NCBI GenBank assembly: GCA_018241505.1
Contig: JAFEDS010000022.1
Location: 124,001-188,000 of the forward strand
Reading direction: 5' to 3'
DNA: 64,000 nucleotides
Source of the DNA: Pseudomonadota bacterium
GTDB lineage: Bacteria; Pseudomonadota; Gammaproteobacteria; Steroidobacterales; Steroidobacteraceae
The position numbers and the translations under genes were made by a program. The notes under the pieces are model-generated. The model saw only the letters and a list, made by a program, of their open reading frames with translations. It made no database searches and was not told the origin of the DNA. How positions within the stretch are numbered: position 1 is the stretch's first letter; every line of letters begins with the position of its first letter. Positions 1-64,000 of this stretch are shown here, piece after piece.

Positions 1-179
1 TCGGTTGAGAACAGGATCTGTTGGTTGGCTTGCCGGCCGAAATCCCGCAGTGCCGCGCCCAGATCTTCCGCGGGGATATTGAAGCTCTTCAGCGCCTCGT
101 CAGCGGCGGCAACGCCGCTCCCACACAGCAAAATCCCCAACAAACATCCGGCCGACAGCCAGCGAGAAGCCCATTGCAT
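1..179 (-). CDS. TonB-dependent receptor with N-terminal STN signalling domain (partial, runs off window start)
   Basis: Only the first 59 codons are present. They encode a signal peptide (hydrophobic stretch through about residue 26, ending VAAADE) followed by the start of a secretin/TonB short N-terminal (STN) domain: FNIPAEDLGAALRDF and then GRQANQQILF. STN domains occur on receptors that pass ligand occupancy to a periplasmic FecR-type regulator. This fits the position 85 nt downstream of the FecR gene and in the same direction. The start at 179 is preferred because GGGGA lies 6 nt upstream; an in-frame ATG at 194 has no comparable ribosome site. The substrate cannot be told from this fragment. 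Confidence 0.85.
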   Translation of the reverse strand, partial: MQWASRWLSAGCLLGILLCGSGVAAADEALKSFNIPAEDLGAALRDFGRQANQQILFST

Positions 180-264
180 CGTCGATCCCCGCATCGCGCG
201 GCTCGTGTTAAGTTTGCCGCTTGCACGGTAGGACGATTGACGGCCACGATCCCGCCACAACTCG

Positions 265-1296
265 CTACTGTTGCACTGGAGAGTCCGGCCTCAGCTCGAG
301 GATGATGCGGCCGCTGTCTTCGTGGGCGCGAATCGGATAGTAGGAGGTCACGGCGGCAACGAATCCATCCTGGTTGCCCGCGCGAAACATGCCATTGATA
401 CGGAACCGGGCCAGATCCGGGGCCGCCACAATCTGCTTCGGACTGTATTGGTTCATCTCGGCAACCGCGTCCGGCAGGGAGTTGTCCGTGAAGATCACCT
501 GCCCGTCGGCCCACGCTGCTTCGGCAACAGCGTCAACCCGGCGCACCGTGGGAGTCCGGTCTGCAACCGCCTCGAACTCCTGGCTCGGTGTCAGCTCCAC
601 GGCAGGTAAAGCCTTCGACTCCTGCAACGGCCCAACAGACACTCGACCATCGAGCAGGGTTACCCGCAGCGCCTCGGATCGCAGTTGCACATCGAAGGTA
701 GTTCCCAGCGCCGTGACCACGCGCGAACCGGCACTGACAACGAACGGCCGCAAGGGGTCTTTCGCGACCCGAAACAACGCTTGGCCAGCGAGTAGCCGAA
801 GGCGCCGTTGATTGTCGAACCATTCTGCTTCGAGGCGGGTCGCGGCGTTCATTGTGACGGTGGAGCCGTCCCGTAATGTAAGGGTCCTGCGTTCACCCGC
901 GCCGGTGCTCCAAGAGTCGATACCGCTGGAGTGTGGTTGCGGCTGCAATGAGCTCACCGCCACGGCAGCATGGCGGTTCGATATCCAGAAGGCGGACACA
1001 CCCACCATCGCAACAACACTCGCCGCAATGGCAGCCCGGCCGAACCGACCGATCCGCGCCGAACGGCGCTCCATGATTCGAGCAGACTCACGCAGGCCGC
1101 GCAGTTGCGGGTGGTCGGCCGCTTGCCGCAACGTTGCGAGCGCGGTCTGCAACTGGTCAAAGCTGTGCGCATTCTGCTCGTCATTCTTCAGCCAGGCCGC
1201 AAATCGCTCCCGTTCCTCGGGCGTCAAATCATGCGACCGCAGCCGCGCGTCCCAGGATGCGGCCTGCGCTTCGGACTCTCGCGATGTGAGGGTCAT
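265..1296 (-). CDS. FecR-family anti-sigma factor
   Basis: Inner-membrane regulator of 343 residues. The N-terminal cytoplasmic part (about residues 13-36, ASWDAR...RFAAWL) matches the DUF4880 sigma-binding segment. One membrane helix follows at about 87-106, then the periplasmic FecR domain (GERRTLTLRDGSTVTMN near 133) and a C-terminal STN-contacting region. In the FecIRA pathway such a protein holds or activates the ECF sigma factor according to the TonB receptor. The ATG overlaps the stop of the upstream sigma gene by 4 bp (ATGA), so the pair is translationally coupled. Family assignment is firm; the signal is unknown. Confidence 0.93.
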   Translation of the reverse strand: MTLTSRESEAQAASWDARLRSHDLTPEERERFAAWLKNDEQNAHSFDQLQTALATLRQAADHPQLRGLRESARIMERRSARIGRFGRAAIAASVVAMVGVSAFWISNRHAAVAVSSLQPQPHSSGIDSWSTGAGERRTLTLRDGSTVTMNAATRLEAEWFDNQRRLRLLAGQALFRVAKDPLRPFVVSAGSRVVTALGTTFDVQLRSEALRVTLLDGRVSVGPLQESKALPAVELTPSQEFEAVADRTPTVRRVDAVAEAAWADGQVIFTDNSLPDAVAEMNQYSPKQIVAAPDLARFRINGMFRAGNQDGFVAAVTSYYPIRAHEDSGRIILELRPDSPVQQ

Positions 1297-1841
1297 TCGC
1301 GACTCCTGACATGCGCAAGCAGATGTCGGTTGGCGCGGCTCATGTGTTTCTCAACGGTGCTGATCGGCATGTTGAGCCTGCGAGCGATGTCGACCTGCGT
1401 GACACCCTCAAAGTGATACAGCGTGAAGATCGCCTGTGTCCTGGGCGGCAACTCATACAACGCGCCAATCAGGCGCTCGAGCGATTCCTGACCGGACAGG
1501 ACGCGCTCGGGAGTAAATCCGCCCTCGAGGGTGTCGCCGTCCAATGTGTCATGGTTGACCTCTTCCCTGCGGATCGACCAGCGCTTGGCATGATCGCGCA
1601 ACACATTGGCGGCCACCTGAAACACGTACCCGTCGAGGTTGTGCACATCGCCTATGTGCTCCTGGCGGATCAGGCGGATGAACACCTCCTGGACCAGGTC
1701 CTCCGGGTCGGGACTCGCCTTGAGGCGGCGTTCAAAAAAACGGCGCAAAGGCCCCCGGTAGCGAGCAGAGAGGCGCTCGAGGGGCGTGTCATCGGGGCTT
1801 GGACGAGGCGTTGGCAAACTGGGCCGGACTGTGGCTCGCAA
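1293..1841 (-). CDS. ECF RNA polymerase sigma factor (FecI type)
   Basis: 182-residue sigma-70 family protein. Sigma region 2 includes DPEDLVQEVFIRLI (about 45-58). Region 4 at the C-terminus has LPPRTQAIFTLYHFEGVT, then a helix-turn-helix (DIARRLNMPISTVEKHM). It heads a sigma-FecR-TonB receptor operon and so should direct transcription of receptor genes when the receptor is occupied. No ATG exists at the expected place. The frame is closed by TAG 18 nt upstream of a TTG at 1841, the furthest-upstream usable start, which is needed to include the start of region 2. The start is therefore probably TTG with a poor ribosome site. Confidence 0.92.
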   Translation of the reverse strand: MRATVRPSLPTPRPSPDDTPLERLSARYRGPLRRFFERRLKASPDPEDLVQEVFIRLIRQEHIGDVHNLDGYVFQVAANVLRDHAKRWSIRREEVNHDTLDGDTLEGGFTPERVLSGQESLERLIGALYELPPRTQAIFTLYHFEGVTQVDIARRLNMPISTVEKHMSRANRHLLAHVRSRE

Positions 1842-1955
1842 TCCCGTGACAGTAGTCTACGGATGGCGTGGCGGCAATGTTGGCATGAGGGGCGGCGGGA
1901 TTCGCCCGCCCAGTCGTCTTACATGTGATTTGATGCCTTTGGAAGTCACCCGCCG

Positions 1956-3266
1956 CTAGAGCGATTTCAAATACTCCACCAGGTCGCTCTTCTCGCGCGC
2001 GCTCAAATGCAGGCCAAGGTGCGCGTCATAATGATTGACGACGTCCAGCAGAGTTGCGAACCGGCCGTCGTGATAGAAGCCGCCTTTCAGGTGCGTCCAC
2101 AGACCTCGCAGGGGTGCCGTTCGATAGCCTCGGGCGGGGGCACGATTCGCCTGGAAATCGTCAATGCCGAGCTCCTCGCCGCTATGTAAATTCCAGCCCG
2201 GCTCGCTGAACGTGGGAGCCACATGGCATGAGTTGCACCGCGCCGCCTGGAAGACCTTGCCGCCGCGTTCGGCGGCGCTCTCATTGAAGCTGCCGCGCGG
2301 CGCCTGGGGCGCGGCGAGCGCCAGTTGGTATGCATGCAGCGCTGGAATCTTTGCGCTCACCAGGTCCGGTTCATCCCGGACCTGGTCGAATCCGGCGCGG
2401 GCGGCCACCGGAAATTGGCTCGGGTCATTCAAACGAGAGTCGGAGAAACTGCCTTTGCCGTGCATCTCCAGAACGGCCACGAAGGCATTCCAATAGGGAA
2501 TCGAGCCCCACCCCGTCCAGGTGTGCAGGTTGACTCCGGCAAGGCCGAAGGCAGGCGGGATCAGGGTGGCGGCGCTGCCACCATCCGGCCGGAAACCTTT
2601 GCCGTCCAGAAACAACTCAGCGTCGAACTTGCCCGGCCCCCAGGCCGCGAGTACCTTGCGCACGGTTGCCTGGTCAACCTGCAACAGCGTGGCGACTGCA
2701 CTCAGATCAGGAGCGAGGCTCACTATTGCTCCCACGTTGAGGTCCCGGTTGGCCCAACCATCCAACCGATGGCCGATGCCCGCTGCGAATGAGTCATCCA
2801 CCGACGAGTGGCACAGCGCGCATTGAATTCCAATTGACTGCAGTCGGCCTGATTGCACGGCGCCCGTGAGCCCCACCACCGCGTTGAGTTTGAGCAAGGC
2901 GAGTGTGACAGCGGGATCATCGAGATTCACGCGACCCTCGCGCAGGTCGCGTTGCAGCGAGCGCGGCAGAGCATCGACGTCGACTTTGAGGCCAACCGCG
3001 AGCGCCGTCTTTGGACTGACACCCGGACCGACACCGCCCAGCCGGGCTCCTTCAATGGCCTCGTGCAGGCGCAGCGTGCCACCCCAGAATGTTTCGTCGC
3101 CAAACGTATCGAAGCGAAACGCCTCGCGACCCTGGGCCAACAGACGACGGTCGCGTGCCTGATCCGGGTCATCAGCGCCGTCATCGGCGGCAGTCACGAA
3201 CGGAATGCCAACCAACAGCGTACCCAAAAAGAAACTGCCGAACTTACGCAGCCACCGGCGATTCAT
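1956..3266 (-). CDS. Secreted di-heme cytochrome c (cytochrome c peroxidase-like)
   Basis: 436 residues with a Sec signal peptide (residues 1 to about 26, cleavage near VTAADD). Two heme c attachment motifs are visible: CALCH at 149-153 and CNSCH at 344-348. The C-terminal part (ERGGKVFQAARCNSCH, then GYRTAPLRGLWTH and GGFYHDGRFATLLDVVNHY) resembles the C-terminal domain of MauG/CcpA-type di-heme peroxidases. A periplasmic redox role is likely. The roughly 190-residue spacing and unusual first half leave the reaction unassigned. GGGAG sits 7 nt before the ATG. No partner gene is adjacent; it stands alone between the sigma gene and the amidase. Confidence 0.8.
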   Translation of the reverse strand: MNRRWLRKFGSFFLGTLLVGIPFVTAADDGADDPDQARDRRLLAQGREAFRFDTFGDETFWGGTLRLHEAIEGARLGGVGPGVSPKTALAVGLKVDVDALPRSLQRDLREGRVNLDDPAVTLALLKLNAVVGLTGAVQSGRLQSIGIQCALCHSSVDDSFAAGIGHRLDGWANRDLNVGAIVSLAPDLSAVATLLQVDQATVRKVLAAWGPGKFDAELFLDGKGFRPDGGSAATLIPPAFGLAGVNLHTWTGWGSIPYWNAFVAVLEMHGKGSFSDSRLNDPSQFPVAARAGFDQVRDEPDLVSAKIPALHAYQLALAAPQAPRGSFNESAAERGGKVFQAARCNSCHVAPTFSEPGWNLHSGEELGIDDFQANRAPARGYRTAPLRGLWTHLKGGFYHDGRFATLLDVVNHYDAHLGLHLSAREKSDLVEYLKSL

Positions 3267-3375
3267 GAGCGGTCTCCCACGACAATCCCTCTGCTGCAGG
3301 AATAGATGTCGCGAGATGTCAGGGCGTTTCCGAGATTGATGTTCCCGTGAACACCCTGTCGAGAGGAGGTATGTC

Positions 3376-4893
3376 TCAGGTGCTCAACAGCGGTGGCCGG
3401 GTATCCCGCCAGTGCACAGCCTGTTCGTAGGCATGAGCCAACTGCAACACCGCCAGGTCGGCGTGATGACGCCCAATTATCTGCATGCCCATGGGCAACC
3501 CCCGCCCCCCGAAGCCGACGGGCACATTCATGGCAGGAAGCCCCGCCAGGCTGGGTCCGATCACGACCTCCATCCAGCGGTGGTAGGTATCCATTTTTCG
3601 CCCGGCAACCTCGGTGGGCCAGTGGAGCTGTGCGTCAAATGGAAACACCTGGGCGGACGGAATGACCAGGTAGTCGAAGTGTTGGAATGAGCGCTCCAGT
3701 GCGCGATACCAGTCCGAGCGCGCCTGCGAGGCATGCTGAAGCTCGACGGCTGAAATATCCAAGCCGCCGGCAATCTCCCACTGGATCTCCGGTTTGAGCT
3801 TCGCGCGCCGGGCGGGATCCTTGTACAGATCGATCAGGCCGCCCGCGCTGTTGGCATGACGCAGGGTAAGCCAGGTTTGCCACAGGCGCTCGGGCGGAAA
3901 GTCCGGGCGCGCGTCATCGATCCGACATCCCAATGATTCGAAACTCGTGAGCGCTTTTTTGCACAACTCGAGAATCCCAGGCTCAAAAGGCAGGTAGCCC
4001 GCGAAATCGCCGAGCCAACCGATACGCGTACCGTGGAAGTCACGCTCCAAGTGCCCTGCGAAAACATCCGCCCGCTCATCGATAGCGAGCGGTATCCGCG
4101 CATCGGGGCCGGCCATGACCGACAAGAGCATGGCGACATCGCGAGCGGATCGACCCATCGGCCCACCGGTGCTGATGGTCCCGAGAAACAACTCACCGCC
4201 TGCGGGCACGCGGCCCCACGACGGGCGGAAACCAAACACGTTGTTGAACGCAGCCGGATTACGCAATGACCCCATGAAGTCGCTGCCGTCGGCGACTGGA
4301 ACCATGTTGAGCGCAAGAGCGACCGCGGCCCCGCCACTGCTGCCACCCGCGCACTTTGTTTGATCGTACGCGTTCAGGGTTGTGCCGAAGACGGGGTTGT
4401 AGGACTGAGATCCGAATCCCATCTCCGGCGCATTGGTTTTACCGATCAGAATGGCGCCCTGGTGCCGCAGGCGTTCTACAAAAATCTCATCGTGGTCGGG
4501 CACCCCATCGAGCAACGGCGATCCATAAGAGGTACGAATGCCCTTGGTAGCGGCGAGATCCTTCACCGCGTGGGGAAAGCCGTGCATCCATCCCAGGTAT
4601 TGGCCCCTGGCGAGTTGCTCATCCCGCTCTTTCGCCTGGCGCATGAGCGCATCGCGGTCCTGGAGCGACACGATCGCATTCACTTTCGGATTGAAGCGGT
4701 CGATCTGCCGCAGGTAGGCCTCCATGACCTCGACACAGGACAGCCGCTTCAAACGGATCTGGTCTGATAGCTCGCTGGCGCTCAGAGAGACAATATCGGT
4801 ATTCGCGCGCATCTGAGGCACCTTTGCGACTGCGCCAAACGTAGACAACGCTCCGCCGGCCAAAAGCAACTCACGACGTGACACTGTGTGCAT
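3376..4893 (-). CDS. Amidase-signature hydrolase with Tat-like signal
   Basis: 505 residues. The amidase-signature catalytic triad is complete: Lys111 (in HAVKDLA), Ser185 (in GGSSGG) and nucleophile Ser209 (in GSLRNPAAF), with the usual 24-residue spacing between serines. The N-terminus SRRELLLAGGALS resembles a twin-arginine signal, suggesting periplasmic location. The start at 4893 is chosen because AGAGGGGG precedes it by 7 nt; an upstream in-frame ATG at 4938 would mask the signal. It is divergent from the DUF3089 gene. Substrate is unknown; family members act on amides, acyl-glycine or peptides. Confidence 0.9.
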   Translation of the reverse strand: MHTVSRRELLLAGGALSTFGAVAKVPQMRANTDIVSLSASELSDQIRLKRLSCVEVMEAYLRQIDRFNPKVNAIVSLQDRDALMRQAKERDEQLARGQYLGWMHGFPHAVKDLAATKGIRTSYGSPLLDGVPDHDEIFVERLRHQGAILIGKTNAPEMGFGSQSYNPVFGTTLNAYDQTKCAGGSSGGAAVALALNMVPVADGSDFMGSLRNPAAFNNVFGFRPSWGRVPAGGELFLGTISTGGPMGRSARDVAMLLSVMAGPDARIPLAIDERADVFAGHLERDFHGTRIGWLGDFAGYLPFEPGILELCKKALTSFESLGCRIDDARPDFPPERLWQTWLTLRHANSAGGLIDLYKDPARRAKLKPEIQWEIAGGLDISAVELQHASQARSDWYRALERSFQHFDYLVIPSAQVFPFDAQLHWPTEVAGRKMDTYHRWMEVVIGPSLAGLPAMNVPVGFGGRGLPMGMQIIGRHHADLAVLQLAHAYEQAVHWRDTRPPLLST

Positions 4894-4993
4894 GTCAACC
4901 CCCTCTGGTCCGCCGCGTTGTGGCCACGGCAGCCTCATGATATGTCAGTTTGCGTCGGGTAGTGAAGCAGCGTTGTAGGATCGGAGTAGCACA

Positions 4994-6091
4994 GTGAAGC
5001 GGGTAATCTTCAGTCTCGCGACCATCCTTTTGCTGACAAGCGGAGCGCTCGCCACAGCGCGGCCGGTCCCAATTGCCCCTGACTACTCGCAGCCCGGTGC
5101 GTGGGCCGCCTATCCAGGTCGGCCGAGCCACGCAGACGACACTCCACAGGGGCTTGCCGCGGGAGGCGCCCAACGTGTGGCCGTCTTCTTCATTCACCCC
5201 ACGACCTATCTCGCGCCGGTGATTGGGAATGCCTCTTTCGATGAAGGTGGCGAGGTTGGCGCCCGCGTGGACGCTACCGTCCTCAAATTCCAAGCGAGCG
5301 TATTCAATCTGTGCTGCCGCATCTTCGCGCCACGTTACCGACAAGCATCCTTACGCGCGGTGATCGACAACTCTGCGCAAGGCTACGCCGCGGACGAGTT
5401 GGCATACGGTGATGTTGCCCGAGCCTTCCAGGAGTTTTTGCGCCTGAATCCGGGCCAATCGTTCATTCTGGCGAGCCACAGTCAGGGGTCGATCCATGCG
5501 CTGCGACTCCTTCAGGAACAGGTGATCGGCAAGCCTCTGCAAACGCGACTGGTGGCCGCCTATGTGATCGGGCTGGCGCTGCCCAAAGAAATTGAAAGGC
5601 TGGGGTTGCCTGTCTGCTCCAAGGCCGACGCGACGGGTTGCGTGATTACCTGGAACAGCGTTGCCCGGGGGAAAGAGGATCGACGCCGATTGCAGGACTC
5701 AGTCATCTGGTGGCAGGGACGATACCAGCCCATTGCGGGGCGTCCGATTGTGTGCGTCAACCCGCTGGACTGGCACCCGGACAGTGGTGCTGCTGCGACC
5801 TCCAACCCAGGCAGTGTGTACAGCGAAGGACGATCTGAACCAATCCCTCCCCCGATACCCCGGATGACAGGAGCATGGTGCGATGGAGGTTTGTTGGGCG
5901 TGGATGTCCCCGTCAATCAACGACGTCGCTTTCGAGATCTGTTGACGGTTGTCGGCATCTATCACGATTTTGACTATGGTCTCTTCTACTCGAGCATCCG
6001 CGAGAACGCGCGGATGCGCGTCCTCAACGACGCAACGACAAGCCACGCCGACGTGGCTAATAGCAGACTGACGACCAGCTCTGACCATTGA
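4994..6091 (+). CDS. DUF3089 alpha/beta-hydrolase-like secreted protein
   Basis: 365 residues with a signal peptide (hydrophobic 4-21). The fold looks like an alpha/beta hydrolase: FFIHPTTY around 65-72 and a nucleophile elbow ASHSQGS with Ser163. The C-terminal pattern YHDFDYGLFYSSIRENARMR is typical of DUF3089. Function within that family is not established to my knowledge; a lipase or esterase-like activity is an inference from the elbow. Its last 106 bp overlap the 3' end of the convergent DoxX-like gene, so the two mRNAs would be complementary there. Both proteins stay family-like in the shared segment. Confidence 0.8.
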   Translation: MKRVIFSLATILLLTSGALATARPVPIAPDYSQPGAWAAYPGRPSHADDTPQGLAAGGAQRVAVFFIHPTTYLAPVIGNASFDEGGEVGARVDATVLKFQASVFNLCCRIFAPRYRQASLRAVIDNSAQGYAADELAYGDVARAFQEFLRLNPGQSFILASHSQGSIHALRLLQEQVIGKPLQTRLVAAYVIGLALPKEIERLGLPVCSKADATGCVITWNSVARGKEDRRRLQDSVIWWQGRYQPIAGRPIVCVNPLDWHPDSGAAATSNPGSVYSEGRSEPIPPPIPRMTGAWCDGGLLGVDVPVNQRRRFRDLLTVVGIYHDFDYGLFYSSIRENARMRVLNDATTSHADVANSRLTTSSDH

Positions 6092-6792
6092 CTGCCCGGC
6101 GGCGTCGCCCATTTCGGGCGGGGTTGCATGAAGAAGCTCGGCACCCACACGAGAAAGCCGAACGCGCTCATCATGATCGCCTCGAGAGTGGCTGCCAGGC
6201 ACGGTACGAAATTCACCGTGAGGCAGATTCCCGCGGCCCCGTGCGCAAACCCGGTGAAATAGGCGAGCACCAACGGACCGGGCAACCACCTGGGTACCAT
6301 GCTGGCGGTGTAGTCGGCATACACGAAGTGAGAAATGCCGTAGAACACACAGGTGAGCCCGAACACAATACGAGCCGCCGTCAGAATGCGAGCCGCTGTC
6401 AGAGCGCGCTCGGCGCCGGGCAGCGTGGAAACATAGAGAATTGTTGGGGCCACCAGCGAGCTCATTGCCTCACAGAACCCGTACCATGCGCCGATGCTCG
6501 ACGGGTTCGCGCGAATCTGGGGCAGGCTCGAGACGGCCCACGCCAATTCGTATCCGCCGAGAATGAACACACTCGGTAGTACGGTCGGCAGGAAGCACAG
6601 AGCGCTGGCGAGCAGGAGCAGGCTCGCGGAACCGAACAGCCACGCATTCCTGGCGGCGTTCCCGGCGGTGATCACCTGGCCCCAGGGCGCAAAGTCGCTG
6701 TAAGCGAGACCCAGGATACCCAGGGCGGCGCACGCCATGGCTACCAGGCTTCGAGCCAGCCGTGCGCTCGACCGGATTGCATTCGTTCTCAT
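5986..6792 (-). CDS. DoxX-like integral membrane protein
   Basis: 268 residues with about seven predicted membrane helices. The segment from about residue 140 (RIVFGLTCVFYGISHFVYA, then MVPRWLPGPLVLAYFTG) matches the DoxX-like pattern of a GxxHF motif followed by a P-x-W-LP loop. The N-terminal half adds extra helices not found in minimal DoxX proteins. Roles proposed for the family include quinone-linked or redox-related membrane functions, none of them demonstrated here. It is divergent from the peroxiredoxin gene with a 96-bp shared spacer, which may hint at joint oxidative-stress control. Confidence 0.7.
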   Translation of the reverse strand: MRTNAIRSSARLARSLVAMACAALGILGLAYSDFAPWGQVITAGNAARNAWLFGSASLLLLASALCFLPTVLPSVFILGGYELAWAVSSLPQIRANPSSIGAWYGFCEAMSSLVAPTILYVSTLPGAERALTAARILTAARIVFGLTCVFYGISHFVYADYTASMVPRWLPGPLVLAYFTGFAHGAAGICLTVNFVPCLAATLEAIMMSAFGFLVWVPSFFMQPRPKWATPPGSQWSELVVSLLLATSAWLVVASLRTRIRAFSRMLE

Positions 6793-6888
6793 ATTGCAAG
6801 GCGATGCCGGGGATATTTACAGGCACCCCATTATCTATCAAGCTTGGCGGCTCCCCTCACGCCCACAGCAACAAAAAAGGAATCGCAC

Positions 6889-7551
6889 ATGTCACTGCGG
6901 ATCAACTCTGTCGCTCCGGATTTCGTGGCCGAGACCACCCAGGGACGCATTTCCTTTCACGATTGGATCGGCAATGGCTGGGCCATCCTGTTCTCGCATC
7001 CGAAGGATTTCACGCCGGTATGTACCACCGAGTTGGGTTACATGGCCGGTTTGAAACCCGAGTTTGACAAGCGCGGCACCAAGATCATCGGCCTCAGTGT
7101 GGATCCGGTGGGCAATCACTCCCGCTGGGCGAAGGACATCGAGGAAACACAGGGGCACGCGGTCAACTATCCCATGATCGGCGATCCTGAGCTGAAGGTG
7201 GCCACCGCGTACGACATGCTCCCCGAGGGCGCCGGCACAACCTCGGAAGGCCGCACGGCCGTGGACAATGCGACAGTGCGCTCGGTATTCGTCATCGGCC
7301 CGGACAAGAAAATCAAGGCGATGCTGACCTATCCCATGAGCACGGGCCGCAATTTCGATGAAGTTCTGCGTTTGTTGGATTCCTGCCAACTGACCGCGAA
7401 GCACTCCGTGGCGACGCCCGTCAACTGGAAGCCGGGCCAGGATGTCATCATTCCCACTTCGGTCTCGGATGAGCAGGCGAAGCAGAAATATCCGGGCGGC
7501 TTCAAGACCCTGAAGCCCTATCTGCGCGTCGTCGGGCAGCCCAAGGACTGA
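6889..7551 (+). CDS. 1-Cys peroxiredoxin (Prx6 type)
   Basis: 220-residue cytoplasmic peroxidase that reduces hydrogen or alkyl peroxides. The peroxidatic cysteine is Cys45 in FTPVCTTE with the conserved Thr42, and the family motif LSVDPVGNHSRW follows. There is no resolving cysteine at the 2-Cys position, and the C-terminal extension (residues 150-220, including YPMSTGRNFDEVLRLLDS) is the long arm of Prx6-type enzymes. The start at 6889 is preferred over upstream in-frame codons because AAGGA lies 8 nt before it. A 260-bp gene-free stretch follows. Confidence 0.95.
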   Translation: MSLRINSVAPDFVAETTQGRISFHDWIGNGWAILFSHPKDFTPVCTTELGYMAGLKPEFDKRGTKIIGLSVDPVGNHSRWAKDIEETQGHAVNYPMIGDPELKVATAYDMLPEGAGTTSEGRTAVDNATVRSVFVIGPDKKIKAMLTYPMSTGRNFDEVLRLLDSCQLTAKHSVATPVNWKPGQDVIIPTSVSDEQAKQKYPGGFKTLKPYLRVVGQPKD

Positions 7552-7611
7552 GGGCGTCCCGAAACAACACCCCGTGAGGGGCCCGCCGCGGCCGTCCGTG
7601 ACCGCGTCGGG

Positions 7612-7660
7612 CACTTCCCGGTCATTGCCACGCCGAGCCTGAAGCCCAGACCAGGAAGTG
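7612..7660 (+). other. Imperfect inverted repeat downstream of the peroxiredoxin gene
   Basis: CACTTCCCGGTC (7612-7623) pairs with GACCAGGAAGTG (7649-7660) at 11 of 12 positions around a 25-nt loop. There is no T-run, so an intrinsic terminator is uncertain; it could serve as an mRNA-stabilising 3' hairpin. The rest of the 7552-7811 gene-free stretch shows only the response-regulator promoter region. Confidence 0.35.
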
Positions 7661-7755
7661 GAGGCCAATTCCCCCACTTTGCCACTGCCGCCACTGCAGC
7701 GTTTATCTCACCCCAAAATCAACCCCGCACCAGTCAGGCGCCGTGTTGGAGCGCG

Positions 7756-7779
7756 AGATACCTATAGATACCTTATGAT
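7756..7779 (+). promoter_or_regulatory. Candidate activator-dependent promoter of the response-regulator gene
   Basis: AGATACCT occurs at 7756-7763 and again at 7766-7773, an exact 8-bp direct repeat with 10-bp period. The second copy abuts a good -10 hexamer (TATGAT, 7774-7779), while the -35 region has no match to TTGACA. Direct repeats at one helical turn next to the -10 are typical of sites for OmpR/PhoB-type dimers. The gene begins 32 nt downstream of the -10. Autoregulation is inferred. Confidence 0.5.
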
Positions 7780-7811
7780 GGCCTATTCCGTGACAGGGCC
7801 GGGTCCCGCGG

Positions 7812-8492
7812 ATGGTCAGGCTATTGATTGTCGAAGATGATCGCGAGTTGCGGGACGTGCTCTCGGCACTGCTGCTCGGATCGGGCTATGAGGTTGCGGC
7901 CCATGCGGACGCCGCGGCGGCTCTGAAAGCGGCCGCGCTCCAGGCTTTCGACCTCGCGATCATTGACTGGAATCTTCCGGGCATGAGCGGTATCGAGCTC
8001 ATCCAGCACCTGCGCGCGGGCTCCCAGGACACACCCATTCTCATCATCACCGCCCGGCTGGCGCTGGCCGACCGGGTGACGGGCCTGGATTCGGGAGCCG
8101 ACGACTATCTGATCAAACCTTTTCAAATGCGCGAGCTCGAGGCTCGCGTCCGGGCCCTGCTTCGCCGCAAATCGAGCTCTCGCACCACACTGATCCGCGT
8201 CGGTCCGCTCACACTGTCACCCGGCGATCCGCGAATCCGCATCCGGGACGAGCCGATCAATTTGCCGCCGCGCGAATTTGCGTTGCTCGAGCTGCTGGCG
8301 GACCGGGTCGGCGGTCCCATCAGCAAGCAGGCGATTGCCGCCCGCCTGAACCGGGAGGGTGACCCGATTTCCGACGGCGCGGTCGAGATCTACGTGCACC
8401 GGCTGAGGCGGCGGCTGGAGCCGTTTGGCTTGAACATCCGTACGCTTCGAGGCTACGGCTATGTGCTGCAGCCCCCCGAGACCGAAAGCTGA
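7812..8492 (+). CDS. OmpR/PhoB-family response regulator (orphan)
   Basis: 226 residues. The receiver domain (1-120) has the acidic pair Glu8/Asp9, phospho-acceptor Asp52 (IIDWNLPG) and Lys102 (YLIKPF). A winged-helix DNA-binding domain follows from about 130 (INLPPREFALLELLA, then GAVEIYVHRLRRRLEPFGLNIRTLRGYGYVL). This is a cytoplasmic transcription factor controlled by phosphorylation. No sensor kinase gene is adjacent: upstream is the peroxiredoxin and downstream a GntR regulator, so its partner must lie elsewhere. A direct-repeat promoter element lies just upstream. Confidence 0.95.
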   Translation: MVRLLIVEDDRELRDVLSALLLGSGYEVAAHADAAAALKAAALQAFDLAIIDWNLPGMSGIELIQHLRAGSQDTPILIITARLALADRVTGLDSGADDYLIKPFQMRELEARVRALLRRKSSSRTTLIRVGPLTLSPGDPRIRIRDEPINLPPREFALLELLADRVGGPISKQAIAARLNREGDPISDGAVEIYVHRLRRRLEPFGLNIRTLRGYGYVLQPPETES

Positions 8493-8559
8493 GGGCAATC
8501 CGCGCTAGACTGCGCGAGCCAACAATGACTGCACGGCCCGCTTCGCGTAGCAACGCAGA

Positions 8560-9213
8560 ATGAAACCGATCAACCGTACCCTGTCAGATCACCTCGTGGA
8601 GGCGATGCGCGAACGCATCCTCTCTTCCGATCTGCCCCCGAATCACGCCATCCGCCAGGATGTGCTGGCCGCGGAGCTGGGCGTCAGCAAAATCCCGCTG
8701 CGGGAGGCCCTGGCACGCCTGGAGCAGGAAGGCCTGCTGCGCTCGCATGCGCATCGCGGGTTTTTCGTCTGTGCACTCAGCCGGGAAGAAGCTGAAGAGG
8801 TCTATGCGCTGCGCCTGAAGTTGGAACCCGACGCGGTCGCCCTGGCGGCCGAGCGTGCCACCGAGGTGGAACGCAGCACCGCAGAGCAGGTGCTTGCAAC
8901 ACTGGATCGTGTGACAACCAAACATGGCAATGGCGTGGGCGCCTTCAACCGGGCCTTCCATCTTGCACTGATCCGGCCTTGCCGGCAGTTGACCACCATC
9001 AGCATTCTCGAGCGTCTGCAGGTACTGTCGGAACGCTATGTCCGCAAGCACCTCGAGCAGCTCGGCCGCGATGAACGGGCCAACGAGGAACACCGGCAGA
9101 TCTGCAAGGCCTGGCTGGCCCGCAAGCCCACCAAAGTGCACCAGCTCATGGCCCGCCACATCGACAAGACTTTGCGCGATCTGCGGCAGCAGCTCAAAAC
9201 TGCGTCCGCTTGA
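8560..9213 (+). CDS. GntR-family transcriptional regulator, FCD (FadR/UxuR) subgroup
   Basis: 217 residues. The N-terminal winged helix (about 8-75) contains the GntR signature LAAELGVSKIPLREALARLEQEGLL. The C-terminal FCD ligand domain (about 80-210) has YALRLKLEPDAVALAAERA and the metal-ligand-like FHLALI and EEHRQI helices. FCD regulators usually respond to sugar acids or other small carboxylates. It lies immediately upstream of the GH127 gene, whose promoter overlaps its stop codon. It is the natural candidate for the GTATAC-type motifs found before GH127 and in the 14285-14422 divergent region; this link is inferred. Confidence 0.93.
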   Translation: MKPINRTLSDHLVEAMRERILSSDLPPNHAIRQDVLAAELGVSKIPLREALARLEQEGLLRSHAHRGFFVCALSREEAEEVYALRLKLEPDAVALAAERATEVERSTAEQVLATLDRVTTKHGNGVGAFNRAFHLALIRPCRQLTTISILERLQVLSERYVRKHLEQLGRDERANEEHRQICKAWLARKPTKVHQLMARHIDKTLRDLRQQLKTASA

Positions 9214-9251
9214 AAACTCATACAATAGAGATTATACGTTATACGATCTGA
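9210..9251 (+). promoter_or_regulatory. GH127 promoter with operator-like motifs
   Basis: TTGAAA (9210-9215) and TATACG (9233-9238) with a 17-nt spacer form a plausible promoter that starts inside the GntR stop codon region. Overlapping it are ACTCATACAA (9216-9225), a tandem direct repeat of TTATACG (9232-9238 and 9239-9245) and TATACGATCTGA (9240-9251). The first and last motifs recur in the DUF6259/TonB receptor divergent region. Placement over the -10 suggests repression. Confidence 0.5.
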
Positions 9252-9268
9252 ATGACCCGGGAGCGCTC

Positions 9269-11638
9269 ATGAGTCCAAGCCGCCGCCAGCTCATGGTGGG
9301 AGGGATCTGGTCTGCGTTGGCGCTCTGTCTGCGCCCTGCCACGGGCAAAGCATCCGACACACGGCTGCCCGGATCGGCCCGGCCGCTGCCGCTGTCGGCC
9401 GTGCGCCTGTTGCCTTCCGAATTCGCCACGGCAGTGGAGGTCAATAAAGCTTACCTGTTGCAGTTGAATGCGGACCGGTTGCTGCACAACTTTCGCAAGT
9501 ACGCCGGCCTCGAGCCCAAGGCTCCCGTCTATGGGGGCTGGGAAAGCGACACCATTGCCGGCCACACACTCGGCCACTATCTGAGCGCGCTGGTGCTGAT
9601 GCATGCGCAGACGGGCGACGCTGAATGCCGTCGGCGCGCCGACTACATTGTGACCGAGCTGTCGGCCGTCCAAACGAAGCGCGGCACGGGCTACGTTGGT
9701 GCACTTGGCCGCCGCCGCAAAGACAAAACGGTGGTGGACGGCGAGGAAATTTTTCCAGAAGTCATGAGCGGACGCATCGAGTCCGGCGGCTTCGATCTCA
9801 ATGGCTCCTGGTCGCCGCTGTACACCGTGCACAAAGTATTCGCAGGCCTGCTCGATGTACATGCGGGTTGGAACAACACCCAGGCATTGCAGGTCGCCAC
9901 GGGGCTGGCCACCTACTTCGAGCGGGTGTTTGCCGCTCTCGATGACGCTCAAATGCAGAAAATGCTGGGCTGCGAGTACGGCGGCCTCAATGAATCGTTC
10001 GCCGAGCTCTACGCCCGTACGCAAGACCGCCGCTGGCTGGTCGTGGCCGAGCGTCTCTATGACCGCAAAATATTGGATCCGCTCACGGCCGGGCGCGACG
10101 AGCTCGCAAATATCCACGCCAACACCCAGGTGCCGAAGCTCATCGGCCTCGCCCGCTTGCATGAGCTGACAGACAAACCCGATCAGGCGAAAGCCGCGCG
10201 TTTCTTCTGGACTGCCGTGACACAGCATCACAGCTACGTCATTGGCGGCAACGCCGACCGCGAATATTTCACCGCACCGGACACCATCGGCACGCACGTT
10301 ACCGAACAGACGTGTGAACACTGCAATACGTACAACATGCTGAAGCTCACACAGCATTTGTATAGCTGGTCGCCGGACGGCGCGTGGTTCGACTACTACG
10401 AGCGCGCCCATCTAAATCACGTCATGGCCGCACAGAACCCACAAACGGGCGGCTTCACTTACATGACGCCACTGATGACAGGATCGCCGCGCGAGTATTC
10501 CAACCCCGCGGATGACCCATTCTGGTGTTGTGTCGGTACGGGCATGGAGAGTCATGCCAAACACGGCGCCGCCATCTTCTGGGAAGGCAAGGACGCGCTG
10601 CTGGTCAATCTCTACATTCCCGCCACGGCACATTGGGAAGCCCATGCGGCGGACTTGCGGCTGGAGACCCGTTACCCGTATGTCCCCGGGGCCCAACTGA
10701 CTCTGCAGAAACTCGGGCGGTCGGATCCGTTCTCGATTGCGATGCGGGTGCCCGGTTGGGTGCAACCATCCGCCGTCGTCGTCGAAGTGAATGGCCGAAA
10801 AGTCACTCCGGTGATGACTCAGGGCTATGCCGTGATTGAGCGGCACTGGAAGGCCGGTGATCGTATCGCCATCTCGTTCCCGCTGGAGCTACGGGTCGAG
10901 TCGGCGGCGGGGGACCCGGACACCATCGCGGTGCTGCGCGGTCCCGTGGTACTCGCCGCAGACCTGGGGCCCACCACCACGCCATGGAAGGATGTCGATC
11001 CGGCAATGGTGGGCGACTCGCCGCTGGCTAAATTCACCCCGTCTGCCGCTGATGCAGCTACGTACGCCACACATGGCGTGGTACGTCCGGCGGACCTCAC
11101 GTTCGTACCGTTCTACAAACAATACGACCGTCTGAGCGCCGTGTACTTCAAACAGTTTACCGAGACGCAGTGGAAGTCGGAACAGACAGCCTATGTCGCC
11201 GAAAAAGCACGGCTGCGGGACATCGCCGAGAGGTCTGTCGACGTCATGCATGTCGGAGAAATGCAGCCGGAGCGCGATCACGATCTCACCTCCGAGCGCT
11301 CCTACCCTGTCAGTTATCGTGGCCGCAACGGCCGCGACGCGCGGTCGGGTGGTTTCTTTGAATTCAAACTCGCGGTGAAGGCCGGCGAATTGATACTTCA
11401 GGCAACCTACTGGGGCGATGAGCGTCCGCGCGATTTCGATATTCTCGTTGACAACTCCGTGGTGGCGACTCAACACCTGGACGCGAACAACCCGGGCAAG
11501 TTCTTTGACGTCGATTACCCTCTCCCGGAGCCGCTCACGCGCGGCAAGCAGACGGTCCGCGTAAAGTTCGTGCCGCGCGAAGGTCAGACTGCAGGGCCGG
11601 TGTTCGGCGTGCGATTACTCTCCGCGAAGACAAACTAA
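9269..11638 (+). CDS. Glycoside hydrolase family 127-like (DUF1680) beta-L-arabinofuranosidase
   Basis: 789 residues. The N-terminus SPSRRQLMVGGIWSALAL is Tat-like, so periplasmic export is likely. The catalytic centre of GH127 enzymes is a Glu plus three Cys binding zinc, with one Cys acting as nucleophile. Here EHC (Glu350, Cys352, with an extra Cys349) and the Cys420-Cys421 pair in FWCC match it. The C-terminal 110 residues form a beta-sandwich-like extension. Members release beta-L-arabinofuranose from plant glycoproteins; the exact substrate here is inferred. The start has GGGAG 5 nt upstream. The stop overlaps the convergent DUF885 remnant by 4 bp. Confidence 0.88.
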   Translation: MSPSRRQLMVGGIWSALALCLRPATGKASDTRLPGSARPLPLSAVRLLPSEFATAVEVNKAYLLQLNADRLLHNFRKYAGLEPKAPVYGGWESDTIAGHTLGHYLSALVLMHAQTGDAECRRRADYIVTELSAVQTKRGTGYVGALGRRRKDKTVVDGEEIFPEVMSGRIESGGFDLNGSWSPLYTVHKVFAGLLDVHAGWNNTQALQVATGLATYFERVFAALDDAQMQKMLGCEYGGLNESFAELYARTQDRRWLVVAERLYDRKILDPLTAGRDELANIHANTQVPKLIGLARLHELTDKPDQAKAARFFWTAVTQHHSYVIGGNADREYFTAPDTIGTHVTEQTCEHCNTYNMLKLTQHLYSWSPDGAWFDYYERAHLNHVMAAQNPQTGGFTYMTPLMTGSPREYSNPADDPFWCCVGTGMESHAKHGAAIFWEGKDALLVNLYIPATAHWEAHAADLRLETRYPYVPGAQLTLQKLGRSDPFSIAMRVPGWVQPSAVVVEVNGRKVTPVMTQGYAVIERHWKAGDRIAISFPLELRVESAAGDPDTIAVLRGPVVLAADLGPTTTPWKDVDPAMVGDSPLAKFTPSAADAATYATHGVVRPADLTFVPFYKQYDRLSAVYFKQFTETQWKSEQTAYVAEKARLRDIAERSVDVMHVGEMQPERDHDLTSERSYPVSYRGRNGRDARSGGFFEFKLAVKAGELILQATYWGDERPRDFDILVDNSVVATQHLDANNPGKFFDVDYPLPEPLTRGKQTVRVKFVPREGQTAGPVFGVRLLSAKTN

Positions 11639-12501
11639 CGAATCTGGCTGGCGATCCAGCGGTCCACCTGCTCGTGCAGAATGGACATCGGCATAGGCCC
11701 GTCATCCAGCACCGCATCGTGAAATACGCGGATGTCGAAACGCGAGCCGAGGGCGCTCTGCGCTCGCTGCCGCATCCCGATAGGCGCCCATCTCTACACC
11801 CAATTGCTCGGAATACAGCGCCCACCCTTCGACAAAGGCAGTCGGATTATCCCGGCGCCGGAACAGGGGCAAGTCGGCGCGTTCCTGTCCCAACGCGATT
11901 TGCAGATGATGACCCGGCACACCTTCATGGAGAATCCAGGCCGGCAGCCCAAACAGCGGACTGCGGTTGGAATGCCGATCCACGACGACCGCTCCCGCGA
12001 CGCCCTTGGTGGCCCGGCGCGGGCTGTGTTGGAGAGGTTGGGCCGCAGATTTTCAATCTGTTGATCGTAGAAGTGGGGCAGCGCCTGCAGGCGCGCGATC
12101 CACGCCAATGCATCCGCGTCGTTGCGGATCACTGTCGTTTCCGCAGCATAGGTGGCTGCATTGAAAAATCCATCGCCACTGTCGAACGGTATGCGAGCCT
12201 CATCGAAGCGCGCCGCCTCAATGACGATACCCAACCGCCAGTCGAGCAGTCGACGAGTCAGAGCTTCTTCACCGCCCTCCTGGGACGGTGGCAAAGCCTT
12301 CAGCCGGGCACGCAGATCGACCAGCTCGGCGATCCGGCGATCCTCGGCCGCCTTGCTGACATCCGGCCAACCCGGGCCGTCGGTGGTATCGGCCTGCTTT
12401 TCGATCTTTTCGGCGGCGGCGACGAGGTCATCTATGGGGGTTGCCTGTGCAGCCATTGCGGCGCTTACGGACACGGCCCACAGGATTTGACGTGACCACA
12501 T
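11635..12501 (-). pseudogene. DUF885 family protein remnant (two deletions, frameshifts)
   Basis: Three pieces of a DUF885 protein lie in order but in different frames. The N-terminal piece (12501 to about 12025) runs from a signal peptide (MWSRQILWAVSVS) to FYDQQIENLRP. The middle piece (about 12025 to 11778) carries the hallmark HEGVPGHHLQ and FVEGWALYSEQLG. The C-terminal piece (about 11777 to 11635) carries LGSRFDIRVFHDAVLDDGPMP and ends in TAG. The total is about 289 codons against roughly 550-600 in the family, so several hundred codons were lost at the two junctions. The ribosome site (AAGGAG) is intact. It sits 13 nt after the DUF6259-like gene as its operon partner. Confidence 0.85.
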
Positions 12502-12514
12502 TGAGGCGAGCTCC

Positions 12515-14284
12515 TTATGAGTGCGGTGGGGTCCAGGATTTTGCGCCGGCAATGTAGTCCGCCATGGCCTGCCGGTCCTTCGTGAAGGTGTCATCGACGA
12601 CCGTGAGCGTTGGAATCGCGCGCTGGTCCGCGGCGATCCGCGGCTCGTATGGGCCGAATCCGGCTTCGTGCACACCAGTGCTCCCGCGGCCCGGGGCGGG
12701 TCGGCTCAAATGCTGAAAGCTCCTTACATACGCATCATGGCCACGCGGATATTGGGCATAGCGGGTCACTTGCGACATCGGGATGACGGCCATCTGGGCG
12801 TCATACAACATCTCGCCGATGGGAGGGACGTTCGGATGCCGCGTACGGATGTCCGCTATCAGGCCCTTCGTGCCCAGGAACATGTCGCCTTTGCGATTGT
12901 TTTCCCAGGCACCGGCAATATCCAGGAAATAGGCATCCACGTGGAATTGGCCGATCACCGCGGCGATCCGTTCCCCGAGCCAGCGGCGCCACGAGGGCAC
13001 CGCCAGATTCATGAACGGCATCCAACCCTCGTTGCGCCGGTCGTTGTCCCAATCCACCCAGTTGAGATCGAAGGCGTCGCCATCGACGTGCTCGGTGCAG
13101 GCATCGGCGAAATGCGCGAACTCCGGCAGCGTACGGTTGGCCGAGTTGGTACCGAACATGGGTGCAACCCGGAAACCCAGGCGCTGTGCCTGCGTGACCA
13201 GGCGCGCAAATCCATCGGCTCCGCCCATCCGGGGGTCGGGCTCATAGCGCGGATAGTTCCAGTAGTAGCGGCCGTCCCAGGCGGGCAGGAAGACTAACAC
13301 CTGGCGGGGATCGATCTGCGATCCCACCCAGCGCAGGATCTCCAGCATCCGCGCGTAGTCGTTGTAAATGAAACCCGTCCAGTGGGCACCGTGGATCGAG
13401 ATAACCAGGCGGATGTCACGCATCCAACCTGGAACGTCCGGGCGCGTCTGCCACGGTTGAATACCATAGACTCGTTCCACGTGAGCGAAATGCGCCCTGG
13501 CCGCGGTCTCGTAGGAAGCAACCCGTCCAACGCGCCACAGACAAGTCGCCGCGCTCGGATTGCGAGCCCAACCCTCCTGTTCGTGGATGAGCTCGACGCG
13601 ATAGCCATCCGGTCCAGGCTGGAAGAAAAAGCGCGCGGGCCGCACCGCTGCCTGCCTGGCTGACAGCTCGAACAGTGTTCCATCCGCGGCTTTCAGCATC
13701 ACGAGCGGTGTACTCATGCCACCGAACAACTGCGGGTACTCGAAAATCCGCTCATCGTCCTTTGCATCCAGGTACTTGCCGCAGGACACCGATAACTCAC
13801 CGCGCGGCAGGCCCCGTACGACACTTGTAATCGACTTGACGGGGACGCGGTTCATTTCGGCGCGCGCCTGCCATTGAACGCCGCCGCTGTCCGAGCGGCT
13901 GAACTGCACTGTCAGCCGGCCCGGTACTTTGACCTGCCCGCCGGCCCCGAGCAGCCCGTCGGCGACCAGGCTCAGTCCCTCGGGCGTGCGCGCAACCCGG
14001 GTCAATGCAGGGTCAACGGCATACACGTTCTCGAATGTCTGCACCCTGAATCCAAACAGCAGACCCTCCACCTGCAGCGAGGCTTCCGGAAAGTCGAAAC
14101 CAAACTGCATGACACTGGCACCGCGCGCCGGCGTGTAGACACCGTCGCGCGAGCTCAGGGGCCGCAGGACTGGATTGAAATCCAGGACTGCCGCACCGGG
14201 CGGCGCGGCACCCACCTGTCCTGCCAATAAGGCGCCGCCCGTGGCCAATGTGAGCAGCTCGCGCCGCGAAAACTCGTGACCCAT
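12515..14284 (-). CDS. Tat-exported DUF6259-like putative glycoside hydrolase
   Basis: 589 residues from the ATG at 14284, which has GGAGG close upstream; an in-frame ATG at 14335 would bury the signal. The N-terminus EFSRRELLTLATGGALLAGQ is a clear twin-arginine signal. A beta-rich N-terminal half is followed by a TIM-barrel-like half containing LVISIHGAHWTGF, VLVFLPAWDGRYYWNYPRYE, FDLNWVDWDNDRRNEGW and VDAYFLDIAG, with acidic residues at strand ends as in retaining glycosidases. I recognise the DUF6259 pattern but not a tested activity. The neighbours (GH127, GH27, TonB receptor) suggest it acts on the same glycan. Confidence 0.7.
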   Translation of the reverse strand: MGHEFSRRELLTLATGGALLAGQVGAAPPGAAVLDFNPVLRPLSSRDGVYTPARGASVMQFGFDFPEASLQVEGLLFGFRVQTFENVYAVDPALTRVARTPEGLSLVADGLLGAGGQVKVPGRLTVQFSRSDSGGVQWQARAEMNRVPVKSITSVVRGLPRGELSVSCGKYLDAKDDERIFEYPQLFGGMSTPLVMLKAADGTLFELSARQAAVRPARFFFQPGPDGYRVELIHEQEGWARNPSAATCLWRVGRVASYETAARAHFAHVERVYGIQPWQTRPDVPGWMRDIRLVISIHGAHWTGFIYNDYARMLEILRWVGSQIDPRQVLVFLPAWDGRYYWNYPRYEPDPRMGGADGFARLVTQAQRLGFRVAPMFGTNSANRTLPEFAHFADACTEHVDGDAFDLNWVDWDNDRRNEGWMPFMNLAVPSWRRWLGERIAAVIGQFHVDAYFLDIAGAWENNRKGDMFLGTKGLIADIRTRHPNVPPIGEMLYDAQMAVIPMSQVTRYAQYPRGHDAYVRSFQHLSRPAPGRGSTGVHEAGFGPYEPRIAADQRAIPTLTVVDDTFTKDRQAMADYIAGAKSWTPPHS

Positions 14285-14305
14285 GGGACCTCCGCACGCA
14301 ATCTT

Positions 14306-14392
14306 TTGACAACGCCCGGCAAATCGTATACTCATACAAATTAAATACTCAGACTTTATATCGTATACGGTCTGAGATCGCCGGAGTATACG
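14306..14392. promoter_or_regulatory. Divergent regulatory region with repeated GTATAC motifs
   Basis: This spacer separates the DUF6259-like gene from the TonB receptor. ATCGTATAC occurs at 14323-14331 and 14360-14368, exactly 37 bp apart; the second is part of the palindrome CGTATACG (14362-14369), and a third GTATACG lies at 14386-14392. ACTCATACAA (14330-14339) and TATACGGTCTGA (14364-14375) match motifs in the GH127 promoter, with the spacing longer by exactly 10 bp. Operators centred on GTATAC are known for the UxuR/ExuR members of the FCD GntR group. Confidence 0.55.
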
Positions 14393-14422
14393 CGAGGCGC
14401 GAACAGCGCCCAGGGGAGAACA

Positions 14423-17400
14423 ATGCGTACCGAGTCGACCAACCGGGACCAGTGCCGCCGCGGGGCGCCGATTGTTTGGGCACTGGCAGCCGTGCTTCTG
14501 TGTGCCCTGCCCACCGGGCGAATGGTATTCGCCGCGACGCCGGATGCCGCGGCCGGGCCCGCGCCGGACGCGCCGGACTCAGCGCCCGGAATGTTGGAAA
14601 CGATCACCGTCACCGGCACTCATATCAAGCGCGCCGATGTTGAGAGTACGAGCCCGACAACGGTGGTTTCTTCGGACGAGATCAAATATCAGGGCACCAC
14701 GGCAATCGAGAATGTCCTGAACCGGATGCCGCAATTCACCGCGGATTCGAACGAAAATGGCTCGAACGGCTCCGATGGCACCGCGCGCGTGAATCTTCGC
14801 AACCTCGGTCCTTCACGCGTCCTCGTGTTGATCGATGGCCAACGCATGTTGCCGGTCGAGACCGCGGATGTGAATTTTATTCCATCCACGCTGGTCGAGC
14901 GCGTCGATGTCGTAACCGGCGGAGCTTCCGCGGTTTACGGTTCGGATGCGGTGGCCGGCGTCGTCAACTTCATAATGCGCAAGGATCTGCAGGGCGTCCG
15001 CTTCGATGCGCAGTACGGTATCGCGCAACACAACAACAACGACTCGGCCCTGCGCTCGGTCATCAGTGCGGCCGGCTTCACCCCTCCCAAGTCGAGCCTG
15101 TGGGACGGCGGCCGCAGCGACTTCAACCTGGCCATCGGCACCAACTCGGCCGACAACAAGGGCAATGCCACTTTCTTTCTCGGCTACCGCGAGCTCCGGT
15201 CGGTAACGCAGGACACGCGCGACTACTCCGCCTGCGGCCTGAACCTGGCCGGCGACAACGGCAGCCAGTTCGTCTGCGGCGGCTCCAGCAACAACCAATG
15301 GGGCAAGTTCCACATGATTGGCGGCCCGAACGCCGGGGCGGATTACAACAACACCAAGGACGGCCGGAAAACCTGGGTGCCGTACGACGATTCGTTCCTC
15401 TACAACTACGCTCCGACCAACTACATACAGCGCTCCGACAGCCGGATCACGGGCGGCGCGTTCGCCCACTATGATTACAATCCCATGCTGAACCTGTACG
15501 GCAGCTTCATGTACATGGACGATCACACGTTCTCGCAGGCCGCCCCGAGCGCGTATTTCCAGGGTAACGTCTATCCCATCAACTGCGACAACCCGCTGAT
15601 GTCCGCACAACAGGCGGGCCTGCTGTGCGGCGCCGCGGCGGGCACCGACACCAGTGTCGACACTTTCATTGGCTATCGATTTGCCTCCAACGTCGCCCGC
15701 CACGACGACCTGCGACACACAGACTACCGCCTCAATCTCGGCACGCGCGGAACCCTCATCGATGGATGGACCTACGACACCGGCTTCCTGTACTCCACTA
15801 CCGTGCTGGATGAGAGTTACAAGGACGATCTCGACCTGACCAAAGGCGCACGGGCCCTGCAGGTAGTCAATGTAAATGGCGTGCCAACCTGCAAATCCGT
15901 TGTCGACGGCTCCGATCCGAAGTGCGTACCGGCCGATGTGTTCGCATTCAACGGCATCAGTCCCGACGCCTACGAGTACATGCTGACGCCAACGTATACG
16001 CACGGCGTGCAGACTGAAAGGGTATTGAACGCGACCGTGAACGGCGATCTGTCGAAGTATGGAATCAAAAGTCCGTTCGCCACCAATGGCCTCGCAATTG
16101 CGCTCGGCGCCGAACACCGCCGTGAGAGCCTGACATTCGAGGCCGATGCGGTCGCCCAACAGAAGGGTACTGTTCCCAACGCCGGTAGCTTCTCGGTAAC
16201 GGAAGGCTACGCGGAACTGGATGCCCCACTCGTAAACGACGTGACGCTGATCAAGTCCTTGTCATTCGATACCGGCTACCGCTACTCGACTTACGACATT
16301 GCCGGCGGCGACACCTTCAAGGCAAACACCTACAAGTTCGAGTTGCAGTATTCACCCATCGCGTCCCTGAAGCTGCGGGGAAGCTACAACCGCGCTGTCC
16401 GCGCACCCAATGTCACCGAGTTGTTCCAACCGCAGGCTATAGGTAACGTTGCCGCCCAGGACCCCTGCTCGGGCCCGACTCCCGTGGCAAGCCTGGCCGC
16501 CTGTGCCAAGAGCGGCGTGTCGGCGGCGCAATATGGCCATATCGTTCCCTGTCCCGCGGACACGTGTGACACCCTGGGCGGCGGCAATCTCGCGCTGAAA
16601 CCCGAAATCGCCAACACCATCACCTATGGGTTCGTGGCGACGCCCGACAACATCAAGGGGCTGATGGTGTCGGCCGACTACTTCAACATCAAAGTCGACA
16701 ACTACATCTCTCCGGTCGATCCGTCCGCAATCATCAAGCAGTGCATTGACGGCGGATCCGATTATTTCTGCGGCCTGTTCCATCGGGACCCGGCTACCGG
16801 GATCATTTTCGGCACCAACGGCTATCTGTTCTCCAACAATCAGAACACCGGCTACCTGCAGACATCGGGACTGGACGTCACCGGCGACTATCGCTTCGAT
16901 GCGGGGCTGCTCGGCTTCGGCGGCTCGCACGGGGCCAACTGGGGACAGCTCGACCTGGCCCTGCTGGGAACCTGGCTGAACAGCCTGCGCGTCGAACAAT
17001 TGCCGGGCCTCGGGACCTACAATTGCCGGGGGCTGTTCGGCCCGAGCTGCGGCCAGCCCTCCCCCTCGTGGCGGCACAACCTGCGGCTCACGTGGACATT
17101 GCCCGGCGGGACTGCGACACTCTCGGCCAACTGGCGCTATTTTGGCTCGGCGAGCCTGTCATCCAACACCGACAACCCCCTCCTGCAAGGCGACCCGGTG
17201 CTGATCAACGCCCGAATTCCGGCCTACAACTACCTGGATCTGGCCGCCACGTGGAAAATCTACGGCGTGGAATTCCGCGGCGGCATCAACAACGTGATGG
17301 ACAAAGATCCACCCGCGATCGCCGCCGGCCTGCTCAGCGCATTCGCCAACGGCGGCGGCTTTGGCAACGGCAACACCTATCCCGGCGTTTACGACCCCAT

Positions 17401-17440
17401 GGGACGGATGCTGTTCGTGGGCGCCACCGTGCAGTTTTAA
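14423..17440 (+). CDS. TonB-dependent receptor (probable oligosaccharide transporter)
   Basis: 1005-residue outer-membrane receptor with a signal peptide (to about residue 38). A TonB-box-like stretch LETITVTG starts near residue 57, then a plug domain (about 70-180; TAIENVLNRMPQF, VNLRNLGPSRVLVLIDGQR, VDVVTGGASAVYGSDAVAGV). A beta-barrel runs to the C-terminus, ending in the aromatic residue of ATVQF. There is no STN domain, so no sigma signalling role. Upstream GGGGAG is 6 nt before the ATG. The gene is coupled to GH27 by TAATG and faces divergently from the glycosidase gene, typical of carbohydrate-utilisation loci with TonB receptors. The ligand is presumed to be an arabinose/galactose-containing oligosaccharide. 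Confidence 0.95.
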   Translation: MRTESTNRDQCRRGAPIVWALAAVLLCALPTGRMVFAATPDAAAGPAPDAPDSAPGMLETITVTGTHIKRADVESTSPTTVVSSDEIKYQGTTAIENVLNRMPQFTADSNENGSNGSDGTARVNLRNLGPSRVLVLIDGQRMLPVETADVNFIPSTLVERVDVVTGGASAVYGSDAVAGVVNFIMRKDLQGVRFDAQYGIAQHNNNDSALRSVISAAGFTPPKSSLWDGGRSDFNLAIGTNSADNKGNATFFLGYRELRSVTQDTRDYSACGLNLAGDNGSQFVCGGSSNNQWGKFHMIGGPNAGADYNNTKDGRKTWVPYDDSFLYNYAPTNYIQRSDSRITGGAFAHYDYNPMLNLYGSFMYMDDHTFSQAAPSAYFQGNVYPINCDNPLMSAQQAGLLCGAAAGTDTSVDTFIGYRFASNVARHDDLRHTDYRLNLGTRGTLIDGWTYDTGFLYSTTVLDESYKDDLDLTKGARALQVVNVNGVPTCKSVVDGSDPKCVPADVFAFNGISPDAYEYMLTPTYTHGVQTERVLNATVNGDLSKYGIKSPFATNGLAIALGAEHRRESLTFEADAVAQQKGTVPNAGSFSVTEGYAELDAPLVNDVTLIKSLSFDTGYRYSTYDIAGGDTFKANTYKFELQYSPIASLKLRGSYNRAVRAPNVTELFQPQAIGNVAAQDPCSGPTPVASLAACAKSGVSAAQYGHIVPCPADTCDTLGGGNLALKPEIANTITYGFVATPDNIKGLMVSADYFNIKVDNYISPVDPSAIIKQCIDGGSDYFCGLFHRDPATGIIFGTNGYLFSNNQNTGYLQTSGLDVTGDYRFDAGLLGFGGSHGANWGQLDLALLGTWLNSLRVEQLPGLGTYNCRGLFGPSCGQPSPSWRHNLRLTWTLPGGTATLSANWRYFGSASLSSNTDNPLLQGDPVLINARIPAYNYLDLAATWKIYGVEFRGGINNVMDKDPPAIAAGLLSAFANGGGFGNGNTYPGVYDPMGRMLFVGATVQF

Positions 17441-18966
17441 TGCACATGATCGGGCGACTCGCACTGTGGTTCGCAGCGACCCTGGTTGTGGCGGCGCACT
17501 GTTGCGCCGCCGACCTGCGCAGTGACTGGATTTTCACTCCCAGTACCGAGTTCCCGCAGCTCACCACCCTCAGCATCGAGGGGCAGACCGGGTCGATCCG
17601 CTCCCTGTGGTATGGCGATCTGCCCCTGCTCAACCTGCATCGCGACGGCGAGCGGCTGATCTTCCAGATCGACAACGGCAACCCCCGGCTCGAGAAGCAC
17701 GACCTGACCCTGGCACCCACAGCCACCGGGTGGGTGTTGACGGGGCAGCTTTGGGACACCCAGCTCAATGTCACGGCTCGCAAAGCGGACCGCAGGGAAG
17801 TCGAGGCGCGCGCATTTCCGACGTATGCCCTGCCCCGCCTGCGTGATCTGCCCGACAACGGACTCGCGCGGACGCCGCCCATGGGCTGGAACAGTTGGAA
17901 CAAATTCGCCGAGCACATTGACGAAAAAACCCTACGCGAAGTGGCCGACAGCCTGGTCTCGACCGGGCTCAGGGACGCCGGTTACGTGTATGTCAACATC
18001 GACGATGGCTGGCAGGGAATCCGCGACGCCGGCGGCAAGCTACAACCCAACTCCCGGTTCCCCGACATGAAGAAGCTGGCCGACTACCTGCATTCCCGGG
18101 GTCTCAAGCTCGGTATTTACAGCTCGCCGGGCCCCAAGTCCTGCGCGGGTTACCCGGGGACTTACGGTCACGTAACGCAGGACGCCCAGACCTGGGCCGC
18201 CTGGGGTATCGACTATCTCAAGTACGATCTGTGCTCGGGTGAAGCCTTCTACCACACCTACGAAACGGTGCGAGCCACCTATCAGCAGATGGGTGCCGCC
18301 CTCCAGGCGACCGGCCGCCCGATTGTCTATAGCCTGTGCGAATACGGACGCTTCAACGTGGGCGCGTGGGGCCGCAAGGTCGGAGGCAACCTCTGGCGCA
18401 CTACTCGCGATATCTCGGACGACTTCCCGTCGATGGCAAAGAACGGTTTCGACCAGGCCGCGCCCGCGGAAAATGCCGGCCCCGGTGGCTGGAACGACCC
18501 CGACATGCTGGAGATCGGCAATGGAGGGATGACGGCGGAGGAATATCGTACGCACATGAGCCTGTGGTCGCTGCTCGCCGCGCCCCTGCTGCTCGGAAAT
18601 GACATTCGCAGCATCTCGCCGGAAACACTCGCCATCGTCGCCAACCCGGAAGTACTCGCCATCGACCAGGACCCTCTGGGTCGTCAGGCCCGCATGGCGC
18701 TGCGAAAGGCCGGCAGCGAGATCTGGATCAAGCCCCTGGCGGACGGCTCGAGCGCCGTGGGTCTATTCAACCGATCCACCAGCCCCGTGCAACTGTCCGT
18801 TGCCTGGAGCGAGCTCGGCATCGGGCCGCGACCTCGGGTGCGGGATTTGTGGCGGCATGTTGATTTGGAGAGCGCGGCAGACGGCGTGGCCACGGCTGTG
18901 CCCCCGCATGGTGTTGTTTTGCTCAAAGTGCGCCCCGCGGTCACTCCATCCCCATCGTCTCCTTGA
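17440..18966 (+). CDS. Glycoside hydrolase family 27 (alpha-galactosidase or beta-L-arabinopyranosidase)
   Basis: 508 residues with a signal peptide (1-24), then a roughly 120-residue beta-rich N-terminal region, then the GH27 barrel from PPMGWNSWN (about 147). The nucleophile is Asp263 (YLKYDLC) and the acid/base Asp324 (WRTTRDIS); NIDDGWQ and GGWNDPDMLE are also present. The ATG overlaps the receptor stop (TAATG), so receptor and enzyme are co-translated. GH27 members mostly cleave alpha-galactosides, some beta-L-arabinopyranosides. The extra N-terminal region is unusual for the family. The 3' end overlaps the convergent NTPase gene by 26 bp. Confidence 0.93.
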   Translation: MHMIGRLALWFAATLVVAAHCCAADLRSDWIFTPSTEFPQLTTLSIEGQTGSIRSLWYGDLPLLNLHRDGERLIFQIDNGNPRLEKHDLTLAPTATGWVLTGQLWDTQLNVTARKADRREVEARAFPTYALPRLRDLPDNGLARTPPMGWNSWNKFAEHIDEKTLREVADSLVSTGLRDAGYVYVNIDDGWQGIRDAGGKLQPNSRFPDMKKLADYLHSRGLKLGIYSSPGPKSCAGYPGTYGHVTQDAQTWAAWGIDYLKYDLCSGEAFYHTYETVRATYQQMGAALQATGRPIVYSLCEYGRFNVGAWGRKVGGNLWRTTRDISDDFPSMAKNGFDQAAPAENAGPGGWNDPDMLEIGNGGMTAEEYRTHMSLWSLLAAPLLLGNDIRSISPETLAIVANPEVLAIDQDPLGRQARMALRKAGSEIWIKPLADGSSAVGLFNRSTSPVQLSVAWSELGIGPRPRVRDLWRHVDLESAADGVATAVPPHGVVLLKVRPAVTPSPSSP

Positions 18967-21900
18967 TCTCCCGCTCCGCGCGATCGAGGCTCGCGGATAA
19001 CGCGGCCGAGCTCGTTCCAGCGGCACGCCGGGCCTCAATGGCTTGCAGCGCACGTTGCCCAACCGTTCGCACGCCGGCTTGATGCACCAGGGTGCGAACC
19101 AGCATATCTTCCAGGCTGAAATACGTTGCGGGATAGCGCGTCCACCCTTCCAACAGGACCAGTGCCTGAGACGCGAAGTCCGCTTTCGAGCCCTGATACC
19201 CCAGCAACTCCGCCAGGGATTGCAGCGCAGCCTCGGTCGGGTGCGCGGCAATCTCATCCGCCATTCTCATCACGGCGGGGTGCTCGAGAGTGCACAGCTC
19301 ACTGAGTCCTCGTGCAGCAATTTCGCCCAGTGGCCGCGATCCGCTCACACACCTGGCATACATCTCGATCCACTGCGTGGCAACCGCCGAGTCACGGATC
19401 AATGTCATTGCGCTCTTGAGGCGGCTGATGTTGAGCGGTGAGGCATCATTCCAGCCGCTGCCGGGCGCTGCGGGGCGCGCCCAGTGCTGTTGGATCCACT
19501 CCTGCAGACGGACCGGACATGCAATCGCGAGAATGGCGAGTACCCGGTCGAGCTGGCGCGTATGGGGTTGAAATCCCCATCGCAGTTGCGATCCGGAGGC
19601 TCGCATGAGAGACACCAGGCGGTTGGCGACCTGGGTAATCGACTCATCAGGCGGATGGCGGGTCGGCGGCAGAAGATGGGCTCCCAGGTGCTCGAAGCGT
19701 TCCAGCATCAGCTCCCACAGCGCGCCGTCCGCAGGGTGCCGCTCGATCGCGGCAAACACAGCTTCAAACACTTCCACGGGACCGCTGTCGCTGGCGTGCA
19801 GCAACGCCCGGGCGCAGTGGTACATAGTCTCCACTTGCGGTGAGTGCAGCGCGCGAACGAGCAGATTGCGTTCGCCTTCATTCAGCTCCTGCGGCATACC
19901 GAGAGCGCGCAACCAGACCTCTTCGAGGCGCGTACCCGGACGCACATGACGAGCTTCTTCAGAACGGCGGGCCCGATCTTGTTTGCCCAGCGCATCCAAC
20001 AGGGAAGGCAAGAGTGGGAACAGCGGGCCTTGCGCATCCGTCTCGTTGACGAATGACCACGCCGCGTCGGGATGGCGCCGTGCAAACTCGCCGATGACCG
20101 CACCGGCCTCGGCAAGCAGGGGCATGGGAGGAACCTGGTCGACGACAGTCCGCCAGAGCGTTCGCCACGAATCGTTGTCCGAAAGATGCGCATCCAGCGC
20201 GTCGAACAATTGCTGCGCCGATGCGGCGGAGTCCGACTCGCGAATTGCACCGAGCCCTTGGAAATACTCAACACGCGACGCCGCGGACACCTTCGTGTCC
20301 TCCGGCAGGACAGTTGCGACCGGCAGTTGCCGTGAGTGCAACGCCTTCCATAGCTGGTAGGCGTCCGTGGTCTGAATCGAGGTCAGGATTGCTTTGCCGG
20401 CGTCGTGCAGCGCATCCGACTCCTGCATCCACCAGTTCCAGCCACGCAGCTCGGCGGTCGCCCATACCGGCAGCTTGTTGGTTGACTTCGACACTTCACT
20501 GACGGCCTTGGAGAGCTTCTCGAGCTCGCGCACCAGCGGCGGGCGCCAACGATCGGCCTGCGCTTTGTCCAAAGCAACTTCGCTGTGCGCGTAGCGCTCG
20601 AGGGCTGCCAAAGCTACATACTGCACTGTGGATTCCGGACGCGCGACCGCACGCACGACCGTGTCGACAGCGACGTCTCGAACCTCCAGAACGTCCGCAG
20701 CCGGATCGGCCGCGAGCGTGAGAAACTGCGCACTGAGTGTAGATGCCAGCACGGCCGCCCCGATGTCCGGCTCGGACACCCAATTGCGCAACGTGTTCAC
20801 GACCACCCGCGCATGGGAAAGTCCGCCAATCTCGAATCGGCAATTCTCGCGAAGCAGCGCGAGAATGTGCTCTGAGCTGCGATCATCGCCGCGCGCGGCG
20901 CTGTACAGGTCGCGCCCCAACTGCAGGGCTACGGGAACAATGTCGGGTTGAATTTCACCGGCCCGCATCAAGAGACCGAGAACCACCCACTCGATGCTGT
21001 CGGTACCGCGCAGCTCCTCCTGTGGCGGCGCGCGGCGTAGCAGCCCACTCTTCTCCAACAGTCCGGCAAGCTCGAGTATCGTTTGCGGCCGCCGCGCCGC
21101 GAACGGCTCGCAGCCCTGCAGAAGCTTCAACACAGTCAACTTGTTATTGACCGTGCCGGTGCGCGCGCTGGACAACAGCAGGCCACTCACGAGGTCTGTG
21201 TTCTGGTCGACACCAAAGAGCTGGCCGATTTCGGCGCAGTTGGTGACGGTGGCCAGCGGCTGCAATTCAAACAGGCGTGTCAGCAACTGCTTGCTGTAGG
21301 CCGTGGGTTTGCCCTGGGAATCCAGGCAGGCTTCCTCGAGAAGCAGATCGCCCAGCAGATCGGGCATCGGTCGCATCAACCCCTGGCCGTCCTCCCGGAA
21401 CAACCCAGCGGCCAACATTCGTTGGATGAGCGTATCCACGCTCGCCGCGGCAAGTCCGCTCAGCTCGACTGCCAGATCGCGAGCCTCGCTGCGGTCCTTG
21501 GCGACGGGGACCAGAGCTGCGTAAACACCCAAGGCACGAGTCGCGGCTTCGATCGGACACACGCCCTCCACCACCGCCTTCAACGGTTGGCGGCACGCCC
21601 GGTCGCGCAGATCCTGGCGCTGGAAGCTCTGCGGTAATTTGGCCTCGTGCCTGAGCAAGTTGCAGATATGGACTGCCAGGAAAAACGACTGCCGCACAAA
21701 GCGCGCTATGGTGTCACGATGCAGTGGCGAGGACTTCGGCAAGAGTTGGTCAATGAGCGCTCGCACCAGCGCCGCGGGGGGCCGACCCAAATCCATTTCC
21801 TGGAGCGAGCCTGCGGCAAACGCGCTTTGCAGGACCCGATGCACGGACGCGCGGCCGGTTGACCGGCTGAGACACAGCAGGTGGAGCCCTGCGTCAGGCT

Positions 21901-22372
21901 GTCCAGCGCACGCCTCGGCCAGGACCTTCACCAGCTCCGGGCATTCGTGCGCGTCATCCACGACGAACACAATATTCTTCAGCCCGCCCAGCTCCCTCAG
22001 CCCCTCGCGCACCGCAGCATCCTGGTGGGGAACGAAAACCACCTGCCAGCGGTCACGCCGCTTTTCGAAGCGGCGTGCCAGCTCGAGGGCGAAGCGGCTC
22101 TTGCCGCAACCCGGCGGCGCCCAGACGAGCGAAGCCGGGCGGCCCGCCGCGACGGCCTGGATCAATTCGTCCTGGCGAGCCCCATCGCCTACCCAGGGAC
22201 CGCCGTGTTGCACGAGAGACTGGGCGGGCGCTGTGTAGTAGGTCTTCCAGTCCGCGAACCCGCGCCACTGCGGCTGTTTGCGGAACCAACTCCAGGGGGC
22301 GAGCACATTGACCCCCTTCAAACCTGAACCCAAATCAATATCGGTCTCCCGTTTGTCGCATTCGCTCTCCAC
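18941..22372 (-). CDS. Large P-loop NTPase with long alpha-helical C-terminal region (STAND-like), function unknown
   Basis: About 1143 residues. Walker A is APPGCGKSR (85-93) and Walker B is NIVFVVDDAHE (about 133-143); an LLCLSRSTGRAS segment near 160-175 may hold sensor residues. A winged-helix-like region follows (VDTLIQRMLAAGLFRED near 315). Residues from about 400 to the end are almost wholly helical, HEAT-repeat-like, with no enzymatic motif I recognise. No membrane segment or signal is seen. The architecture recalls STAND signalling ATPases, some of which act in anti-phage immunity, but no effector domain or partner gene is visible. The first codon appears to be GTG; a second GTG at 22306 has AAGGGGG just upstream and may be the true start. 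Confidence 0.7.
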   Translation of the reverse strand: MESECDKRETDIDLGSGLKGVNVLAPWSWFRKQPQWRGFADWKTYYTAPAQSLVQHGGPWVGDGARQDELIQAVAAGRPASLVWAPPGCGKSRFALELARRFEKRRDRWQVVFVPHQDAAVREGLRELGGLKNIVFVVDDAHECPELVKVLAEACAGQPDAGLHLLCLSRSTGRASVHRVLQSAFAAGSLQEMDLGRPPAALVRALIDQLLPKSSPLHRDTIARFVRQSFFLAVHICNLLRHEAKLPQSFQRQDLRDRACRQPLKAVVEGVCPIEAATRALGVYAALVPVAKDRSEARDLAVELSGLAAASVDTLIQRMLAAGLFREDGQGLMRPMPDLLGDLLLEEACLDSQGKPTAYSKQLLTRLFELQPLATVTNCAEIGQLFGVDQNTDLVSGLLLSSARTGTVNNKLTVLKLLQGCEPFAARRPQTILELAGLLEKSGLLRRAPPQEELRGTDSIEWVVLGLLMRAGEIQPDIVPVALQLGRDLYSAARGDDRSSEHILALLRENCRFEIGGLSHARVVVNTLRNWVSEPDIGAAVLASTLSAQFLTLAADPAADVLEVRDVAVDTVVRAVARPESTVQYVALAALERYAHSEVALDKAQADRWRPPLVRELEKLSKAVSEVSKSTNKLPVWATAELRGWNWWMQESDALHDAGKAILTSIQTTDAYQLWKALHSRQLPVATVLPEDTKVSAASRVEYFQGLGAIRESDSAASAQQLFDALDAHLSDNDSWRTLWRTVVDQVPPMPLLAEAGAVIGEFARRHPDAAWSFVNETDAQGPLFPLLPSLLDALGKQDRARRSEEARHVRPGTRLEEVWLRALGMPQELNEGERNLLVRALHSPQVETMYHCARALLHASDSGPVEVFEAVFAAIERHPADGALWELMLERFEHLGAHLLPPTRHPPDESITQVANRLVSLMRASGSQLRWGFQPHTRQLDRVLAILAIACPVRLQEWIQQHWARPAAPGSGWNDASPLNISRLKSAMTLIRDSAVATQWIEMYARCVSGSRPLGEIAARGLSELCTLEHPAVMRMADEIAAHPTEAALQSLAELLGYQGSKADFASQALVLLEGWTRYPATYFSLEDMLVRTLVHQAGVRTVGQRALQAIEARRAAGTSSAALSASLDRAEREIKETMGME

Positions 22373-22737
22373 CGCCAGGCCACAGCAGAGCTTGGGCCTG
22401 CGCTACCCTCGGGGGTGTTTATGTTACAGCGACCGCGCGCCCGCAACGACCCTGCCCGCAGTGCAAGAGGCAGTCCGCACCATCCGCGCGACGGCGGCGG
22501 CCGCGATTTCATGAACTGGTTCTCATAAGAGCCTGCTATTTGCGCGCACATTTCACGTAACGCGCACCCTGAGGCCACTTATGCTTGCACCGTGATATGG
22601 CATTCGCCGCCTGCATCCGCGGCGCATGACTCTTGGCCCAGGCCCCAGCCCCGCCTGGTTTCGAACTCTCTCATTCGACCTGGAGTCGCTGCGGATGCGT
22701 CATTCATTGAATTTTTCAGGCCTCGACGGCTGATCGC
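22373..22737. other. 365-bp gene-free spacer between divergent NTPase and fliM genes
   Basis: This stretch must contain the promoters of the large NTPase gene (minus strand) and of fliM (plus strand). I find no convincing sigma-70, sigma-54 or sigma-28 promoter, no strong hairpin and no RNA gene. A short open frame at 22592-22783 runs into fliM in another frame and looks fortuitous. Confidence 0.5.
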
Positions 22738-23814
22738 ATGTCAGGCCAGGACATACTCGGGCAAGACGAAATCGACGCGCTGATGAACGGCGTCGTCGGC
22801 GGGGATATTCCGACGGAGGCCCCGCCCCCCTCCAAGGACGAAGCGCGCAACTACGATTTCAACAACAACGTCCGGATCGTGCGCGGCCGCATGCCGACGC
22901 TCGAGATGATCAACGAGCGATTTGGCCGTCTGTTGCGCACGACCTTGTATAACCTGCTGCGCCAGACCGCCGTCATTTCTGTCGGCTCGGTTGAAATCCT
23001 GAAGTTCGCCGACTACGTGCGCAAGCTGCACCTGCCGACGAGCCTGAACCTGGTCAAGTTCAACCCCCTGCGCGGCACGGGGCTGGTGATCCTGGATCCC
23101 AAACTGGTGTTTGCGCTGGTCGATGTTTTCTTTGGCGGCCGCGGCCGGCACGCCAAGATCGAGGGCCGCGAGTTCACGGCGCTGGAGAACCGGGTCATCG
23201 GCACTTTATTGGAAGGCGCGTTCGGCGACCTGCACGAGGCGTGGTCACACATCGCGGATCTCAGCATTGAGAAGGTCGGCTCGGAGGTGAATCCGCACTT
23301 TGCCAATATCGTGAGCCCGTCCGAGATTGTGGTCGTCACGCGATTCAATGTGGATCTCGATGGCAATGGCGGCGATCTGCACATCGCAATGCCCTACGCA
23401 ATGATCGAGCCGCTGCGCGATGTGCTCGACTCGGGCATGCAAAGCGATCGTGTTGAGTACGATGACCGCTGGTCGCAGACCCTGCGCAACGAGGTCGGCG
23501 ATGCCGTGGTCGAGATCCGCGGCCTGCTGGGTCACAGCACCATCAGCCTGTCGGATTTGCTGAACCTCAAGGCCGGCGATGTGCTGTCCACCGACTTCAG
23601 CGGTCAACTCACCGTGTTCGCCGAGGACGTGCCCATGTTCAAGGCCGCCTTCGGCCTGTCACAGGGCCAACAGGCCCTCAAGATCCATGAATTCATACGC
23701 CGGCAGCGCCCCGCGGCAGCCGCGATTGCGGGCCTGCGCAAGGCCGGCGAAACCCACCCGAGCGAAGCGCCCCTGACAGCCCATGCGCCGAGGCCCATCA
23801 ACCGAGGATTATGA
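22738..23814 (+). CDS. fliM: Flagellar motor switch protein FliM
   Basis: 358 residues, the usual length. The N-terminal CheY-binding peptide is clear ([13 protein letters not shown], residues 6-18). The middle domain has the FliG-contacting region ([23 protein letters not shown]) and the C-terminal SpoA domain ([21 protein letters not shown] to about 310). FliM forms the cytoplasmic C-ring that reverses flagellar rotation when phospho-CheY binds. Usually fliM is followed by fliN in the fli export cluster; here it is followed by cheY and cheZ with overlapping codons. Confidence 0.97.
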
Positions 23815-24200
23815 TGAGTAGTGAACTGCGATTTCTGGTAGTCGATGATTTCTCCACCATGCGCCGGATCGTCAAGAACTTGTTGCAGGAGCTCGGCTAC
23901 GCGAATGTGCAGGAAGCGGATGACGGCAAGACGGCGCTGCCCATGTTGAAAGACGGGAACTTCGACTTTGTCATCACCGATTGGAACATGCCGCAGATGC
24001 CGGGCCTGGAATTGCTGAAGGCCGTGCGCGCCGACGAGAAGCTGAAGCACCTGCCGGTGCTGATGGTGACCGCGGAAGCCAAACGCGAGCAGATTGTCGA
24101 GGCGGCCCAAGCTGGCGTGAGCGGCTACGTAATCAAGCCGTTCACGGCGCAGACGCTGAGCGAGAAGCTCAACAAGATCCTCCAGGCGCGCAAAACCTGA
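23811..24200 (+). CDS. cheY: Chemotaxis response regulator CheY
   Basis: 129-residue stand-alone receiver domain. Conserved residues are Asp12/Asp13, phospho-acceptor Asp57 (ITDWNMPQ), Thr in VTAEA and Lys109-equivalent in YVIKPF. No output domain is present. It transmits the kinase CheA signal to FliM. The ATG overlaps the fliM stop by 4 bp (a second ATG follows directly), and its own stop overlaps the cheZ start, so the three switch proteins are likely made together. Confidence 0.96.
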
Positions 24201-24838
24201 TGAGCACACCAGACGCCACCGCTGTGGAGCCCCTGTGGGAAGACCTGCGGGCTCTGAATCACAGCCTCCAGCGCACGCTGGATGAGTTTCGCAACAGCTT
24301 CCGCCAGGCAAGCTCCGCCGGGAAGGAGATCCCGGATGCGCGCGTGCGCCTGGATCACGTATTGAAACTGACTGAAGAAGCCGCGCACCGCACGTTGGAC
24401 CTCGTGGAGCGCTCCTGTCCGCTTGCCGATCGGGTAGCGGTCGATGCTGTTGGGCTCATTGAACCCATTCGCGAAGCTCGCGCGGCGTATCGGGGTACCG
24501 GGGTCGAAGCCCTGTTGGGACGGCTCGAGGACTACCTGACGAGCGTGCAGCGCGATGGCAGCCTGGTGCGGGCGAACCTCGCGGAAGTGTTGATGGCACA
24601 GAGCTATCAGGACCTGAGCGGCCAGATCATCCGCACCGTCATCAAGCTCGTTGTTGAGTTGGAACGCACGTTGTCGCGGTTCGCGGAGCTGAGCGGTGAG
24701 GGTGAAGCCGCCAAGGCCGCGGCATCCGCCCCGGTGTCGGATGGTCATGGGTTCGGGCCCGCCGTCCCGGGAGTCACCACGGGCGCGGTGGGCGTGCAGG
24801 AAGACGTGGACGACCTGTTGGCTCAGATGGGTATGTAG
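24200..24838 (+). CDS. cheZ: Chemotaxis phosphatase CheZ
   Basis: 212 residues, mainly helical. The phosphatase signature AQSYQDLSGQII (about 133-144) carries the catalytic glutamine region, on one arm of the long helical hairpin. The C-terminal peptide VDDLLAQMGM is the CheY-docking tail, separated by a flexible Ala/Gly/Pro linker. CheZ dephosphorylates CheY-P to reset the motor. The start ATG shares one base with the cheY stop. CheZ is largely confined to beta- and gammaproteobacteria, which supports the taxonomic reading. Confidence 0.95.
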   Translation: MSTPDATAVEPLWEDLRALNHSLQRTLDEFRNSFRQASSAGKEIPDARVRLDHVLKLTEEAAHRTLDLVERSCPLADRVAVDAVGLIEPIREARAAYRGTGVEALLGRLEDYLTSVQRDGSLVRANLAEVLMAQSYQDLSGQIIRTVIKLVVELERTLSRFAELSGEGEAAKAAASAPVSDGHGFGPAVPGVTTGAVGVQEDVDDLLAQMGM

Positions 24839-24881
24839 GCAACAGGTAACACAGACACTGTTCCCTCCACGTTGAGCGCCG

Positions 24882-24899
24882 CGACGGTGTCGCTCTTTG
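24882..24899 (+). terminator. Possible weak terminator after cheZ
   Basis: GCGAC and GTCGC form a 5-bp stem with a GGT loop (24882-24894), followed by TCTTT. The stem is short and the T-run brief, so the call is tentative. Confidence 0.3.
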
Positions 24900-24924
24900 A
24901 CCTGGTTTTCCGATAAACCGGGTA

Positions 24925-26178
24925 ATGAACCAATACAATCCCCCAATGCCCCTGGTCGCGGTCGACGCGGCCGCAACCGATGCCATCCCCGCCACGGACC
25001 GGCGCAAATATCGCCTGACGTCAATCGACATCGTGCGCGGGCTCGTCATTATCATAATGGCGCTGGATCACGTCCGCGATAACATGATGATCGCTTCCGT
25101 GCAGGATCCAACGGCGGACCCAACAGCCAGTCCGCTCCTGTTTGCAACGCGTTGGATCACGCACTTTTGTGCTCCGACTTTTGTGTTCCTCGCCGGAGTG
25201 AGCGCCGGCCTCATGTCTCGCCGCAAGAGTCCGGCGGAGTTGGCGCGCTTCCTGGCCCTGCGCGGTCTGTGGCTCATTCTGGTCGAAGTCCTGGTTATCT
25301 CCACCGCTGCCAGCTTCGCCCCGGGCGGAATCCCGCAGCTCGGCGGCCGCACCCTGGTCGGCTTGCAGGTGATCTGGGCCATCGGCGCCAGCATGATTGT
25401 GTTGTCGGGAACCCAGTTCCTGGGCCCCCGGGCGTGTTTTGCCATCGGCCTCCTGATCGTGTTTGGCCACAATGTACTGGATGCCGTGTGGCCGCCGGCG
25501 AGCATGACAGGCTCAACAGGGCCCCTGTGGGTGGTACTGCATGCGCGCCAATCGTACGCGGTTGGGCCATTCTGGATTTTCTTCTCCTACCCGCTGCTGC
25601 CGTGGATCGGAATCATGCTGCTGGGGTACGCGGCCGCCGGCCTGTTTCAGGCCGACGAGCCGCGGCGCAACCGCGGCCTGATCCGCATCGGCGCCGCGCT
25701 GGCCATTGGTTTTGTCATCCTGCGAGCGCTCAATATCTACGGCGACCCGCACGCGTGGCAGGTCTTGCCCGACAATTTGTCAGGCTCCCTCATGTCATTC
25801 CTGGCGGTAACCAAATATCCGCCGAGCCTGCTCTATACGCTGGCGACGTTGGGGCCGGCGGCGATTGTTTGCGGTTACGCCGACCGCCTGCCCGGCATGA
25901 TCCGCCATGTGTTGTTGCAATACGGACGGTCCCCCTTCGCCTTCTATGTGGCACACTTCTATCTGATTCACACACTGAGTGTCCTGCTCGGCATGGCGGA
26001 GGGCTTCCAGGCTCGGCAGATGTTCACTCACTATCGCTTCTACCCGAAGGGCTACGGTGTTGGGCTCGAGGGTGTCTACCTGTTCTGGATACTCGTGGTG
26101 GTGTTGCTATATCCGCTGTGTCGCTACGTAACCGCGGTGAAAGCGCGCCGCACGGACTGGTGGCTGAGCTTCCTGTGA
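24925..26178 (+). CDS. DUF1624 / heparan-alpha-glucosaminide N-acetyltransferase-like membrane protein
   Basis: 417 residues with about ten membrane helices. The N-terminal motif RLTSIDIVRGLVIIIMALDHVRD (from about residue 31) is diagnostic of the HGSNAT/DUF1624 acyltransferase group, with the conserved Asp-His. Later FYVAHFYLIHTLSVLLG is also typical. Such proteins move acyl groups from cytoplasmic acyl-CoA across the membrane onto sugars, though most bacterial members are untested. It is a single gene after cheZ. An alternative ATG at 24946 would shorten the N-terminus by 7 residues without affecting the motif. Confidence 0.85.
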   Translation: MNQYNPPMPLVAVDAAATDAIPATDRRKYRLTSIDIVRGLVIIIMALDHVRDNMMIASVQDPTADPTASPLLFATRWITHFCAPTFVFLAGVSAGLMSRRKSPAELARFLALRGLWLILVEVLVISTAASFAPGGIPQLGGRTLVGLQVIWAIGASMIVLSGTQFLGPRACFAIGLLIVFGHNVLDAVWPPASMTGSTGPLWVVLHARQSYAVGPFWIFFSYPLLPWIGIMLLGYAAAGLFQADEPRRNRGLIRIGAALAIGFVILRALNIYGDPHAWQVLPDNLSGSLMSFLAVTKYPPSLLYTLATLGPAAIVCGYADRLPGMIRHVLLQYGRSPFAFYVAHFYLIHTLSVLLGMAEGFQARQMFTHYRFYPKGYGVGLEGVYLFWILVVVLLYPLCRYVTAVKARRTDWWLSFL

Positions 26179-26283
26179 ACTGTCACGCTTGCGTTGCGGA
26201 ACAAAAGGGCTCGACATTGTAATTGCAGCTTCATACACCTGACCTAGCGTTGCTCCCTTCATTTAACACAGGGAGCTTCGTCA

Positions 26284-27375
26284 ATGACGATCACCGCAAC
26301 GGTTCGTTCACCCAGATTCCTCAGCGGCCTCGCCGGCATGTGCATGTTGGCCGCCTCCTGCCACGCCTGGTCGTGGGGACACACCGGTCACGTCGAGATC
26401 AGCCGGATTGCCATCGAGAAGCTGCCGGAAGAACTTCCCGCCTTCCTGCGCAACGATTTCGCGGCGGCGACCATCGGTGAGCTGGGGCCCGAAGCGGACG
26501 AGTCAAAGACCACGGGAATTTTCACAGGCATCGACCCGAAATTCGGTATCCAGACAACGCGAACCGTACACGATCAGGAACGCGATCCCGGCCACTTCAT
26601 GGACATTGACGATACCGGCATAGTCACCGGCGGCAAAGTGATGCTCTCGATGCTGCCGGCTACGCGCGAAACATTCGATACCGCGGAACGCGCGGGTGGC
26701 CAGACTCAGTACGCCGGCTATCTGCCATACGAAATGCTCGACGGCTTCCAGCAGTTGCGCAAGGATTTCGGCATGTGGCGGGCTTTCAAAGTCGGTTTGC
26801 TGACATCGCGGAAGGAGTCGGACCGCAAATACTTCCTGACTCACTTGGCCCTGCGCGAACAACTCATCATCCGCGACCTGGGCTACTGGAGTCATTTTGT
26901 GGCCGATGCCAGCCAGCCGATGCACGTGTCCATTCACTTCAACGGCTGGGGCCCGTTCCCGAACGACAACGGTTTCACCCAAGACAAAAAGTTTCATGCG
27001 CAGTTTGAAGGCTCCTTCGTGCGCAATTTCATCGACTTCCGGAAAGTGGCTGAGGCCGTTCGTCCCTACACGGATCGCGGCGTGTCAACCAATGAAGCAC
27101 GCGTGCCTCTGTATCTGGCAGAGACACTCAGCCAGGTCGTTCCCGTGTATCAGGCTGCGCTCAGCTCCGGCAATGACAACTACACGAGCGCGAAGCCGCT
27201 CGAAGTAGCCATTGTCACCCAGCAGCTTGCCGCCGGCGCGTCCGAGCTGCGCGACGAGATTGTGGATGCCTGGAATCAGAGCACCCAGATTACCGTCGGT
27301 TTTCCGTTGGTCACTGTGGCCGATATCCTTTCGGGCGCGGCTGTCGTGACGCCAGCCACGTTTGGAGCTGATTGA
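26284..27375 (+). CDS. Secreted S1/P1-type nuclease
   Basis: 363 residues. A signal peptide ends after SCHA, leaving Trp as the mature N-terminus, as in P1 nuclease, where the N-terminal Trp is a zinc ligand. Further ligand motifs are GHTGH, a DPGHFMDID segment, YWSHFVADASQPMHVSIH, and HAQFEGSFVRNF. The family cleaves single-stranded DNA or RNA, or removes 3' phosphates; phosphate scavenging is a likely role. GGGAG lies 8 nt before the ATG. Only part of the classical ligand set can be verified by eye, so substrate is open. Confidence 0.85.
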   Translation: MTITATVRSPRFLSGLAGMCMLAASCHAWSWGHTGHVEISRIAIEKLPEELPAFLRNDFAAATIGELGPEADESKTTGIFTGIDPKFGIQTTRTVHDQERDPGHFMDIDDTGIVTGGKVMLSMLPATRETFDTAERAGGQTQYAGYLPYEMLDGFQQLRKDFGMWRAFKVGLLTSRKESDRKYFLTHLALREQLIIRDLGYWSHFVADASQPMHVSIHFNGWGPFPNDNGFTQDKKFHAQFEGSFVRNFIDFRKVAEAVRPYTDRGVSTNEARVPLYLAETLSQVVPVYQAALSSGNDNYTSAKPLEVAIVTQQLAAGASELRDEIVDAWNQSTQITVGFPLVTVADILSGAAVVTPATFGAD

Positions 27376-27386
27376 GACAGGTCAGG

Positions 27387-27416
27387 CGCCGGCTGGGGCA
27401 GTCACCCCGGCCGGCG
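27387..27416. terminator. Bidirectional hairpin between convergent genes
   Basis: CGCCGGCTGGGG (27387-27398) pairs with CCCCGGCCGGCG (27405-27416), a 12-bp stem with one wobble around a 6-nt loop. It fills the 52-bp gap between the nuclease and GST stop codons. No T-run follows on either strand. Confidence 0.5.
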
Positions 27417-27427
27417 GCACTGGCTCT

Positions 27428-28060
27428 TCAGGACGGGTCGTTCCCAACCCGCCGCAGCGCCTCCGAAATTCGGATGGGCGCGCTGGGGCGCCGATACATG
27501 CGTTCCATGTAGGCCTGCAGATGTTTGAACGTTCCGAGCACACCTGCCGCATGCGCCCAATCCAGGGTATAGGCGAGAATCAAATCGGCCACCGTCAGCG
27601 CGCCGCCCACCAGGTACTCCCGTGTTGACAGATGTTGATCGGCGACCCCGGCGATGGCGAGAAAGTCCTCGCGCGCCAGGTTGATTTCGGCTGGGATCCG
27701 CTTCTCTTGCGGATACAGGGTCGAGTGTTTGGCCATCCGCCACAATGGCTGCTCCAACGCAGTCGTCGTAAAGAGCAACCACTTGTAGACTTGCGCCTTA
27801 TGCGTCGGGTCGGCCGGCAACAGGTGCTTGTCCGGATACTTCTCGGCCAGGTACAGAGCGATCGCCACCGACTCCGACAGAACCACCTCCCCGTCAACCA
27901 GGACGGGAACCTGCCCGGCCGGGTTGAGCTTCAGGAAATCCGCAGCGCGCTGCTCGCCCTCGAGCAAATCCACATTGACGGCCTCGAAGGGAACCTCGAG
28001 CTCCTGCAGCACCCAGCGCGGCCGCAGGGAGCGTGTAGGCGTGAACTCGTACAAAACCAT
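27428..28060 (-). CDS. Glutathione S-transferase family protein
   Basis: 210 residues. The N-terminal thioredoxin-like domain (1-80) has the glutathione-site motifs QVPVLVDGEVVLSESVAI (cis-Pro and Glu-Ser). The C-terminal helical domain has LTVADLILAYTLDWA with the N-capping box. It conjugates or reduces electrophiles with glutathione; substrate unknown. The start at 28060 has GGAGG 6 nt upstream. It lies 23 nt downstream of the VOC gene on the same strand, so a two-gene stress or detoxification operon is likely. Confidence 0.93.
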   Translation of the reverse strand: MVLYEFTPTRSLRPRWVLQELEVPFEAVNVDLLEGEQRAADFLKLNPAGQVPVLVDGEVVLSESVAIALYLAEKYPDKHLLPADPTHKAQVYKWLLFTTTALEQPLWRMAKHSTLYPQEKRIPAEINLAREDFLAIAGVADQHLSTREYLVGGALTVADLILAYTLDWAHAAGVLGTFKHLQAYMERMYRRPSAPIRISEALRRVGNDPS

Positions 28061-28083
28061 TTCTGCCTCCTTCCAATGATTCT

Positions 28084-28485
28084 TTACTTGCGCACCGGAC
28101 CGTTGATCGCCCAGGCAACCCCAAAGGGGTCCTTCAGGGCTGCATAGCGGTCGCCCCAGAACATATTCGAGGGCGGCTGCGTCGCCGTACAACCGGCTTT
28201 GATAGCGCGGTCGAACCAGGAATCGACGTCTTCCACCATCAGCGTGAGATTGAATCCGGCCGGGTCGCGAAACGGATGACCGTGGTCCGGATAGGGATCG
28301 CTCAACATCAGCGAGCTGCCGTTCACGTACAAATGAACGTGCATGGTGCGACCCCGCTCATCAGGGGGGATCACCAGCACGGTTTCGGCGCCGAACGCCT
28401 TTTCGTAGAAGCTACCCGCTTTGATCGCGCCCTCGACAGTCAAATAGGCGACCAGGCCGCCTTTAGGCTTGGGATTACTGGACAT
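28084..28485 (-). CDS. VOC superfamily protein (PhnB/glyoxalase-like)
   Basis: 133 residues forming one VOC module pair: VAYLTVEGAIKAGSFYEKAFGAE, HVHLYVNGSSLMLSDPYPDHG, and LTLMVEDVDSWFDRAIKAG then WGDRYAALKDPFGVAWAIN. The motif order matches the PhnB-like glyoxalase/bleomycin-resistance group. The metal ligands are not obvious, so activity is unassigned. GGAGAG is 7 nt before the ATG. The downstream GST gene suggests joint handling of reactive electrophiles. Confidence 0.88.
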   Translation of the reverse strand: MSSNPKPKGGLVAYLTVEGAIKAGSFYEKAFGAETVLVIPPDERGRTMHVHLYVNGSSLMLSDPYPDHGHPFRDPAGFNLTLMVEDVDSWFDRAIKAGCTATQPPSNMFWGDRYAALKDPFGVAWAINGPVRK

Positions 28486-28576
28486 CTGGCGTCTCTCCTG
28501 TTCATGGGGGCGGCCCGGCCGCCGCTATTTGAAAGACGCCGGCGCCGGCCCGGGTCAGACAGGCGACTGAAAATAT

Positions 28577-30628
28577 TTATGGCGCAGATTTCGCCCGGGC
28601 AGGCGGCCTCACGGCCAGGTAGACGCTGCTCCATAGCTGCGCGGCATTCGATTCATCGGCATCCGCCCCGCTGGCGCCGAATGCCGCCACCTGATAGCGA
28701 CCGTTCGCGAAGCTCCAACTCCATAGCTCCGAGCTCTGCATGGAGCGCGCCGCGCCGATCACCTGCCAGAGCGACTGTTGGGCGGCCAGAAGGTGTTCTG
28801 TGACGGCCGGCGGCAGATCCTTGCGCGCGAGCTGTCGTTCGAGGCCGCTCGCAAACTGTGCCTGCTGCCACGACCAGATGACGGTGCCGTGATAAGCGTG
28901 GTTGGTGAATTTCGCTTTCAGCGCATCGTCGGCAAACACGGGATTCGCAACCACCATGCCGGCATCGGTCAACAATCCCAGGGGAAATGGCCGCATGACT
29001 GTTTGCACGGCGCGATCGAGCGCGGCGGGATCGGGTGTCCCGAACAATAGCGCGGCTGTTTCATCGGAATGGATGATGGGCACAGGCTTGCCGGCCGCAT
29101 TGAGCGAAATGGCGTGAAAGCTCACCGGATTGTTGCCAACCGAGGACAGCGCGGCGGTGGCGGAAACACCGATCTGACTCGCGTACGCCTCGATGGCGCT
29201 GCGGGCATGTCCGGCGTCCATTGTGGTGTCAAACAAACCTGGCGCTCGCTCACGCCAGACTTTGGCTGCGGCGCCGGCCGTGTCGAACGACTTGCGGTCT
29301 GCGGGAGTCATGAAAGGATCCAACAGTCCGGCCGACACGAGGCGCGAGGTGGCATCGAGGGCAGCGGGCACCAGAACGGCGTTGACATCGTACGGATAGC
29401 GGCCATCGCCGATGCCGTCCTCGCTGTCGCGCCATTGCCCGGTCTTGTGACCCGGTTTGAGGGAGATGAGATTGTGGTAGCGTGGCTCCGAGCTGAATCG
29501 GGCCGTGTTGGTCACTAGCAGCCGCAGGTTGCGGATCAGCGCCTGGCCAAGCGAAATCCCAGCGCCACCACCCAGTGTGGCATCGCTGCGCAGGAAGCTC
29601 GCGGCACGGCTCTTGCCAACGGGGTCGTCCAGGAGATAGCGCGCCAGCACCGGTGCCAACAGGTAATTTCCGTCAATCATGGCGTAGTCGAACACGGGCC
29701 GGTCACTGAGGCTGCCGCTCTCCTTCTTGTGAGTCAGCACCGCGAACTCGCCGATCCCCTCTTCATGGGCAACCTGACCATCGTCGGAAAGCCGCGCGAC
29801 CACGGAGCGCAGCCCCGCCTCGATGGCCTGCGGCGCGAGCGTGGGCATCAACAAGCGCATCGACATCAACGTGTCGCGCCCGAAATAGGTGTCGAAGCGC
29901 CAGGACCCGGCCAGAAACTTCTCACGGTAGCTGAGATACGTCAGGGTATCCGCGGCCCGTTCATCGGCGACCTGTGTTGTTCTGAGCAACGTCTGGCCTG
30001 CAAGCGCAGTCAGCGGCCGCTCACCGCTGAGCGCCGTTACGCGAAGTTTGATTCGACCGTCGGCGCCCGCCGAAATGCGGCCATCCGCGGCCACGGTGCC
30101 GTCAGTGACCTGCAGCGAAAGGCGGTACCCCGGCGCCCCATCTAGCCTATTGCGTGACCAGGTCACCGTCTTACCGGCTACCTGGGCGGGCGTAGCAACC
30201 TCCGCAGGAATCGTCCCCAACGACTGATAGTCTCGCAACACACGGATGCTGGAGAGAACCGCCTGCTTCGGAACGAGGCCGTGTGCAGCGACCGACGCCT
30301 CAAATGTGATTCCGTACAGAGTGCGGCCGCTCGCATCTTTCTCGACTCTCGCCGCCGGCGAAGCGTTAACCACCCATTGTGGAGCCGCGGGCTGTTCGGG
30401 CCCAAACCATAGCCCCACACCGCTGTTACCGGCGGGGAACGCGACCAACATCCGCGGAGCGGTGCCCGAACGCAACAGCAGATGGGCCGCTACCGCGCCG
30501 TCACGCAGGAAGTAGTTGAGATTCTGTCCTTCCGGGACTTCGAAGTGAAACGGAGCTTCCGCGCCCTGACTCGCCGCTACCGGGCCGATCAGTACGACTA
30601 TGCAAACGAGAAGGCGTGAGATGCGCAC
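28577..30628 (-). CDS. Secreted (alpha/alpha)6-barrel glycosidase-like protein
   Basis: 683 residues beginning with GTG (GAGGA 4 nt upstream) and a signal peptide (to about 22). The N-terminal third is beta-rich. From about residue 245 a helical-barrel pattern appears: DTYFGRDTLMSMRLLMP, DSEDGIGDGRYPYDVNAVLVPAAL and NHAYHGTVIWSWQQAQF. These resemble the six-hairpin barrel of glycogen-debranching/glucoamylase-type enzymes. Asp/Glu residues in the second motif could be catalytic. It shares the FGRDTL motif with the enzyme at 51503-53785. Substrate is unknown; periplasmic alpha-glucan is plausible. Confidence 0.65.
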   Translation of the reverse strand: MRISRLLVCIVVLIGPVAASQGAEAPFHFEVPEGQNLNYFLRDGAVAAHLLLRSGTAPRMLVAFPAGNSGVGLWFGPEQPAAPQWVVNASPAARVEKDASGRTLYGITFEASVAAHGLVPKQAVLSSIRVLRDYQSLGTIPAEVATPAQVAGKTVTWSRNRLDGAPGYRLSLQVTDGTVAADGRISAGADGRIKLRVTALSGERPLTALAGQTLLRTTQVADERAADTLTYLSYREKFLAGSWRFDTYFGRDTLMSMRLLMPTLAPQAIEAGLRSVVARLSDDGQVAHEEGIGEFAVLTHKKESGSLSDRPVFDYAMIDGNYLLAPVLARYLLDDPVGKSRAASFLRSDATLGGGAGISLGQALIRNLRLLVTNTARFSSEPRYHNLISLKPGHKTGQWRDSEDGIGDGRYPYDVNAVLVPAALDATSRLVSAGLLDPFMTPADRKSFDTAGAAAKVWRERAPGLFDTTMDAGHARSAIEAYASQIGVSATAALSSVGNNPVSFHAISLNAAGKPVPIIHSDETAALLFGTPDPAALDRAVQTVMRPFPLGLLTDAGMVVANPVFADDALKAKFTNHAYHGTVIWSWQQAQFASGLERQLARKDLPPAVTEHLLAAQQSLWQVIGAARSMQSSELWSWSFANGRYQVAAFGASGADADESNAAQLWSSVYLAVRPPARAKSAP

Positions 30629-30738
30629 GGTGTCCTCGGTGGGTCTTCAGTGTGCCGAACGGCGGATTATAGTCGCTCGGCTCCCCTCGAGGTCGAGCAG
30701 CGCCCGCGGAACGGGGTTTGCAAGCGCGCCCCGGCAAA

Positions 30739-31320
30739 TCATTTATTCGCGGATGAGAGCCTGGCCGCAATGTCGTCCGCCAGCATACCCACGAGTTGGC
30801 TCATGGCGCGCGCCTGCGCCGCGGCGTCGCCGCCTGCAGCAGGTACACTCAGCTCCACAGGGTATTGAGGTCCCGGTTGATCCGATCCCGCCACGGCCAC
30901 CGACCAACTCCCCGCCAGCACCACGGCCCCAGAGGGCCCTTTTTGAAATCTGAGGATATCGAGCGCAATTACATTCGTACCCGCCGGTGCTGCACTCTCG
31001 GGCAGAATGACGTTGCCCCGCGGCAGGCGCTGAACCAGGTCCTGCGTGAGCACCCTTCGCAACAGGTCGGCGAGCGGCGCGCCCCAGCGATCCTGCTCCG
31101 CGATTGTCAGGGAGTTGGCTGCGTTCTGGGACACCAGGGTCTTGCGATCCAGCTCACGTGGAAGATGGGCTGCGCCTACCTGAAGGGGCACACGCGATGC
31201 CGTGGCAGCCGGATGTGGCGATTTCACGGGATCCAATGTATAGAAGTGGACCGGCGGACTGGAAGCGCAGCCGCCGCTCACAGTTGCAACAGCCAGCAGA
31301 CAGAGCGCGGCGGCTTTCAT
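30739..31320 (-). CDS. pqiC: PqiC-type outer-membrane lipoprotein (ABC-type transport auxiliary)
   Basis: 193 residues with a lipoprotein signal; the lipobox is SGGC with Cys18. The body (FYTLDP near 27-32, then LADLLRRVLTQDLVQRL) matches the PqiC/DUF330 family. PqiC anchors the periplasmic PqiB tube to the outer membrane for lipid transport. The ATG overlaps the pqiB stop by 4 bp, the third gene of a coupled pqiABC operon. Confidence 0.88.
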   Translation of the reverse strand: MKAAALCLLAVATVSGGCASSPPVHFYTLDPVKSPHPAATASRVPLQVGAAHLPRELDRKTLVSQNAANSLTIAEQDRWGAPLADLLRRVLTQDLVQRLPRGNVILPESAAPAGTNVIALDILRFQKGPSGAVVLAGSWSVAVAGSDQPGPQYPVELSVPAAGGDAAAQARAMSQLVGMLADDIAARLSSANK

Positions 31321-32597
31321 CGGCCTCGCACCAGGCTTTCGGGATGTTGATCGAGGTCGTTGGCCAATGACCGCACAGCACGAGCCGCATCCGTGAGCTC
31401 GCGCAGCGAGTCTTGAAGATTGCCGTTGGCGGAAGTGGGGCCGGCTGACACTGTGCGCCGCGCGGCCACTGCAGTTGCATCGATTTCGCTTGCGGTCTTG
31501 CGCAGATCCTCCACAGTTTGATGGACGCTCTGCAGGGTCGGCGCAACCTGCGGAGCCGAATCGTGAACCATCTTGTCCAAAGCGGCGAGGGCCGAATCGA
31601 GCCGATCGATGCTGTGCTCGAGTTGGGGCGAGGACGTAAGAGTCTTCAGTTGCGCGGTAGTCGCGCGGATGTTTTCACCTATCTCGGCCAGCGGCAATTG
31701 TCCCGCCTGCGCAAATAGCCGATCGAGTCCCCCTCCTTCCTGCACCGGAATCTCCGGATGAGGCCCAGTGGCTTGCAACCGCCCGGGGGCGGCCTCCGGC
31801 TCCATGGCTAATGTGATCTCCCCGCTGCCCACCACCGGAGGCGCCTGTGTGAGCCGCGCACGCAGACCGTGTTGGACCAGGTGACCAAGCGCCGTATTCA
31901 TATGAGTGCCCGAGTCCTGCTGTTCCGGAGCCCCCTGAATGTGAAAGCGCGTGGGATCGAGCATCACCAGGACTGCGGTACTCACCTTCCCGTCGACGGG
32001 ATCGGTGGTGAGCTGCACGTTCGCCACTTCACCTACCGTAAAACCGAGCAGCTTCACGGGCGCCCCGGGCTTCAACTCACCACCCGAAGTTGAAAAGTGC
32101 AACACGTAGGGAACGGACACGGTCAGCCGCTCCGGCGGAGAGCCCAAGCGACCGTTGAAGTGCCGGGCAGGTTTGCCCTGTCCCGAGACCAACACAATGC
32201 TGGGCCCGGCAACAATGGACTTGAGAGAGGCCGGATCGGAAAAGCTCGGTTGTGCGCCCTTCAGATAGAACTCGCTGTCGGAACGCAGATACTGCTGCAC
32301 GCGATGGTCAATGTTGAGCTCAGCGATCACGTGCACTCCGTCTGGGTCCAAGGTGAGGCGCCGGACCGTGCCAACCTTCATTCCGCGAAACATCACCTCC
32401 GTATCGCCCTCCTTCATGCCCGCGGCGTCCTCGAAGACGACAGTGGCATCGATACCCCGGTCGCTGAAGGCCCGAATCAGGAGCCAGACGACTATGCCGA
32501 TCGCCGCAACCGGTACGCCCCAAATCCATCCGGGCCAGCGGCTCCGACGAACTTCGGAGACCGTACGGCGAGGCTGCGTATCTGCGCTCTCAGCCAC
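31317..32597 (-). CDS. pqiB: PqiB-type MCE protein
   Basis: About 426 residues. One N-terminal membrane helix (about 22-40) is followed by MCE modules: VVFEDAAGMKEGDTEVMFRGMKVG in the first and LHFSTSGGELKPGAPVKLLGFTVG in the second. A reduced third module and a long coiled helix (about 300-400) form the needle part. E. coli PqiB has about 546 residues with three MCE domains, so this one is shorter. The start is chosen at GTG 32597 because TGGAG lies 7 nt upstream and it overlaps the pqiA stop by 8 bp; an ATG at 32618 is possible. Confidence 0.85.
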   Translation of the reverse strand: MAESADTQPRRTVSEVRRSRWPGWIWGVPVAAIGIVVWLLIRAFSDRGIDATVVFEDAAGMKEGDTEVMFRGMKVGTVRRLTLDPDGVHVIAELNIDHRVQQYLRSDSEFYLKGAQPSFSDPASLKSIVAGPSIVLVSGQGKPARHFNGRLGSPPERLTVSVPYVLHFSTSGGELKPGAPVKLLGFTVGEVANVQLTTDPVDGKVSTAVLVMLDPTRFHIQGAPEQQDSGTHMNTALGHLVQHGLRARLTQAPPVVGSGEITLAMEPEAAPGRLQATGPHPEIPVQEGGGLDRLFAQAGQLPLAEIGENIRATTAQLKTLTSSPQLEHSIDRLDSALAALDKMVHDSAPQVAPTLQSVHQTVEDLRKTASEIDATAVAARRTVSAGPTSANGNLQDSLRELTDAARAVRSLANDLDQHPESLVRGR

Positions 32598-33801
32598 CGC
32601 GGAACTCCAGGGCCGCATCCCACATCAACCGCGGATCGAACACCTGCGATGCAATCATGGTCAACACTACGACGAGAATGAACGCGGTCGAACCGGGCGC
32701 CGCATCCGCGGAAGCCAACGAGTCAAACTGCAACACGGGCACAAACACCGCGACTGTAAAAACATCGAGATTGGACCAGCGTCCGATCTCATCGATAAAT
32801 CGATGCAGCGAGGTTTTCAGGACCAGGCGCTTGCGGGATGCGCGCTTGACCGAAAACATGAACCAGCTCAAGCCCGCCAGCTTCAGCAGCGGAATGGCCA
32901 CGCTCGTGCAGAAGATGAGCACGCCGAGTGGCCACAAACCGGCACCGAAGAGATCCAGGATGCCGTCAATGATCCTGTGCGACACATGCGTACCCATCTG
33001 CAGGTCCGTACTCATCGGATACAGGTTCGCGGGGAAATACAACACAAAGCCCGCGATGACGAGTGCCAGCGTCCGCATCATTGAAACAGGCTTCCGTGCT
33101 CGCAAACGCAAGCCGCACCGTGGGCACGGAGTGAGCAGTTGATCTTCGGGCAATACCAGCTCGCAAGCGGCGCAGGAGATCGCTCCGACCGCATGGGCGG
33201 GCGGCTCCTGTTCCATTCCGATCGCACGCCAGACCGTACGGCGATCGAGGCTCACTCGAGTCAACATGCAGCCAAGAGCCGCGCCAATCAGGCAGAAGCC
33301 GCCCGGCATCACCGTGACCGGTAGATTCGCGGCAACCCGGCTGTAGCCAACGGCCGCCCCCAGCAGAAATACGTCCGGCATGGCCCACGAGTCCAAGTGC
33401 ATCGCCCAGCGATAACCTCTGCCGAGCCAGTGCGGACGCCGGCCGAGGCGCAGCAAGGCCAACACCATGCTCAGCAAGCCAAACCTGAGCAGCGGCAGAA
33501 TCATCACAAACAGCGCGACTAGGATCGCCGGAATGACCCAATGATGCTCCCAGAGCCTGGCGACTCCCGAGTAGATCCGGCTGCCGCGGCTCATACCCAA
33601 CATCGAGACCTGCATCAAAGGCAGCAGATTCGCTGGAAACAGCAGGAGGAAAGTCGCGATTGCACAAGCGAGGGCCGCAATGAGACTGCGCCCCGCCGTG
33701 CGCTCCAGCCGACTGCGACAAACCGGGCATACCAACGTTGCGCCGCGCTGGAGTGGCGGCAGGTCCTGCAGCGTTCCGCAGTCGGAGCAGGCAATGGTCA
33801 T
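32590..33801 (-). CDS. pqiA: PqiA-type integral membrane protein
   Basis: About 403 residues with two homologous halves, each starting with a zinc-ribbon pair (CSDCG...CPVCRS and CAAC...CPRCGL), followed by four membrane helices. Signature segments are FLLLFPANLLPLM and FVLYFPANLYPMS. PqiA is the inner-membrane partner of PqiB in envelope lipid traffic. Starts are possible at 33843 and 33801. A TATAAC-like -10 at 33851-33856 on this strand would put transcription near 33844, favouring the inner start. Divergent from the large respiratory operon. Confidence 0.88.
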   Translation of the reverse strand: MTIACSDCGTLQDLPPLQRGATLVCPVCRSRLERTAGRSLIAALACAIATFLLLFPANLLPLMQVSMLGMSRGSRIYSGVARLWEHHWVIPAILVALFVMILPLLRFGLLSMVLALLRLGRRPHWLGRGYRWAMHLDSWAMPDVFLLGAAVGYSRVAANLPVTVMPGGFCLIGAALGCMLTRVSLDRRTVWRAIGMEQEPPAHAVGAISCAACELVLPEDQLLTPCPRCGLRLRARKPVSMMRTLALVIAGFVLYFPANLYPMSTDLQMGTHVSHRIIDGILDLFGAGLWPLGVLIFCTSVAIPLLKLAGLSWFMFSVKRASRKRLVLKTSLHRFIDEIGRWSNLDVFTVAVFVPVLQFDSLASADAAPGSTAFILVVVLTMIASQVFDPRLMWDAALEFRGG

Positions 33802-33903
33802 GGCCGAGCCATAGCAAGAAGCACGCCCGATGGCCTGCTTCATAACACATGTTATATCCAGGCTTTGCCGCGATTTGGGTATGACGGTTGCTGCGAGCCA
33901 GCC

Positions 33904-35706
33904 ATGAGTGAGACAGTCGGTGACTTCCTGGTCGAGCGGCTGCACGCGTGGGGCGTGCGTGTGATGTTTGGTTATCCGGGCGACGGCATTAATGGCGTGT
34001 TTGGCGCCTTGAACCGCGCCAAAGGCAAGATCCGTTTCATACAAGCCCGGCACGAAGAGATGGCGGCGTTCATGGCGAGCGCGTACGCCAAGTTCACGGG
34101 AGAGCTGGGAGTGTGCATCGCGACTTCAGGGCCGGGAGCCTCCCACCTGGTAACCGGTCTCTACGACGCGCGTCTCGATCACATGCCGGTGCTGGCAATC
34201 ACCGGACAGCAGGCCCGCGCCGCACTCGGTGGACACTATCAACAGGAAGTGGATCTACCCAGCTTGTATAAAGATGTGGCCGGGGCCTTCGTGCAACAAG
34301 CTGCTTCGGCGCCCCAGGTCAGGCACCTCGTTGACAGGGCGATCCGCATCGCAGTCGCCGAGCGCCGGGTTACCGCGATCATCCTGCCGAACGATCTACA
34401 GGAAAGTCCGTACGAAGATCCGCCACGCGCCCATGGAACTGTGCACTCAGGTATCGGGTACATGCGCCCCCGCACGCTGCCACAGGAAACAGAGCTGCGC
34501 CGCGCCGCGGAAGTGCTGAACAGCGGCAAGAAGGTCGCGATGTTGGTCGGCGCGGGAGCACTCGGGGCCACCGACGAGGTCATTGCCGTAGCCGATCGGC
34601 TCGGCGCCGGAGCCGCCAAGGCGCTGCTCGGCAAGGCCGTACTCCCGGACGATCTGCCCTGGGTGACGGGCTCCATCGGACTGTTGGGAACCGAGCCCAG
34701 CTACGAGCTCATGAACGAGTGCGACACGCTCCTGATGATCGGCTCGGGATTTCCCTATTCGGAATTTTTGCCGCAGGAAGGCAAGGCGCGCGGCGTTCAG
34801 ATCGACATCGCCGCGGACATGTTGTCTTTGCGGTATCCGATGGAAGTCAACCTGACAGGCGACGCGGCGGAAACCTTGCGCGCCCTGCGGCCGTTGCTGG
34901 AATCGAAATCCGACGGCTCCTGGCGCGCAGGTATCGCCAAAAGCATGGATAAATGGTGGCGTAAGCTGGAAGAGCGCGCCATGCAACCGGCCGTCCCTGT
35001 GAATCCTCAGCGGGTCACCTGGGAACTGTCGCCACGCCTGCCCGATCGGGTCATTCTGACCAGCGACTCGGGCTCGTGCGCCAACTGGTATGCGCGCGAT
35101 CTCAAGATCCGCCGCGGCATGATGGCTTCGCTTTCCGGCGGTCTCGCCTCCATGGGCGCGGCTGTGCCCTATGCCATTGCCGCCAAATTTGCACATCCCG
35201 ATCGGCCCGTCATTGCGCTCGTGGGCGATGGGGCAATGCAAATGAACAACATGGCCGAGCTGATTACCGTGTCCAAGTACTGGCGGGAATGGGCCGACCC
35301 GCGCTGGATTGTCTGTGTGTTCAACAACGAGGACCTGAACCAGGTTACCTGGGAACAACGGGTCATGGAAGGCGACCCGAAGTTCGAGGCGTCGCAGGAC
35401 ATTCCGAACGTTCCCTACCACCGGTTCGCGGAGCTCATCGGCCTGGAGGGGATTTTCGTCGACCGCCCGGATGCGCTGGGTGCGGCCTGGGATCGGGCGC
35501 TGGCCGCCCGGCGCCCGGTCGTGTTGGAAGTCAAGACGGACCCGGAGGTCCCACCCCTGCCGCCTCATATCAAATTCGAGCAGGCCGTGAAGTTCTCCAG
35601 GGCGCTCCTCAAAGGCGATCCGCGCGAAGGCGCGATGATCAAGGGAACCGCAAGACAGGTACTGGCGTCGATCCTGCCTGGCTCGCGCGACCACGACAAT
35701 GAGTGA
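33904..35706 (+). CDS. Thiamine-pyrophosphate enzyme, pyruvate oxidase (PoxB) type
   Basis: 600 residues with the three domains of the TPP oxidase family. The N-terminal PYR domain has catalytic Glu51 in ARHEEMAAF. The central domain (about 195-330) has LVGAGALGATDEV. The C-terminal PP domain has the TPP motif VGDGAMQMNN...NNED. The closest pattern is PoxB, which oxidises pyruvate to acetate and passes electrons to quinone; acetolactate-type chemistry cannot be excluded. It is the first gene of the 18-gene operon and overlaps the next by 8 bp. A quinone-reducing enzyme here would feed complex III directly. Confidence 0.87.
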   Translation: MSETVGDFLVERLHAWGVRVMFGYPGDGINGVFGALNRAKGKIRFIQARHEEMAAFMASAYAKFTGELGVCIATSGPGASHLVTGLYDARLDHMPVLAITGQQARAALGGHYQQEVDLPSLYKDVAGAFVQQAASAPQVRHLVDRAIRIAVAERRVTAIILPNDLQESPYEDPPRAHGTVHSGIGYMRPRTLPQETELRRAAEVLNSGKKVAMLVGAGALGATDEVIAVADRLGAGAAKALLGKAVLPDDLPWVTGSIGLLGTEPSYELMNECDTLLMIGSGFPYSEFLPQEGKARGVQIDIAADMLSLRYPMEVNLTGDAAETLRALRPLLESKSDGSWRAGIAKSMDKWWRKLEERAMQPAVPVNPQRVTWELSPRLPDRVILTSDSGSCANWYARDLKIRRGMMASLSGGLASMGAAVPYAIAAKFAHPDRPVIALVGDGAMQMNNMAELITVSKYWREWADPRWIVCVFNNEDLNQVTWEQRVMEGDPKFEASQDIPNVPYHRFAELIGLEGIFVDRPDALGAAWDRALAARRPVVLEVKTDPEVPPLPPHIKFEQAVKFSRALLKGDPREGAMIKGTARQVLASILPGSRDHDNE

Positions 35707-36820
35707 GCGGGCCAGCACTGCGGCCGTGAAAGGTTTGCACGCGAGCGCCTATCGAATTCCTACCGACGGTCCCGAGTCAGACGGAACTTTCAACTGGGAC
35801 GCGACCACACTGGTAGTGGTGCACGTGGACGCTGGTGGTCGGCGCGGCATGGGCTACACGTATGCTGATGCGTCTATTGCATCATTGATTACCGGGCCGC
35901 TCATGCGCGCAGTCATGGATAGAGATGCGTTCGACATCTGCGGGTGTTGGACGGCCATGCAGCGAGCAGTGCGCAATCTCGGCCGCTCGGGGCTTGCCGC
36001 CTGCGCCATTTCTGCCATCGACACCGCGCTATGGGACTTGAAGGCCAAATTGCTGGACATCGCGCTCGCGGCCCTGCTCGGCTGCCGGCGCAGCGCCGTC
36101 CCGATCTACGGCAGCGGCGGCTTCACCAATTATTCGGACGACCAACTCCGAATGCAGTTGTCGAACTGGGCGACGCGCGACGGCTGCAAAGCCGTCAAGA
36201 TGAAAATCGGCAGCGATCCGCAGCGGGATCCCGCCAGGGTGAAGGTGGCTCGAGCGGCCATTGGCGATCGAGAGTTGTTCGTGGACGCCAACGGCGCATT
36301 CTCCACGAGCCAGGCGTTGCGCTTTGCCGCATTCGCACACGAATCGCAGGTGCGCTGGTTTGAGGAGCCCGTGAGCTCCGATGACACCAGCGGGTTGCAC
36401 CTCATGCGTGAGAATGCCCCGGCGGGAATGGAGATCGCAGCCGGGGAATACATCTACACACTCGACGATGCGCGGCGGTTGCTCGAAGGAACTGCAGTGG
36501 ACGTATTACAAGCCGACGTCACGCGCTGCGGCGGTATTACCGGTTTTCTGAATGTGAGCGCACTCTGCGAGGCGCACCACATTGACCTGTCTGGTCACTG
36601 CGCACCTGCTCTTCATCTTCATGTTGCCTGCGCTGCACCCCGGCTGCGCCACCTCGAATGGTTTCACGACCATGTGCGGATCGAACACCTGCTGTTTGAG
36701 GGCGCGCCCATTGCGCGCGAGGGTGCAATTCGCCCCGACCTCGGCCGGCCCGGTCACGGTCTCGAGTTCAAAGCGCGCGATGCCCGCGAATTCGCCGTAC
36801 CGGCAACCCAACTGCAATGA
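35699..36820 (+). CDS. Enolase-superfamily (mandelate racemase/sugar-acid dehydratase) protein
   Basis: 373 residues. The capping domain is followed by a barrel with the expected residues: Lys167-x-Lys169 (VKMKIG), metal ligands Asp196 (FVDANG), Glu222 (RWFEEP) and Glu250 (AAGEY), Asp273 and His300 (LSGHCAPALH). KxK plus a His-Asp dyad is the mandelate-racemase subgroup arrangement, which includes sugar-acid dehydratases. Cytoplasmic. Coupled to both neighbours (8-bp and 4-bp overlaps). A role in dehydrating an aldonate made by the GMC enzyme of the same operon is a reasonable inference; the specific sugar is unknown. Confidence 0.9.
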   Translation: MSERASTAAVKGLHASAYRIPTDGPESDGTFNWDATTLVVVHVDAGGRRGMGYTYADASIASLITGPLMRAVMDRDAFDICGCWTAMQRAVRNLGRSGLAACAISAIDTALWDLKAKLLDIALAALLGCRRSAVPIYGSGGFTNYSDDQLRMQLSNWATRDGCKAVKMKIGSDPQRDPARVKVARAAIGDRELFVDANGAFSTSQALRFAAFAHESQVRWFEEPVSSDDTSGLHLMRENAPAGMEIAAGEYIYTLDDARRLLEGTAVDVLQADVTRCGGITGFLNVSALCEAHHIDLSGHCAPALHLHVACAAPRLRHLEWFHDHVRIEHLLFEGAPIAREGAIRPDLGRPGHGLEFKARDAREFAVPATQLQ

Positions 36821-37626
36821 AGCAGACCACCTCCAGCGCTCGCCAGCTCAATTTGAGCGCCGCTCTCCTGGGCCTGTCCGTGTTGACGGACGCGGGCGTA
36901 GAGCACTACCGCGGCTCATTTCGGAATCGGGCAATGTATGTGCCCCTGGTGAGCGCGGCCCTGACCCTCGGTGCCAGTCTCATGGGCGCCGCCGATCCGG
37001 CGCCGAAGAGTAACCGCGTCCGGGATGCCGTCTATGCGCTGGCTGCGGTGACCGGTCTTGCGGGGCTCGGATTTCACGCCTACAACATAAGCAAACGTCC
37101 CGGTGGCTGGTCCTGGCTGAATCTCTTCTACGCGGCCCCCGTGGGCGCGCCCGGCGCCCTGGTGTTGGCTGGTCTTCTTGGGGGTGCCTCCGAATGGTTA
37201 CGCGAGTGTGATCCTCACGACGCGCAGCGTGTGGGTCGGTTGCTCGCAGCCATCAGCGCTGGCGGATTCGCCGGTAATGTTGCTGAAGTCGGCTTGTTGC
37301 ACTTCCGGGGCGCCTATCAACACCCCGCTATGTTCCTGCCAGTAAGCGTACCGCCGGTCGCCGCCGCTCTGCTGACGCGCGCTGCCCTGAAACCGCCGCA
37401 GCGCGACGGATTGCTGACGCGGACCTGGTTGAAGCTGACGGCATTACTGGGTTTGGTGGGTATTGGGTTTCACGCCCGTGGCGTTTCCCGCAACATGGGC
37501 GGCTGGCGCAACTGGAGCCAGAACATTCTGAACGGGCCGCCGCTGCCGGCTCCGCCCAGCTTCACTGCACTCGCCATTGCGGGACTGGCTGCGCTCGCGC
37601 TGCTGAAGGACCGTCCCCATGACTGA
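36817..37626 (+). CDS. Internally duplicated integral membrane protein, unknown function
   Basis: 269 residues with about eight hydrophobic segments. The two halves are tandem repeats offset by exactly 132 residues: EHYRGSFRNRAMYVPL (29-44) matches LHFRGAYQHPAMFLPV (161-176), and GFHAYNISKRPGGW (85-98) matches GFHARGVSRNMGGW (217-230). Each half keeps one His before the Arg-Gly (30, 162) and one in GFH (87, 219). I do not recognise the family. Position between dehydrogenase genes and four repeat-conserved histidines make a heme-binding or anchoring role possible, but that is speculation. Overlaps both neighbours. Confidence 0.8.
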   Translation: MKQTTSSARQLNLSAALLGLSVLTDAGVEHYRGSFRNRAMYVPLVSAALTLGASLMGAADPAPKSNRVRDAVYALAAVTGLAGLGFHAYNISKRPGGWSWLNLFYAAPVGAPGALVLAGLLGGASEWLRECDPHDAQRVGRLLAAISAGGFAGNVAEVGLLHFRGAYQHPAMFLPVSVPPVAAALLTRAALKPPQRDGLLTRTWLKLTALLGLVGIGFHARGVSRNMGGWRNWSQNILNGPPLPAPPSFTALAIAGLAALALLKDRPHD

Positions 37627-38266
37627 CCGGTATCCCGGCTATGACGTCCTCACCAAACGCAACTCCCCCTCATGGAACGATCAGACACGGCGCGTGGTGG
37701 ATGAGCGGCTGGCAATCGATCCCGGGCGCCATCGGTTCTGCAACGATTCCGAATGGCTGACACTGACGGCAATCTGTGAGCAGGTCGTACCGCAGCCGGC
37801 CGACCGGGCTCATCCTGTACCCATTGCAGCCATGCTGGATGAGAAGCTTTGCGCGAACTCCGGCGACGGCTACCGGAATGGGCGCCTTCCGTCGATGCGC
37901 GAGGCGTGGCGGCGCGGCCTGCGAGCATTTGAAGCCGAGGCACGAGAGCGGCATGGATGTGCGTTTCATCAACTCGCAGCGGCCCAACAGGTAGCGCTGT
38001 TGACCGCCGTGCAGAACGGTCAGGTCGACAGTCCTGCCTGGGGTGACATGCCGCCCGCGCTCTTCTTCACCGACCGGCTGCTGCACGACATTGTGAGCGC
38101 CTATTACGCACACCCGACCGCCTGGAATGAGATCGGTTTCGGCGGTCCCGCCAGCCCCCGCGGCTATGTGCGGTTGGATTTCGATCGCCGTGATCCGTGG
38201 GAAGCCGCTGAGGCGCGGCCCGGCAGTGAGTACCGGGCACGATCCGAAAATGCCCGCGTCGGATGA
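37619..38266 (+). CDS. Gluconate 2-dehydrogenase subunit 3-like protein
   Basis: 215 residues. The helical core (about 42-160: DSEWLTLTAICEQVVPQP, then FHQLAAAQQVALLTAV and FFTDRLLHDIVSAYYAHPTAWNEIGFGGPASPRGY) matches the small gamma subunit of FAD-dependent gluconate/glucose dehydrogenases. In those enzymes the gamma subunit carries the Tat signal and takes the flavoprotein to the periplasm; here neither Tat nor Sec signal is visible at the N-terminus. It is directly followed by, and overlaps by 17 bp, the GMC catalytic subunit, so the two form the expected pair. Confidence 0.85.
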   Translation: MTDRYPGYDVLTKRNSPSWNDQTRRVVDERLAIDPGRHRFCNDSEWLTLTAICEQVVPQPADRAHPVPIAAMLDEKLCANSGDGYRNGRLPSMREAWRRGLRAFEAEARERHGCAFHQLAAAQQVALLTAVQNGQVDSPAWGDMPPALFFTDRLLHDIVSAYYAHPTAWNEIGFGGPASPRGYVRLDFDRRDPWEAAEARPGSEYRARSENARVG

Positions 38267-39902
38267 GGCAGGCGCGCGCCCTCGCGCCATGCAAGGACGC
38301 GCGCCGGACGTCTTCAGGCGGGGCGGGTGGGTCCCGATGCGCCAATTCGGCAACGATACGGAAGTTGATTTCGCGATTGTGGGGACTGGCGCCGGCGGCG
38401 GCACACTGGCCTGCAAGCTGTCCGAATACGGCTTCTCGGTAGTGGCCCTCGATGCGGGGCCGTACTGGCGGCCTCTCGAGGACTTCGCCTCGGATGAATA
38501 CCACCAGAGCAAGCTCTACTGGAGCGACGAGCGCATTGTGGACGGCGAGAATCCGTTGCAGCTTGGTGCCAACAACTCCGGGCGCTCGGTCGGCGGCTCG
38601 ACGGTGCACTTTGCGATGGTGTCGCTGCGCTTTCGACCCGAATGGTTCCGCTCCCGCAGCCAACTCGGCTATGGCGCCGACTGGCCGCTCGACTGGCGCG
38701 AGATGTGGCGTTACTACGGAGAGGTCGAGCAGTCGCTCAAGATTTCCGGTCCCGTCACTTATCCCTGGGGTCCGCGGCGCCCGCGCTACCCTTATCGAGC
38801 GCACGAGCTGAACGCCGCCGCACTGGTTTTGGCCCGAGGCGCCGAGGCGCTCGGCATCCCCTGGACTCCAACTCCGCTCGCAACACTCTCCGCGCCTCGC
38901 GACCTGGCGCACCCCTGTGTCTACCGGGGCATGTGTGTCATCGGGTGTTCCACCAATGCCAAGCAGAGCGTGTTGGTTACCTGGCTGCCGCGTGCCCTGG
39001 CCGCGGGTGCGGAGATTCGCGACCTGGCTACGGTTGGCCGTGTAGAGCACGATCAAAGCGGCCGCGTGACGGGCGTCCACTACCACCGCGAGGGCCAATG
39101 GCAGTTTCAACGGGCCCGCCATGTCGTCGTGGCCGGTTATGCGATTGAAACGCCGCGCCTGCTGTTGAATTCAGCCACCGGCCGTTTCCCCGATGGACTG
39201 GCCAATTCCTCCGGCCTGGTCGGCCGCAATCTCATGGTGCAATCCAACCAGGCAGTGTGGGGAATCATGCAACAGGAGATCCGCTCCTACAAAGCCCCAC
39301 CGTCGCTGGCCATCACCGAGCATTGGAACTACACGGATGCCGGCAAGGATTTCTTCGGGGGCTATTGTTACATGAGCCAGGGCCCTCTGCCCATTGTCTG
39401 GGCCAACACCCAGTCGGCGAAGCGGGGACTGTGGGGCGCGCCGCTGCTGCGGGAGATGGAGAAATACAACCACCAGGTGGGGCTCAAGATTGTTGGCGAA
39501 TGCCTGCCGCAGGAGCGCAATCGAGTGACCTTGACGGACGAACGGGACGGGTTGGGTTTGCCCATACCGCGAGTCACCTTCTCGTACTGCGACAATGACC
39601 GGCGCCTCATCAAGCACTCGCTTCGCTTCATGCGCCATGCGCTGGAAGCCGTGGATGCCGGCGAGATCTGGGACGAGACCGATGACACCTGCCATCTGAA
39701 CGGCACTGCACGCATGGGTTACGACCCCGAAACGAGCGTGGTCGATGCCGACTGCCGTTCCTGGGACATTCCCAATCTCTGGATTTGCGACGGCTCAGTC
39801 TTCCCCACGGTGGGAGGCGTCAACCCGTCGCTCACCATCCAGGCCCTGGCCTGTCGCACCGCCGACCGGATCAGGCAGCTCGCCGCCCGGGGAGAGCTGT
39901 AA
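38250..39902 (+). CDS. GMC-family flavoprotein dehydrogenase (gluconate/glucose dehydrogenase alpha-like)
   Basis: 550 residues. FAD-binding Rossmann motif FAIVGTGAGGGTLACKL begins near residue 41. The C-terminal GMC signature includes CHLNGTARMG with the active-site His and GGVNPSLTIQALA with the conserved Asn. A cysteine triad CVYRGMCVIGC (Cys-x5-Cys-x3-Cys) has the spacing of the 3Fe-4S ligands in FAD glucose dehydrogenase. It oxidises a sugar or aldonate hydroxyl. There is no signal peptide and no tri-heme cytochrome partner; the pentaheme ActA gene begins 5 nt downstream. Start ATG 38250 lacks a clear ribosome site. Confidence 0.88.
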   Translation: MPASDEAGARPRAMQGRAPDVFRRGGWVPMRQFGNDTEVDFAIVGTGAGGGTLACKLSEYGFSVVALDAGPYWRPLEDFASDEYHQSKLYWSDERIVDGENPLQLGANNSGRSVGGSTVHFAMVSLRFRPEWFRSRSQLGYGADWPLDWREMWRYYGEVEQSLKISGPVTYPWGPRRPRYPYRAHELNAAALVLARGAEALGIPWTPTPLATLSAPRDLAHPCVYRGMCVIGCSTNAKQSVLVTWLPRALAAGAEIRDLATVGRVEHDQSGRVTGVHYHREGQWQFQRARHVVVAGYAIETPRLLLNSATGRFPDGLANSSGLVGRNLMVQSNQAVWGIMQQEIRSYKAPPSLAITEHWNYTDAGKDFFGGYCYMSQGPLPIVWANTQSAKRGLWGAPLLREMEKYNHQVGLKIVGECLPQERNRVTLTDERDGLGLPIPRVTFSYCDNDRRLIKHSLRFMRHALEAVDAGEIWDETDDTCHLNGTARMGYDPETSVVDADCRSWDIPNLWICDGSVFPTVGGVNPSLTIQALACRTADRIRQLAARGEL

Positions 39903-39907
39903 GTGCC

Positions 39908-40558
39908 ATGGCGCAGGTATTCGATCGCGGCACTGTGTTGGCGCTCCGGGTGGGATCCATCATCCTGCTGCTGGTTGCAGTCGCCCTGGTCTTTGCCTGG
40001 CGCTGGGGCATCGGTTATCCGCAGGCGCGAAGCGCCCCGCCTCATCAACCTCTACCGTTCAGCCATCAACATCATGTTCGTGATGACGGGATCGACTGCC
40101 GCTACTGCCACACGTCGGTGGAGAAATCAGGCTTCGCCGGCATTCCCTCGAGCGACATCTGCATGACCTGCCATTCGCAACTATTCAAGGACGTCGCCTT
40201 GTTCGAGCCGCTGCGGCAAAGCATGCGGACCGGCAACCGCCTGCATTGGACGCGGGTGCATGATCTGCCTGACTTTGTATTTTTTGATCATAGCGCACAC
40301 GTGACTCATGGCGTTCCCTGCCAGGAATGTCATGGACGCATTGACCAGATGCCGCTGACGGCACGGGTGAAAACTCTGGAGATGCGGTGGTGCCTCTCCT
40401 GTCATCGCGATCCGGGGCCTCACCTGGTAAAGCCCGGCGATGTGTTCACGATGCACACGCGAGAGCCTGCCACCCCGGCTGATCAAAAGGCACTGCTTGC
40501 GTATTACAACATTCCTGACCGGCGGCGAATGACGGATTGCTCACTATGTCACCGGTGA
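39908..40558 (+). CDS. actA: Alternative complex III subunit ActA (pentaheme cytochrome c)
   Basis: 216 residues: one N-terminal membrane anchor (about 11-33), then five heme c motifs, CRYCH (64-68), CMTCH (85-89), CQECH (138-142), CLSCH (162-166) and CSLCH (211-215). Five hemes and the single anchor are the ActA pattern. ActA takes electrons from the iron-sulfur chain of ActB and passes them to ActE or the oxidase. The last heme motif lies at the very C-terminus, and its codons overlap the actB start by 13 bp. Confidence 0.93.
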   Translation: MAQVFDRGTVLALRVGSIILLLVAVALVFAWRWGIGYPQARSAPPHQPLPFSHQHHVRDDGIDCRYCHTSVEKSGFAGIPSSDICMTCHSQLFKDVALFEPLRQSMRTGNRLHWTRVHDLPDFVFFDHSAHVTHGVPCQECHGRIDQMPLTARVKTLEMRWCLSCHRDPGPHLVKPGDVFTMHTREPATPADQKALLAYYNIPDRRRMTDCSLCHR

Positions 40559-43365
40559 CCCCGGACGAAGGATTTTCGCCGGAGCGACGGCGCCTGCTGC
40601 AGCTTCTCGCGGCTTCCGCGGCAATGGCTACTGGTGCATGCAGCGGCCCGCCACCGGAGCCGATCGTGCCGTTCGTACGCGCCCCGGAAGAGGAAATTCC
40701 GGGCAAGCCCTTGTTCTACGCTACGAGCGTATTGCTGGGCGGCTATGCCATGGGTGTCCTGGTGGAAACCAACGGTGGACGGCCCACCAAGGTCGAAGGC
40801 AATCCGCTCCACCCGGCGAGCCTGGGCGCAACCGACATGTTTTCCCAAGCGGCCGTGTTGCAGTTGTGGGACCCAGCCCGCTCGCAGGTCCCGCTGCACA
40901 ACGGCGCCGTGGCGACCTGGCCGGAGTTCCTGAATTCAATGCAGGGGCGCCTTGCCGAGCTGGACCGCTCGCAGGGTGCCGGTCTACACGTTCTGACACG
41001 TACGGTTAGCTCCCCGACCCTGCAGTGGCAAATGGACACGCTGCGCGAGATCTACCCGGGAGCGAGCTGGCACCAGTACGAGCCACTGCATCGTGACAAT
41101 GAATTGCGCGGCAGTGAGTTGGCGTTCGGGCGACCGCTGCAGACACGTTACTACCTCGATCGTGTCCGCGTGTTGCTGAGCCTCGACGACGATGTACTGA
41201 GTTGCTCTCCCTCCAGCGTTCGCTATGCGCGGGATCTCATGCGGTCGCGCAATCCTGAGCGGGGCTCCATGAGTCGACTCTATGCGTTGGAGTGCACCCC
41301 GGGGTTGCTGGGCACCAAGGCCGACCATCGGTTGGCGCTGGCGCCTGCGGATATTCGGAAGTTCATACTCCATCTGGCGCAAGCATTGGGCGTTGCGGGT
41401 GTGACGGCCGGCGCGTCGCCAGCCCCCGCGTTCGAAGCGGCGCTATTGCAGGATTTCACAGCCAACCCGGGTGACAGTGTCATTCTGCCCGGAATGCGCC
41501 TGGCCCCGGAGCTGCAGGCGCTCGTCCACGCACTCAATCATCGCCTCCAGGGTCACGGCCGCACTTTCGATCACATCGAGCCGATAGCCTACCGACCGAC
41601 ATCGAATCTGGAGTCCATCCGCGAGCTGACCCGCGCCATGAAGCAGGGCCGGGTCGAGACACTCGTCATTCTCGATGGCAATCCCGGCTATGACGCGCCG
41701 GCGGACCTGGAGTTCGCAGCGCACCTGAGCCGGGTGCCCGAATCGATTCACCTCGCATCGTATCTGGATGAAACCTCCATTCACTGCACATGGCATTTGC
41801 CGCGCGCACACGAGTTCGAACAGTGGAGCGATGGGCGCGCCTACGATGGCACAGCCAACATCATTCAGCCCGTCATTGCGCCCCTTTATGGAGGTCACTC
41901 CGCCCACGAAGTCCTGAATGTGCTGCTGCGCCGTCCAGCAACGACTGACTACGAGACGGTGCGCGAGCACTGGCGGCGGAGTTTCGATCCCGCCAGAGCC
42001 GAGGATCAATGGCGCACAGCGTTGCGCGAAGGAGTGGTCGCAGGAACCGCCGCACCGGCGGTCACTCCGCCCACTCCCAAAGTCCCCCCACTCTCGAACC
42101 CGCCCGGGGCGAGCCAGTGGGCGGCAGCTTTTGTGCCCGACCAATCGCTCCTGGATGGGCAGTTCGCCAACAACTCCTGGCTGCAGGAAATCCCGCGCTC
42201 GCTCAGCAAACTGACGTGGGACAACGCAGCGTACCTTTCCCCGCGCACCGCTGCGGCGCTGAAAGTAGCCACGGGGGATGAAATCGAGATTCACCGCGAT
42301 GGCCGCACGATCCGTGCCGGCGCATGGGTGCTGCCCGGCCAGGCCGATAACTGTCTCACGCTCCCGTTGGGTTACGGGCGCACCCACGCGGGGCCGGTGG
42401 GCAGCGGTGTTGGATTCGACGCCTACCCGCTGCGAACCTTCGACTCACCGTGGTATGCCGACATCCAGGTGCGGCGCACCGGGCGCAACTGGCTCCTCGT
42501 GACGACTCAGACTCACTCACGCATGGAAGGCCGGCACATCGTCCGCTCGGCCAATCTCGACGAGTTCACACGCAATCCTGCCTTCGCGACCGCGCAGGAG
42601 CAGGACCGCATTCCCGATCACACCTTGTACCCCGACTATCCCTATGGCAGCTATCAGTGGGGCATGGCAATCGATCTCAACGCCTGCATCGGCTGCAACG
42701 CCTGCACGATTGCCTGCCAGGCGGAAAACAACATTCCGGTGGTGGGCAAGGAGGAAGTTCAGCGGGGCCGCGAAATGCACTGGATCCGCGTAGACCGCTA
42801 CTACGATGAGCAGCCGGGACACCTGGAAACCCTGTTTCAACCCGTTCCCTGCATGCATTGCGAGCGCGCGCCGTGCGAGCTCGTATGCCCGGTGGAGGCC
42901 GCGATTCACGACTCCCAGGGACTCAATCTGCAGGTGTACAACCGCTGTGTGGGGACCCGCTTCTGTTCCAACAATTGCCCCTACAAGGTACGGCGATTCA
43001 ACTTTCTGCAATATTCAAAGCAATTCGGCGAGGCCTTCAAGGCGCTGCACAACCCGGATGTGACCGTGCGCCAGCGCGGCGTCATGGAGAAGTGTACTTA
43101 CTGCGTGCAACGCATCCAGCGCGGGCGGATCGAATCGGAGAAGCTCGGCCAGCCGCTGCAGGATGGGCAGGTCGTGACTGCCTGCCAGGCGGCTTGCCCA
43201 ACCCAGGCGATCATTTTCGGCAACATCAATGACCCGAAGTCGATGGTGCATGAAGCCAAGGCCCGTCCGCGCAACTACACGCTGCTTGCCGAGCTGAACA
43301 CTCGCCCGCGAACCACTTACCTTGCACGCATTACCAACCGCCAGGCAGGCCTGAAGGAGGTTTGA
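40546..43365 (+). CDS. actB: Alternative complex III subunit ActB (molybdopterin-like plus iron-sulfur domains)
   Basis: About 939 residues. The N-terminus has a Tat-like RRRLLQLLAASAAM followed by Gly-Ala-Cys, a possible lipobox. The first about 690 residues resemble a molybdopterin oxidoreductase that in known ActB carries no cofactor. The C-terminal part is a ferredoxin-like B subunit with four cysteine clusters: CIGCNACTIAC, CMHCERAPCELVC, CVGTRFCSNNC and CTYCVQR...CQAACP, consistent with three 4Fe-4S and one 3Fe-4S. It is the electron wire from quinol to ActA. The start at ATG 40546 is preferred over a TTG nine bases earlier. Confidence 0.93.
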   Translation: MSPVTPDEGFSPERRRLLQLLAASAAMATGACSGPPPEPIVPFVRAPEEEIPGKPLFYATSVLLGGYAMGVLVETNGGRPTKVEGNPLHPASLGATDMFSQAAVLQLWDPARSQVPLHNGAVATWPEFLNSMQGRLAELDRSQGAGLHVLTRTVSSPTLQWQMDTLREIYPGASWHQYEPLHRDNELRGSELAFGRPLQTRYYLDRVRVLLSLDDDVLSCSPSSVRYARDLMRSRNPERGSMSRLYALECTPGLLGTKADHRLALAPADIRKFILHLAQALGVAGVTAGASPAPAFEAALLQDFTANPGDSVILPGMRLAPELQALVHALNHRLQGHGRTFDHIEPIAYRPTSNLESIRELTRAMKQGRVETLVILDGNPGYDAPADLEFAAHLSRVPESIHLASYLDETSIHCTWHLPRAHEFEQWSDGRAYDGTANIIQPVIAPLYGGHSAHEVLNVLLRRPATTDYETVREHWRRSFDPARAEDQWRTALREGVVAGTAAPAVTPPTPKVPPLSNPPGASQWAAAFVPDQSLLDGQFANNSWLQEIPRSLSKLTWDNAAYLSPRTAAALKVATGDEIEIHRDGRTIRAGAWVLPGQADNCLTLPLGYGRTHAGPVGSGVGFDAYPLRTFDSPWYADIQVRRTGRNWLLVTTQTHSRMEGRHIVRSANLDEFTRNPAFATAQEQDRIPDHTLYPDYPYGSYQWGMAIDLNACIGCNACTIACQAENNIPVVGKEEVQRGREMHWIRVDRYYDEQPGHLETLFQPVPCMHCERAPCELVCPVEAAIHDSQGLNLQVYNRCVGTRFCSNNCPYKVRRFNFLQYSKQFGEAFKALHNPDVTVRQRGVMEKCTYCVQRIQRGRIESEKLGQPLQDGQVVTACQAACPTQAIIFGNINDPKSMVHEAKARPRNYTLLAELNTRPRTTYLARITNRQAGLKEV

Positions 43366-43368
43366 TTC

Positions 43369-44739
43369 GTGGCGGAGCCGACATCAGCCACCACCTCCCC
43401 GCTCGCGCCGGTGACGGTGCCGCGCAGCTATACCTACGCCACTGTTACCGACAAGATTGCCGCGATCGTGCTGGAACGGCGCTCGCGCTGGCCGTGGTTT
43501 CTCGGCTTCGGCTTTGCGTTTCTGTGGACGTTGGCATTCTTTTTTGCCTGCGGCTATTTGTTCATGCGCGGTCCCGGTATCTGGGGTGTCGACATTCCGG
43601 TTGCCTGGGGATATGCCATCGGCAACTTCGTGTGGTGGATCGGGATAGGTCATGCCGGCACCTTCATTTCCGCGATTCTATTGTTGCTGCGGCAGAAGTG
43701 GCGTACCTCAATCAATCGCTTCGCGGAGGCCATGACGCTGTTTGCCGCCGGAATCGCCGGCCTCTTTCCAGTGCTGCACCTGGGACGCCCCTGGTTCTTC
43801 TACTGGCTGGTTCCCTATCCGGATGCCATGGACTTGTGGCCGCAATGGCGCAGTCCCCTGGTGTGGGACTTCTTTGCCATCAGCACCTACCTGACGGTGT
43901 CATTGGTGTTCTGGTATGTGGGACTGATTCCAGATCTCGCGACCCTGCGCGACCGTGCCAAAACTCGCACGAGTCAGATTCTGTATGGACTGTTTGCGCT
44001 CGGCTGGCGCGGCGAGGCACGTCACTGGGCCCGGCACCAAAGCGCCTATCTGCTGCTGGCGGGCCTCGCGACGCCACTGGTCGTCTCCGTGCACAGTGTC
44101 GTGTCGCTGGACTTCGCCATCGGCAACACGCCCGGGTACCACTCGACCATCTTTCCTCCCTACTTCGTGGCCGGCGCCCTCTTTTCAGGATTCGCGATGG
44201 TCCTGACATTGGCGATTCCGTTACGTCATTTTTTCCAACTGCAGGATCTGATTACCGTGCGGCATCTCGAGAACGCCGCCAAGGTCCTGCTCGCCTGCAG
44301 CGCCTTTGTCACCTATGGCTACCTGTCCGAAACCTTCATGGCCTACTACAGCGGCGATCAGTTCGATATCTATATGATCCAGAACCGCATGATCGGACCC
44401 TATGCACCCGTGTACTGGGCGCTCATCACCTGCAATGTGCTGGCGCCGCAGATCGTCTGGTGGCGCTGGGCGCGGCGCAATGTCGTGGTTCTCTTCATTC
44501 TGAGCATTGTTGTCAACATGGGAATGTGGATGGAACGCTTCCTGATCGTGGTTTCCAGCCTGCACCGGGATTTTCTGCCGTCGGCCTGGGGCATGTTCTA
44601 TCCGACCGCCTGGGACTGGACGCATCTGCTCGGCTCGGTGGGCCTGTTCGTGGTGTTGTTCATGTTGTTCGTGCGCTTCTTGCCCGCGATTTCGATCTCG
44701 GAAGTCCGCGAAATGCTGCATGAGGAGAAGGCGCAATGA
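43369..44739 (+). CDS. actC: Alternative complex III subunit ActC (NrfD-like quinol-binding membrane protein)
   Basis: 456 residues with about ten membrane helices of the NrfD/PsrC family. It begins with GTG, with AGGAGG 8 nt upstream, the upstream sequence being the last codons of actB. Conserved-looking segments include FVWWIGIGHAGTFISAILLL and ILYGLFALGWRGEARHW. ActC provides the periplasm-side quinol oxidation site of the complex. Coupled to actD by a 4-bp overlap. A 453-codon open frame in another phase over the same DNA is a compositional shadow. Confidence 0.95.
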   Translation: MAEPTSATTSPLAPVTVPRSYTYATVTDKIAAIVLERRSRWPWFLGFGFAFLWTLAFFFACGYLFMRGPGIWGVDIPVAWGYAIGNFVWWIGIGHAGTFISAILLLLRQKWRTSINRFAEAMTLFAAGIAGLFPVLHLGRPWFFYWLVPYPDAMDLWPQWRSPLVWDFFAISTYLTVSLVFWYVGLIPDLATLRDRAKTRTSQILYGLFALGWRGEARHWARHQSAYLLLAGLATPLVVSVHSVVSLDFAIGNTPGYHSTIFPPYFVAGALFSGFAMVLTLAIPLRHFFQLQDLITVRHLENAAKVLLACSAFVTYGYLSETFMAYYSGDQFDIYMIQNRMIGPYAPVYWALITCNVLAPQIVWWRWARRNVVVLFILSIVVNMGMWMERFLIVVSSLHRDFLPSAWGMFYPTAWDWTHLLGSVGLFVVLFMLFVRFLPAISISEVREMLHEEKAQ

Positions 44740-45263
44740 AGAGCTACGGCTGGCTCGCGGAGTTTGCGACACCGGAGGATCTTCTCGGTGCCGCCAAGCG
44801 CGCCCGCGATGCCGGCTATCGCCGGATCGAAGCGTACTCGCCCTTCGCAGTAGAGGGACTGGCCGAGGTAGTAGGGTCTCATACCGATCGCATACCGCTC
44901 ATTACCTTGATCGGCGGAATCGTCGGAGGCGCGGGCGGCTACTTCATGGAGTGGTATTCCGCCGTCATCGACTACCCGATCAATCAGGGTGGCCGCCCCT
45001 ATCATAGCTGGCCGGCTTTCATCCCCGTGACATTCGAGCTGACGGTGTTGGGTGCAGCGCTGTTCGCGCTCGTGGGGATGCTGGCACTCAACGGGTTACC
45101 CAGGCTTTATCATCCGGTATTCAACGTCCCTGAATTCGAAATGGCCTCCCGCAGCCGCTTCTTCCTGTGCCTGCGCCATGACGATCGCCATCATGAGCGT
45201 GACGCGACCCAACAGTTCCTGTCGTCACTGAATCCGTTGTCCGTGAGCGAGGTGCCGCTATGA
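44736..45263 (+). CDS. actD: Alternative complex III subunit ActD (DUF3341)
   Basis: 175 residues. A cytoplasmic N-terminal domain (SYGWLAEFATPEDLLGAAKRARDAGYRRIEAYSPF) is followed by two membrane helices (about 55-70 and 100-120), and the C-terminus ends in the family-like FLSSLNP...VSEV. ActD is a structural membrane subunit packing against ActC. Overlaps of 4 bp on both sides keep it within the coupled operon. Confidence 0.93.
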   Translation: MKSYGWLAEFATPEDLLGAAKRARDAGYRRIEAYSPFAVEGLAEVVGSHTDRIPLITLIGGIVGGAGGYFMEWYSAVIDYPINQGGRPYHSWPAFIPVTFELTVLGAALFALVGMLALNGLPRLYHPVFNVPEFEMASRSRFFLCLRHDDRHHERDATQQFLSSLNPLSVSEVPL

Positions 45264-45847
45264 GGTGGCCTATGCGCCGGCTCGCGCTCGTCACTCTCAT
45301 TGCGCTTGGGGGCTGCGAGAAGCAGATGCAGGACATGTACGATCAGCCCCGCTACAAGCCGCTCGCGGCCAGCTCAATGTTTACTGATGGCGGCGCATCG
45401 CGACCTCCCGTGGCAGGGACCCAGGTGCACGCGCGGGGCACCTTCTCGGGCAGCTCGTCGGGGCGCGTCGGCACGGACACTGCTCAGCGGTGGTACCGCG
45501 ACGAGCTTGCCACCAGCAATCCCTATCCTGTCACTCTCAGCTTGCTGAAACGCGGACAGGACCGATTCAACATCTACTGCGCACCCTGCCACAGCCCGGT
45601 GGGCGACGGCGATGGGTTCATTGTGCACCGGGGATTTCCCGCGCCCCCCTCCTACCACATCGATCGGCTTCGAGAGGCGCCCGATCGCCACTTCTTCGAT
45701 GTCATGACGCACGGCTATGGAATCATGTATCCCTATGCCGATCGGGTCACGCCTCGGGATCGCTGGGCAATCGTGGCCTACATCCGCGCGCTGCAACTGA
45801 GTCAGCACGCACCCGCTTCCTCGTTGGATCGCGAGAGCCCGAAATGA
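45260..45847 (+). CDS. actE: Alternative complex III subunit ActE (mono-heme cytochrome c lipoprotein)
   Basis: 195 residues. Lipoprotein signal with lipobox LGGC (Cys19), then MYDQPRYKPLAAS, a typical ActE N-terminal stretch. A single heme c motif CAPCH lies at 107-111 with a likely Met ligand near HGYGIMYPYADRV. ActE is the periplasmic outlet that hands electrons on. Overlaps actD and actF by 4 bp each. Confidence 0.93.
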   Translation: MRWPMRRLALVTLIALGGCEKQMQDMYDQPRYKPLAASSMFTDGGASRPPVAGTQVHARGTFSGSSSGRVGTDTAQRWYRDELATSNPYPVTLSLLKRGQDRFNIYCAPCHSPVGDGDGFIVHRGFPAPPSYHIDRLREAPDRHFFDVMTHGYGIMYPYADRVTPRDRWAIVAYIRALQLSQHAPASSLDRESPK

Positions 45848-46926
45848 GCCGCGCGACTCGCTACACCTCGATTGCGGGCGCCTGTGCCGCTGTCATGGTC
45901 GCTGCCGGGTATGCCTTCAATCCCGCGGAGTTCCTCAGCTCATATCTGTTTGCTTTCCTGTTTTGCGTGGGCTTGTCGCTGGGAGCGATGGCGAATCTGA
46001 TGCTGCACGAGCTGACCGGCGGACGCTGGGGTCTGCCAATCCGCCGCCCGTGGACTGCCGCTACGCGCCTCGTGCCATTGAACATTGTGTTGTTTATTCC
46101 CTTGTTGTGCGGGCTGCCATTGGTCTATCACTGGGTTGGCTCGAGCGCGCCGGACGTGTCACTCAAACACTGGTGGCTGAACCGCCCGTTCTTCCTTGCT
46201 CGTGCTGCCGTCTACTTGCTGATCTGGGCGATCCTCGCCTGGCGCTGGCTGGCAGTCGCGGCCCGTACCGACGAAATGCGGCCGCCGGCGCTGCGGCGCT
46301 GGAGCGCGCTCGGCCTCATCCTTTACGGTCTGACCATGTCACTGGCGGCTGTCGACTGGATCATGTCCCTGATGCCGCAGTGGTATTCGACCACATTCGG
46401 CCTGCTCGTCGGTACATCCCAGATGCTCTCGGGGATGGCGCTCGGCGCGGCTGCGTGCGCCTTCTGGCCGGAAGCCCGCACCGACGCGGGGCGCCTCCAG
46501 GATTTCGGCAACCTGCTGCTCATGTACGTCATGAGCTGGGCCTACCTGGCCTTCACCCAGTACCTCATCATCTGGGCGGAAGACTTGCCGAAGGAGACGG
46601 CCTGGTTTATACCGCGCGTGCAGACGAGCTGGCGCTGGCTCACGCTGACTGTGCTCATTTTGCAGTTTGCCCTGCCTTTCGTACTGTTGCTGTCCCGTGT
46701 GGTGAAGCGCGCTCCCCGCTACCTCGGCCCTTTGGCGCTCTCTTTGCTGATCGGACAGCTTCTGTTCAATTTCTACCTCGTCATGCCCGTATTGAAACCT
46801 ACTGGCTTCCAGCTTGCGTGGAGCGATCCGTTGGTGGTGATCGCTGTCGTGGGCTTCTGGTTCGTTGCATGGGTACGCAATCTCAACACGCCGTTGTCGC
46901 ATGAATACGCCAACCCCCACCGGTGA
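45844..46926 (+). CDS. actF: Alternative complex III subunit ActF (NrfD-like membrane protein)
   Basis: 360 residues with about ten membrane helices, the second NrfD-like subunit of the complex. Features include LSLGAMANLMLHELTGGRWG, SLAAVDWIMSLMPQWYSTTFG and LLLMYVMSWAYLAFTQYLIIW. ActF pairs with ActC and may contribute to proton movement. The start is set by the ATGA overlap with actE; the frame stays open further upstream but without family similarity. Confidence 0.94.
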   Translation: MSRATRYTSIAGACAAVMVAAGYAFNPAEFLSSYLFAFLFCVGLSLGAMANLMLHELTGGRWGLPIRRPWTAATRLVPLNIVLFIPLLCGLPLVYHWVGSSAPDVSLKHWWLNRPFFLARAAVYLLIWAILAWRWLAVAARTDEMRPPALRRWSALGLILYGLTMSLAAVDWIMSLMPQWYSTTFGLLVGTSQMLSGMALGAAACAFWPEARTDAGRLQDFGNLLLMYVMSWAYLAFTQYLIIWAEDLPKETAWFIPRVQTSWRWLTLTVLILQFALPFVLLLSRVVKRAPRYLGPLALSLLIGQLLFNFYLVMPVLKPTGFQLAWSDPLVVIAVVGFWFVAWVRNLNTPLSHEYANPHR

Positions 46927-47227
46927 ACATCCGCAACAGGAGCCCGACGACCTGCGCCCTCGCGCGATTTTGCTCTGCGCAGCCGCGGTGGTCGGCATGG
47001 TGTTGGCGGCAGCGCTGTTGGCTCACTTGTTGACGCACGGCCCCAACGCGGCCCCGCCGACCCGACCCGCAAGCTACTTGACCAGCAATCCGGACGCTGA
47101 CATAACCAAGTATCAACAGGAGAAGCGTTCGCAACTGGAAGCACCCGGATGGGTGGACCAGGACCACTTTGCGCACATTCCGATTGAGCAGGCCATGCGG
47201 GAGCTGGCCGCTGGGAGCTCGAAATGA
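46901..47227 (+). CDS. Small single-span membrane protein of the act-cox cluster
   Basis: 108 residues. One membrane helix (about 22-44) with a short proline-rich cytoplasmic N-terminus, then a periplasmic tail of about 60 residues ending in QLEAPGWVDQDHFAHIPIEQAMREL. No cysteine or heme motif is seen in the tail. The position between actF and the SCO gene, and the IPI-x-x-AM ending that I associate with small proteins of such clusters, suggest an accessory or assembly role. The ATG lies 26 bp inside actF. Confidence 0.75.
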   Translation: MNTPTPTGEHPQQEPDDLRPRAILLCAAAVVGMVLAAALLAHLLTHGPNAAPPTRPASYLTSNPDADITKYQQEKRSQLEAPGWVDQDHFAHIPIEQAMRELAAGSSK

Positions 47228-47985
47228 ACCCCCGGATCGCAGGGCTCGCCGCGATACTGCTCTGTCTCGCCACGCCGTTGCAGGCAGCAGTGACGAACGT
47301 GGGATGGGATCAGCACACAGGCACCCTGCTACCTCTGCAACTTCATTTTCGCGACGAGTCAAATCACGCGGTGGTGCTGGGCAAGTATTTCAACCGGACG
47401 CCCGTGGTACTGGTACTGACCTATTTCTCCTGCCCGGAGCTGTGCCCAATGGTCCTGCAAGGCGTGCAGGAATCCCTCCGCAGCACCGGACTCGAGCCCG
47501 GCCGCGACTACCAACTCCTGGCCGTCAGCATCGATCCGCGCGACACGCCCGCGGAAGCCCGGCAAAAGATGGCTGAGTTGCTGAAATTCGCACCCCTGCG
47601 GCTAGCCACGCATTTCCTGACGGCACCGGACAACTCAGCCGCCGTCCTCGCGCATGTTCTCGGCCTGCGCTACGCCTTTGACTCCGAGCACGGTCAATTC
47701 GCGCACGCGGCCGGATTCACAGTGGTGAACAGCCATGGGCGTATCAGTCAATACCTGTTTGGTGTTCGCTACCCGGCCGGGACCGTACGAACCGCCCTGA
47801 TTGATGCAGGCCGCGGTCGCATCGACGCCTATGCCGATCAACTGCTGCTGTTGTGTTATCACTTCGACCCCCTGCTTGGCCGATACAGCCTTGCGATCCT
47901 GACCGGGTTCCGCGTTGCAGGCGTGCTCGCCCTGTTGCTGGGTGCACTCGGTTGGTGGCGCCTGTCGCATGCGAGAAGGCCATGA
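47224..47985 (+). CDS. SCO1/SenC-type copper chaperone for cytochrome oxidase
   Basis: 253 residues. Signal peptide (1-21), thioredoxin-like domain with the copper-binding CPELC (Cys70, Cys74) and distal His161 (QFAHAAGF), then an extra C-terminal membrane helix (about 226-246). SCO proteins deliver copper to, or reduce the cysteines of, the CuA centre in subunit II, whose gene follows with a 4-bp overlap. The C-terminal anchor differs from the usual N-terminally anchored SCO but is common in act-cox clusters. Confidence 0.93.
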   Translation: MNPRIAGLAAILLCLATPLQAAVTNVGWDQHTGTLLPLQLHFRDESNHAVVLGKYFNRTPVVLVLTYFSCPELCPMVLQGVQESLRSTGLEPGRDYQLLAVSIDPRDTPAEARQKMAELLKFAPLRLATHFLTAPDNSAAVLAHVLGLRYAFDSEHGQFAHAAGFTVVNSHGRISQYLFGVRYPAGTVRTALIDAGRGRIDAYADQLLLLCYHFDPLLGRYSLAILTGFRVAGVLALLLGALGWWRLSHARRP

Positions 47986-48917
47986 CCTACAACATGGATG
48001 CAGCACTACGTTCGGCATCCACGCTGGGTACAAAGGTGGATGCGCTGTTCCTGACGATGCTCGGCATCACGGGGATAGTCGCGGTCGGCGTCGCCGTGCT
48101 GATTGTCCTGTTCGCGATCCGCTACCGGCACGGTTCGAAGGCAGATCGCTCGCATCCACCCACGCGCGTGCGCTGGGTCGAGATCACCTGGACGACCACA
48201 CCGCTGGCGATCTTCCTGGTCATTTTTTTCTGGTCGAGCGAGGTGTTCACCCAGTTTCATCGGCCGCCCGACAACGCGCTGCGCATCCATGTCCTGGCCA
48301 AACAGTGGATGTGGAAGCTCGAACATGCCAACGGCCGGCGTGAGATCGATGAGCTGCACGTGCCGCTGGGTGAACCGGTCGAGCTGATCATGACTTCACA
48401 GGATGTCATCCACAGTTTCTTTGTGCCGGCTTTTCGTGTGAAGCAGGATGTCGTGCCGGGCCGCTATACCAACCTGTGGTTCACGGCCACACGAGCGGGA
48501 CGTTTCGATCTGGAATGCGCGGAGTATTGCGGCACCGAGCACGCGAGGATGCACGGCGCGATCATAGTGATGCGTCCTGTCGAGTTTGCCGACTGGCTTG
48601 CGGCCGGTACGGCGCAGCCCGGACTGGCTTCGCGCGGTTTCGATCTGTATCGCCGCGTTGGCTGCAGTGGTTGCCACGAACCCACCTCCACCGTCCATGC
48701 GCCGGATCTCACAGGATTGTTCGGCAATCCGGTCCATCTCGCCGACGGCAGTAGGGTCGTTGCGGATGAGAACTATATCCGCGATTCCATCCTGCAGCCG
48801 CAGAAACAGATCGTCGCCGGATTCGATCCTGTGATGCCTTCGTTTCAAGGCCAGCTCAGTGAGGATGATCTGATCGCACTCATTGCGTTCATTCAATCGC
48901 GAGGCAATGCGCCATGA
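47982..48917 (+). CDS. coxB: caa3-type cytochrome c oxidase subunit II with fused cytochrome c domain
   Basis: 311 residues. Two N-terminal membrane helices, then the cupredoxin domain with the full CuA ligand set: His144, Cys179, Glu181, Cys183, His187 and Met190 ([13 protein letters not shown]). A fused cytochrome c domain follows with CSGCH (228-232), which defines caa3 oxidases. The heme domain would accept electrons from ActE/ActA and pass them to CuA. Coupled to SCO and coxA by 4-bp overlaps. Confidence 0.96.
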
Positions 48918-50551
48918 TTGAAACCGCGCTCCCCGCCAGCTCCTTTCACGAGGCCAGTTACCTTCGGGAAGGGTTCACGCTGCGCTCCTGGCTGCTCACG
49001 CGGGATCACAAGCGCATTGCCCTGCTCTACATGATTTCGATTACCGGCTTCTTCTTTATTGGCGGTGCCGCCGCCACCCTGATGCGACTCGAGCTGATGA
49101 CACCGGCCGGGGACCTGGTAAGCGCCGAGACCTACAACCGCTTGTTCACGGTCCACGGCGTCATCATGGTCTGGTTCTTTCTCATTCCCTCGATACCCGC
49201 CACCCTGGGCAATTTCCTGATTCCTCTCATGATCGGCGCGCGCGAAGTGGCCTTTCCGCGCCTGAATCTGGCGAGTTGGTACATCTACACGCTTGGCGGC
49301 CTGTTCGTGGTCGCAACTCTGATTGCCGGTGGTGTTGACACAGGCTGGACCTTCTACACGCCGTTTTCGACGCTGTTCTCCAACTCCAACGTGATACTCG
49401 CCGTCGCGGGTGTTTTCGTCGTTGGTTTCTCATCCATCCTGACGGGGCTCAACTTCATCGTGACCGTACACCGGATGCGCGCCCCGGGGATGACGTGGTT
49501 CAGACTTCCCCTGTTTGTGTGGGCGCACTACGCAACCAGCGCGATCCTGGTACTCGCCACCCCCGTGCTGGCCATGACATTGTGCCTCATTGCGTTCGAA
49601 CGCATCACCCACATCGGGATCTTCGATCCCGCCCTGGGCGGCGATCCGCTGTTGTTTCAGCATCTGTTCTGGTTCTACTCGCATCCTGCCGTCTACATCA
49701 TGGTGCTGCCGGCCATGGGAGTCGCAAGCGAAATTATTCCGTGCTTCGCCCGCAAGCCGGTCTTCGGTTACCGCATGATGGCGTACGCCATTCTCGGCAT
49801 TGCCGTGATCGGCTTTCTGGTCTGGGGACACCATATGTTTGTGTCCGGCCAGAGCGTTTACGCCAGCGTCGCTTTCTCGCTTCTGAGCTACCTGGTCGCC
49901 ATTCCATCCGCCATCAAGGTCTTCAACTGGACCGCGACTCTTTACAAGGGCTCCATCACCTGCTCGGCACCCATGCTGTATGCGCTCGGGTTCGTCGGCC
50001 TGTTCACCATTGGCGGGCTGACCGGGTTGTTTCTGGCCGCGGCGGCGCTCGATGTGCACCTGACCGACACCTATTTCGTAGTGGCCCACTTTCACTACAT
50101 CATGGTGGGGGGCACGGTCATGGCCTATCTCGGAGCGTTGCATTTCTGGTGGCCCAAAATCACGGGCCGGATGTATCCCGAAGTGTGGGGCCGTATTGCC
50201 GCGGTTGTGATTTTCATCGGCTTCAATCTCACGTTTTTTCCGCAATACCTGCTGGGTGCCTGGGGCATGCCACGGCGATATCACGAGTACGCCCCGCAGT
50301 TCCAATTGCTCAACGAGATCTCCTCATCGGGAGCTGCCATCCTGGGACTGGGCTATCTGCTGCCGCTGGTCTATCTCACCTGGTCGATGCTGCACGGCGC
50401 GCGCGCACGCGACAACCCGTGGAGCGCAACCGGGCTCGAGTGGCAGACACCCTCTCCGCCTCCCCAACACAACTTCGACTCGAATCCGCAGGTGGACCGA
50501 GGGCCCTACTGCTATCAGCCGGCCGCCGAGACAGCGGAGCCACCGGCATGA
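48914..50551 (+). CDS. coxA: caa3-type cytochrome c oxidase subunit I (heme-copper, type A2)
   Basis: 545 residues with 12 helices. Heme and copper ligands are His81, His257, His306/His307, His392 and His394. The cross-linked His-Tyr pair lies in YSHPAVY (255-261), which lacks the Glu of the A1 motif GHPEVY and carries the Tyr-Ser pair that defines the A2 subtype. The K-channel Lys335 (IKVFNW) is present. At the D-channel entrance the usual Asp is Glu111 ([10 protein letters not shown]). Reduces oxygen to water and pumps protons. Confidence 0.97.
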
Positions 50552-51180
50552 ACGTCGTTGCGGAGCAATTTGCGAGCGCCGCGCGCCAGCGCCAGTCCGC
50601 GGAGCTGGGAATGTGGGTATTCCTGTCCACGGAGATCATGTTCTTTGCCCCTCTGTTCCTGGGATACACATACGGGCGCTGGGCGCTCGCGGACAGCTTC
50701 GGGGCCGCCAGTCAGCATACGGATGTTGTGATTGGAACCGCCAACACCGTCATCCTGCTCACGAGCAGCCTGTTTATGGCCCTGGCCGTCCGAGCGGCCA
50801 AGCTGGGGCAGCGTCGCCCGTGCGTCACGCTTCTCAGTATAACCGGGGTGCTGGGTCTCACCTTCCTGGCGCTCAAGGGGCTCGAATACTACGGCGAGTG
50901 GCGCGAGCATCTCGTGCCCTGGCTGGACTTCCACTTCGATCCCGCCAGGCGCGGTGGGGCGGAGCTGTTCTATTTCCTGTACTTCGGCGCGACGGGCCTG
51001 CACGCCATCCACCTGAGCATAGGCGTCACAATCGTCTTCATCTTCGCGGTACGGGTCAGTCGCCAGGGTATTGCCCGGCTGGGGAACCAACTGGAGATCG
51101 GTGCACTGTACTGGCATTTCGTCGACAGCATCTGGGTGCTGCTGTACCCCATGATCTACCTCGTGGAGCGCCACGGATGA
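50548..51180 (+). CDS. coxC: Cytochrome c oxidase subunit III
   Basis: 210 residues with five membrane helices ([20 protein letters not shown] at the first; [35 protein letters not shown] at the last). The five-helix form is usual for caa3/cyoC-type subunit III. The start is fixed by the ATGA overlap with coxA; upstream sequence in the same frame is not similar to the family. Confidence 0.95.
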
Positions 51181-51506
51181 GCTCCCTCAAATCCCTGCTC
51201 GCCGTGTGGTTGGGTTTGATGCTTCTACTCGCATTGACGACGGCGAGCTCGTACCTGTCATTGGGGGTCGGCAACACCATCATCAATCTGGTCATCGCAT
51301 TCATGAAGATCGGGCTCATTGTGTGTTTCTTCATGCACCTGCCCCGTGCCGACGTCGCGGTTCGCCTGACGGCGGCGGCAACCCTGTTGTTCCTGTTCTT
51401 CATGGGCTTTCTCATTTTCGGCGATCTGCTGACACGCCACCCGCGGCGGGCACCTTGGACGGCGCCGGCTGAGTCGGTCGGTGGACCCTATTGGGGCAAC
51501 CCATGA
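51177..51506 (+). CDS. coxD: Cytochrome oxidase subunit IV (caa3/CyoD type)
   Basis: 109 residues with three membrane helices: about 7-27, 35-55 (INLVIAFMKIGLIVCFFMHL) and 65-85. The FMKIGLIVCFFMHL stretch is typical of prokaryotic subunit IV, which stabilises the oxidase. It overlaps coxC upstream and the debranching-type enzyme gene downstream, each by 4 bp. Confidence 0.93.
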   Translation: MSSLKSLLAVWLGLMLLLALTTASSYLSLGVGNTIINLVIAFMKIGLIVCFFMHLPRADVAVRLTAAATLLFLFFMGFLIFGDLLTRHPRRAPWTAPAESVGGPYWGNP

Positions 51507-53785
51507 ACCGGCTCGACCGCAGGTTGATACGCTTGCGGCCGCGCGCAACGGCCCTGCACGTCAGCCACGACCGTACCGTATTGGTTCTCGCGCGTAACGG
51601 GTTCATTCACCCGGACGAACATGAAGGACTGTTCGTGGACGAGACACGTCTGCTATCGCGCTACGACTGCCGGATTGACGGGCACGCGCTGTTGCCGGTA
51701 GCCCTGTCGAATGTGGCACAACATAGCTGGCTCGGCTACTACATCATCGCGCCGCCTGGCGCCGGCCATGGGCGCGGCAACATCTTCTCCCCCGCAAAGC
51801 CTGCGCAACAGACTATTGAAGTACGCATTTCGCGATTCGTCGGCGAAGGCATGCACGAGGATCTCGATCTGACCAACTTCACGCAGCGTGCAGTCTCCGT
51901 ACAACTGGCGCTGACGATTGACGCAGACTTTGCCGACCAGCAGGAGATTCCGAAGTCATCCAAGCAACACGGCCAACGCACGTGTGAATGGGTTGAGAGT
52001 CGTCGGGAGCTGACGTTCGACTACCGGGCCGAGCATTCGTACGTGAACCAGAGCGAGCGCGGTGTTGCATCCCTGCATCGCGGGCTCACGTTGCGAGTCA
52101 CGAATGCAGACTCCCCACCCGAATTTCACGACGGTCGGATTGTCTTCACCGTGAATCTTGCGCCGCACGGTCACTGGCACACGTGCCTGCAATGGCTGCC
52201 GTTCATTGATGGCCAATCATTGCAACCGTGTTACGGCTGTCACTGCTTCGAGGCAAGCAGCGCACTTTTCCTGGAGGAAGCCACCGACTTCTCGACGCTG
52301 GCCGGCCACACCCTGCAACACACAGTGATCGAGACATTGCAGCAAGGCAAGCGGGATCTGGCAGCGCTGCGTTTTCATCACCATGATTCGAATGAGCGTA
52401 ACTGGACGGTAGCTGCAGGAATACCTTTGTATGTCTCTTTGTTCGGCCGGGACACGCTGACGACAGGCTGGGAGGCGGCGCTGCTCGGACCCGAGCTCAT
52501 GCGCGGAGCATTGACAGCGCTGGCCCGCACGCAAGGCACCGAGGAGAACGACTGGCGCGATGAACAACCCGGTCGCATGTTGCATGAAGCGCACCGGGGT
52601 CCGCAGGCCACCCTCAACTTCAATCCGAAAGGGCGTGACTACTGCTCGGTGACGACATCCAACTTCTATCCCTTCGTACTGGCGCAGTTGTGGCATTGGA
52701 CCGGCCGCAAGGAGGAGGTCGCTCCCTATATCGAGCCTGCGATGCGTGCTCTGCAATGGTTGAAGGCCGCGGATCTCGACCAGGATGGCTTCGTCGAATA
52801 TCAGACCCGCTCCACCCAGGGTGCCCGCAATCAGTCCTGGAAAGACTCGAACGATGCCATGGTGTACGAGGACGGCAGCCAGGTGCCAACACCGATCGCG
52901 ACCTGCGAGGAACAGGGCATCCTGTATGCGGCCAAGCTCAATATGGCCGAGGTCCTCTGGTGGTTCGACCGCAAGGACGAAGCGACGCAGTTGCATCACG
53001 AGGCCATTGAGCTCAAGCAACGCTTCAATGAAGCCTACTGGGTGCCCGAGCTCGACTGCTTCGCCATGGCGCTCGATCCCGACAAGCGGCCGGTGCGCTC
53101 AATTGCCTCGAATCCCATTCACTGCGTGGTGACCGGGATTGCCGAGCGGGAGTTGGCGCTGCGCACGCTCGATCGCATGTTTGCAGCCGATATGTTTTCC
53201 GGTTGGGGCATCCGGACCTTGTCGGCACAGCACCCGGCCTACGACCCCTACTCCTACCATCGCGGTTCCGTGTGGCCGGTCGAGCATGGTCCGTTCGCGG
53301 TGGCCCTGTACCGCTATGGCCAACACGAACGCGTGCACCAGCTTTGCCAGGCGCAATTCGAGCTGGCATCCCTGTTCGATTTCTGCCGTTTACCGGAATG
53401 CGTGAGCGGCCATCCGCGCGATGAGGCTCACCCTTTTCCAGCGCTCTATCCGGATGCCAATTCCCCGCAGGCCTGGTCCGCGAGCACGCCGCTCACCCTG
53501 GTCCAGGTGTTGTTGGGCCTACAGCCCTTCGCACCTCTGAACATGTTGTTTATTGACCCGCAATTGCCCGAGTGGTTGCCACAATTCACTCTGCACCGGC
53601 TGCGGGTGGCCGACGCGATCATCAGCATCCGTTTTTTTCGCACTGCCAGTGGCCGCAGCGACTATGAGATTTGCGAACAGCGGGGCACGCTGCACGTGAT
53701 CCGGCAACCGAGCCCCTGGTCGCTCACTGCCACTGTACCGGAGCGCCTGCGCGATCTATTGGAGGGCTTTCTGCCCGGCAAATGA
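51503..53785 (+). CDS. Glycogen-debranching-type enzyme (amylo-alpha-1,6-glucosidase-like)
   Basis: 760 residues, no signal peptide. The N-terminal domain (GDE_N_bis pattern: GLFVDETRLLSRYDCRIDG, near 32-50) is followed by an (alpha/alpha)6 barrel with LFGRDTLTTGWEAAL (from about 313), DGFVEYQT...NQSWKDSNDAM and DPYSYHRGSVWPVEHGPFAVAL. These match debranching/trehalase-like glucosidases; Asp in KDSNDAM is a candidate catalytic residue. It presumably releases glucose units from a branched alpha-glucan in the cytoplasm. It is the last of the 18 coupled genes, an odd partner for an oxidase. Confidence 0.88.
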   Translation: MNRLDRRLIRLRPRATALHVSHDRTVLVLARNGFIHPDEHEGLFVDETRLLSRYDCRIDGHALLPVALSNVAQHSWLGYYIIAPPGAGHGRGNIFSPAKPAQQTIEVRISRFVGEGMHEDLDLTNFTQRAVSVQLALTIDADFADQQEIPKSSKQHGQRTCEWVESRRELTFDYRAEHSYVNQSERGVASLHRGLTLRVTNADSPPEFHDGRIVFTVNLAPHGHWHTCLQWLPFIDGQSLQPCYGCHCFEASSALFLEEATDFSTLAGHTLQHTVIETLQQGKRDLAALRFHHHDSNERNWTVAAGIPLYVSLFGRDTLTTGWEAALLGPELMRGALTALARTQGTEENDWRDEQPGRMLHEAHRGPQATLNFNPKGRDYCSVTTSNFYPFVLAQLWHWTGRKEEVAPYIEPAMRALQWLKAADLDQDGFVEYQTRSTQGARNQSWKDSNDAMVYEDGSQVPTPIATCEEQGILYAAKLNMAEVLWWFDRKDEATQLHHEAIELKQRFNEAYWVPELDCFAMALDPDKRPVRSIASNPIHCVVTGIAERELALRTLDRMFAADMFSGWGIRTLSAQHPAYDPYSYHRGSVWPVEHGPFAVALYRYGQHERVHQLCQAQFELASLFDFCRLPECVSGHPRDEAHPFPALYPDANSPQAWSASTPLTLVQVLLGLQPFAPLNMLFIDPQLPEWLPQFTLHRLRVADAIISIRFFRTASGRSDYEICEQRGTLHVIRQPSPWSLTATVPERLRDLLEGFLPGK

Positions 53786-53790
53786 GGTAA

Positions 53791-54807
53791 CTACCGGCCA
53801 CGCGCCAGTCTGGCCACGCCTGCACCCACAGCCAGGAAAATCAGGGCGCCGGCCGCAAACAGACCCACACGGGCGAGCTCACCGACTACGAGCGGCGCAT
53901 GGTTCACCGCTTCCTTGCTGAATGAACCGCGTGTCCGATGCAACGCGCTGACGGGAGCGTCGAGATTGTCTTGCCGATCAGGGGGCACGGACTCAGAAGT
54001 CTGTTGTCCTTGGATGCCCGTGCGGGCGAGATATCGGTCCAGTGCTCCAGGCAACAACGCGTTGGCAAGAATGGTCACAATCGTGGGCAAGCCGATCCAA
54101 TACTCCCGCCAGGCGCCGCGCTCGGCCCGGAAGACGGCATCGGCAATGACCTCCGGTTCCACCGGCCGCCCCATGGGGCGCGGAGTATGGTTGATGTGGA
54201 CCCGGGCCCAATCAAACTGCGGTGTGTTGACTGCCGGTAGCTCGATAATGCTGATGCGAATTGCGGAGCCTTCATTCATCAACTCCGCCCGCAGGGAGTC
54301 GGTGAACCCGCGAATCGCGTGCTTGGCGCCGCAATATGCAGCCTGCAGCGGAATGCCCCGGTAGGCCAGCGCCGAGCCGATCTGGATGATGCGGCCGCGA
54401 CGTCGAGGACGCATCGACTTCAAAGCGGCCATTGTGCCGTGTACGAACCCCAGGTAGGTGACCTCCGTGACCCTGCGGAACTCCTGCGGTGTCATATCGG
54501 AAACCCTTGAGAACACAGTCTCCATGGCGTCGTTCACCCAAATGTCGATCTTGCCGAGCCGTTGCTCCAACTGCTCCGCTGCCGCGAACAGCGCCTGCGA
54601 ATCCGCTACATCGACTGCCTCCACCGCGACTTCTGCTCCCGCTTGTTGCAGCTCTCGCTGAAGCTCTTCGAGAGATGCGCAGTCACGGGCAATGAGACCC
54701 AGGCGGTCGCCGGCGCGCGCGAAGCGCCGAGCCAGCGCACGGCCCACACCGGCCGTTGCGCCTGTAATCACGACAGTGCGCGCGTGCTGCCGAGTCCGAG
54801 TGGCCAT
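53791..54807 (-). CDS. Short-chain dehydrogenase/reductase with C-terminal membrane anchor
   Basis: 338 residues. Rossmann nucleotide site TGATAGVGRALA (about 15-26), active-site Ser-Tyr-Lys in IGSALAYRG...AAYCGAKHA. After the roughly 250-residue SDR core comes a linker rich in charged residues and a C-terminal membrane helix (about 313-334: VGLFAAGALIFLAVGAGV). Substrate unknown. The start at 54807 has GGAG 9 nt upstream; the frame extends to a TTG at 54843 but without a ribosome site. It converges on the preceding operon with only 5 bp between stops. Confidence 0.92.
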   Translation of the reverse strand: MATRTRQHARTVVITGATAGVGRALARRFARAGDRLGLIARDCASLEELQRELQQAGAEVAVEAVDVADSQALFAAAEQLEQRLGKIDIWVNDAMETVFSRVSDMTPQEFRRVTEVTYLGFVHGTMAALKSMRPRRRGRIIQIGSALAYRGIPLQAAYCGAKHAIRGFTDSLRAELMNEGSAIRISIIELPAVNTPQFDWARVHINHTPRPMGRPVEPEVIADAVFRAERGAWREYWIGLPTIVTILANALLPGALDRYLARTGIQGQQTSESVPPDRQDNLDAPVSALHRTRGSFSKEAVNHAPLVVGELARVGLFAAGALIFLAVGAGVARLARGR

Positions 54808-54897
54808 CGTCTGTGCTCCGATAAACGGTTCGTGTCCAATCAATTCCCGAGCCGCAAAGCTGTTCCGCCGGCACGGAAGCTGCTTCCTGAGTCGCCC

Positions 54898-55314
54898 ATG
54901 ACAAGGAAAATTGCGCTGACCGCCGCCCTCTACGTCTTGGCTGTAGAGCCAACATGGGCCGATACAACCATTGAGAGACTGGACCCGGGGAACGATCCAA
55001 CTGTGGTTGCCACTCCTGCCGATATCACGTCCGGAAAAGTCGTGCAGAGCCCCGAAGGCTGGCGAATCGGGACGGTCCGTGAAGTTTCACATCCCGCGAA
55101 AGGCAATCCTGCCTACGTTTTGATTGCCACGGAGTCGGGTACCACGGCGATTCCTGACTGGGCGATCATCCACTTGCTGCGCGACGCACACCTCGTCATT
55201 GATCGATCCATGCTGAACTCCGCTCCGCGGGTCAATGACGATCAAGTCCGTGCGGGCTCGAACGACGGGGCCTGGAAGCAGCGCGCCGATCAATATTGGG
55301 GCAAGTATCGCTGA
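54898..55314 (+). CDS. Small secreted protein, PRC-barrel-like, unknown function
   Basis: 138 residues with a signal peptide ending near TWADT (about 21). The body TSGKVVQSPEGWRIGTVREVSHPAKGNPAYVLIATESGTTAIP has the strand pattern of PRC-barrel proteins, including a G-x-V-x-x-V turn. The C-terminus is charged and lacks repeats. A periplasmic role is likely, no reaction can be named. It is divergent from the SDR gene with a 90-bp shared spacer. Confidence 0.7.
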   Translation: MTRKIALTAALYVLAVEPTWADTTIERLDPGNDPTVVATPADITSGKVVQSPEGWRIGTVREVSHPAKGNPAYVLIATESGTTAIPDWAIIHLLRDAHLVIDRSMLNSAPRVNDDQVRAGSNDGAWKQRADQYWGKYR

Positions 55315-55407
55315 CAGCACGCAGCGGCACTCCGCTCACGCTTGCGCTGTAATTACTCCAGTGAATTGAACAACCGAGGCTGGCGGCGCAGCGCCAGGGA
55401 TGGCATA

Positions 55408-55423
55408 CTGTATATATAAACAG
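55408..55423. promoter_or_regulatory. LexA/SOS box upstream of DNA polymerase IV
   Basis: CTGTATATATAAACAG fits the LexA consensus CTGT-N8-ACAG exactly, with an AT-rich core as in strong SOS boxes. It lies 23 bp before the polymerase start codon, where LexA would block transcription until DNA damage. The rest of the 55315-55446 spacer shows no other clear signal. Confidence 0.85.
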
Positions 55424-55446
55424 CTAACTGCCGCGGCGGGATCGAG

Positions 55447-56679
55447 ATGGAAGCCACCATCCTCCATGCAGACCTCGATGCCTTTTATGCGTCTGTGGAG
55501 CAACTGCTCGATCCCCGCTTGCGCGGAAAGCCAATTGCGGTAGGCGGTGGGGTTGTTCTCGCAGCTTCCTACGAAGCCAAAGCGTTCGGTGTGCAAAGCG
55601 GGATGTCTGGACGGAATGCGCGGCAGCTCTGTCCACATCTGATTTTTGTTCGGGGGCATTTCAGCGAGTACCAACGGTTGGGCGATGCCGCGATCCAAAT
55701 CGTCGGGGACTACACACCCCTGATTGAGCGCATCTCCATTGATGAGGCGTTCGCTGACGTGGTGGGGTGTACTCATTTGTTCGGCCCTCCCGCGCAGATT
55801 GCGCGGAAGATCCGCTGCCGGGTTCGAACCGAGCTCGGGCTGCCGATTTCGGTTGGGGTGGCACGCACCAAACACCTCGCCAAGATTGCATCGCAAGTCG
55901 CTAAGCCTAATGGGCTCGTGGTGGTCGATCCCTGGAGCGAGCTCGAGTTCGTCCACGATCTGCCGGTGGAGCTCATGTGGGGTGTCGGACCGGTAACCCG
56001 GGTTCGATTAGCCGAAGTGGGTGTGCGGACCATCGGCCAACTGGCCCGGATGCCGGGCCGGTCGTTGGAACAGTTACTGGGGTGCGGGGCGGCGGAGAAA
56101 CTCGCGGCACTCTCCTGGAATCGCGACCCCCGCGAAATCAGGACGCAGCGGCGCGCCAGGTCGGCGGGCGCGCAATCGGCCCTCGGCCTGGAGCCGGCTC
56201 AGGAAAGAATTTACCGGCCTGCCCTGCGCCACCTCGCGGACAGAATAGGTGCGCGGCTGCGAGCCAAATCCCTGTCGGGCCGGACAATCGGCGTCCGCGT
56301 TCGCTTTGCCGACCTTCGGGCTGTGACCCGCGCCGTCACTTTCGACACGCCGATCTGCGCAACAGCTTTACTGGCGGAAGTGGCTGAACGGCTCGTACGC
56401 GGCGTGCTGGCGCAGCACTCGAGCGAACCGAAAATATCGCTGCTGGCCATTCGCGTGTCGCACCTGACAAAGGACACGAACAGTCAGATGGCCCTTCCCT
56501 TCGGACGCAACTGTGACGCACGTCACGAAATAGGACCGCAGCCCTCGTCCGATCGCGCTGTCGACAGCATCCGTGAGCGCTTTGGTTGGGAAGCGATCGG
56601 CTACGGATCGGTTGTGTTGAGCTCAGGGCGCGGGGTCCCGGATGAGTTTCGTGTGCTGGCCGAACAGGAGTTGTTATAA
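55447..56679 (+). CDS. dinB: DNA polymerase IV (Y family)
   Basis: 410 residues. The palm motifs are LHADLDAFYASVE (Asp8 and Asp10 region) and ISIDEAFADV (acidic pair near 98-99), then GLPISVGVARTKHLAKIASQVAKP and the HhH region VGPVTRVRLAEVGV. The little-finger domain follows (about 235-340). A clamp-binding-like QMALPF occurs near 352 rather than at the end, with about 55 residues after it. It synthesises DNA past lesions. An exact LexA box upstream indicates SOS control. Stands alone, not in an imuAB-dnaE2 cassette. Confidence 0.95.
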   Translation: MEATILHADLDAFYASVEQLLDPRLRGKPIAVGGGVVLAASYEAKAFGVQSGMSGRNARQLCPHLIFVRGHFSEYQRLGDAAIQIVGDYTPLIERISIDEAFADVVGCTHLFGPPAQIARKIRCRVRTELGLPISVGVARTKHLAKIASQVAKPNGLVVVDPWSELEFVHDLPVELMWGVGPVTRVRLAEVGVRTIGQLARMPGRSLEQLLGCGAAEKLAALSWNRDPREIRTQRRARSAGAQSALGLEPAQERIYRPALRHLADRIGARLRAKSLSGRTIGVRVRFADLRAVTRAVTFDTPICATALLAEVAERLVRGVLAQHSSEPKISLLAIRVSHLTKDTNSQMALPFGRNCDARHEIGPQPSSDRAVDSIRERFGWEAIGYGSVVLSSGRGVPDEFRVLAEQELL

Positions 56680-56811
56680 AGCCCACGCCCGCATCGCAAG
56701 CCCAACCATATCCATTTTCATGCTTCTCACGCAGCGGTGTGCAGCAATAAATCCCCTTGCTACTCCAACACCGGCGAGTTAGCTTGTGAGAGTCGTCCAG
56801 GGGGATAGGAC

Positions 56812-59800
56812 ATGCAGAAGTATAAGAAGGCGGCAACCCGCGGTTCCCTGTTTGTGTTTGCGGGCCTTCTGGCCGGGCTGCTCGCCGCCCCGGTCTCGGC
56901 GGCAACGCTGGTGGGATTCTGGAATCTCAACGAAAACGGCGGGGTTACCGCCACCGACGATTCCGGCTCCGGCAATACCGGCACACTGATCAACTCACCT
57001 GCATGGATTCCCGGTGAATCCGGCAGCGCGCTGAACTTCGTTGCCGGCGGCAAGGGCTACGTGGCCGCCTCGGGCGGCGAAAGCCTCGCCGACCTGTACA
57101 AACAGGGACTCACGGTGGCGGCCTGGATCAAACCGCGATCGGGCGGCGGCGGCAATGTGGGCCGCATCGTCGACAAGGACAACAACAACGGCGGTTGGTT
57201 CTTTGCCATGAACGGCACGACGGGAGTCAAACTCACGATCGACACGTTCACGACCTCTTCACCGTCGCGCGCATCGACAGCAGGAATCAAGCTGAACGTC
57301 TGGCAGCATGTTGCCGCTACCTGGGATGGCTCCACCAACGGGTCAAACATCCACGTCTACATAAACGGCGTGCTCGCCGATGGAACCGTCGTCAATGGTG
57401 CCGGGACCCCGGAGGCGGATGAGGACACCCCGTTCGCCATCGGCAATCGCAGCGTCGACACCGCCCGCCCATTTGACGGCGGCATCGACGAAGTTCACGT
57501 GTACAGCGGCGTGCTAACAGCCGCGGAAATCCAGGCGTTGGCCAGCGGATCGACCCCGCCGCCCGACACACAGCCCCCGACAGTTCCGACGGGACTGAAG
57601 GCGACGGCGGTCACGACCTCGAGCATTGCAATCGGCTGGACGGCGTCCACCGACTTGCCATCGCCCGGTGGCACCGGGGTCGCCGGTTACTATGTCTACC
57701 GAGGCGGAAACACGACTACGCCGATCGCGACCATCAAAGGTAGCACCTCGTACACAGACACCGGGCTGACCAGCGGCACGACCTACACCTATCAAGTCGC
57801 TGCGTTCGACGCGGCAACACCGGCCAACGTGTCGGCACCGAGCGCAGTCCTCAGCGTTGCAACCGCTTCCCAGACATCAATATCCTTGACCGGAGGTGAC
57901 ATTGGAGCGGTTGCCGCGAAGGGTTCGTCCACCGTCAGTGGGTCAACGTACACCATCAAAGGGTCCGGAGTTGATATCTACGGCACCGCGGATTCCTTCC
58001 AGTTTGACTCGCAGGCGCTGACGGGCGACGGCACGATTACCGCGCGCGTGGTCAGCGAGACGAATACCAATGTGTGGGCCAAAGCCGGAGTCATGTTCCG
58101 CGAGACACTGGCGGCGGGATCCAGTTTTTCGGCCATTGTGATTGCGGCCAACAATCCGGCGGCGCTCGAGGCACGCATCGGCACCGGAGCCGCCACACTC
58201 ACCACCAAGACGGCCACATTCAAAGCAGCCCCCTATTGGGTCCGCATGTCTCGGGCGGGGAATGTGTTTACGGGGTCAATATCGCCTGACGGTGTTACCT
58301 GGACCGTCGTCGGCACCTACACCGTGCCGATGGCGGCGGCGCTGCATGTTGGACTTGCCGTCACCAGCCACAACAATGGCGCATTGAATACGGCTGTTTT
58401 CGATCACGTGACCATCACTTCCGCCTCGACTCCAGTGCAAGTGGTCGTCGCACCGGCGACCATCACACTGACGACGGGAACCCTGCAGCAGTTCTCCGCC
58501 ACCGTCAGCAATGCATCCAACACGAATGTGACCTGGCAGGTGAACGGCGTTAATGGCGGAGTCGCGGCAACGGGCACCATCAGCGCGACGGGCGTTTACA
58601 CCGCGCCGGCCTCTCTGACGACATCGCCGGCGACTTTCACTATCCGTGCAGTCTCGGCCCAGGACGCATCGGCCACAGGCACGGCCCAGGCAACCGTGGT
58701 CACTCGAAGCACGTCCACCGTTGATGTCACCACTTATAAGTACGACCTGGCCCGCACCGGCCTGAATTTCCACGAAACCGCGCTGACCACGGCGAATGTC
58801 CGCTCAGCGACCTTCGGTCTGCAGCGATCGCTTCCCGGCGATGGAGCTATCTTCGCGCAGCCGCTGTTCCTCTCCAATTTGACGGTGGCCGGCAACGTGC
58901 ACAATGTCGTGTTCTTTGCGACCGAGCACAATTCTCTCTACGCGTATGACAGCGATACCGGAGCCAAGCTCTGGCAGGTCTCGCTGAACAGCGCCGGCGA
59001 GACCACGAGCGACAACCGCAGTTGCGGCGTGGTCAGCCCTGAAATCGGTGTAACGGCAACGCCGGTAATCGACCGCAATGCCGGTCCCCATGGTGCGTTG
59101 TACGTAGTGACGGCCACGAAAGACAGCTCGGGCGGCTATCACCATCGGATTCACGCGATTGATGTCACGACCGGCGCGGAGCTGTTCAGTGGGCCCAAGG
59201 AAATCACGGCAACCTATCCGACTTCCTCCGGCGGCACCAACACCTTCGACCCCGGCACCTACCTGGAGCGTGCCGGCCTGTTGCTGCTGAACGGTGAGAT
59301 CTACACCACCTGGGCGTCCCATTGTGACAATTTCCCCTACGGCGGTTGGATCATTGCTTTCAACGGCACCACCCTGGCCCGGACCCGGGTACTCAGCACC
59401 GGTCCCAACGGCAACGACGGTGGCCCTGCCATCTGGCAAAGCGGCGGCGCACCGGCCGCGGATGGCAACGGATTCATTTACCTGCTGACGGGTAACGGCG
59501 TCTTCGAAACCACACTGGATGCCAATGGCTTCCCGTCCAAACGGGACTATGGCAATTCGTTCCTGAAGCTCAGTACCGCCGGCAACACCCTGACGGTGGC
59601 TGACTACTTCTCCATGTGGAATGAAGTGGCCGAGTCGACCGCGGACCTGGATTTCGGCAGCGGCGGCGCGATGCTGCTGCCCGACCTGACCGACTCAAGC
59701 GGTGTGACGCGGCAACTCGGCTTCGGCGCGGGCAAGGATGGCAACATCTATATTGTCCGGCGCGATGCCATGGGTAAATTCAATGCGTCCACCAACAACA

Positions 59801-60222
59801 TCTGGCAGCAGGTGGACCAGGGCGGCCAGGAAGTTCGTTCGACACCGGCCTACTTCAACGGCCACATCTACCTGTCCGCGAAGAATGTCCCCATGCAGGC
59901 GTACACGCTCACAGCCGCCAAGCTGTCGGCCTCGCCCACTTCACAGACGAGCAATGCATTCGGCTACCCGGGGGCGGTTCCGGTCGTGTCGTCAAACGGC
60001 TCGAACAACGGCATCGTCTGGGCATTCACGACCGCCAACCCCAGCGTTCTGTATGCCTATGATGCCAACAACCTGGCTACGCAGTTTTATAACAGCACCC
60101 AGGCAGCCGGTGGCCGCGACAACTTCGGAGTGGGCAACAAGTTCAACACCGCCATCGTGGTGGGTGGCAAGGTGTTCGTGCCCACGACGACCGGCGTGGC
60201 GGAATTCGGGCTGCTGCCATAG
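56812..60222 (+). CDS. Secreted multidomain protein: LamG, Fn3, beta-sandwich, Ig-like and PQQ-type propeller
   Basis: 1136 residues. Signal peptide (1-31). LamG/concanavalin-like domain (about 33-245; VGFWNLNENGG, WQHVAATWDGS, IDEVHVYSGVLTAAEI). Proline linker, then Fn3 (260-353; GTTYTYQVAAFD). A DUF1349-like beta-sandwich (about 355-540; VWAKAGVMFRETL). A bacterial Ig-like domain (541-635). A propeller of PQQ-like repeats (636-1136; SLYAYDSDTGAKLWQ, GKDGNIYIVRRD). No catalytic signature or cell-wall anchor is seen. Adhesion or polysaccharide binding with an uncertain propeller activity is plausible. Ribosome site GGGGGATAGGA precedes the ATG. Confidence 0.85.
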   Translation: MQKYKKAATRGSLFVFAGLLAGLLAAPVSAATLVGFWNLNENGGVTATDDSGSGNTGTLINSPAWIPGESGSALNFVAGGKGYVAASGGESLADLYKQGLTVAAWIKPRSGGGGNVGRIVDKDNNNGGWFFAMNGTTGVKLTIDTFTTSSPSRASTAGIKLNVWQHVAATWDGSTNGSNIHVYINGVLADGTVVNGAGTPEADEDTPFAIGNRSVDTARPFDGGIDEVHVYSGVLTAAEIQALASGSTPPPDTQPPTVPTGLKATAVTTSSIAIGWTASTDLPSPGGTGVAGYYVYRGGNTTTPIATIKGSTSYTDTGLTSGTTYTYQVAAFDAATPANVSAPSAVLSVATASQTSISLTGGDIGAVAAKGSSTVSGSTYTIKGSGVDIYGTADSFQFDSQALTGDGTITARVVSETNTNVWAKAGVMFRETLAAGSSFSAIVIAANNPAALEARIGTGAATLTTKTATFKAAPYWVRMSRAGNVFTGSISPDGVTWTVVGTYTVPMAAALHVGLAVTSHNNGALNTAVFDHVTITSASTPVQVVVAPATITLTTGTLQQFSATVSNASNTNVTWQVNGVNGGVAATGTISATGVYTAPASLTTSPATFTIRAVSAQDASATGTAQATVVTRSTSTVDVTTYKYDLARTGLNFHETALTTANVRSATFGLQRSLPGDGAIFAQPLFLSNLTVAGNVHNVVFFATEHNSLYAYDSDTGAKLWQVSLNSAGETTSDNRSCGVVSPEIGVTATPVIDRNAGPHGALYVVTATKDSSGGYHHRIHAIDVTTGAELFSGPKEITATYPTSSGGTNTFDPGTYLERAGLLLLNGEIYTTWASHCDNFPYGGWIIAFNGTTLARTRVLSTGPNGNDGGPAIWQSGGAPAADGNGFIYLLTGNGVFETTLDANGFPSKRDYGNSFLKLSTAGNTLTVADYFSMWNEVAESTADLDFGSGGAMLLPDLTDSSGVTRQLGFGAGKDGNIYIVRRDAMGKFNASTNNIWQQVDQGGQEVRSTPAYFNGHIYLSAKNVPMQAYTLTAAKLSASPTSQTSNAFGYPGAVPVVSSNGSNNGIVWAFTTANPSVLYAYDANNLATQFYNSTQAAGGRDNFGVGNKFNTAIVVGGKVFVPTTTGVAEFGLLP

Positions 60223-60245
60223 CAGCCTGAACGCTGCATGAATGA

Positions 60246-60281
60246 AAGGTGCCGACTCGCGTCGCCGCGAGCCGACACCTT
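60246..60281 (+). terminator. Hairpin after the LamG-propeller gene
   Basis: AGGTGCCGACTCGCG (60247-60261) and CGCGAGCCGACACCT (60266-60280) pair at 13 of 15 positions with a TCGC loop, extended one base on each side. It lies 24 nt after the stop. There is no T-run, so Rho-independent termination is likely but not certain. Confidence 0.5.
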
Positions 60282-60385
60282 GCGCTCCGGTGACCCGCCG
60301 CCGCTCATTTCTGTGAATTGCGTATTTTCCAGCGAGCGCTCCCGTGGCTACCTTTGCACCCACGGTATCGATAGGAGTCTCGCCA

Positions 60386-60934
60386 TTGAACAAGTCCCTG
60401 GCTGTCGGATTGGTGTTGGGTGCAGTTGCCGCAAGCGCCGCGGGCGCGGTGGCCGGTTATCGAATGATCGCGGCTCCGAGCGGCGCCCACGTCATCAGCG
60501 CCACGGCGCTGAGCAAGACCATCAAGACCCCGCGTCAGGATTGTCATGACGAAGAGGTCACTCACACAAAGCCGGTGAAGGACGAACATCGTCTCGTGGG
60601 CACGGGCGTCGGCGCCGTTGTAGGTGGCCTGCTGGGCAGTCGCATTGGCGGTGGCAACACGCGAATTGTGACCGGTCTGGCCGGCGCTGCCGCCGGCGGT
60701 TACGCGGGCAACAAGATCCAGGAGAAGGTGCAGAAGGGGAATACCTACACCACCACCGAAAAGCGCTGTGTCACGGTTTATGACAGCCGCGAAGAACCCG
60801 CGGGTTACGAGGTTGTCTACGAGCTCGACGGCAAACGCCACAAGGTGCACATGGACCATGACCCGGGCGAGATGATTCCGGTGCGCGATGGCCAGGTCAT
60901 GATTGACAAACCAGGGTCGGCTTCCAAGTCCTGA
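60386..60934 (+). CDS. Glycine-zipper (2TM/Rick_17kDa-like) envelope protein
   Basis: 182 residues from a TTG start preceded by AGGAG at 8 nt; a GTG at 60344 in frame lacks a ribosome site and would mask the N-terminal export segment (KSLAVGLVLGAVAASAAGAVAGY). The centre has a glycine-zipper repeat, GTGVGAVVGGLLGSRIGGGN then GLAGAAAGGYAGNKI (about 75-110), typical of 17-kDa surface antigen-like proteins. The C-terminal domain (KRCVTVYDSREEPAGYEVVYELDGK) is a small beta unit. Membrane or periplasmic; function unknown. Confidence 0.82.
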   Translation: MNKSLAVGLVLGAVAASAAGAVAGYRMIAAPSGAHVISATALSKTIKTPRQDCHDEEVTHTKPVKDEHRLVGTGVGAVVGGLLGSRIGGGNTRIVTGLAGAAAGGYAGNKIQEKVQKGNTYTTTEKRCVTVYDSREEPAGYEVVYELDGKRHKVHMDHDPGEMIPVRDGQVMIDKPGSASKS

Positions 60935-61004
60935 TCCGAAGCCTTCGACCCCGTATCCGCGGCTTGGAGGTACACTACAGGCGGAAGAACTGAGGACTCC
61001 CCCT

Positions 61005-62324
61005 GTGAATGATACCTCCCTCGCGACCGGCACCCGCCGCGGCCTCTACTACGGCTGGAAGGTGGTGTTTGCCCTGTTCATGGCGGGTTTCATGGTTTAT
61101 GGGGGCGGACTGTACTGCTTCGTCCTGTTCGTTCCCCGCATGACGGCCGAATTCGGCTGGAGCCGTGCCGCCACCAGCGGTTTGTTCTCAGTATTCTGGT
61201 TGACGGCGCCGTTGATCCTGCTCGGCGGCTACGGCATCAAGCGCGTCGGGATGGCGAAGCTGCTCGTGGGCGGCATCATCATCGAGGGCGTGTGCGTCAT
61301 TGTCCTGGCAGGGCTCTCGAGCCTCTGGGAGATGTACGCCATACGCATACTCATGGGGCTGGGCAAAGTCATGTTTGCCGTCACGCTCCCCTACGCCATT
61401 TCGAAGTGGTTTTCGACCCGATTCTCATTGGCGCTGGGTCTTACCTGGGCCGGCTGGCACACCGGCGGTCTGATTCTGTCGCCCATTGTGGCCATCATTA
61501 TCGAGCACTCGAGCTGGCGCACCGCCTGCCTGGCGATCGGTAGCGGCCTGCTGACCATTGGCCTCATTCCGATTCTCATTGCGCTGAGAGTCCGTTCACC
61601 GCAAGAGCTCGGTGTGGGTGTGGATGGCGAGCCGCTCGATCCGCGCGGAACGGGCGCGATGCCAGCGTCCACATCGGCCGCGGAGCCACAAAAGGCCGCG
61701 CCTCCCGATTTGCCGCAAGGCTCTCTGGGTGCAGTCCTACGCGCGCCGATGTTCTGGCTCATCGCCCTCGTGACACTGCTGTACTACGCCACTTACGGAG
61801 GTCTCCTGGCGCACGAGGCCGCGGTGGTGGAATCTGCCGGCTTTGCGCCGCAGCTCGCTTCCCTCATTCTCGGTTCCACAGCCGGCTTCGCCGCGGTGAC
61901 CGGTTTGATTGGAGGTTGGATTCTGGACCGCTATTCAATTCGGGTGGTCGGCGTGGGAGTCCATATCGCGCTGCTCGTCGGTGCGGTCGCGCTTCTGGGG
62001 GCAACACAGCTACACGCGACTGCAGCCCTCGTCACCTACGCGGTCACTTTCGGCACGGCCATCGGGGTGGGCGATCTCTACTTCGTTGCCTTGCTGCGCA
62101 ATCGCTTCAGTACGGTCAATGTTGCGTACATCTATAGCGCCTGGTATTGCTGCGAGCTCTCGACCCTAACAATAGCGCCAATCGCAGCAGGTAAGGTTTT
62201 TGATTTGACGGGCAACTACGGGGCGACGCTCGCCCTGCTTGCTGTGTGTGCGGCACTCGCCTTCCTGGTCAACCTGACCGTGATGCGACCCGCGTCAGCG
62301 GCGCCGGCCCTGGCGCCGCGTTGA
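61005..62324 (+). CDS. Major facilitator superfamily transporter (monocarboxylate/oxalate-formate type)
   Basis: About 439 residues, 12 predicted membrane helices in two bundles with a cytoplasmic loop near 205-235 (Pro/Ala-rich). YYGWKVVFALFMAGFMVYGGGLYCF and GWSRAATSGLFSVFW match the oxalate/formate and monocarboxylate MFS group. The start is placed at GTG 61005, with GAGGA 8 nt upstream; an ATG at 60903 lies within the previous gene. Substrate unknown, perhaps a small carboxylate. Confidence 0.87.
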   Translation: MNDTSLATGTRRGLYYGWKVVFALFMAGFMVYGGGLYCFVLFVPRMTAEFGWSRAATSGLFSVFWLTAPLILLGGYGIKRVGMAKLLVGGIIIEGVCVIVLAGLSSLWEMYAIRILMGLGKVMFAVTLPYAISKWFSTRFSLALGLTWAGWHTGGLILSPIVAIIIEHSSWRTACLAIGSGLLTIGLIPILIALRVRSPQELGVGVDGEPLDPRGTGAMPASTSAAEPQKAAPPDLPQGSLGAVLRAPMFWLIALVTLLYYATYGGLLAHEAAVVESAGFAPQLASLILGSTAGFAAVTGLIGGWILDRYSIRVVGVGVHIALLVGAVALLGATQLHATAALVTYAVTFGTAIGVGDLYFVALLRNRFSTVNVAYIYSAWYCCELSTLTIAPIAAGKVFDLTGNYGATLALLAVCAALAFLVNLTVMRPASAAPALAPR

Positions 62325-62332
62325 GTGCGACC

Positions 62333-63313
62333 TCACCTCATTGCGCGCAAGTACACCTCTGAGTCCACGTTCCCACCACTCAACACAACACCAACCGTTC
62401 TACCCTCGCATCGGAACGCGCCACTGAGTACAGCCGCCAGCGCGACAGCGCCCCCCGGCTCCACAACGAGCTTCAGCTCACGCCATGCGAACGCCATCGC
62501 CTCCATCACCTGCGCGTCGGTTACCGCCCGGCCACCCGACAGCAAGGCCCGGTTGATTTCGAATGTCAACTTTCCCGGAGTCGGCGCCAAAAGTGCATCA
62601 CACAACGACATCGCACCCGCTCGCACAACCTCACGCTGGCCGCTGGCGAGCGATCGCGCAGTATCGTCATAATCGGCAGGCTCAACACAATAGACCCGAG
62701 TCCCAGGCGAAGCACCCGTCAGCGCCAACGCGCAACCGGCAACCAGCCCGCCACCTCCGCAAGGTACGAGCAAATCGTCCAATCGCACTCCGTGCTGCTC
62801 GTACGCCTGTGCCGCCATCTCCAGTGCGACCGTACCCTGCCCGGCGATAATGTGTGGATCATCATAGGATGGCACGAGGGTGGCGCCACGTTCTTCAGTC
62901 AACCGGCGGCCGATTTCCTCGCGATTCTCCGTGTGCCGGTTGTAGAAAACGATGTCGGCACCGAGACGCCGTGTGTTTTCAACCTTGATTGCCGGCGCAT
63001 CCGAGGGCATCACGATGGTGGAACGAATGCCCAACCGGCGCCCCGCAGCCGCAACCCCCTGGGCATGGTTTCCGGACGACCAGGCAACAACCCCATTGCG
63101 ACGCTCGGCGGCATCGAGTTGCACGAGCCGGTTGTACGCTCCTCTGAATTTGAACGCGCCCGCAATCTGCAGCGTCTCCGCCTTGATCAGCACTCGAGCG
63201 CCCGCAATCTCGTCGAGCAATGGGGCAATCAGCAGCGGTGTAGTCTGTGACTGGCCTTTGAGGCGCGCGGCCGCGGCCGCGACGTCTTCGAACTGGGGTA
63301 GCTGCGAGCTCAA
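62333..63313 (-). CDS. PLP-dependent threonine dehydratase/serine racemase-type enzyme
   Basis: 326 residues of the fold-type II PLP family. The PLP lysine lies in AFKFRGAYN, the substrate-binding loop is SSGNHAQG, the phosphate-binding loop is CGGGGLVAG and the C-terminal SGGN contacts the pyridine ring. There is no ACT regulatory domain, so it is the catabolic or racemase-like form of about 320-330 residues rather than the biosynthetic IlvA. It begins with TTG (AGGAG 9 nt upstream), overlapping the stop of the upstream CocE-type gene as TTGA. Converges on the MFS gene. Confidence 0.9.
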   Translation of the reverse strand: MSSQLPQFEDVAAAAARLKGQSQTTPLLIAPLLDEIAGARVLIKAETLQIAGAFKFRGAYNRLVQLDAAERRNGVVAWSSGNHAQGVAAAGRRLGIRSTIVMPSDAPAIKVENTRRLGADIVFYNRHTENREEIGRRLTEERGATLVPSYDDPHIIAGQGTVALEMAAQAYEQHGVRLDDLLVPCGGGGLVAGCALALTGASPGTRVYCVEPADYDDTARSLASGQREVVRAGAMSLCDALLAPTPGKLTFEINRALLSGGRAVTDAQVMEAMAFAWRELKLVVEPGGAVALAAVLSGAFRCEGRTVGVVLSGGNVDSEVYLRAMR

Positions 63314-64000
63314 TGACTTCGCTCCTGTGCCGGCGAAATCGGCAAGAGAATAAAACTGTCGTGATAGATACGCTGAGTCGCCTTCCGGTAAGACTCGCGC
63401 GGCGCATACGCAACATTATCAACAAACGTCTGCGGATTGCGGTCGTAAAGCGGGAACCAACTGCTCTGAATCTGCACCATCAAGCGGTGCCCCGGCAGGA
63501 AGGTGTGATGGGCGTTGGGCATCCGTACCGAATAGTCGAGCGCAGCGCCGGCGCGGATGGGTTTGGCCATCTCCAGACTCTCGCGATACCGGCCGCGCAT
63601 GATGTCGGCAGACACCATCAACTGGTAACCGCCGAGCTGCGCGTTCTCCGGCACCTCATCAGGGTAGACGTCAATCAACTTCACAACCCAGTCCGCGTCG
63701 GTGCCCGTTGTCGAGGCTTTGAGGTGCGCTTCGACAGGACCCGCGATCACAACCGGCTCAGTCAACGGCTCGCTGACGTAGGTCAGTACATCGGGCCGTG
63801 AGCCAAACGGCCGTTGGTCGTCCACCAGCCAGCGATCCCAGGTAGTGTCCGCGTCATCGTTCGGAATGATCGGCTGGACGCGGTAAGGAACCGGCTTGGA
63901 CGGATCCGAAACATACTCATCGAAGCTGTTCTTTGCAGCGGAGGGGGTGAGGCCGAGCGCCTGTCCTTCGCGCAAATAGAGCTTGCGAGCCCCCGCACCC
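63310..64000 (-). CDS. CocE/NonD-family hydrolase, C-terminal part (runs off window end)
   Basis: The last about 229 codons are present; the catalytic alpha/beta-hydrolase half is outside the window. What remains is the C-terminal jelly-roll domain of X-Pro dipeptidyl-peptidase-like acylases: KLYLREGQAL, LTEPVVIAGPVEAHLKAST, DADWVVKLIDVYPDEV, GRYRESL, LPGHRLMVQIQSSWFPLYDRNPQ. The family includes cocaine esterase and glutaryl-7-ACA acylase, acting on esters or amides. Coupled to the PLP enzyme gene by a 4-bp overlap. Confidence 0.87.
   Translation of the reverse strand, partial: GAGARKLYLREGQALGLTPSAAKNSFDEYVSDPSKPVPYRVQPIIPNDDADTTWDRWLVDDQRPFGSRPDVLTYVSEPLTEPVVIAGPVEAHLKASTTGTDADWVVKLIDVYPDEVPENAQLGGYQLMVSADIMRGRYRESLEMAKPIRAGAALDYSVRMPNAHHTFLPGHRLMVQIQSSWFPLYDRNPQTFVDNVAYAPRESYRKATQRIYHDSFILLPISPAQERSH

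What the first reader, a model, noticed from the sequence alone, without database searches (positions are those of the whole stretch)
33904..53785. 18-gene coupled super-operon joining sugar oxidation to alternative complex III and caa3 oxidase
Seen: 18 consecutive plus-strand genes over 19.9 kb; 15 of 17 junctions overlap (4-26 bp) and the other two gaps are 5 and 3 nt. Known: ACIII-SCO-coxBACD clusters exist and ACIII can form a supercomplex with caa3 oxidase. Unusual: the transcript also carries, upstream, a PoxB-type TPP enzyme, enolase-family protein, an unknown duplicated membrane protein, a gluconate-dehydrogenase-3-like protein and a GMC flavoprotein, and downstream a debranching enzyme. 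Inference: a dedicated pathway taking branched glucan or its sugar acids to oxygen, in which the GMC enzyme may donate to the pentaheme ActA because its usual tri-heme subunit is missing.
Basis: partly seen in the sequence, partly recalled or inferred. Interest (0 to 1): 0.8.

Follow-up and report, generated by a model that had tools for sequence, protein, structure and literature searches.

The report
Sugar-oxidising module fused to respiratory chain
Eighteen tightly packed bacterial genes join an uncharacterised set of sugar- and acid-oxidising enzymes to a known but unusual respiratory chain ending at oxygen, and the same two gene sets lie side by side in several other bacteria in different gene orders, which suggests that they work together.

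Summary
In detail: 18 plus-strand genes, 15 of 17 junctions overlapping (4-26 nt), gaps of 5 and 3 nt. The ACIII-SCO-caa3 half is a known kind (COX operon type a-I). The five upstream genes (TPP enzyme, enolase-family enzyme, new 8-TM protein, Gluconate_2-dh3 protein, GMC flavoenzyme), often with an SDR, are a separate module conserved in 80 named loci. A same-genus relative keeps the enolase gene, an SDR and a debranching-type enzyme around its ACIII-caa3. Tight packing is ordinary for ACIII operons. Direct GMC-to-ActA transfer is unlikely: no export signal was found and 41 of 74 module genomes have no ActD match; but 14 of 80 loci hold a tri-heme cytochrome gene near the module. Best reading: a cytosolic sugar-oxidation module feeding quinone, drained by an ACIII-caa3 branch additional to bc1. 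Linkage is shown; co-transcription, substrates and electron route are inferred. New variant of a known kind; the paper searches made showed no description.

The parts
33904..35706 (+). gene 1, TPP-dependent enzyme, NF006129/PRK08273 family, related to PoxB
   Evidence: Pfam TPP_enzyme N/M/C; NF006129 1107 bits over cut-off 724, pyruvate oxidase models under cut-off; best PDB E. coli PoxB 3ey9 285 bits
35699..36820 (+). gene 2, enolase superfamily (mandelate racemase type), probable acid-sugar dehydratase
   Evidence: MR_MLE_N/C; PDB 3cyj 386 bits, named only as MR/MLE-like; KxK 167/169, D196, E222, E250, D273, H300 conserved in at least 95% of 62 rows (catalytic roles recalled)
36817..37626 (+). 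gene 3, 8-TM duplicated membrane protein of unknown family, four conserved His
   Evidence: no Pfam or NCBIfam match; conserved H30, H87, H162, H219; AF2 pLDDT 89; no Foldseek PDB match at E<=0.001
37619..38266 (+). gene 4, Gluconate_2-dh3 family protein without recognisable Tat signal
   Evidence: PF13618 86.8 bits; conserved non-signal N-terminus; no hydrophobic stretch in the first 50 residues of 77 rows
38250..39902 (+). gene 5, GMC flavoprotein of the FAD-glucose/fructose dehydrogenase type
   Evidence: GMC_oxred N/C; PDB 6a2u 176 bits; C223, C229, C233, H482, N525 conserved in at least 95% of 80 rows
39908..40558 (+). gene 6, ActA pentaheme cytochrome
   Evidence: 5 CxxCH; Cytochrome_C7
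40555..43365 (+). gene 7, ActB, molybdopterin-type plus Fe-S domains
   Evidence: Tat-like N-terminus by eye
43369..44739 (+). gene 8, ActC (NrfD)
   Evidence: PF03916 84 bits
44736..45263 (+). gene 9, ActD
   Evidence: PF11821 209 bits
45260..45847 (+). gene 10, ActE monoheme cytochrome
   Evidence: Cytochrome_CBB3; 1 CxxCH
45844..46926 (+). gene 11, ActF
   Evidence: no Pfam hit; position and 27-44% identity to ActF of other ACIII loci
46901..47227 (+). gene 12, small single-TM protein, recurrent between ActF and SCO
   Evidence: no Pfam hit; homologues at the same place, e.g. L135, L141, L151
47224..47985 (+). gene 13, SCO copper chaperone
   Evidence: SCO1-SenC
47982..48917 (+). gene 14, CoxB with C-terminal cytochrome c (caa3)
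   Evidence: COX2 + cytochrome c; TIGR02866 over cut-off
48914..50551 (+). gene 15, CoxA, A2 type
   Evidence: PF00115 497 bits; YSHP motif (its meaning recalled); TIGR02891 over cut-off
50548..51180 (+). gene 16, CoxC
   Evidence: COX3
51177..51506 (+). gene 17, CoxD
   Evidence: COX4_pro
51503..53785 (+). gene 18, GDE_N_bis debranching-type glycoside hydrolase
   Evidence: PF14742 134 bits, MGH1-like_GH, GDE_C
53791..54843 (-). SDR, probable sixth gene of the module, convergent with gene 18
   Evidence: adh_short; PRK07109 431 bits over cut-off 264; homologues in 45 of 80 module loci, the eight best printed 61-72% identical; 49 of 80 with a looser filter

Best explanation
Two functional blocks are packed into one probable operon. 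Block A (33904-39902, plus the SDR at 53791-54843) is a conserved module for oxidising a sugar and its acid in the cytosol: the GMC enzyme with its small partner oxidises a sugar through FAD and a 3Fe-4S cluster, the enolase-family enzyme dehydrates the sugar acid, the TPP enzyme acts on a resulting 2-oxo acid in the manner of PoxB, and the 8-TM protein couples or anchors the dehydrogenase at the membrane. Electrons enter the quinone pool. Block B (39908-51506) is a dedicated second quinol branch, ACIII to an A2-type caa3 oxidase, additional to bc1, that drains the pool to oxygen. Gene 18, like the GH15 trehalase-like enzyme found near the module elsewhere, supplies sugar from storage or stress glucans. 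Shown: gene content, conservation of the module, recurrent linkage in different gene orders, conserved cluster cysteines, no recognisable export signal in the rows tested, bc1 present too. Inferred: co-transcription, cytosolic site, substrates, quinone as acceptor, role of the 8-TM protein.
For: Linkage: 12 of 33 module genomes with an ActD match have ACIII within about 8 kb, 0.29 expected by chance. Arrangements: module then ACIII on one strand (window); ACIII-caa3 then TPP-MR-mem on one strand (REEB68, L169); divergent (10 genomes); convergent with SDR, MR and GH15 between (Dyella acidiphila, L174). The linked state changes at least 7 times on the ActB tree and 8 on the GMC tree (6 forced by starred branches). 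In the window's genus, 2 of 37 genomes have ActD and the same 2 have the module's GMC; in G031, SDR-ActA...CoxD-MR lie in one run with a GDE homologue divergent, while TPP-mem-Gdh3-GMC lie on another contig. The module also sits by other oxidases: CoxA in 18 of 80 loci (17 of 45 with full flanks), one of which, L102, is the ACIII-linked caa3; 4-10 COX1 matches per genome in 21 genomes. 3Fe-4S ligands: C223/C229/C233 align with BcGDH C212/C218/C222. bc1 in 11 of 11 genomes tested. Gluconolactonase (SMP-30) gene divergent from the module in G031.
Against: No transcript, enzyme or flux data. 41 of 74 module genomes have no ActD match, so ACIII is not required (some are incomplete assemblies). In 396 other genomes of the phylum the 8-TM protein is in 5 and ActD in 25, both in only 2, not adjacent (p = 0.034). 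21 of 33 module genomes with ActD keep the two apart or on different contigs, several untestable because contigs end. The linked state is clustered by descent (Bradyrhizobium and Nitrobacter are 7 of the 12), so 12 is not a count of independent events. A tri-heme cytochrome gene (472 aa) lies near the module in 14 of 80 loci, mostly behind the non-ACIII CoxBAC set, so an exported dehydrogenase with a cytochrome acceptor is not excluded there. 17 of 77 small-subunit rows have an RR-hydrophobic motif, though without a hydrophobic stretch. The 8-TM protein's conserved histidines lie on the predicted periplasmic side (K+R 14.4 against 7.3), awkward for a cytosolic dehydrogenase. No aldolase or lactonase is among the 18 genes. 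The GDE homologue is in none of the 80 held module loci.
Confidence: 0.53

Rival explanations
1. Co-regulation only: module, hydrolases and extra oxidase branch belong to one stress or starvation regulon (trehalose/glucan use plus an additional respiratory branch) and cluster for joint expression, with no special electron path between them.
For: EcfG-like GGAAC-N15-18-CGTT upstream of TPP in 5 of 50 loci, four of them at -76 to -93 (L053, L057, L121, L129), against 0.36 expected (consensus recalled); trehalase-like GH15 in 32 of 80 loci; ASRT and PCC genes near some loci.
Against: 45 of 50 lack the motif, and the window has none upstream of TPP; repeated choice of respiratory genes as neighbours fits an electron link at least as well.
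Confidence: 0.27
2. Neighbours by horizontal transfer: all are accessory genes that travel in the same islands, without a functional link.
For: The window's GMC is nearest to Xanthobacteraceae and Bradyrhizobium proteins while its ActB is nearest to Paraburkholderia, so the parts have separate histories. No matched control of other accessory genes was run.
Against: Separate histories plus linkage in different gene orders argue for selection of the neighbourhood; tight overlaps run across the join; in 18 fetched stretches around other GMC relatives (31-40% identity, two of them paralogues in G000) the only act or cox hits were two ActB-like ones at 28-30%.
Confidence: 0.13
3. One reading: the GMC enzyme is periplasmic and gives electrons directly to pentaheme ActA.
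For: 3Fe-4S cysteines kept and no tri-heme gene in the window; ActA directly follows the GMC gene; elsewhere a tri-heme cytochrome gene is near the module in 14 of 80 loci, so a heme acceptor is conceivable.
Against: No hydrophobic signal-like stretch in the first 50 residues of 77 small-subunit rows or 80 GMC rows (crude test, rows were cut near the window's start codon, so longer N-termini were not examined); no ActD match in 41 of 74 module genomes; in 11 of 12 linked genomes ACIII is on the opposite strand.
Confidence: 0.05

Closest known systems
ACIII-caa3 superoperon / COX operon type a-I
   Same: ActABCDEF-SCO-CoxBACD order, cytochrome c fused to CoxB, A2-type CoxA, ACIII next to oxidase (passages seen in PMC5928083, PMC4013037, PMC6431628, PMC8407424)
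   Different: Preceded and followed in one overlapping run by a carbon-oxidation module and a debranching-type hydrolase
COX operon type a-II with PQQ-dependent dehydrogenases
   Same: Precedent for a dehydrogenase encoded in an oxidase operon (PMC4013037 passage)
   Different: Different dehydrogenase class, different oxidase operon type, and ACIII present
FAD-dependent glucose dehydrogenase of Burkholderia (alpha GMC, gamma hitchhiker, beta tri-heme)
   Same: GMC with three 3Fe-4S cysteines and a Gluconate_2-dh3 partner
   Different: No recognisable Tat signal on the partner, no tri-heme gene in the window, an 8-TM protein gene in the module; the position of the disulfide Cys213 is not a Cys
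PoxB, ubiquinone-dependent pyruvate dehydrogenase
   Same: Similarity over most of its length to 3ey9 (285 bits)
   Different: Falls in another family, NF006129, and under PoxB cut-offs

Membership tests
Alternative complex III | ActA with five c-type hemes and ActE with one | tested here: met
   5 and 1 CxxCH
Alternative complex III | ActB with molybdopterin-type and Fe-S domains | tested here: met
   Pfam; solved ACIII structures 8k9e, 6lod, 6f0k, 6btm
Alternative complex III | ActC (NrfD) and ActD | tested here: met
   PF03916, PF11821 over cut-off
Alternative complex III | ActF as second NrfD-like subunit | tested here: inconclusive
   No Pfam match; homologous to ActF-position proteins
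A2-type caa3 oxidase | CoxB fused to cytochrome c; YSHP in CoxA | tested here: met
COX operon type a-I | ACIII cluster attached to a COX operon | tested here: met
FAD-GDH/FDH type three-subunit dehydrogenase | GMC subunit with 3Fe-4S cysteines | tested here: met
FAD-GDH/FDH type three-subunit dehydrogenase | gamma subunit of Gluconate_2-dh3 family | tested here: met
   PF13618; fold comparison gave no clear match, no PDB sequence match at E<=1
FAD-GDH/FDH type three-subunit dehydrogenase | Tat signal on gamma for export | tested here: not met
   no hydrophobic stretch in the first 50 residues of the window protein or of the other 76 rows (own crude test, no signal-peptide predictor available)
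FAD-GDH/FDH type three-subunit dehydrogenase | tri-heme cytochrome subunit gene next to it | tested here: not met
   the ActA frame is the only frame of the window with three or more CxxCH; in 14 of 80 relatives' loci a tri-heme cytochrome gene is within the held flank, not directly beside the GMC gene
PoxB pyruvate:quinone oxidoreductase | scores over the curated PoxB model | tested here: not met
   NF006591 371.6 bits, cut-off 792
Known acid-sugar dehydratases of the enolase superfamily | scores over a curated dehydratase model | tested here: not met
   best NF047820 187 bits, cut-off 500

The most novel reading that the evidence does not exclude
The module is a new kind of membrane-coupled cytosolic sugar dehydrogenase: GMC and its partner, having lost export and the cytochrome subunit, hand electrons from the 3Fe-4S cluster to the 8-TM protein, whose four conserved histidines bind heme b or a quinone, and ACIII-caa3 has been recruited several times as its dedicated oxidase branch, so that a stress sugar is burned through a private respiratory chain that bypasses bc1.
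Probability: 0.2. Interest if true: 0.8.

Novelty: new variant of a known kind. Interest (0 to 1): 0.57.

Why it matters
Why many bacteria keep ACIII beside bc1 is not settled as far as I know (recalled). A recurrent neighbour set names a candidate electron source and makes the question testable in cultured strains such as Bradyrhizobium, Roseomonas acroporae or Dyella acidiphila. It also brings out an uncharacterised, strongly conserved module (GMC 73-83% identical to the window's in 80 loci from Bradyrhizobium, Paraburkholderia, Dyella and others) with a membrane protein of no family known to Pfam or NCBIfam.

Tried and rejected

Data not used or incomplete: 80 of 171 confirmed relatives were returned; ActD was searched in the genomes of 74 of these 80 loci (L114, L116, L117, L119, L125, L127 not searched; L117 bears the same strain name as L065). 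The 24 loci were chosen partly because act genes had been seen. In the trees, 2 of 37 ActB rows and 30 of 81 GMC rows carried no label because contigs end too soon. G031 counts as linked in the ActB tree (MR and SDR beside ACIII) and as unlinked in the GMC tree.
Full report
The window is G000:C14:124001-188000 of a 7.88 Mb assembly.

Genes 6-17 are a standard ACIII-SCO-caa3 operon. ActA has five heme motifs, ActE one, CoxB one; ActB matches solved ACIII; CoxA carries YSHP, the A2-type signature (recalled). A passage of PMC4013037 calls ACIII plus COX 'COX operon type a-I', and passages of PMC8407424 call ACIII plus A2 caa3 a superoperon. Its tight packing is typical: 214 of 269 scored junctions in 36 fetched ACIII loci overlap as well, by a script that favours overlap.

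Genes 1-5 are something else. A genome scan with an alignment of the window's GMC and that of the same-genus relative G031 gave 171 relatives, of which 80 were returned, 73-83% identical. In these 80 loci the Gdh3-like gene is found in 77, the membrane protein in 76, the MR gene in 61, the TPP gene in 60, the SDR in 49, a GH15 trehalase-like gene in 32 (many loci are cut by contig ends). Order and strand are mostly those of the window; the TPP gene is turned round or displaced in some. The SDR whose end lies 5 nt from the end of gene 18 in the window (53791-54843, minus) is a homologue of the SDR found there. So in the window the ACIII-caa3-GDE block stands between GMC and SDR.

Is the neighbourhood of module and ACIII recurrent? 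ActD (PF11821) was sought in the genomes of 74 of the 80 loci: 17 of 24 and 16 of 50 have it, 33 in all; the first set had been chosen partly because act genes were already seen, so the two rates differ. Contig lengths and the fetched stretches show ACIII within about 8 kb of the module in 12: L053, L057, L058, L061, L068, L083, L084, L090, L107 and L129 (divergent), L102 Dyella acidiphila (convergent, SDR-MR-GMC-Gdh3-mem facing ACIII-caa3-GH15; no TPP gene seen there) and REEB68 (L162/L169: CoxD followed after about 180 nt by TPP-MR-mem on the same strand, to the contig end). Random placement would give 0.29, though relatives are not independent. On the ActB tree the linked state needs at least 7 changes (35 labelled rows), on the GMC tree 8, of which 6 are forced by starred branches (51 labelled rows). 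One ActB group of 14 rows holds 10 of the 14 linked ones; another of 11 rows holds none (10 labelled), and Nitrobacter 62-13 has one ACIII in each (quick trees, rooted at the midpoint).

The window's own genus adds to this: of 37 genomes, 2 have ActD (G000, G031) and the same 2 have the module's GMC, at 71% identity to each other. These two may be sisters, so the nominal p of 0.0015 is not an independent test. In G031 the module (TPP-mem-Gdh3-GMC) lacks the MR gene and has no act or cox gene in the fetched stretches; its ACIII-caa3 on another contig has MR (57%) right after CoxD, an SDR (48%) right before ActA, and a GDE_N_bis enzyme divergent from it. PqiA and MlaD genes lie near that cluster as they do upstream of gene 1 in the window, hinting at a common ancestral locus. 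In Nitrobacter 62-13 (L068/L139/L168) module, ACIII-caa3, SDR, GH15 and a GDE homologue all lie in one stretch. Paraburkholderia rhynchosiae has a GDE homologue divergent from ActA (L170).

Against: ACIII is not obligatory. 41 of 74 module genomes have no ActD match, many of them Paraburkholderia and Caballeronia, where the module often stands by another oxidase (CoxA within the held flank in 18 of 80 loci, 17 of 45 with full flanks, L102's caa3 included). In 14 of 80 loci a tri-heme cytochrome gene lies in the held flank, in most behind that CoxBAC set, in two (L083, L108) behind another, distant GMC gene; it could serve that oxidase, but it could also be an acceptor for the module. An evenly drawn phylum sample shows only weak co-occurrence (both in 2 genomes; 5 with the 8-TM protein, 25 with ActD, of 396).

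Mechanism. The GMC enzyme is nearest to FAD-glucose and fructose dehydrogenases. The three cysteines that hold the 3Fe-4S cluster in the Burkholderia enzyme (PMC6719666 passages) are conserved (C223, C229, C233; at least 95% of 80 rows). But the partner has no recognisable Tat signal: its N-terminus is conserved (25 rows printed), and no 12-residue stretch in the first 50 residues of 77 rows reaches a mean hydropathy of 1.8, which ActB of the window does; 17 of the 77 do have an RR-hydrophobic motif. The same test finds nothing in 80 GMC rows. The test is crude, and rows were cut near the window's start codon. With TPP and enolase-type enzymes around it the module is most simply cytosolic, so direct donation to periplasmic ActA is unlikely. 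All 11 genomes tested also have bc1, so ACIII is an additional branch. A quinone link fits: sugar oxidation and PoxB-like chemistry reduce quinone, ACIII oxidises quinol. The 8-TM protein (AF2 pLDDT 89, pTM 0.89) is two 4-TM repeats with four conserved histidines; it may be the membrane partner, but the positive-inside count puts those histidines on the periplasmic side, and no function is shown.

Sugar source: one GH15 neighbour tested resembles trehalases (NF041084, 380 bits, under the cut-off of 820); gene 18 is a debranching-type hydrolase. Four loci from Xanthobacteraceae, Bradyrhizobium, Roseomonas and an unplaced proteobacterium have an EcfG-like site at -76 to -93 of the TPP gene, a fifth (L108) at -245, of 50 loci examined, which makes stress or starvation control plausible there, not in the window.

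The operon is a new variant of a known kind (type a-I COX operon) with a conserved, uncharacterised carbon-oxidation module that is repeatedly found beside ACIII.

Noticed in passing
window 30739-34053 (-): PqiA/PqiB(MlaD)/PqiC-type genes divergent from gene 1; PqiA and MlaD also lie a little beyond the GDE gene of G031's ACIII locus (L171:8372-11022).
   Followed up: partly
L171:7244-8320, L031:13407-14480, L102:7047-8168: AI-2E family transporter genes (PF01594) beside module or ACIII pieces in G031 (twice) and Dyella acidiphila.
   Followed up: partly
window 28577-30628 (-): 683 aa protein without Pfam or NCBIfam match; by eye it holds a FGRDT stretch like that in gene 18.
   Followed up: no
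L132 and L139 (Nitrobacter sp. 62-13): One genome with two ACIII clusters that fall in different ActB groups, only one beside the module.
   Followed up: partly
L032:1-768 (G031:C11 from about 156,000): SMP-30/gluconolactonase gene divergent from the module's TPP gene in G031.
   Followed up: partly
window 17023-18966 and 14423-17440 (+): Alpha-galactosidase (Melibiase) frame overlapping the end of a TonB-dependent receptor gene, a likely sugar-use locus apart from the operon.
   Followed up: no
L062, L066, L067, L091, L126, L128: Module followed by a different CoxBAC set (24-42% identity to the window's), in four of the six (L062, L066, L067, L091) with a tri-heme cytochrome behind it: a parallel module-oxidase linkage without adjacent ACIII.
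   Followed up: partly
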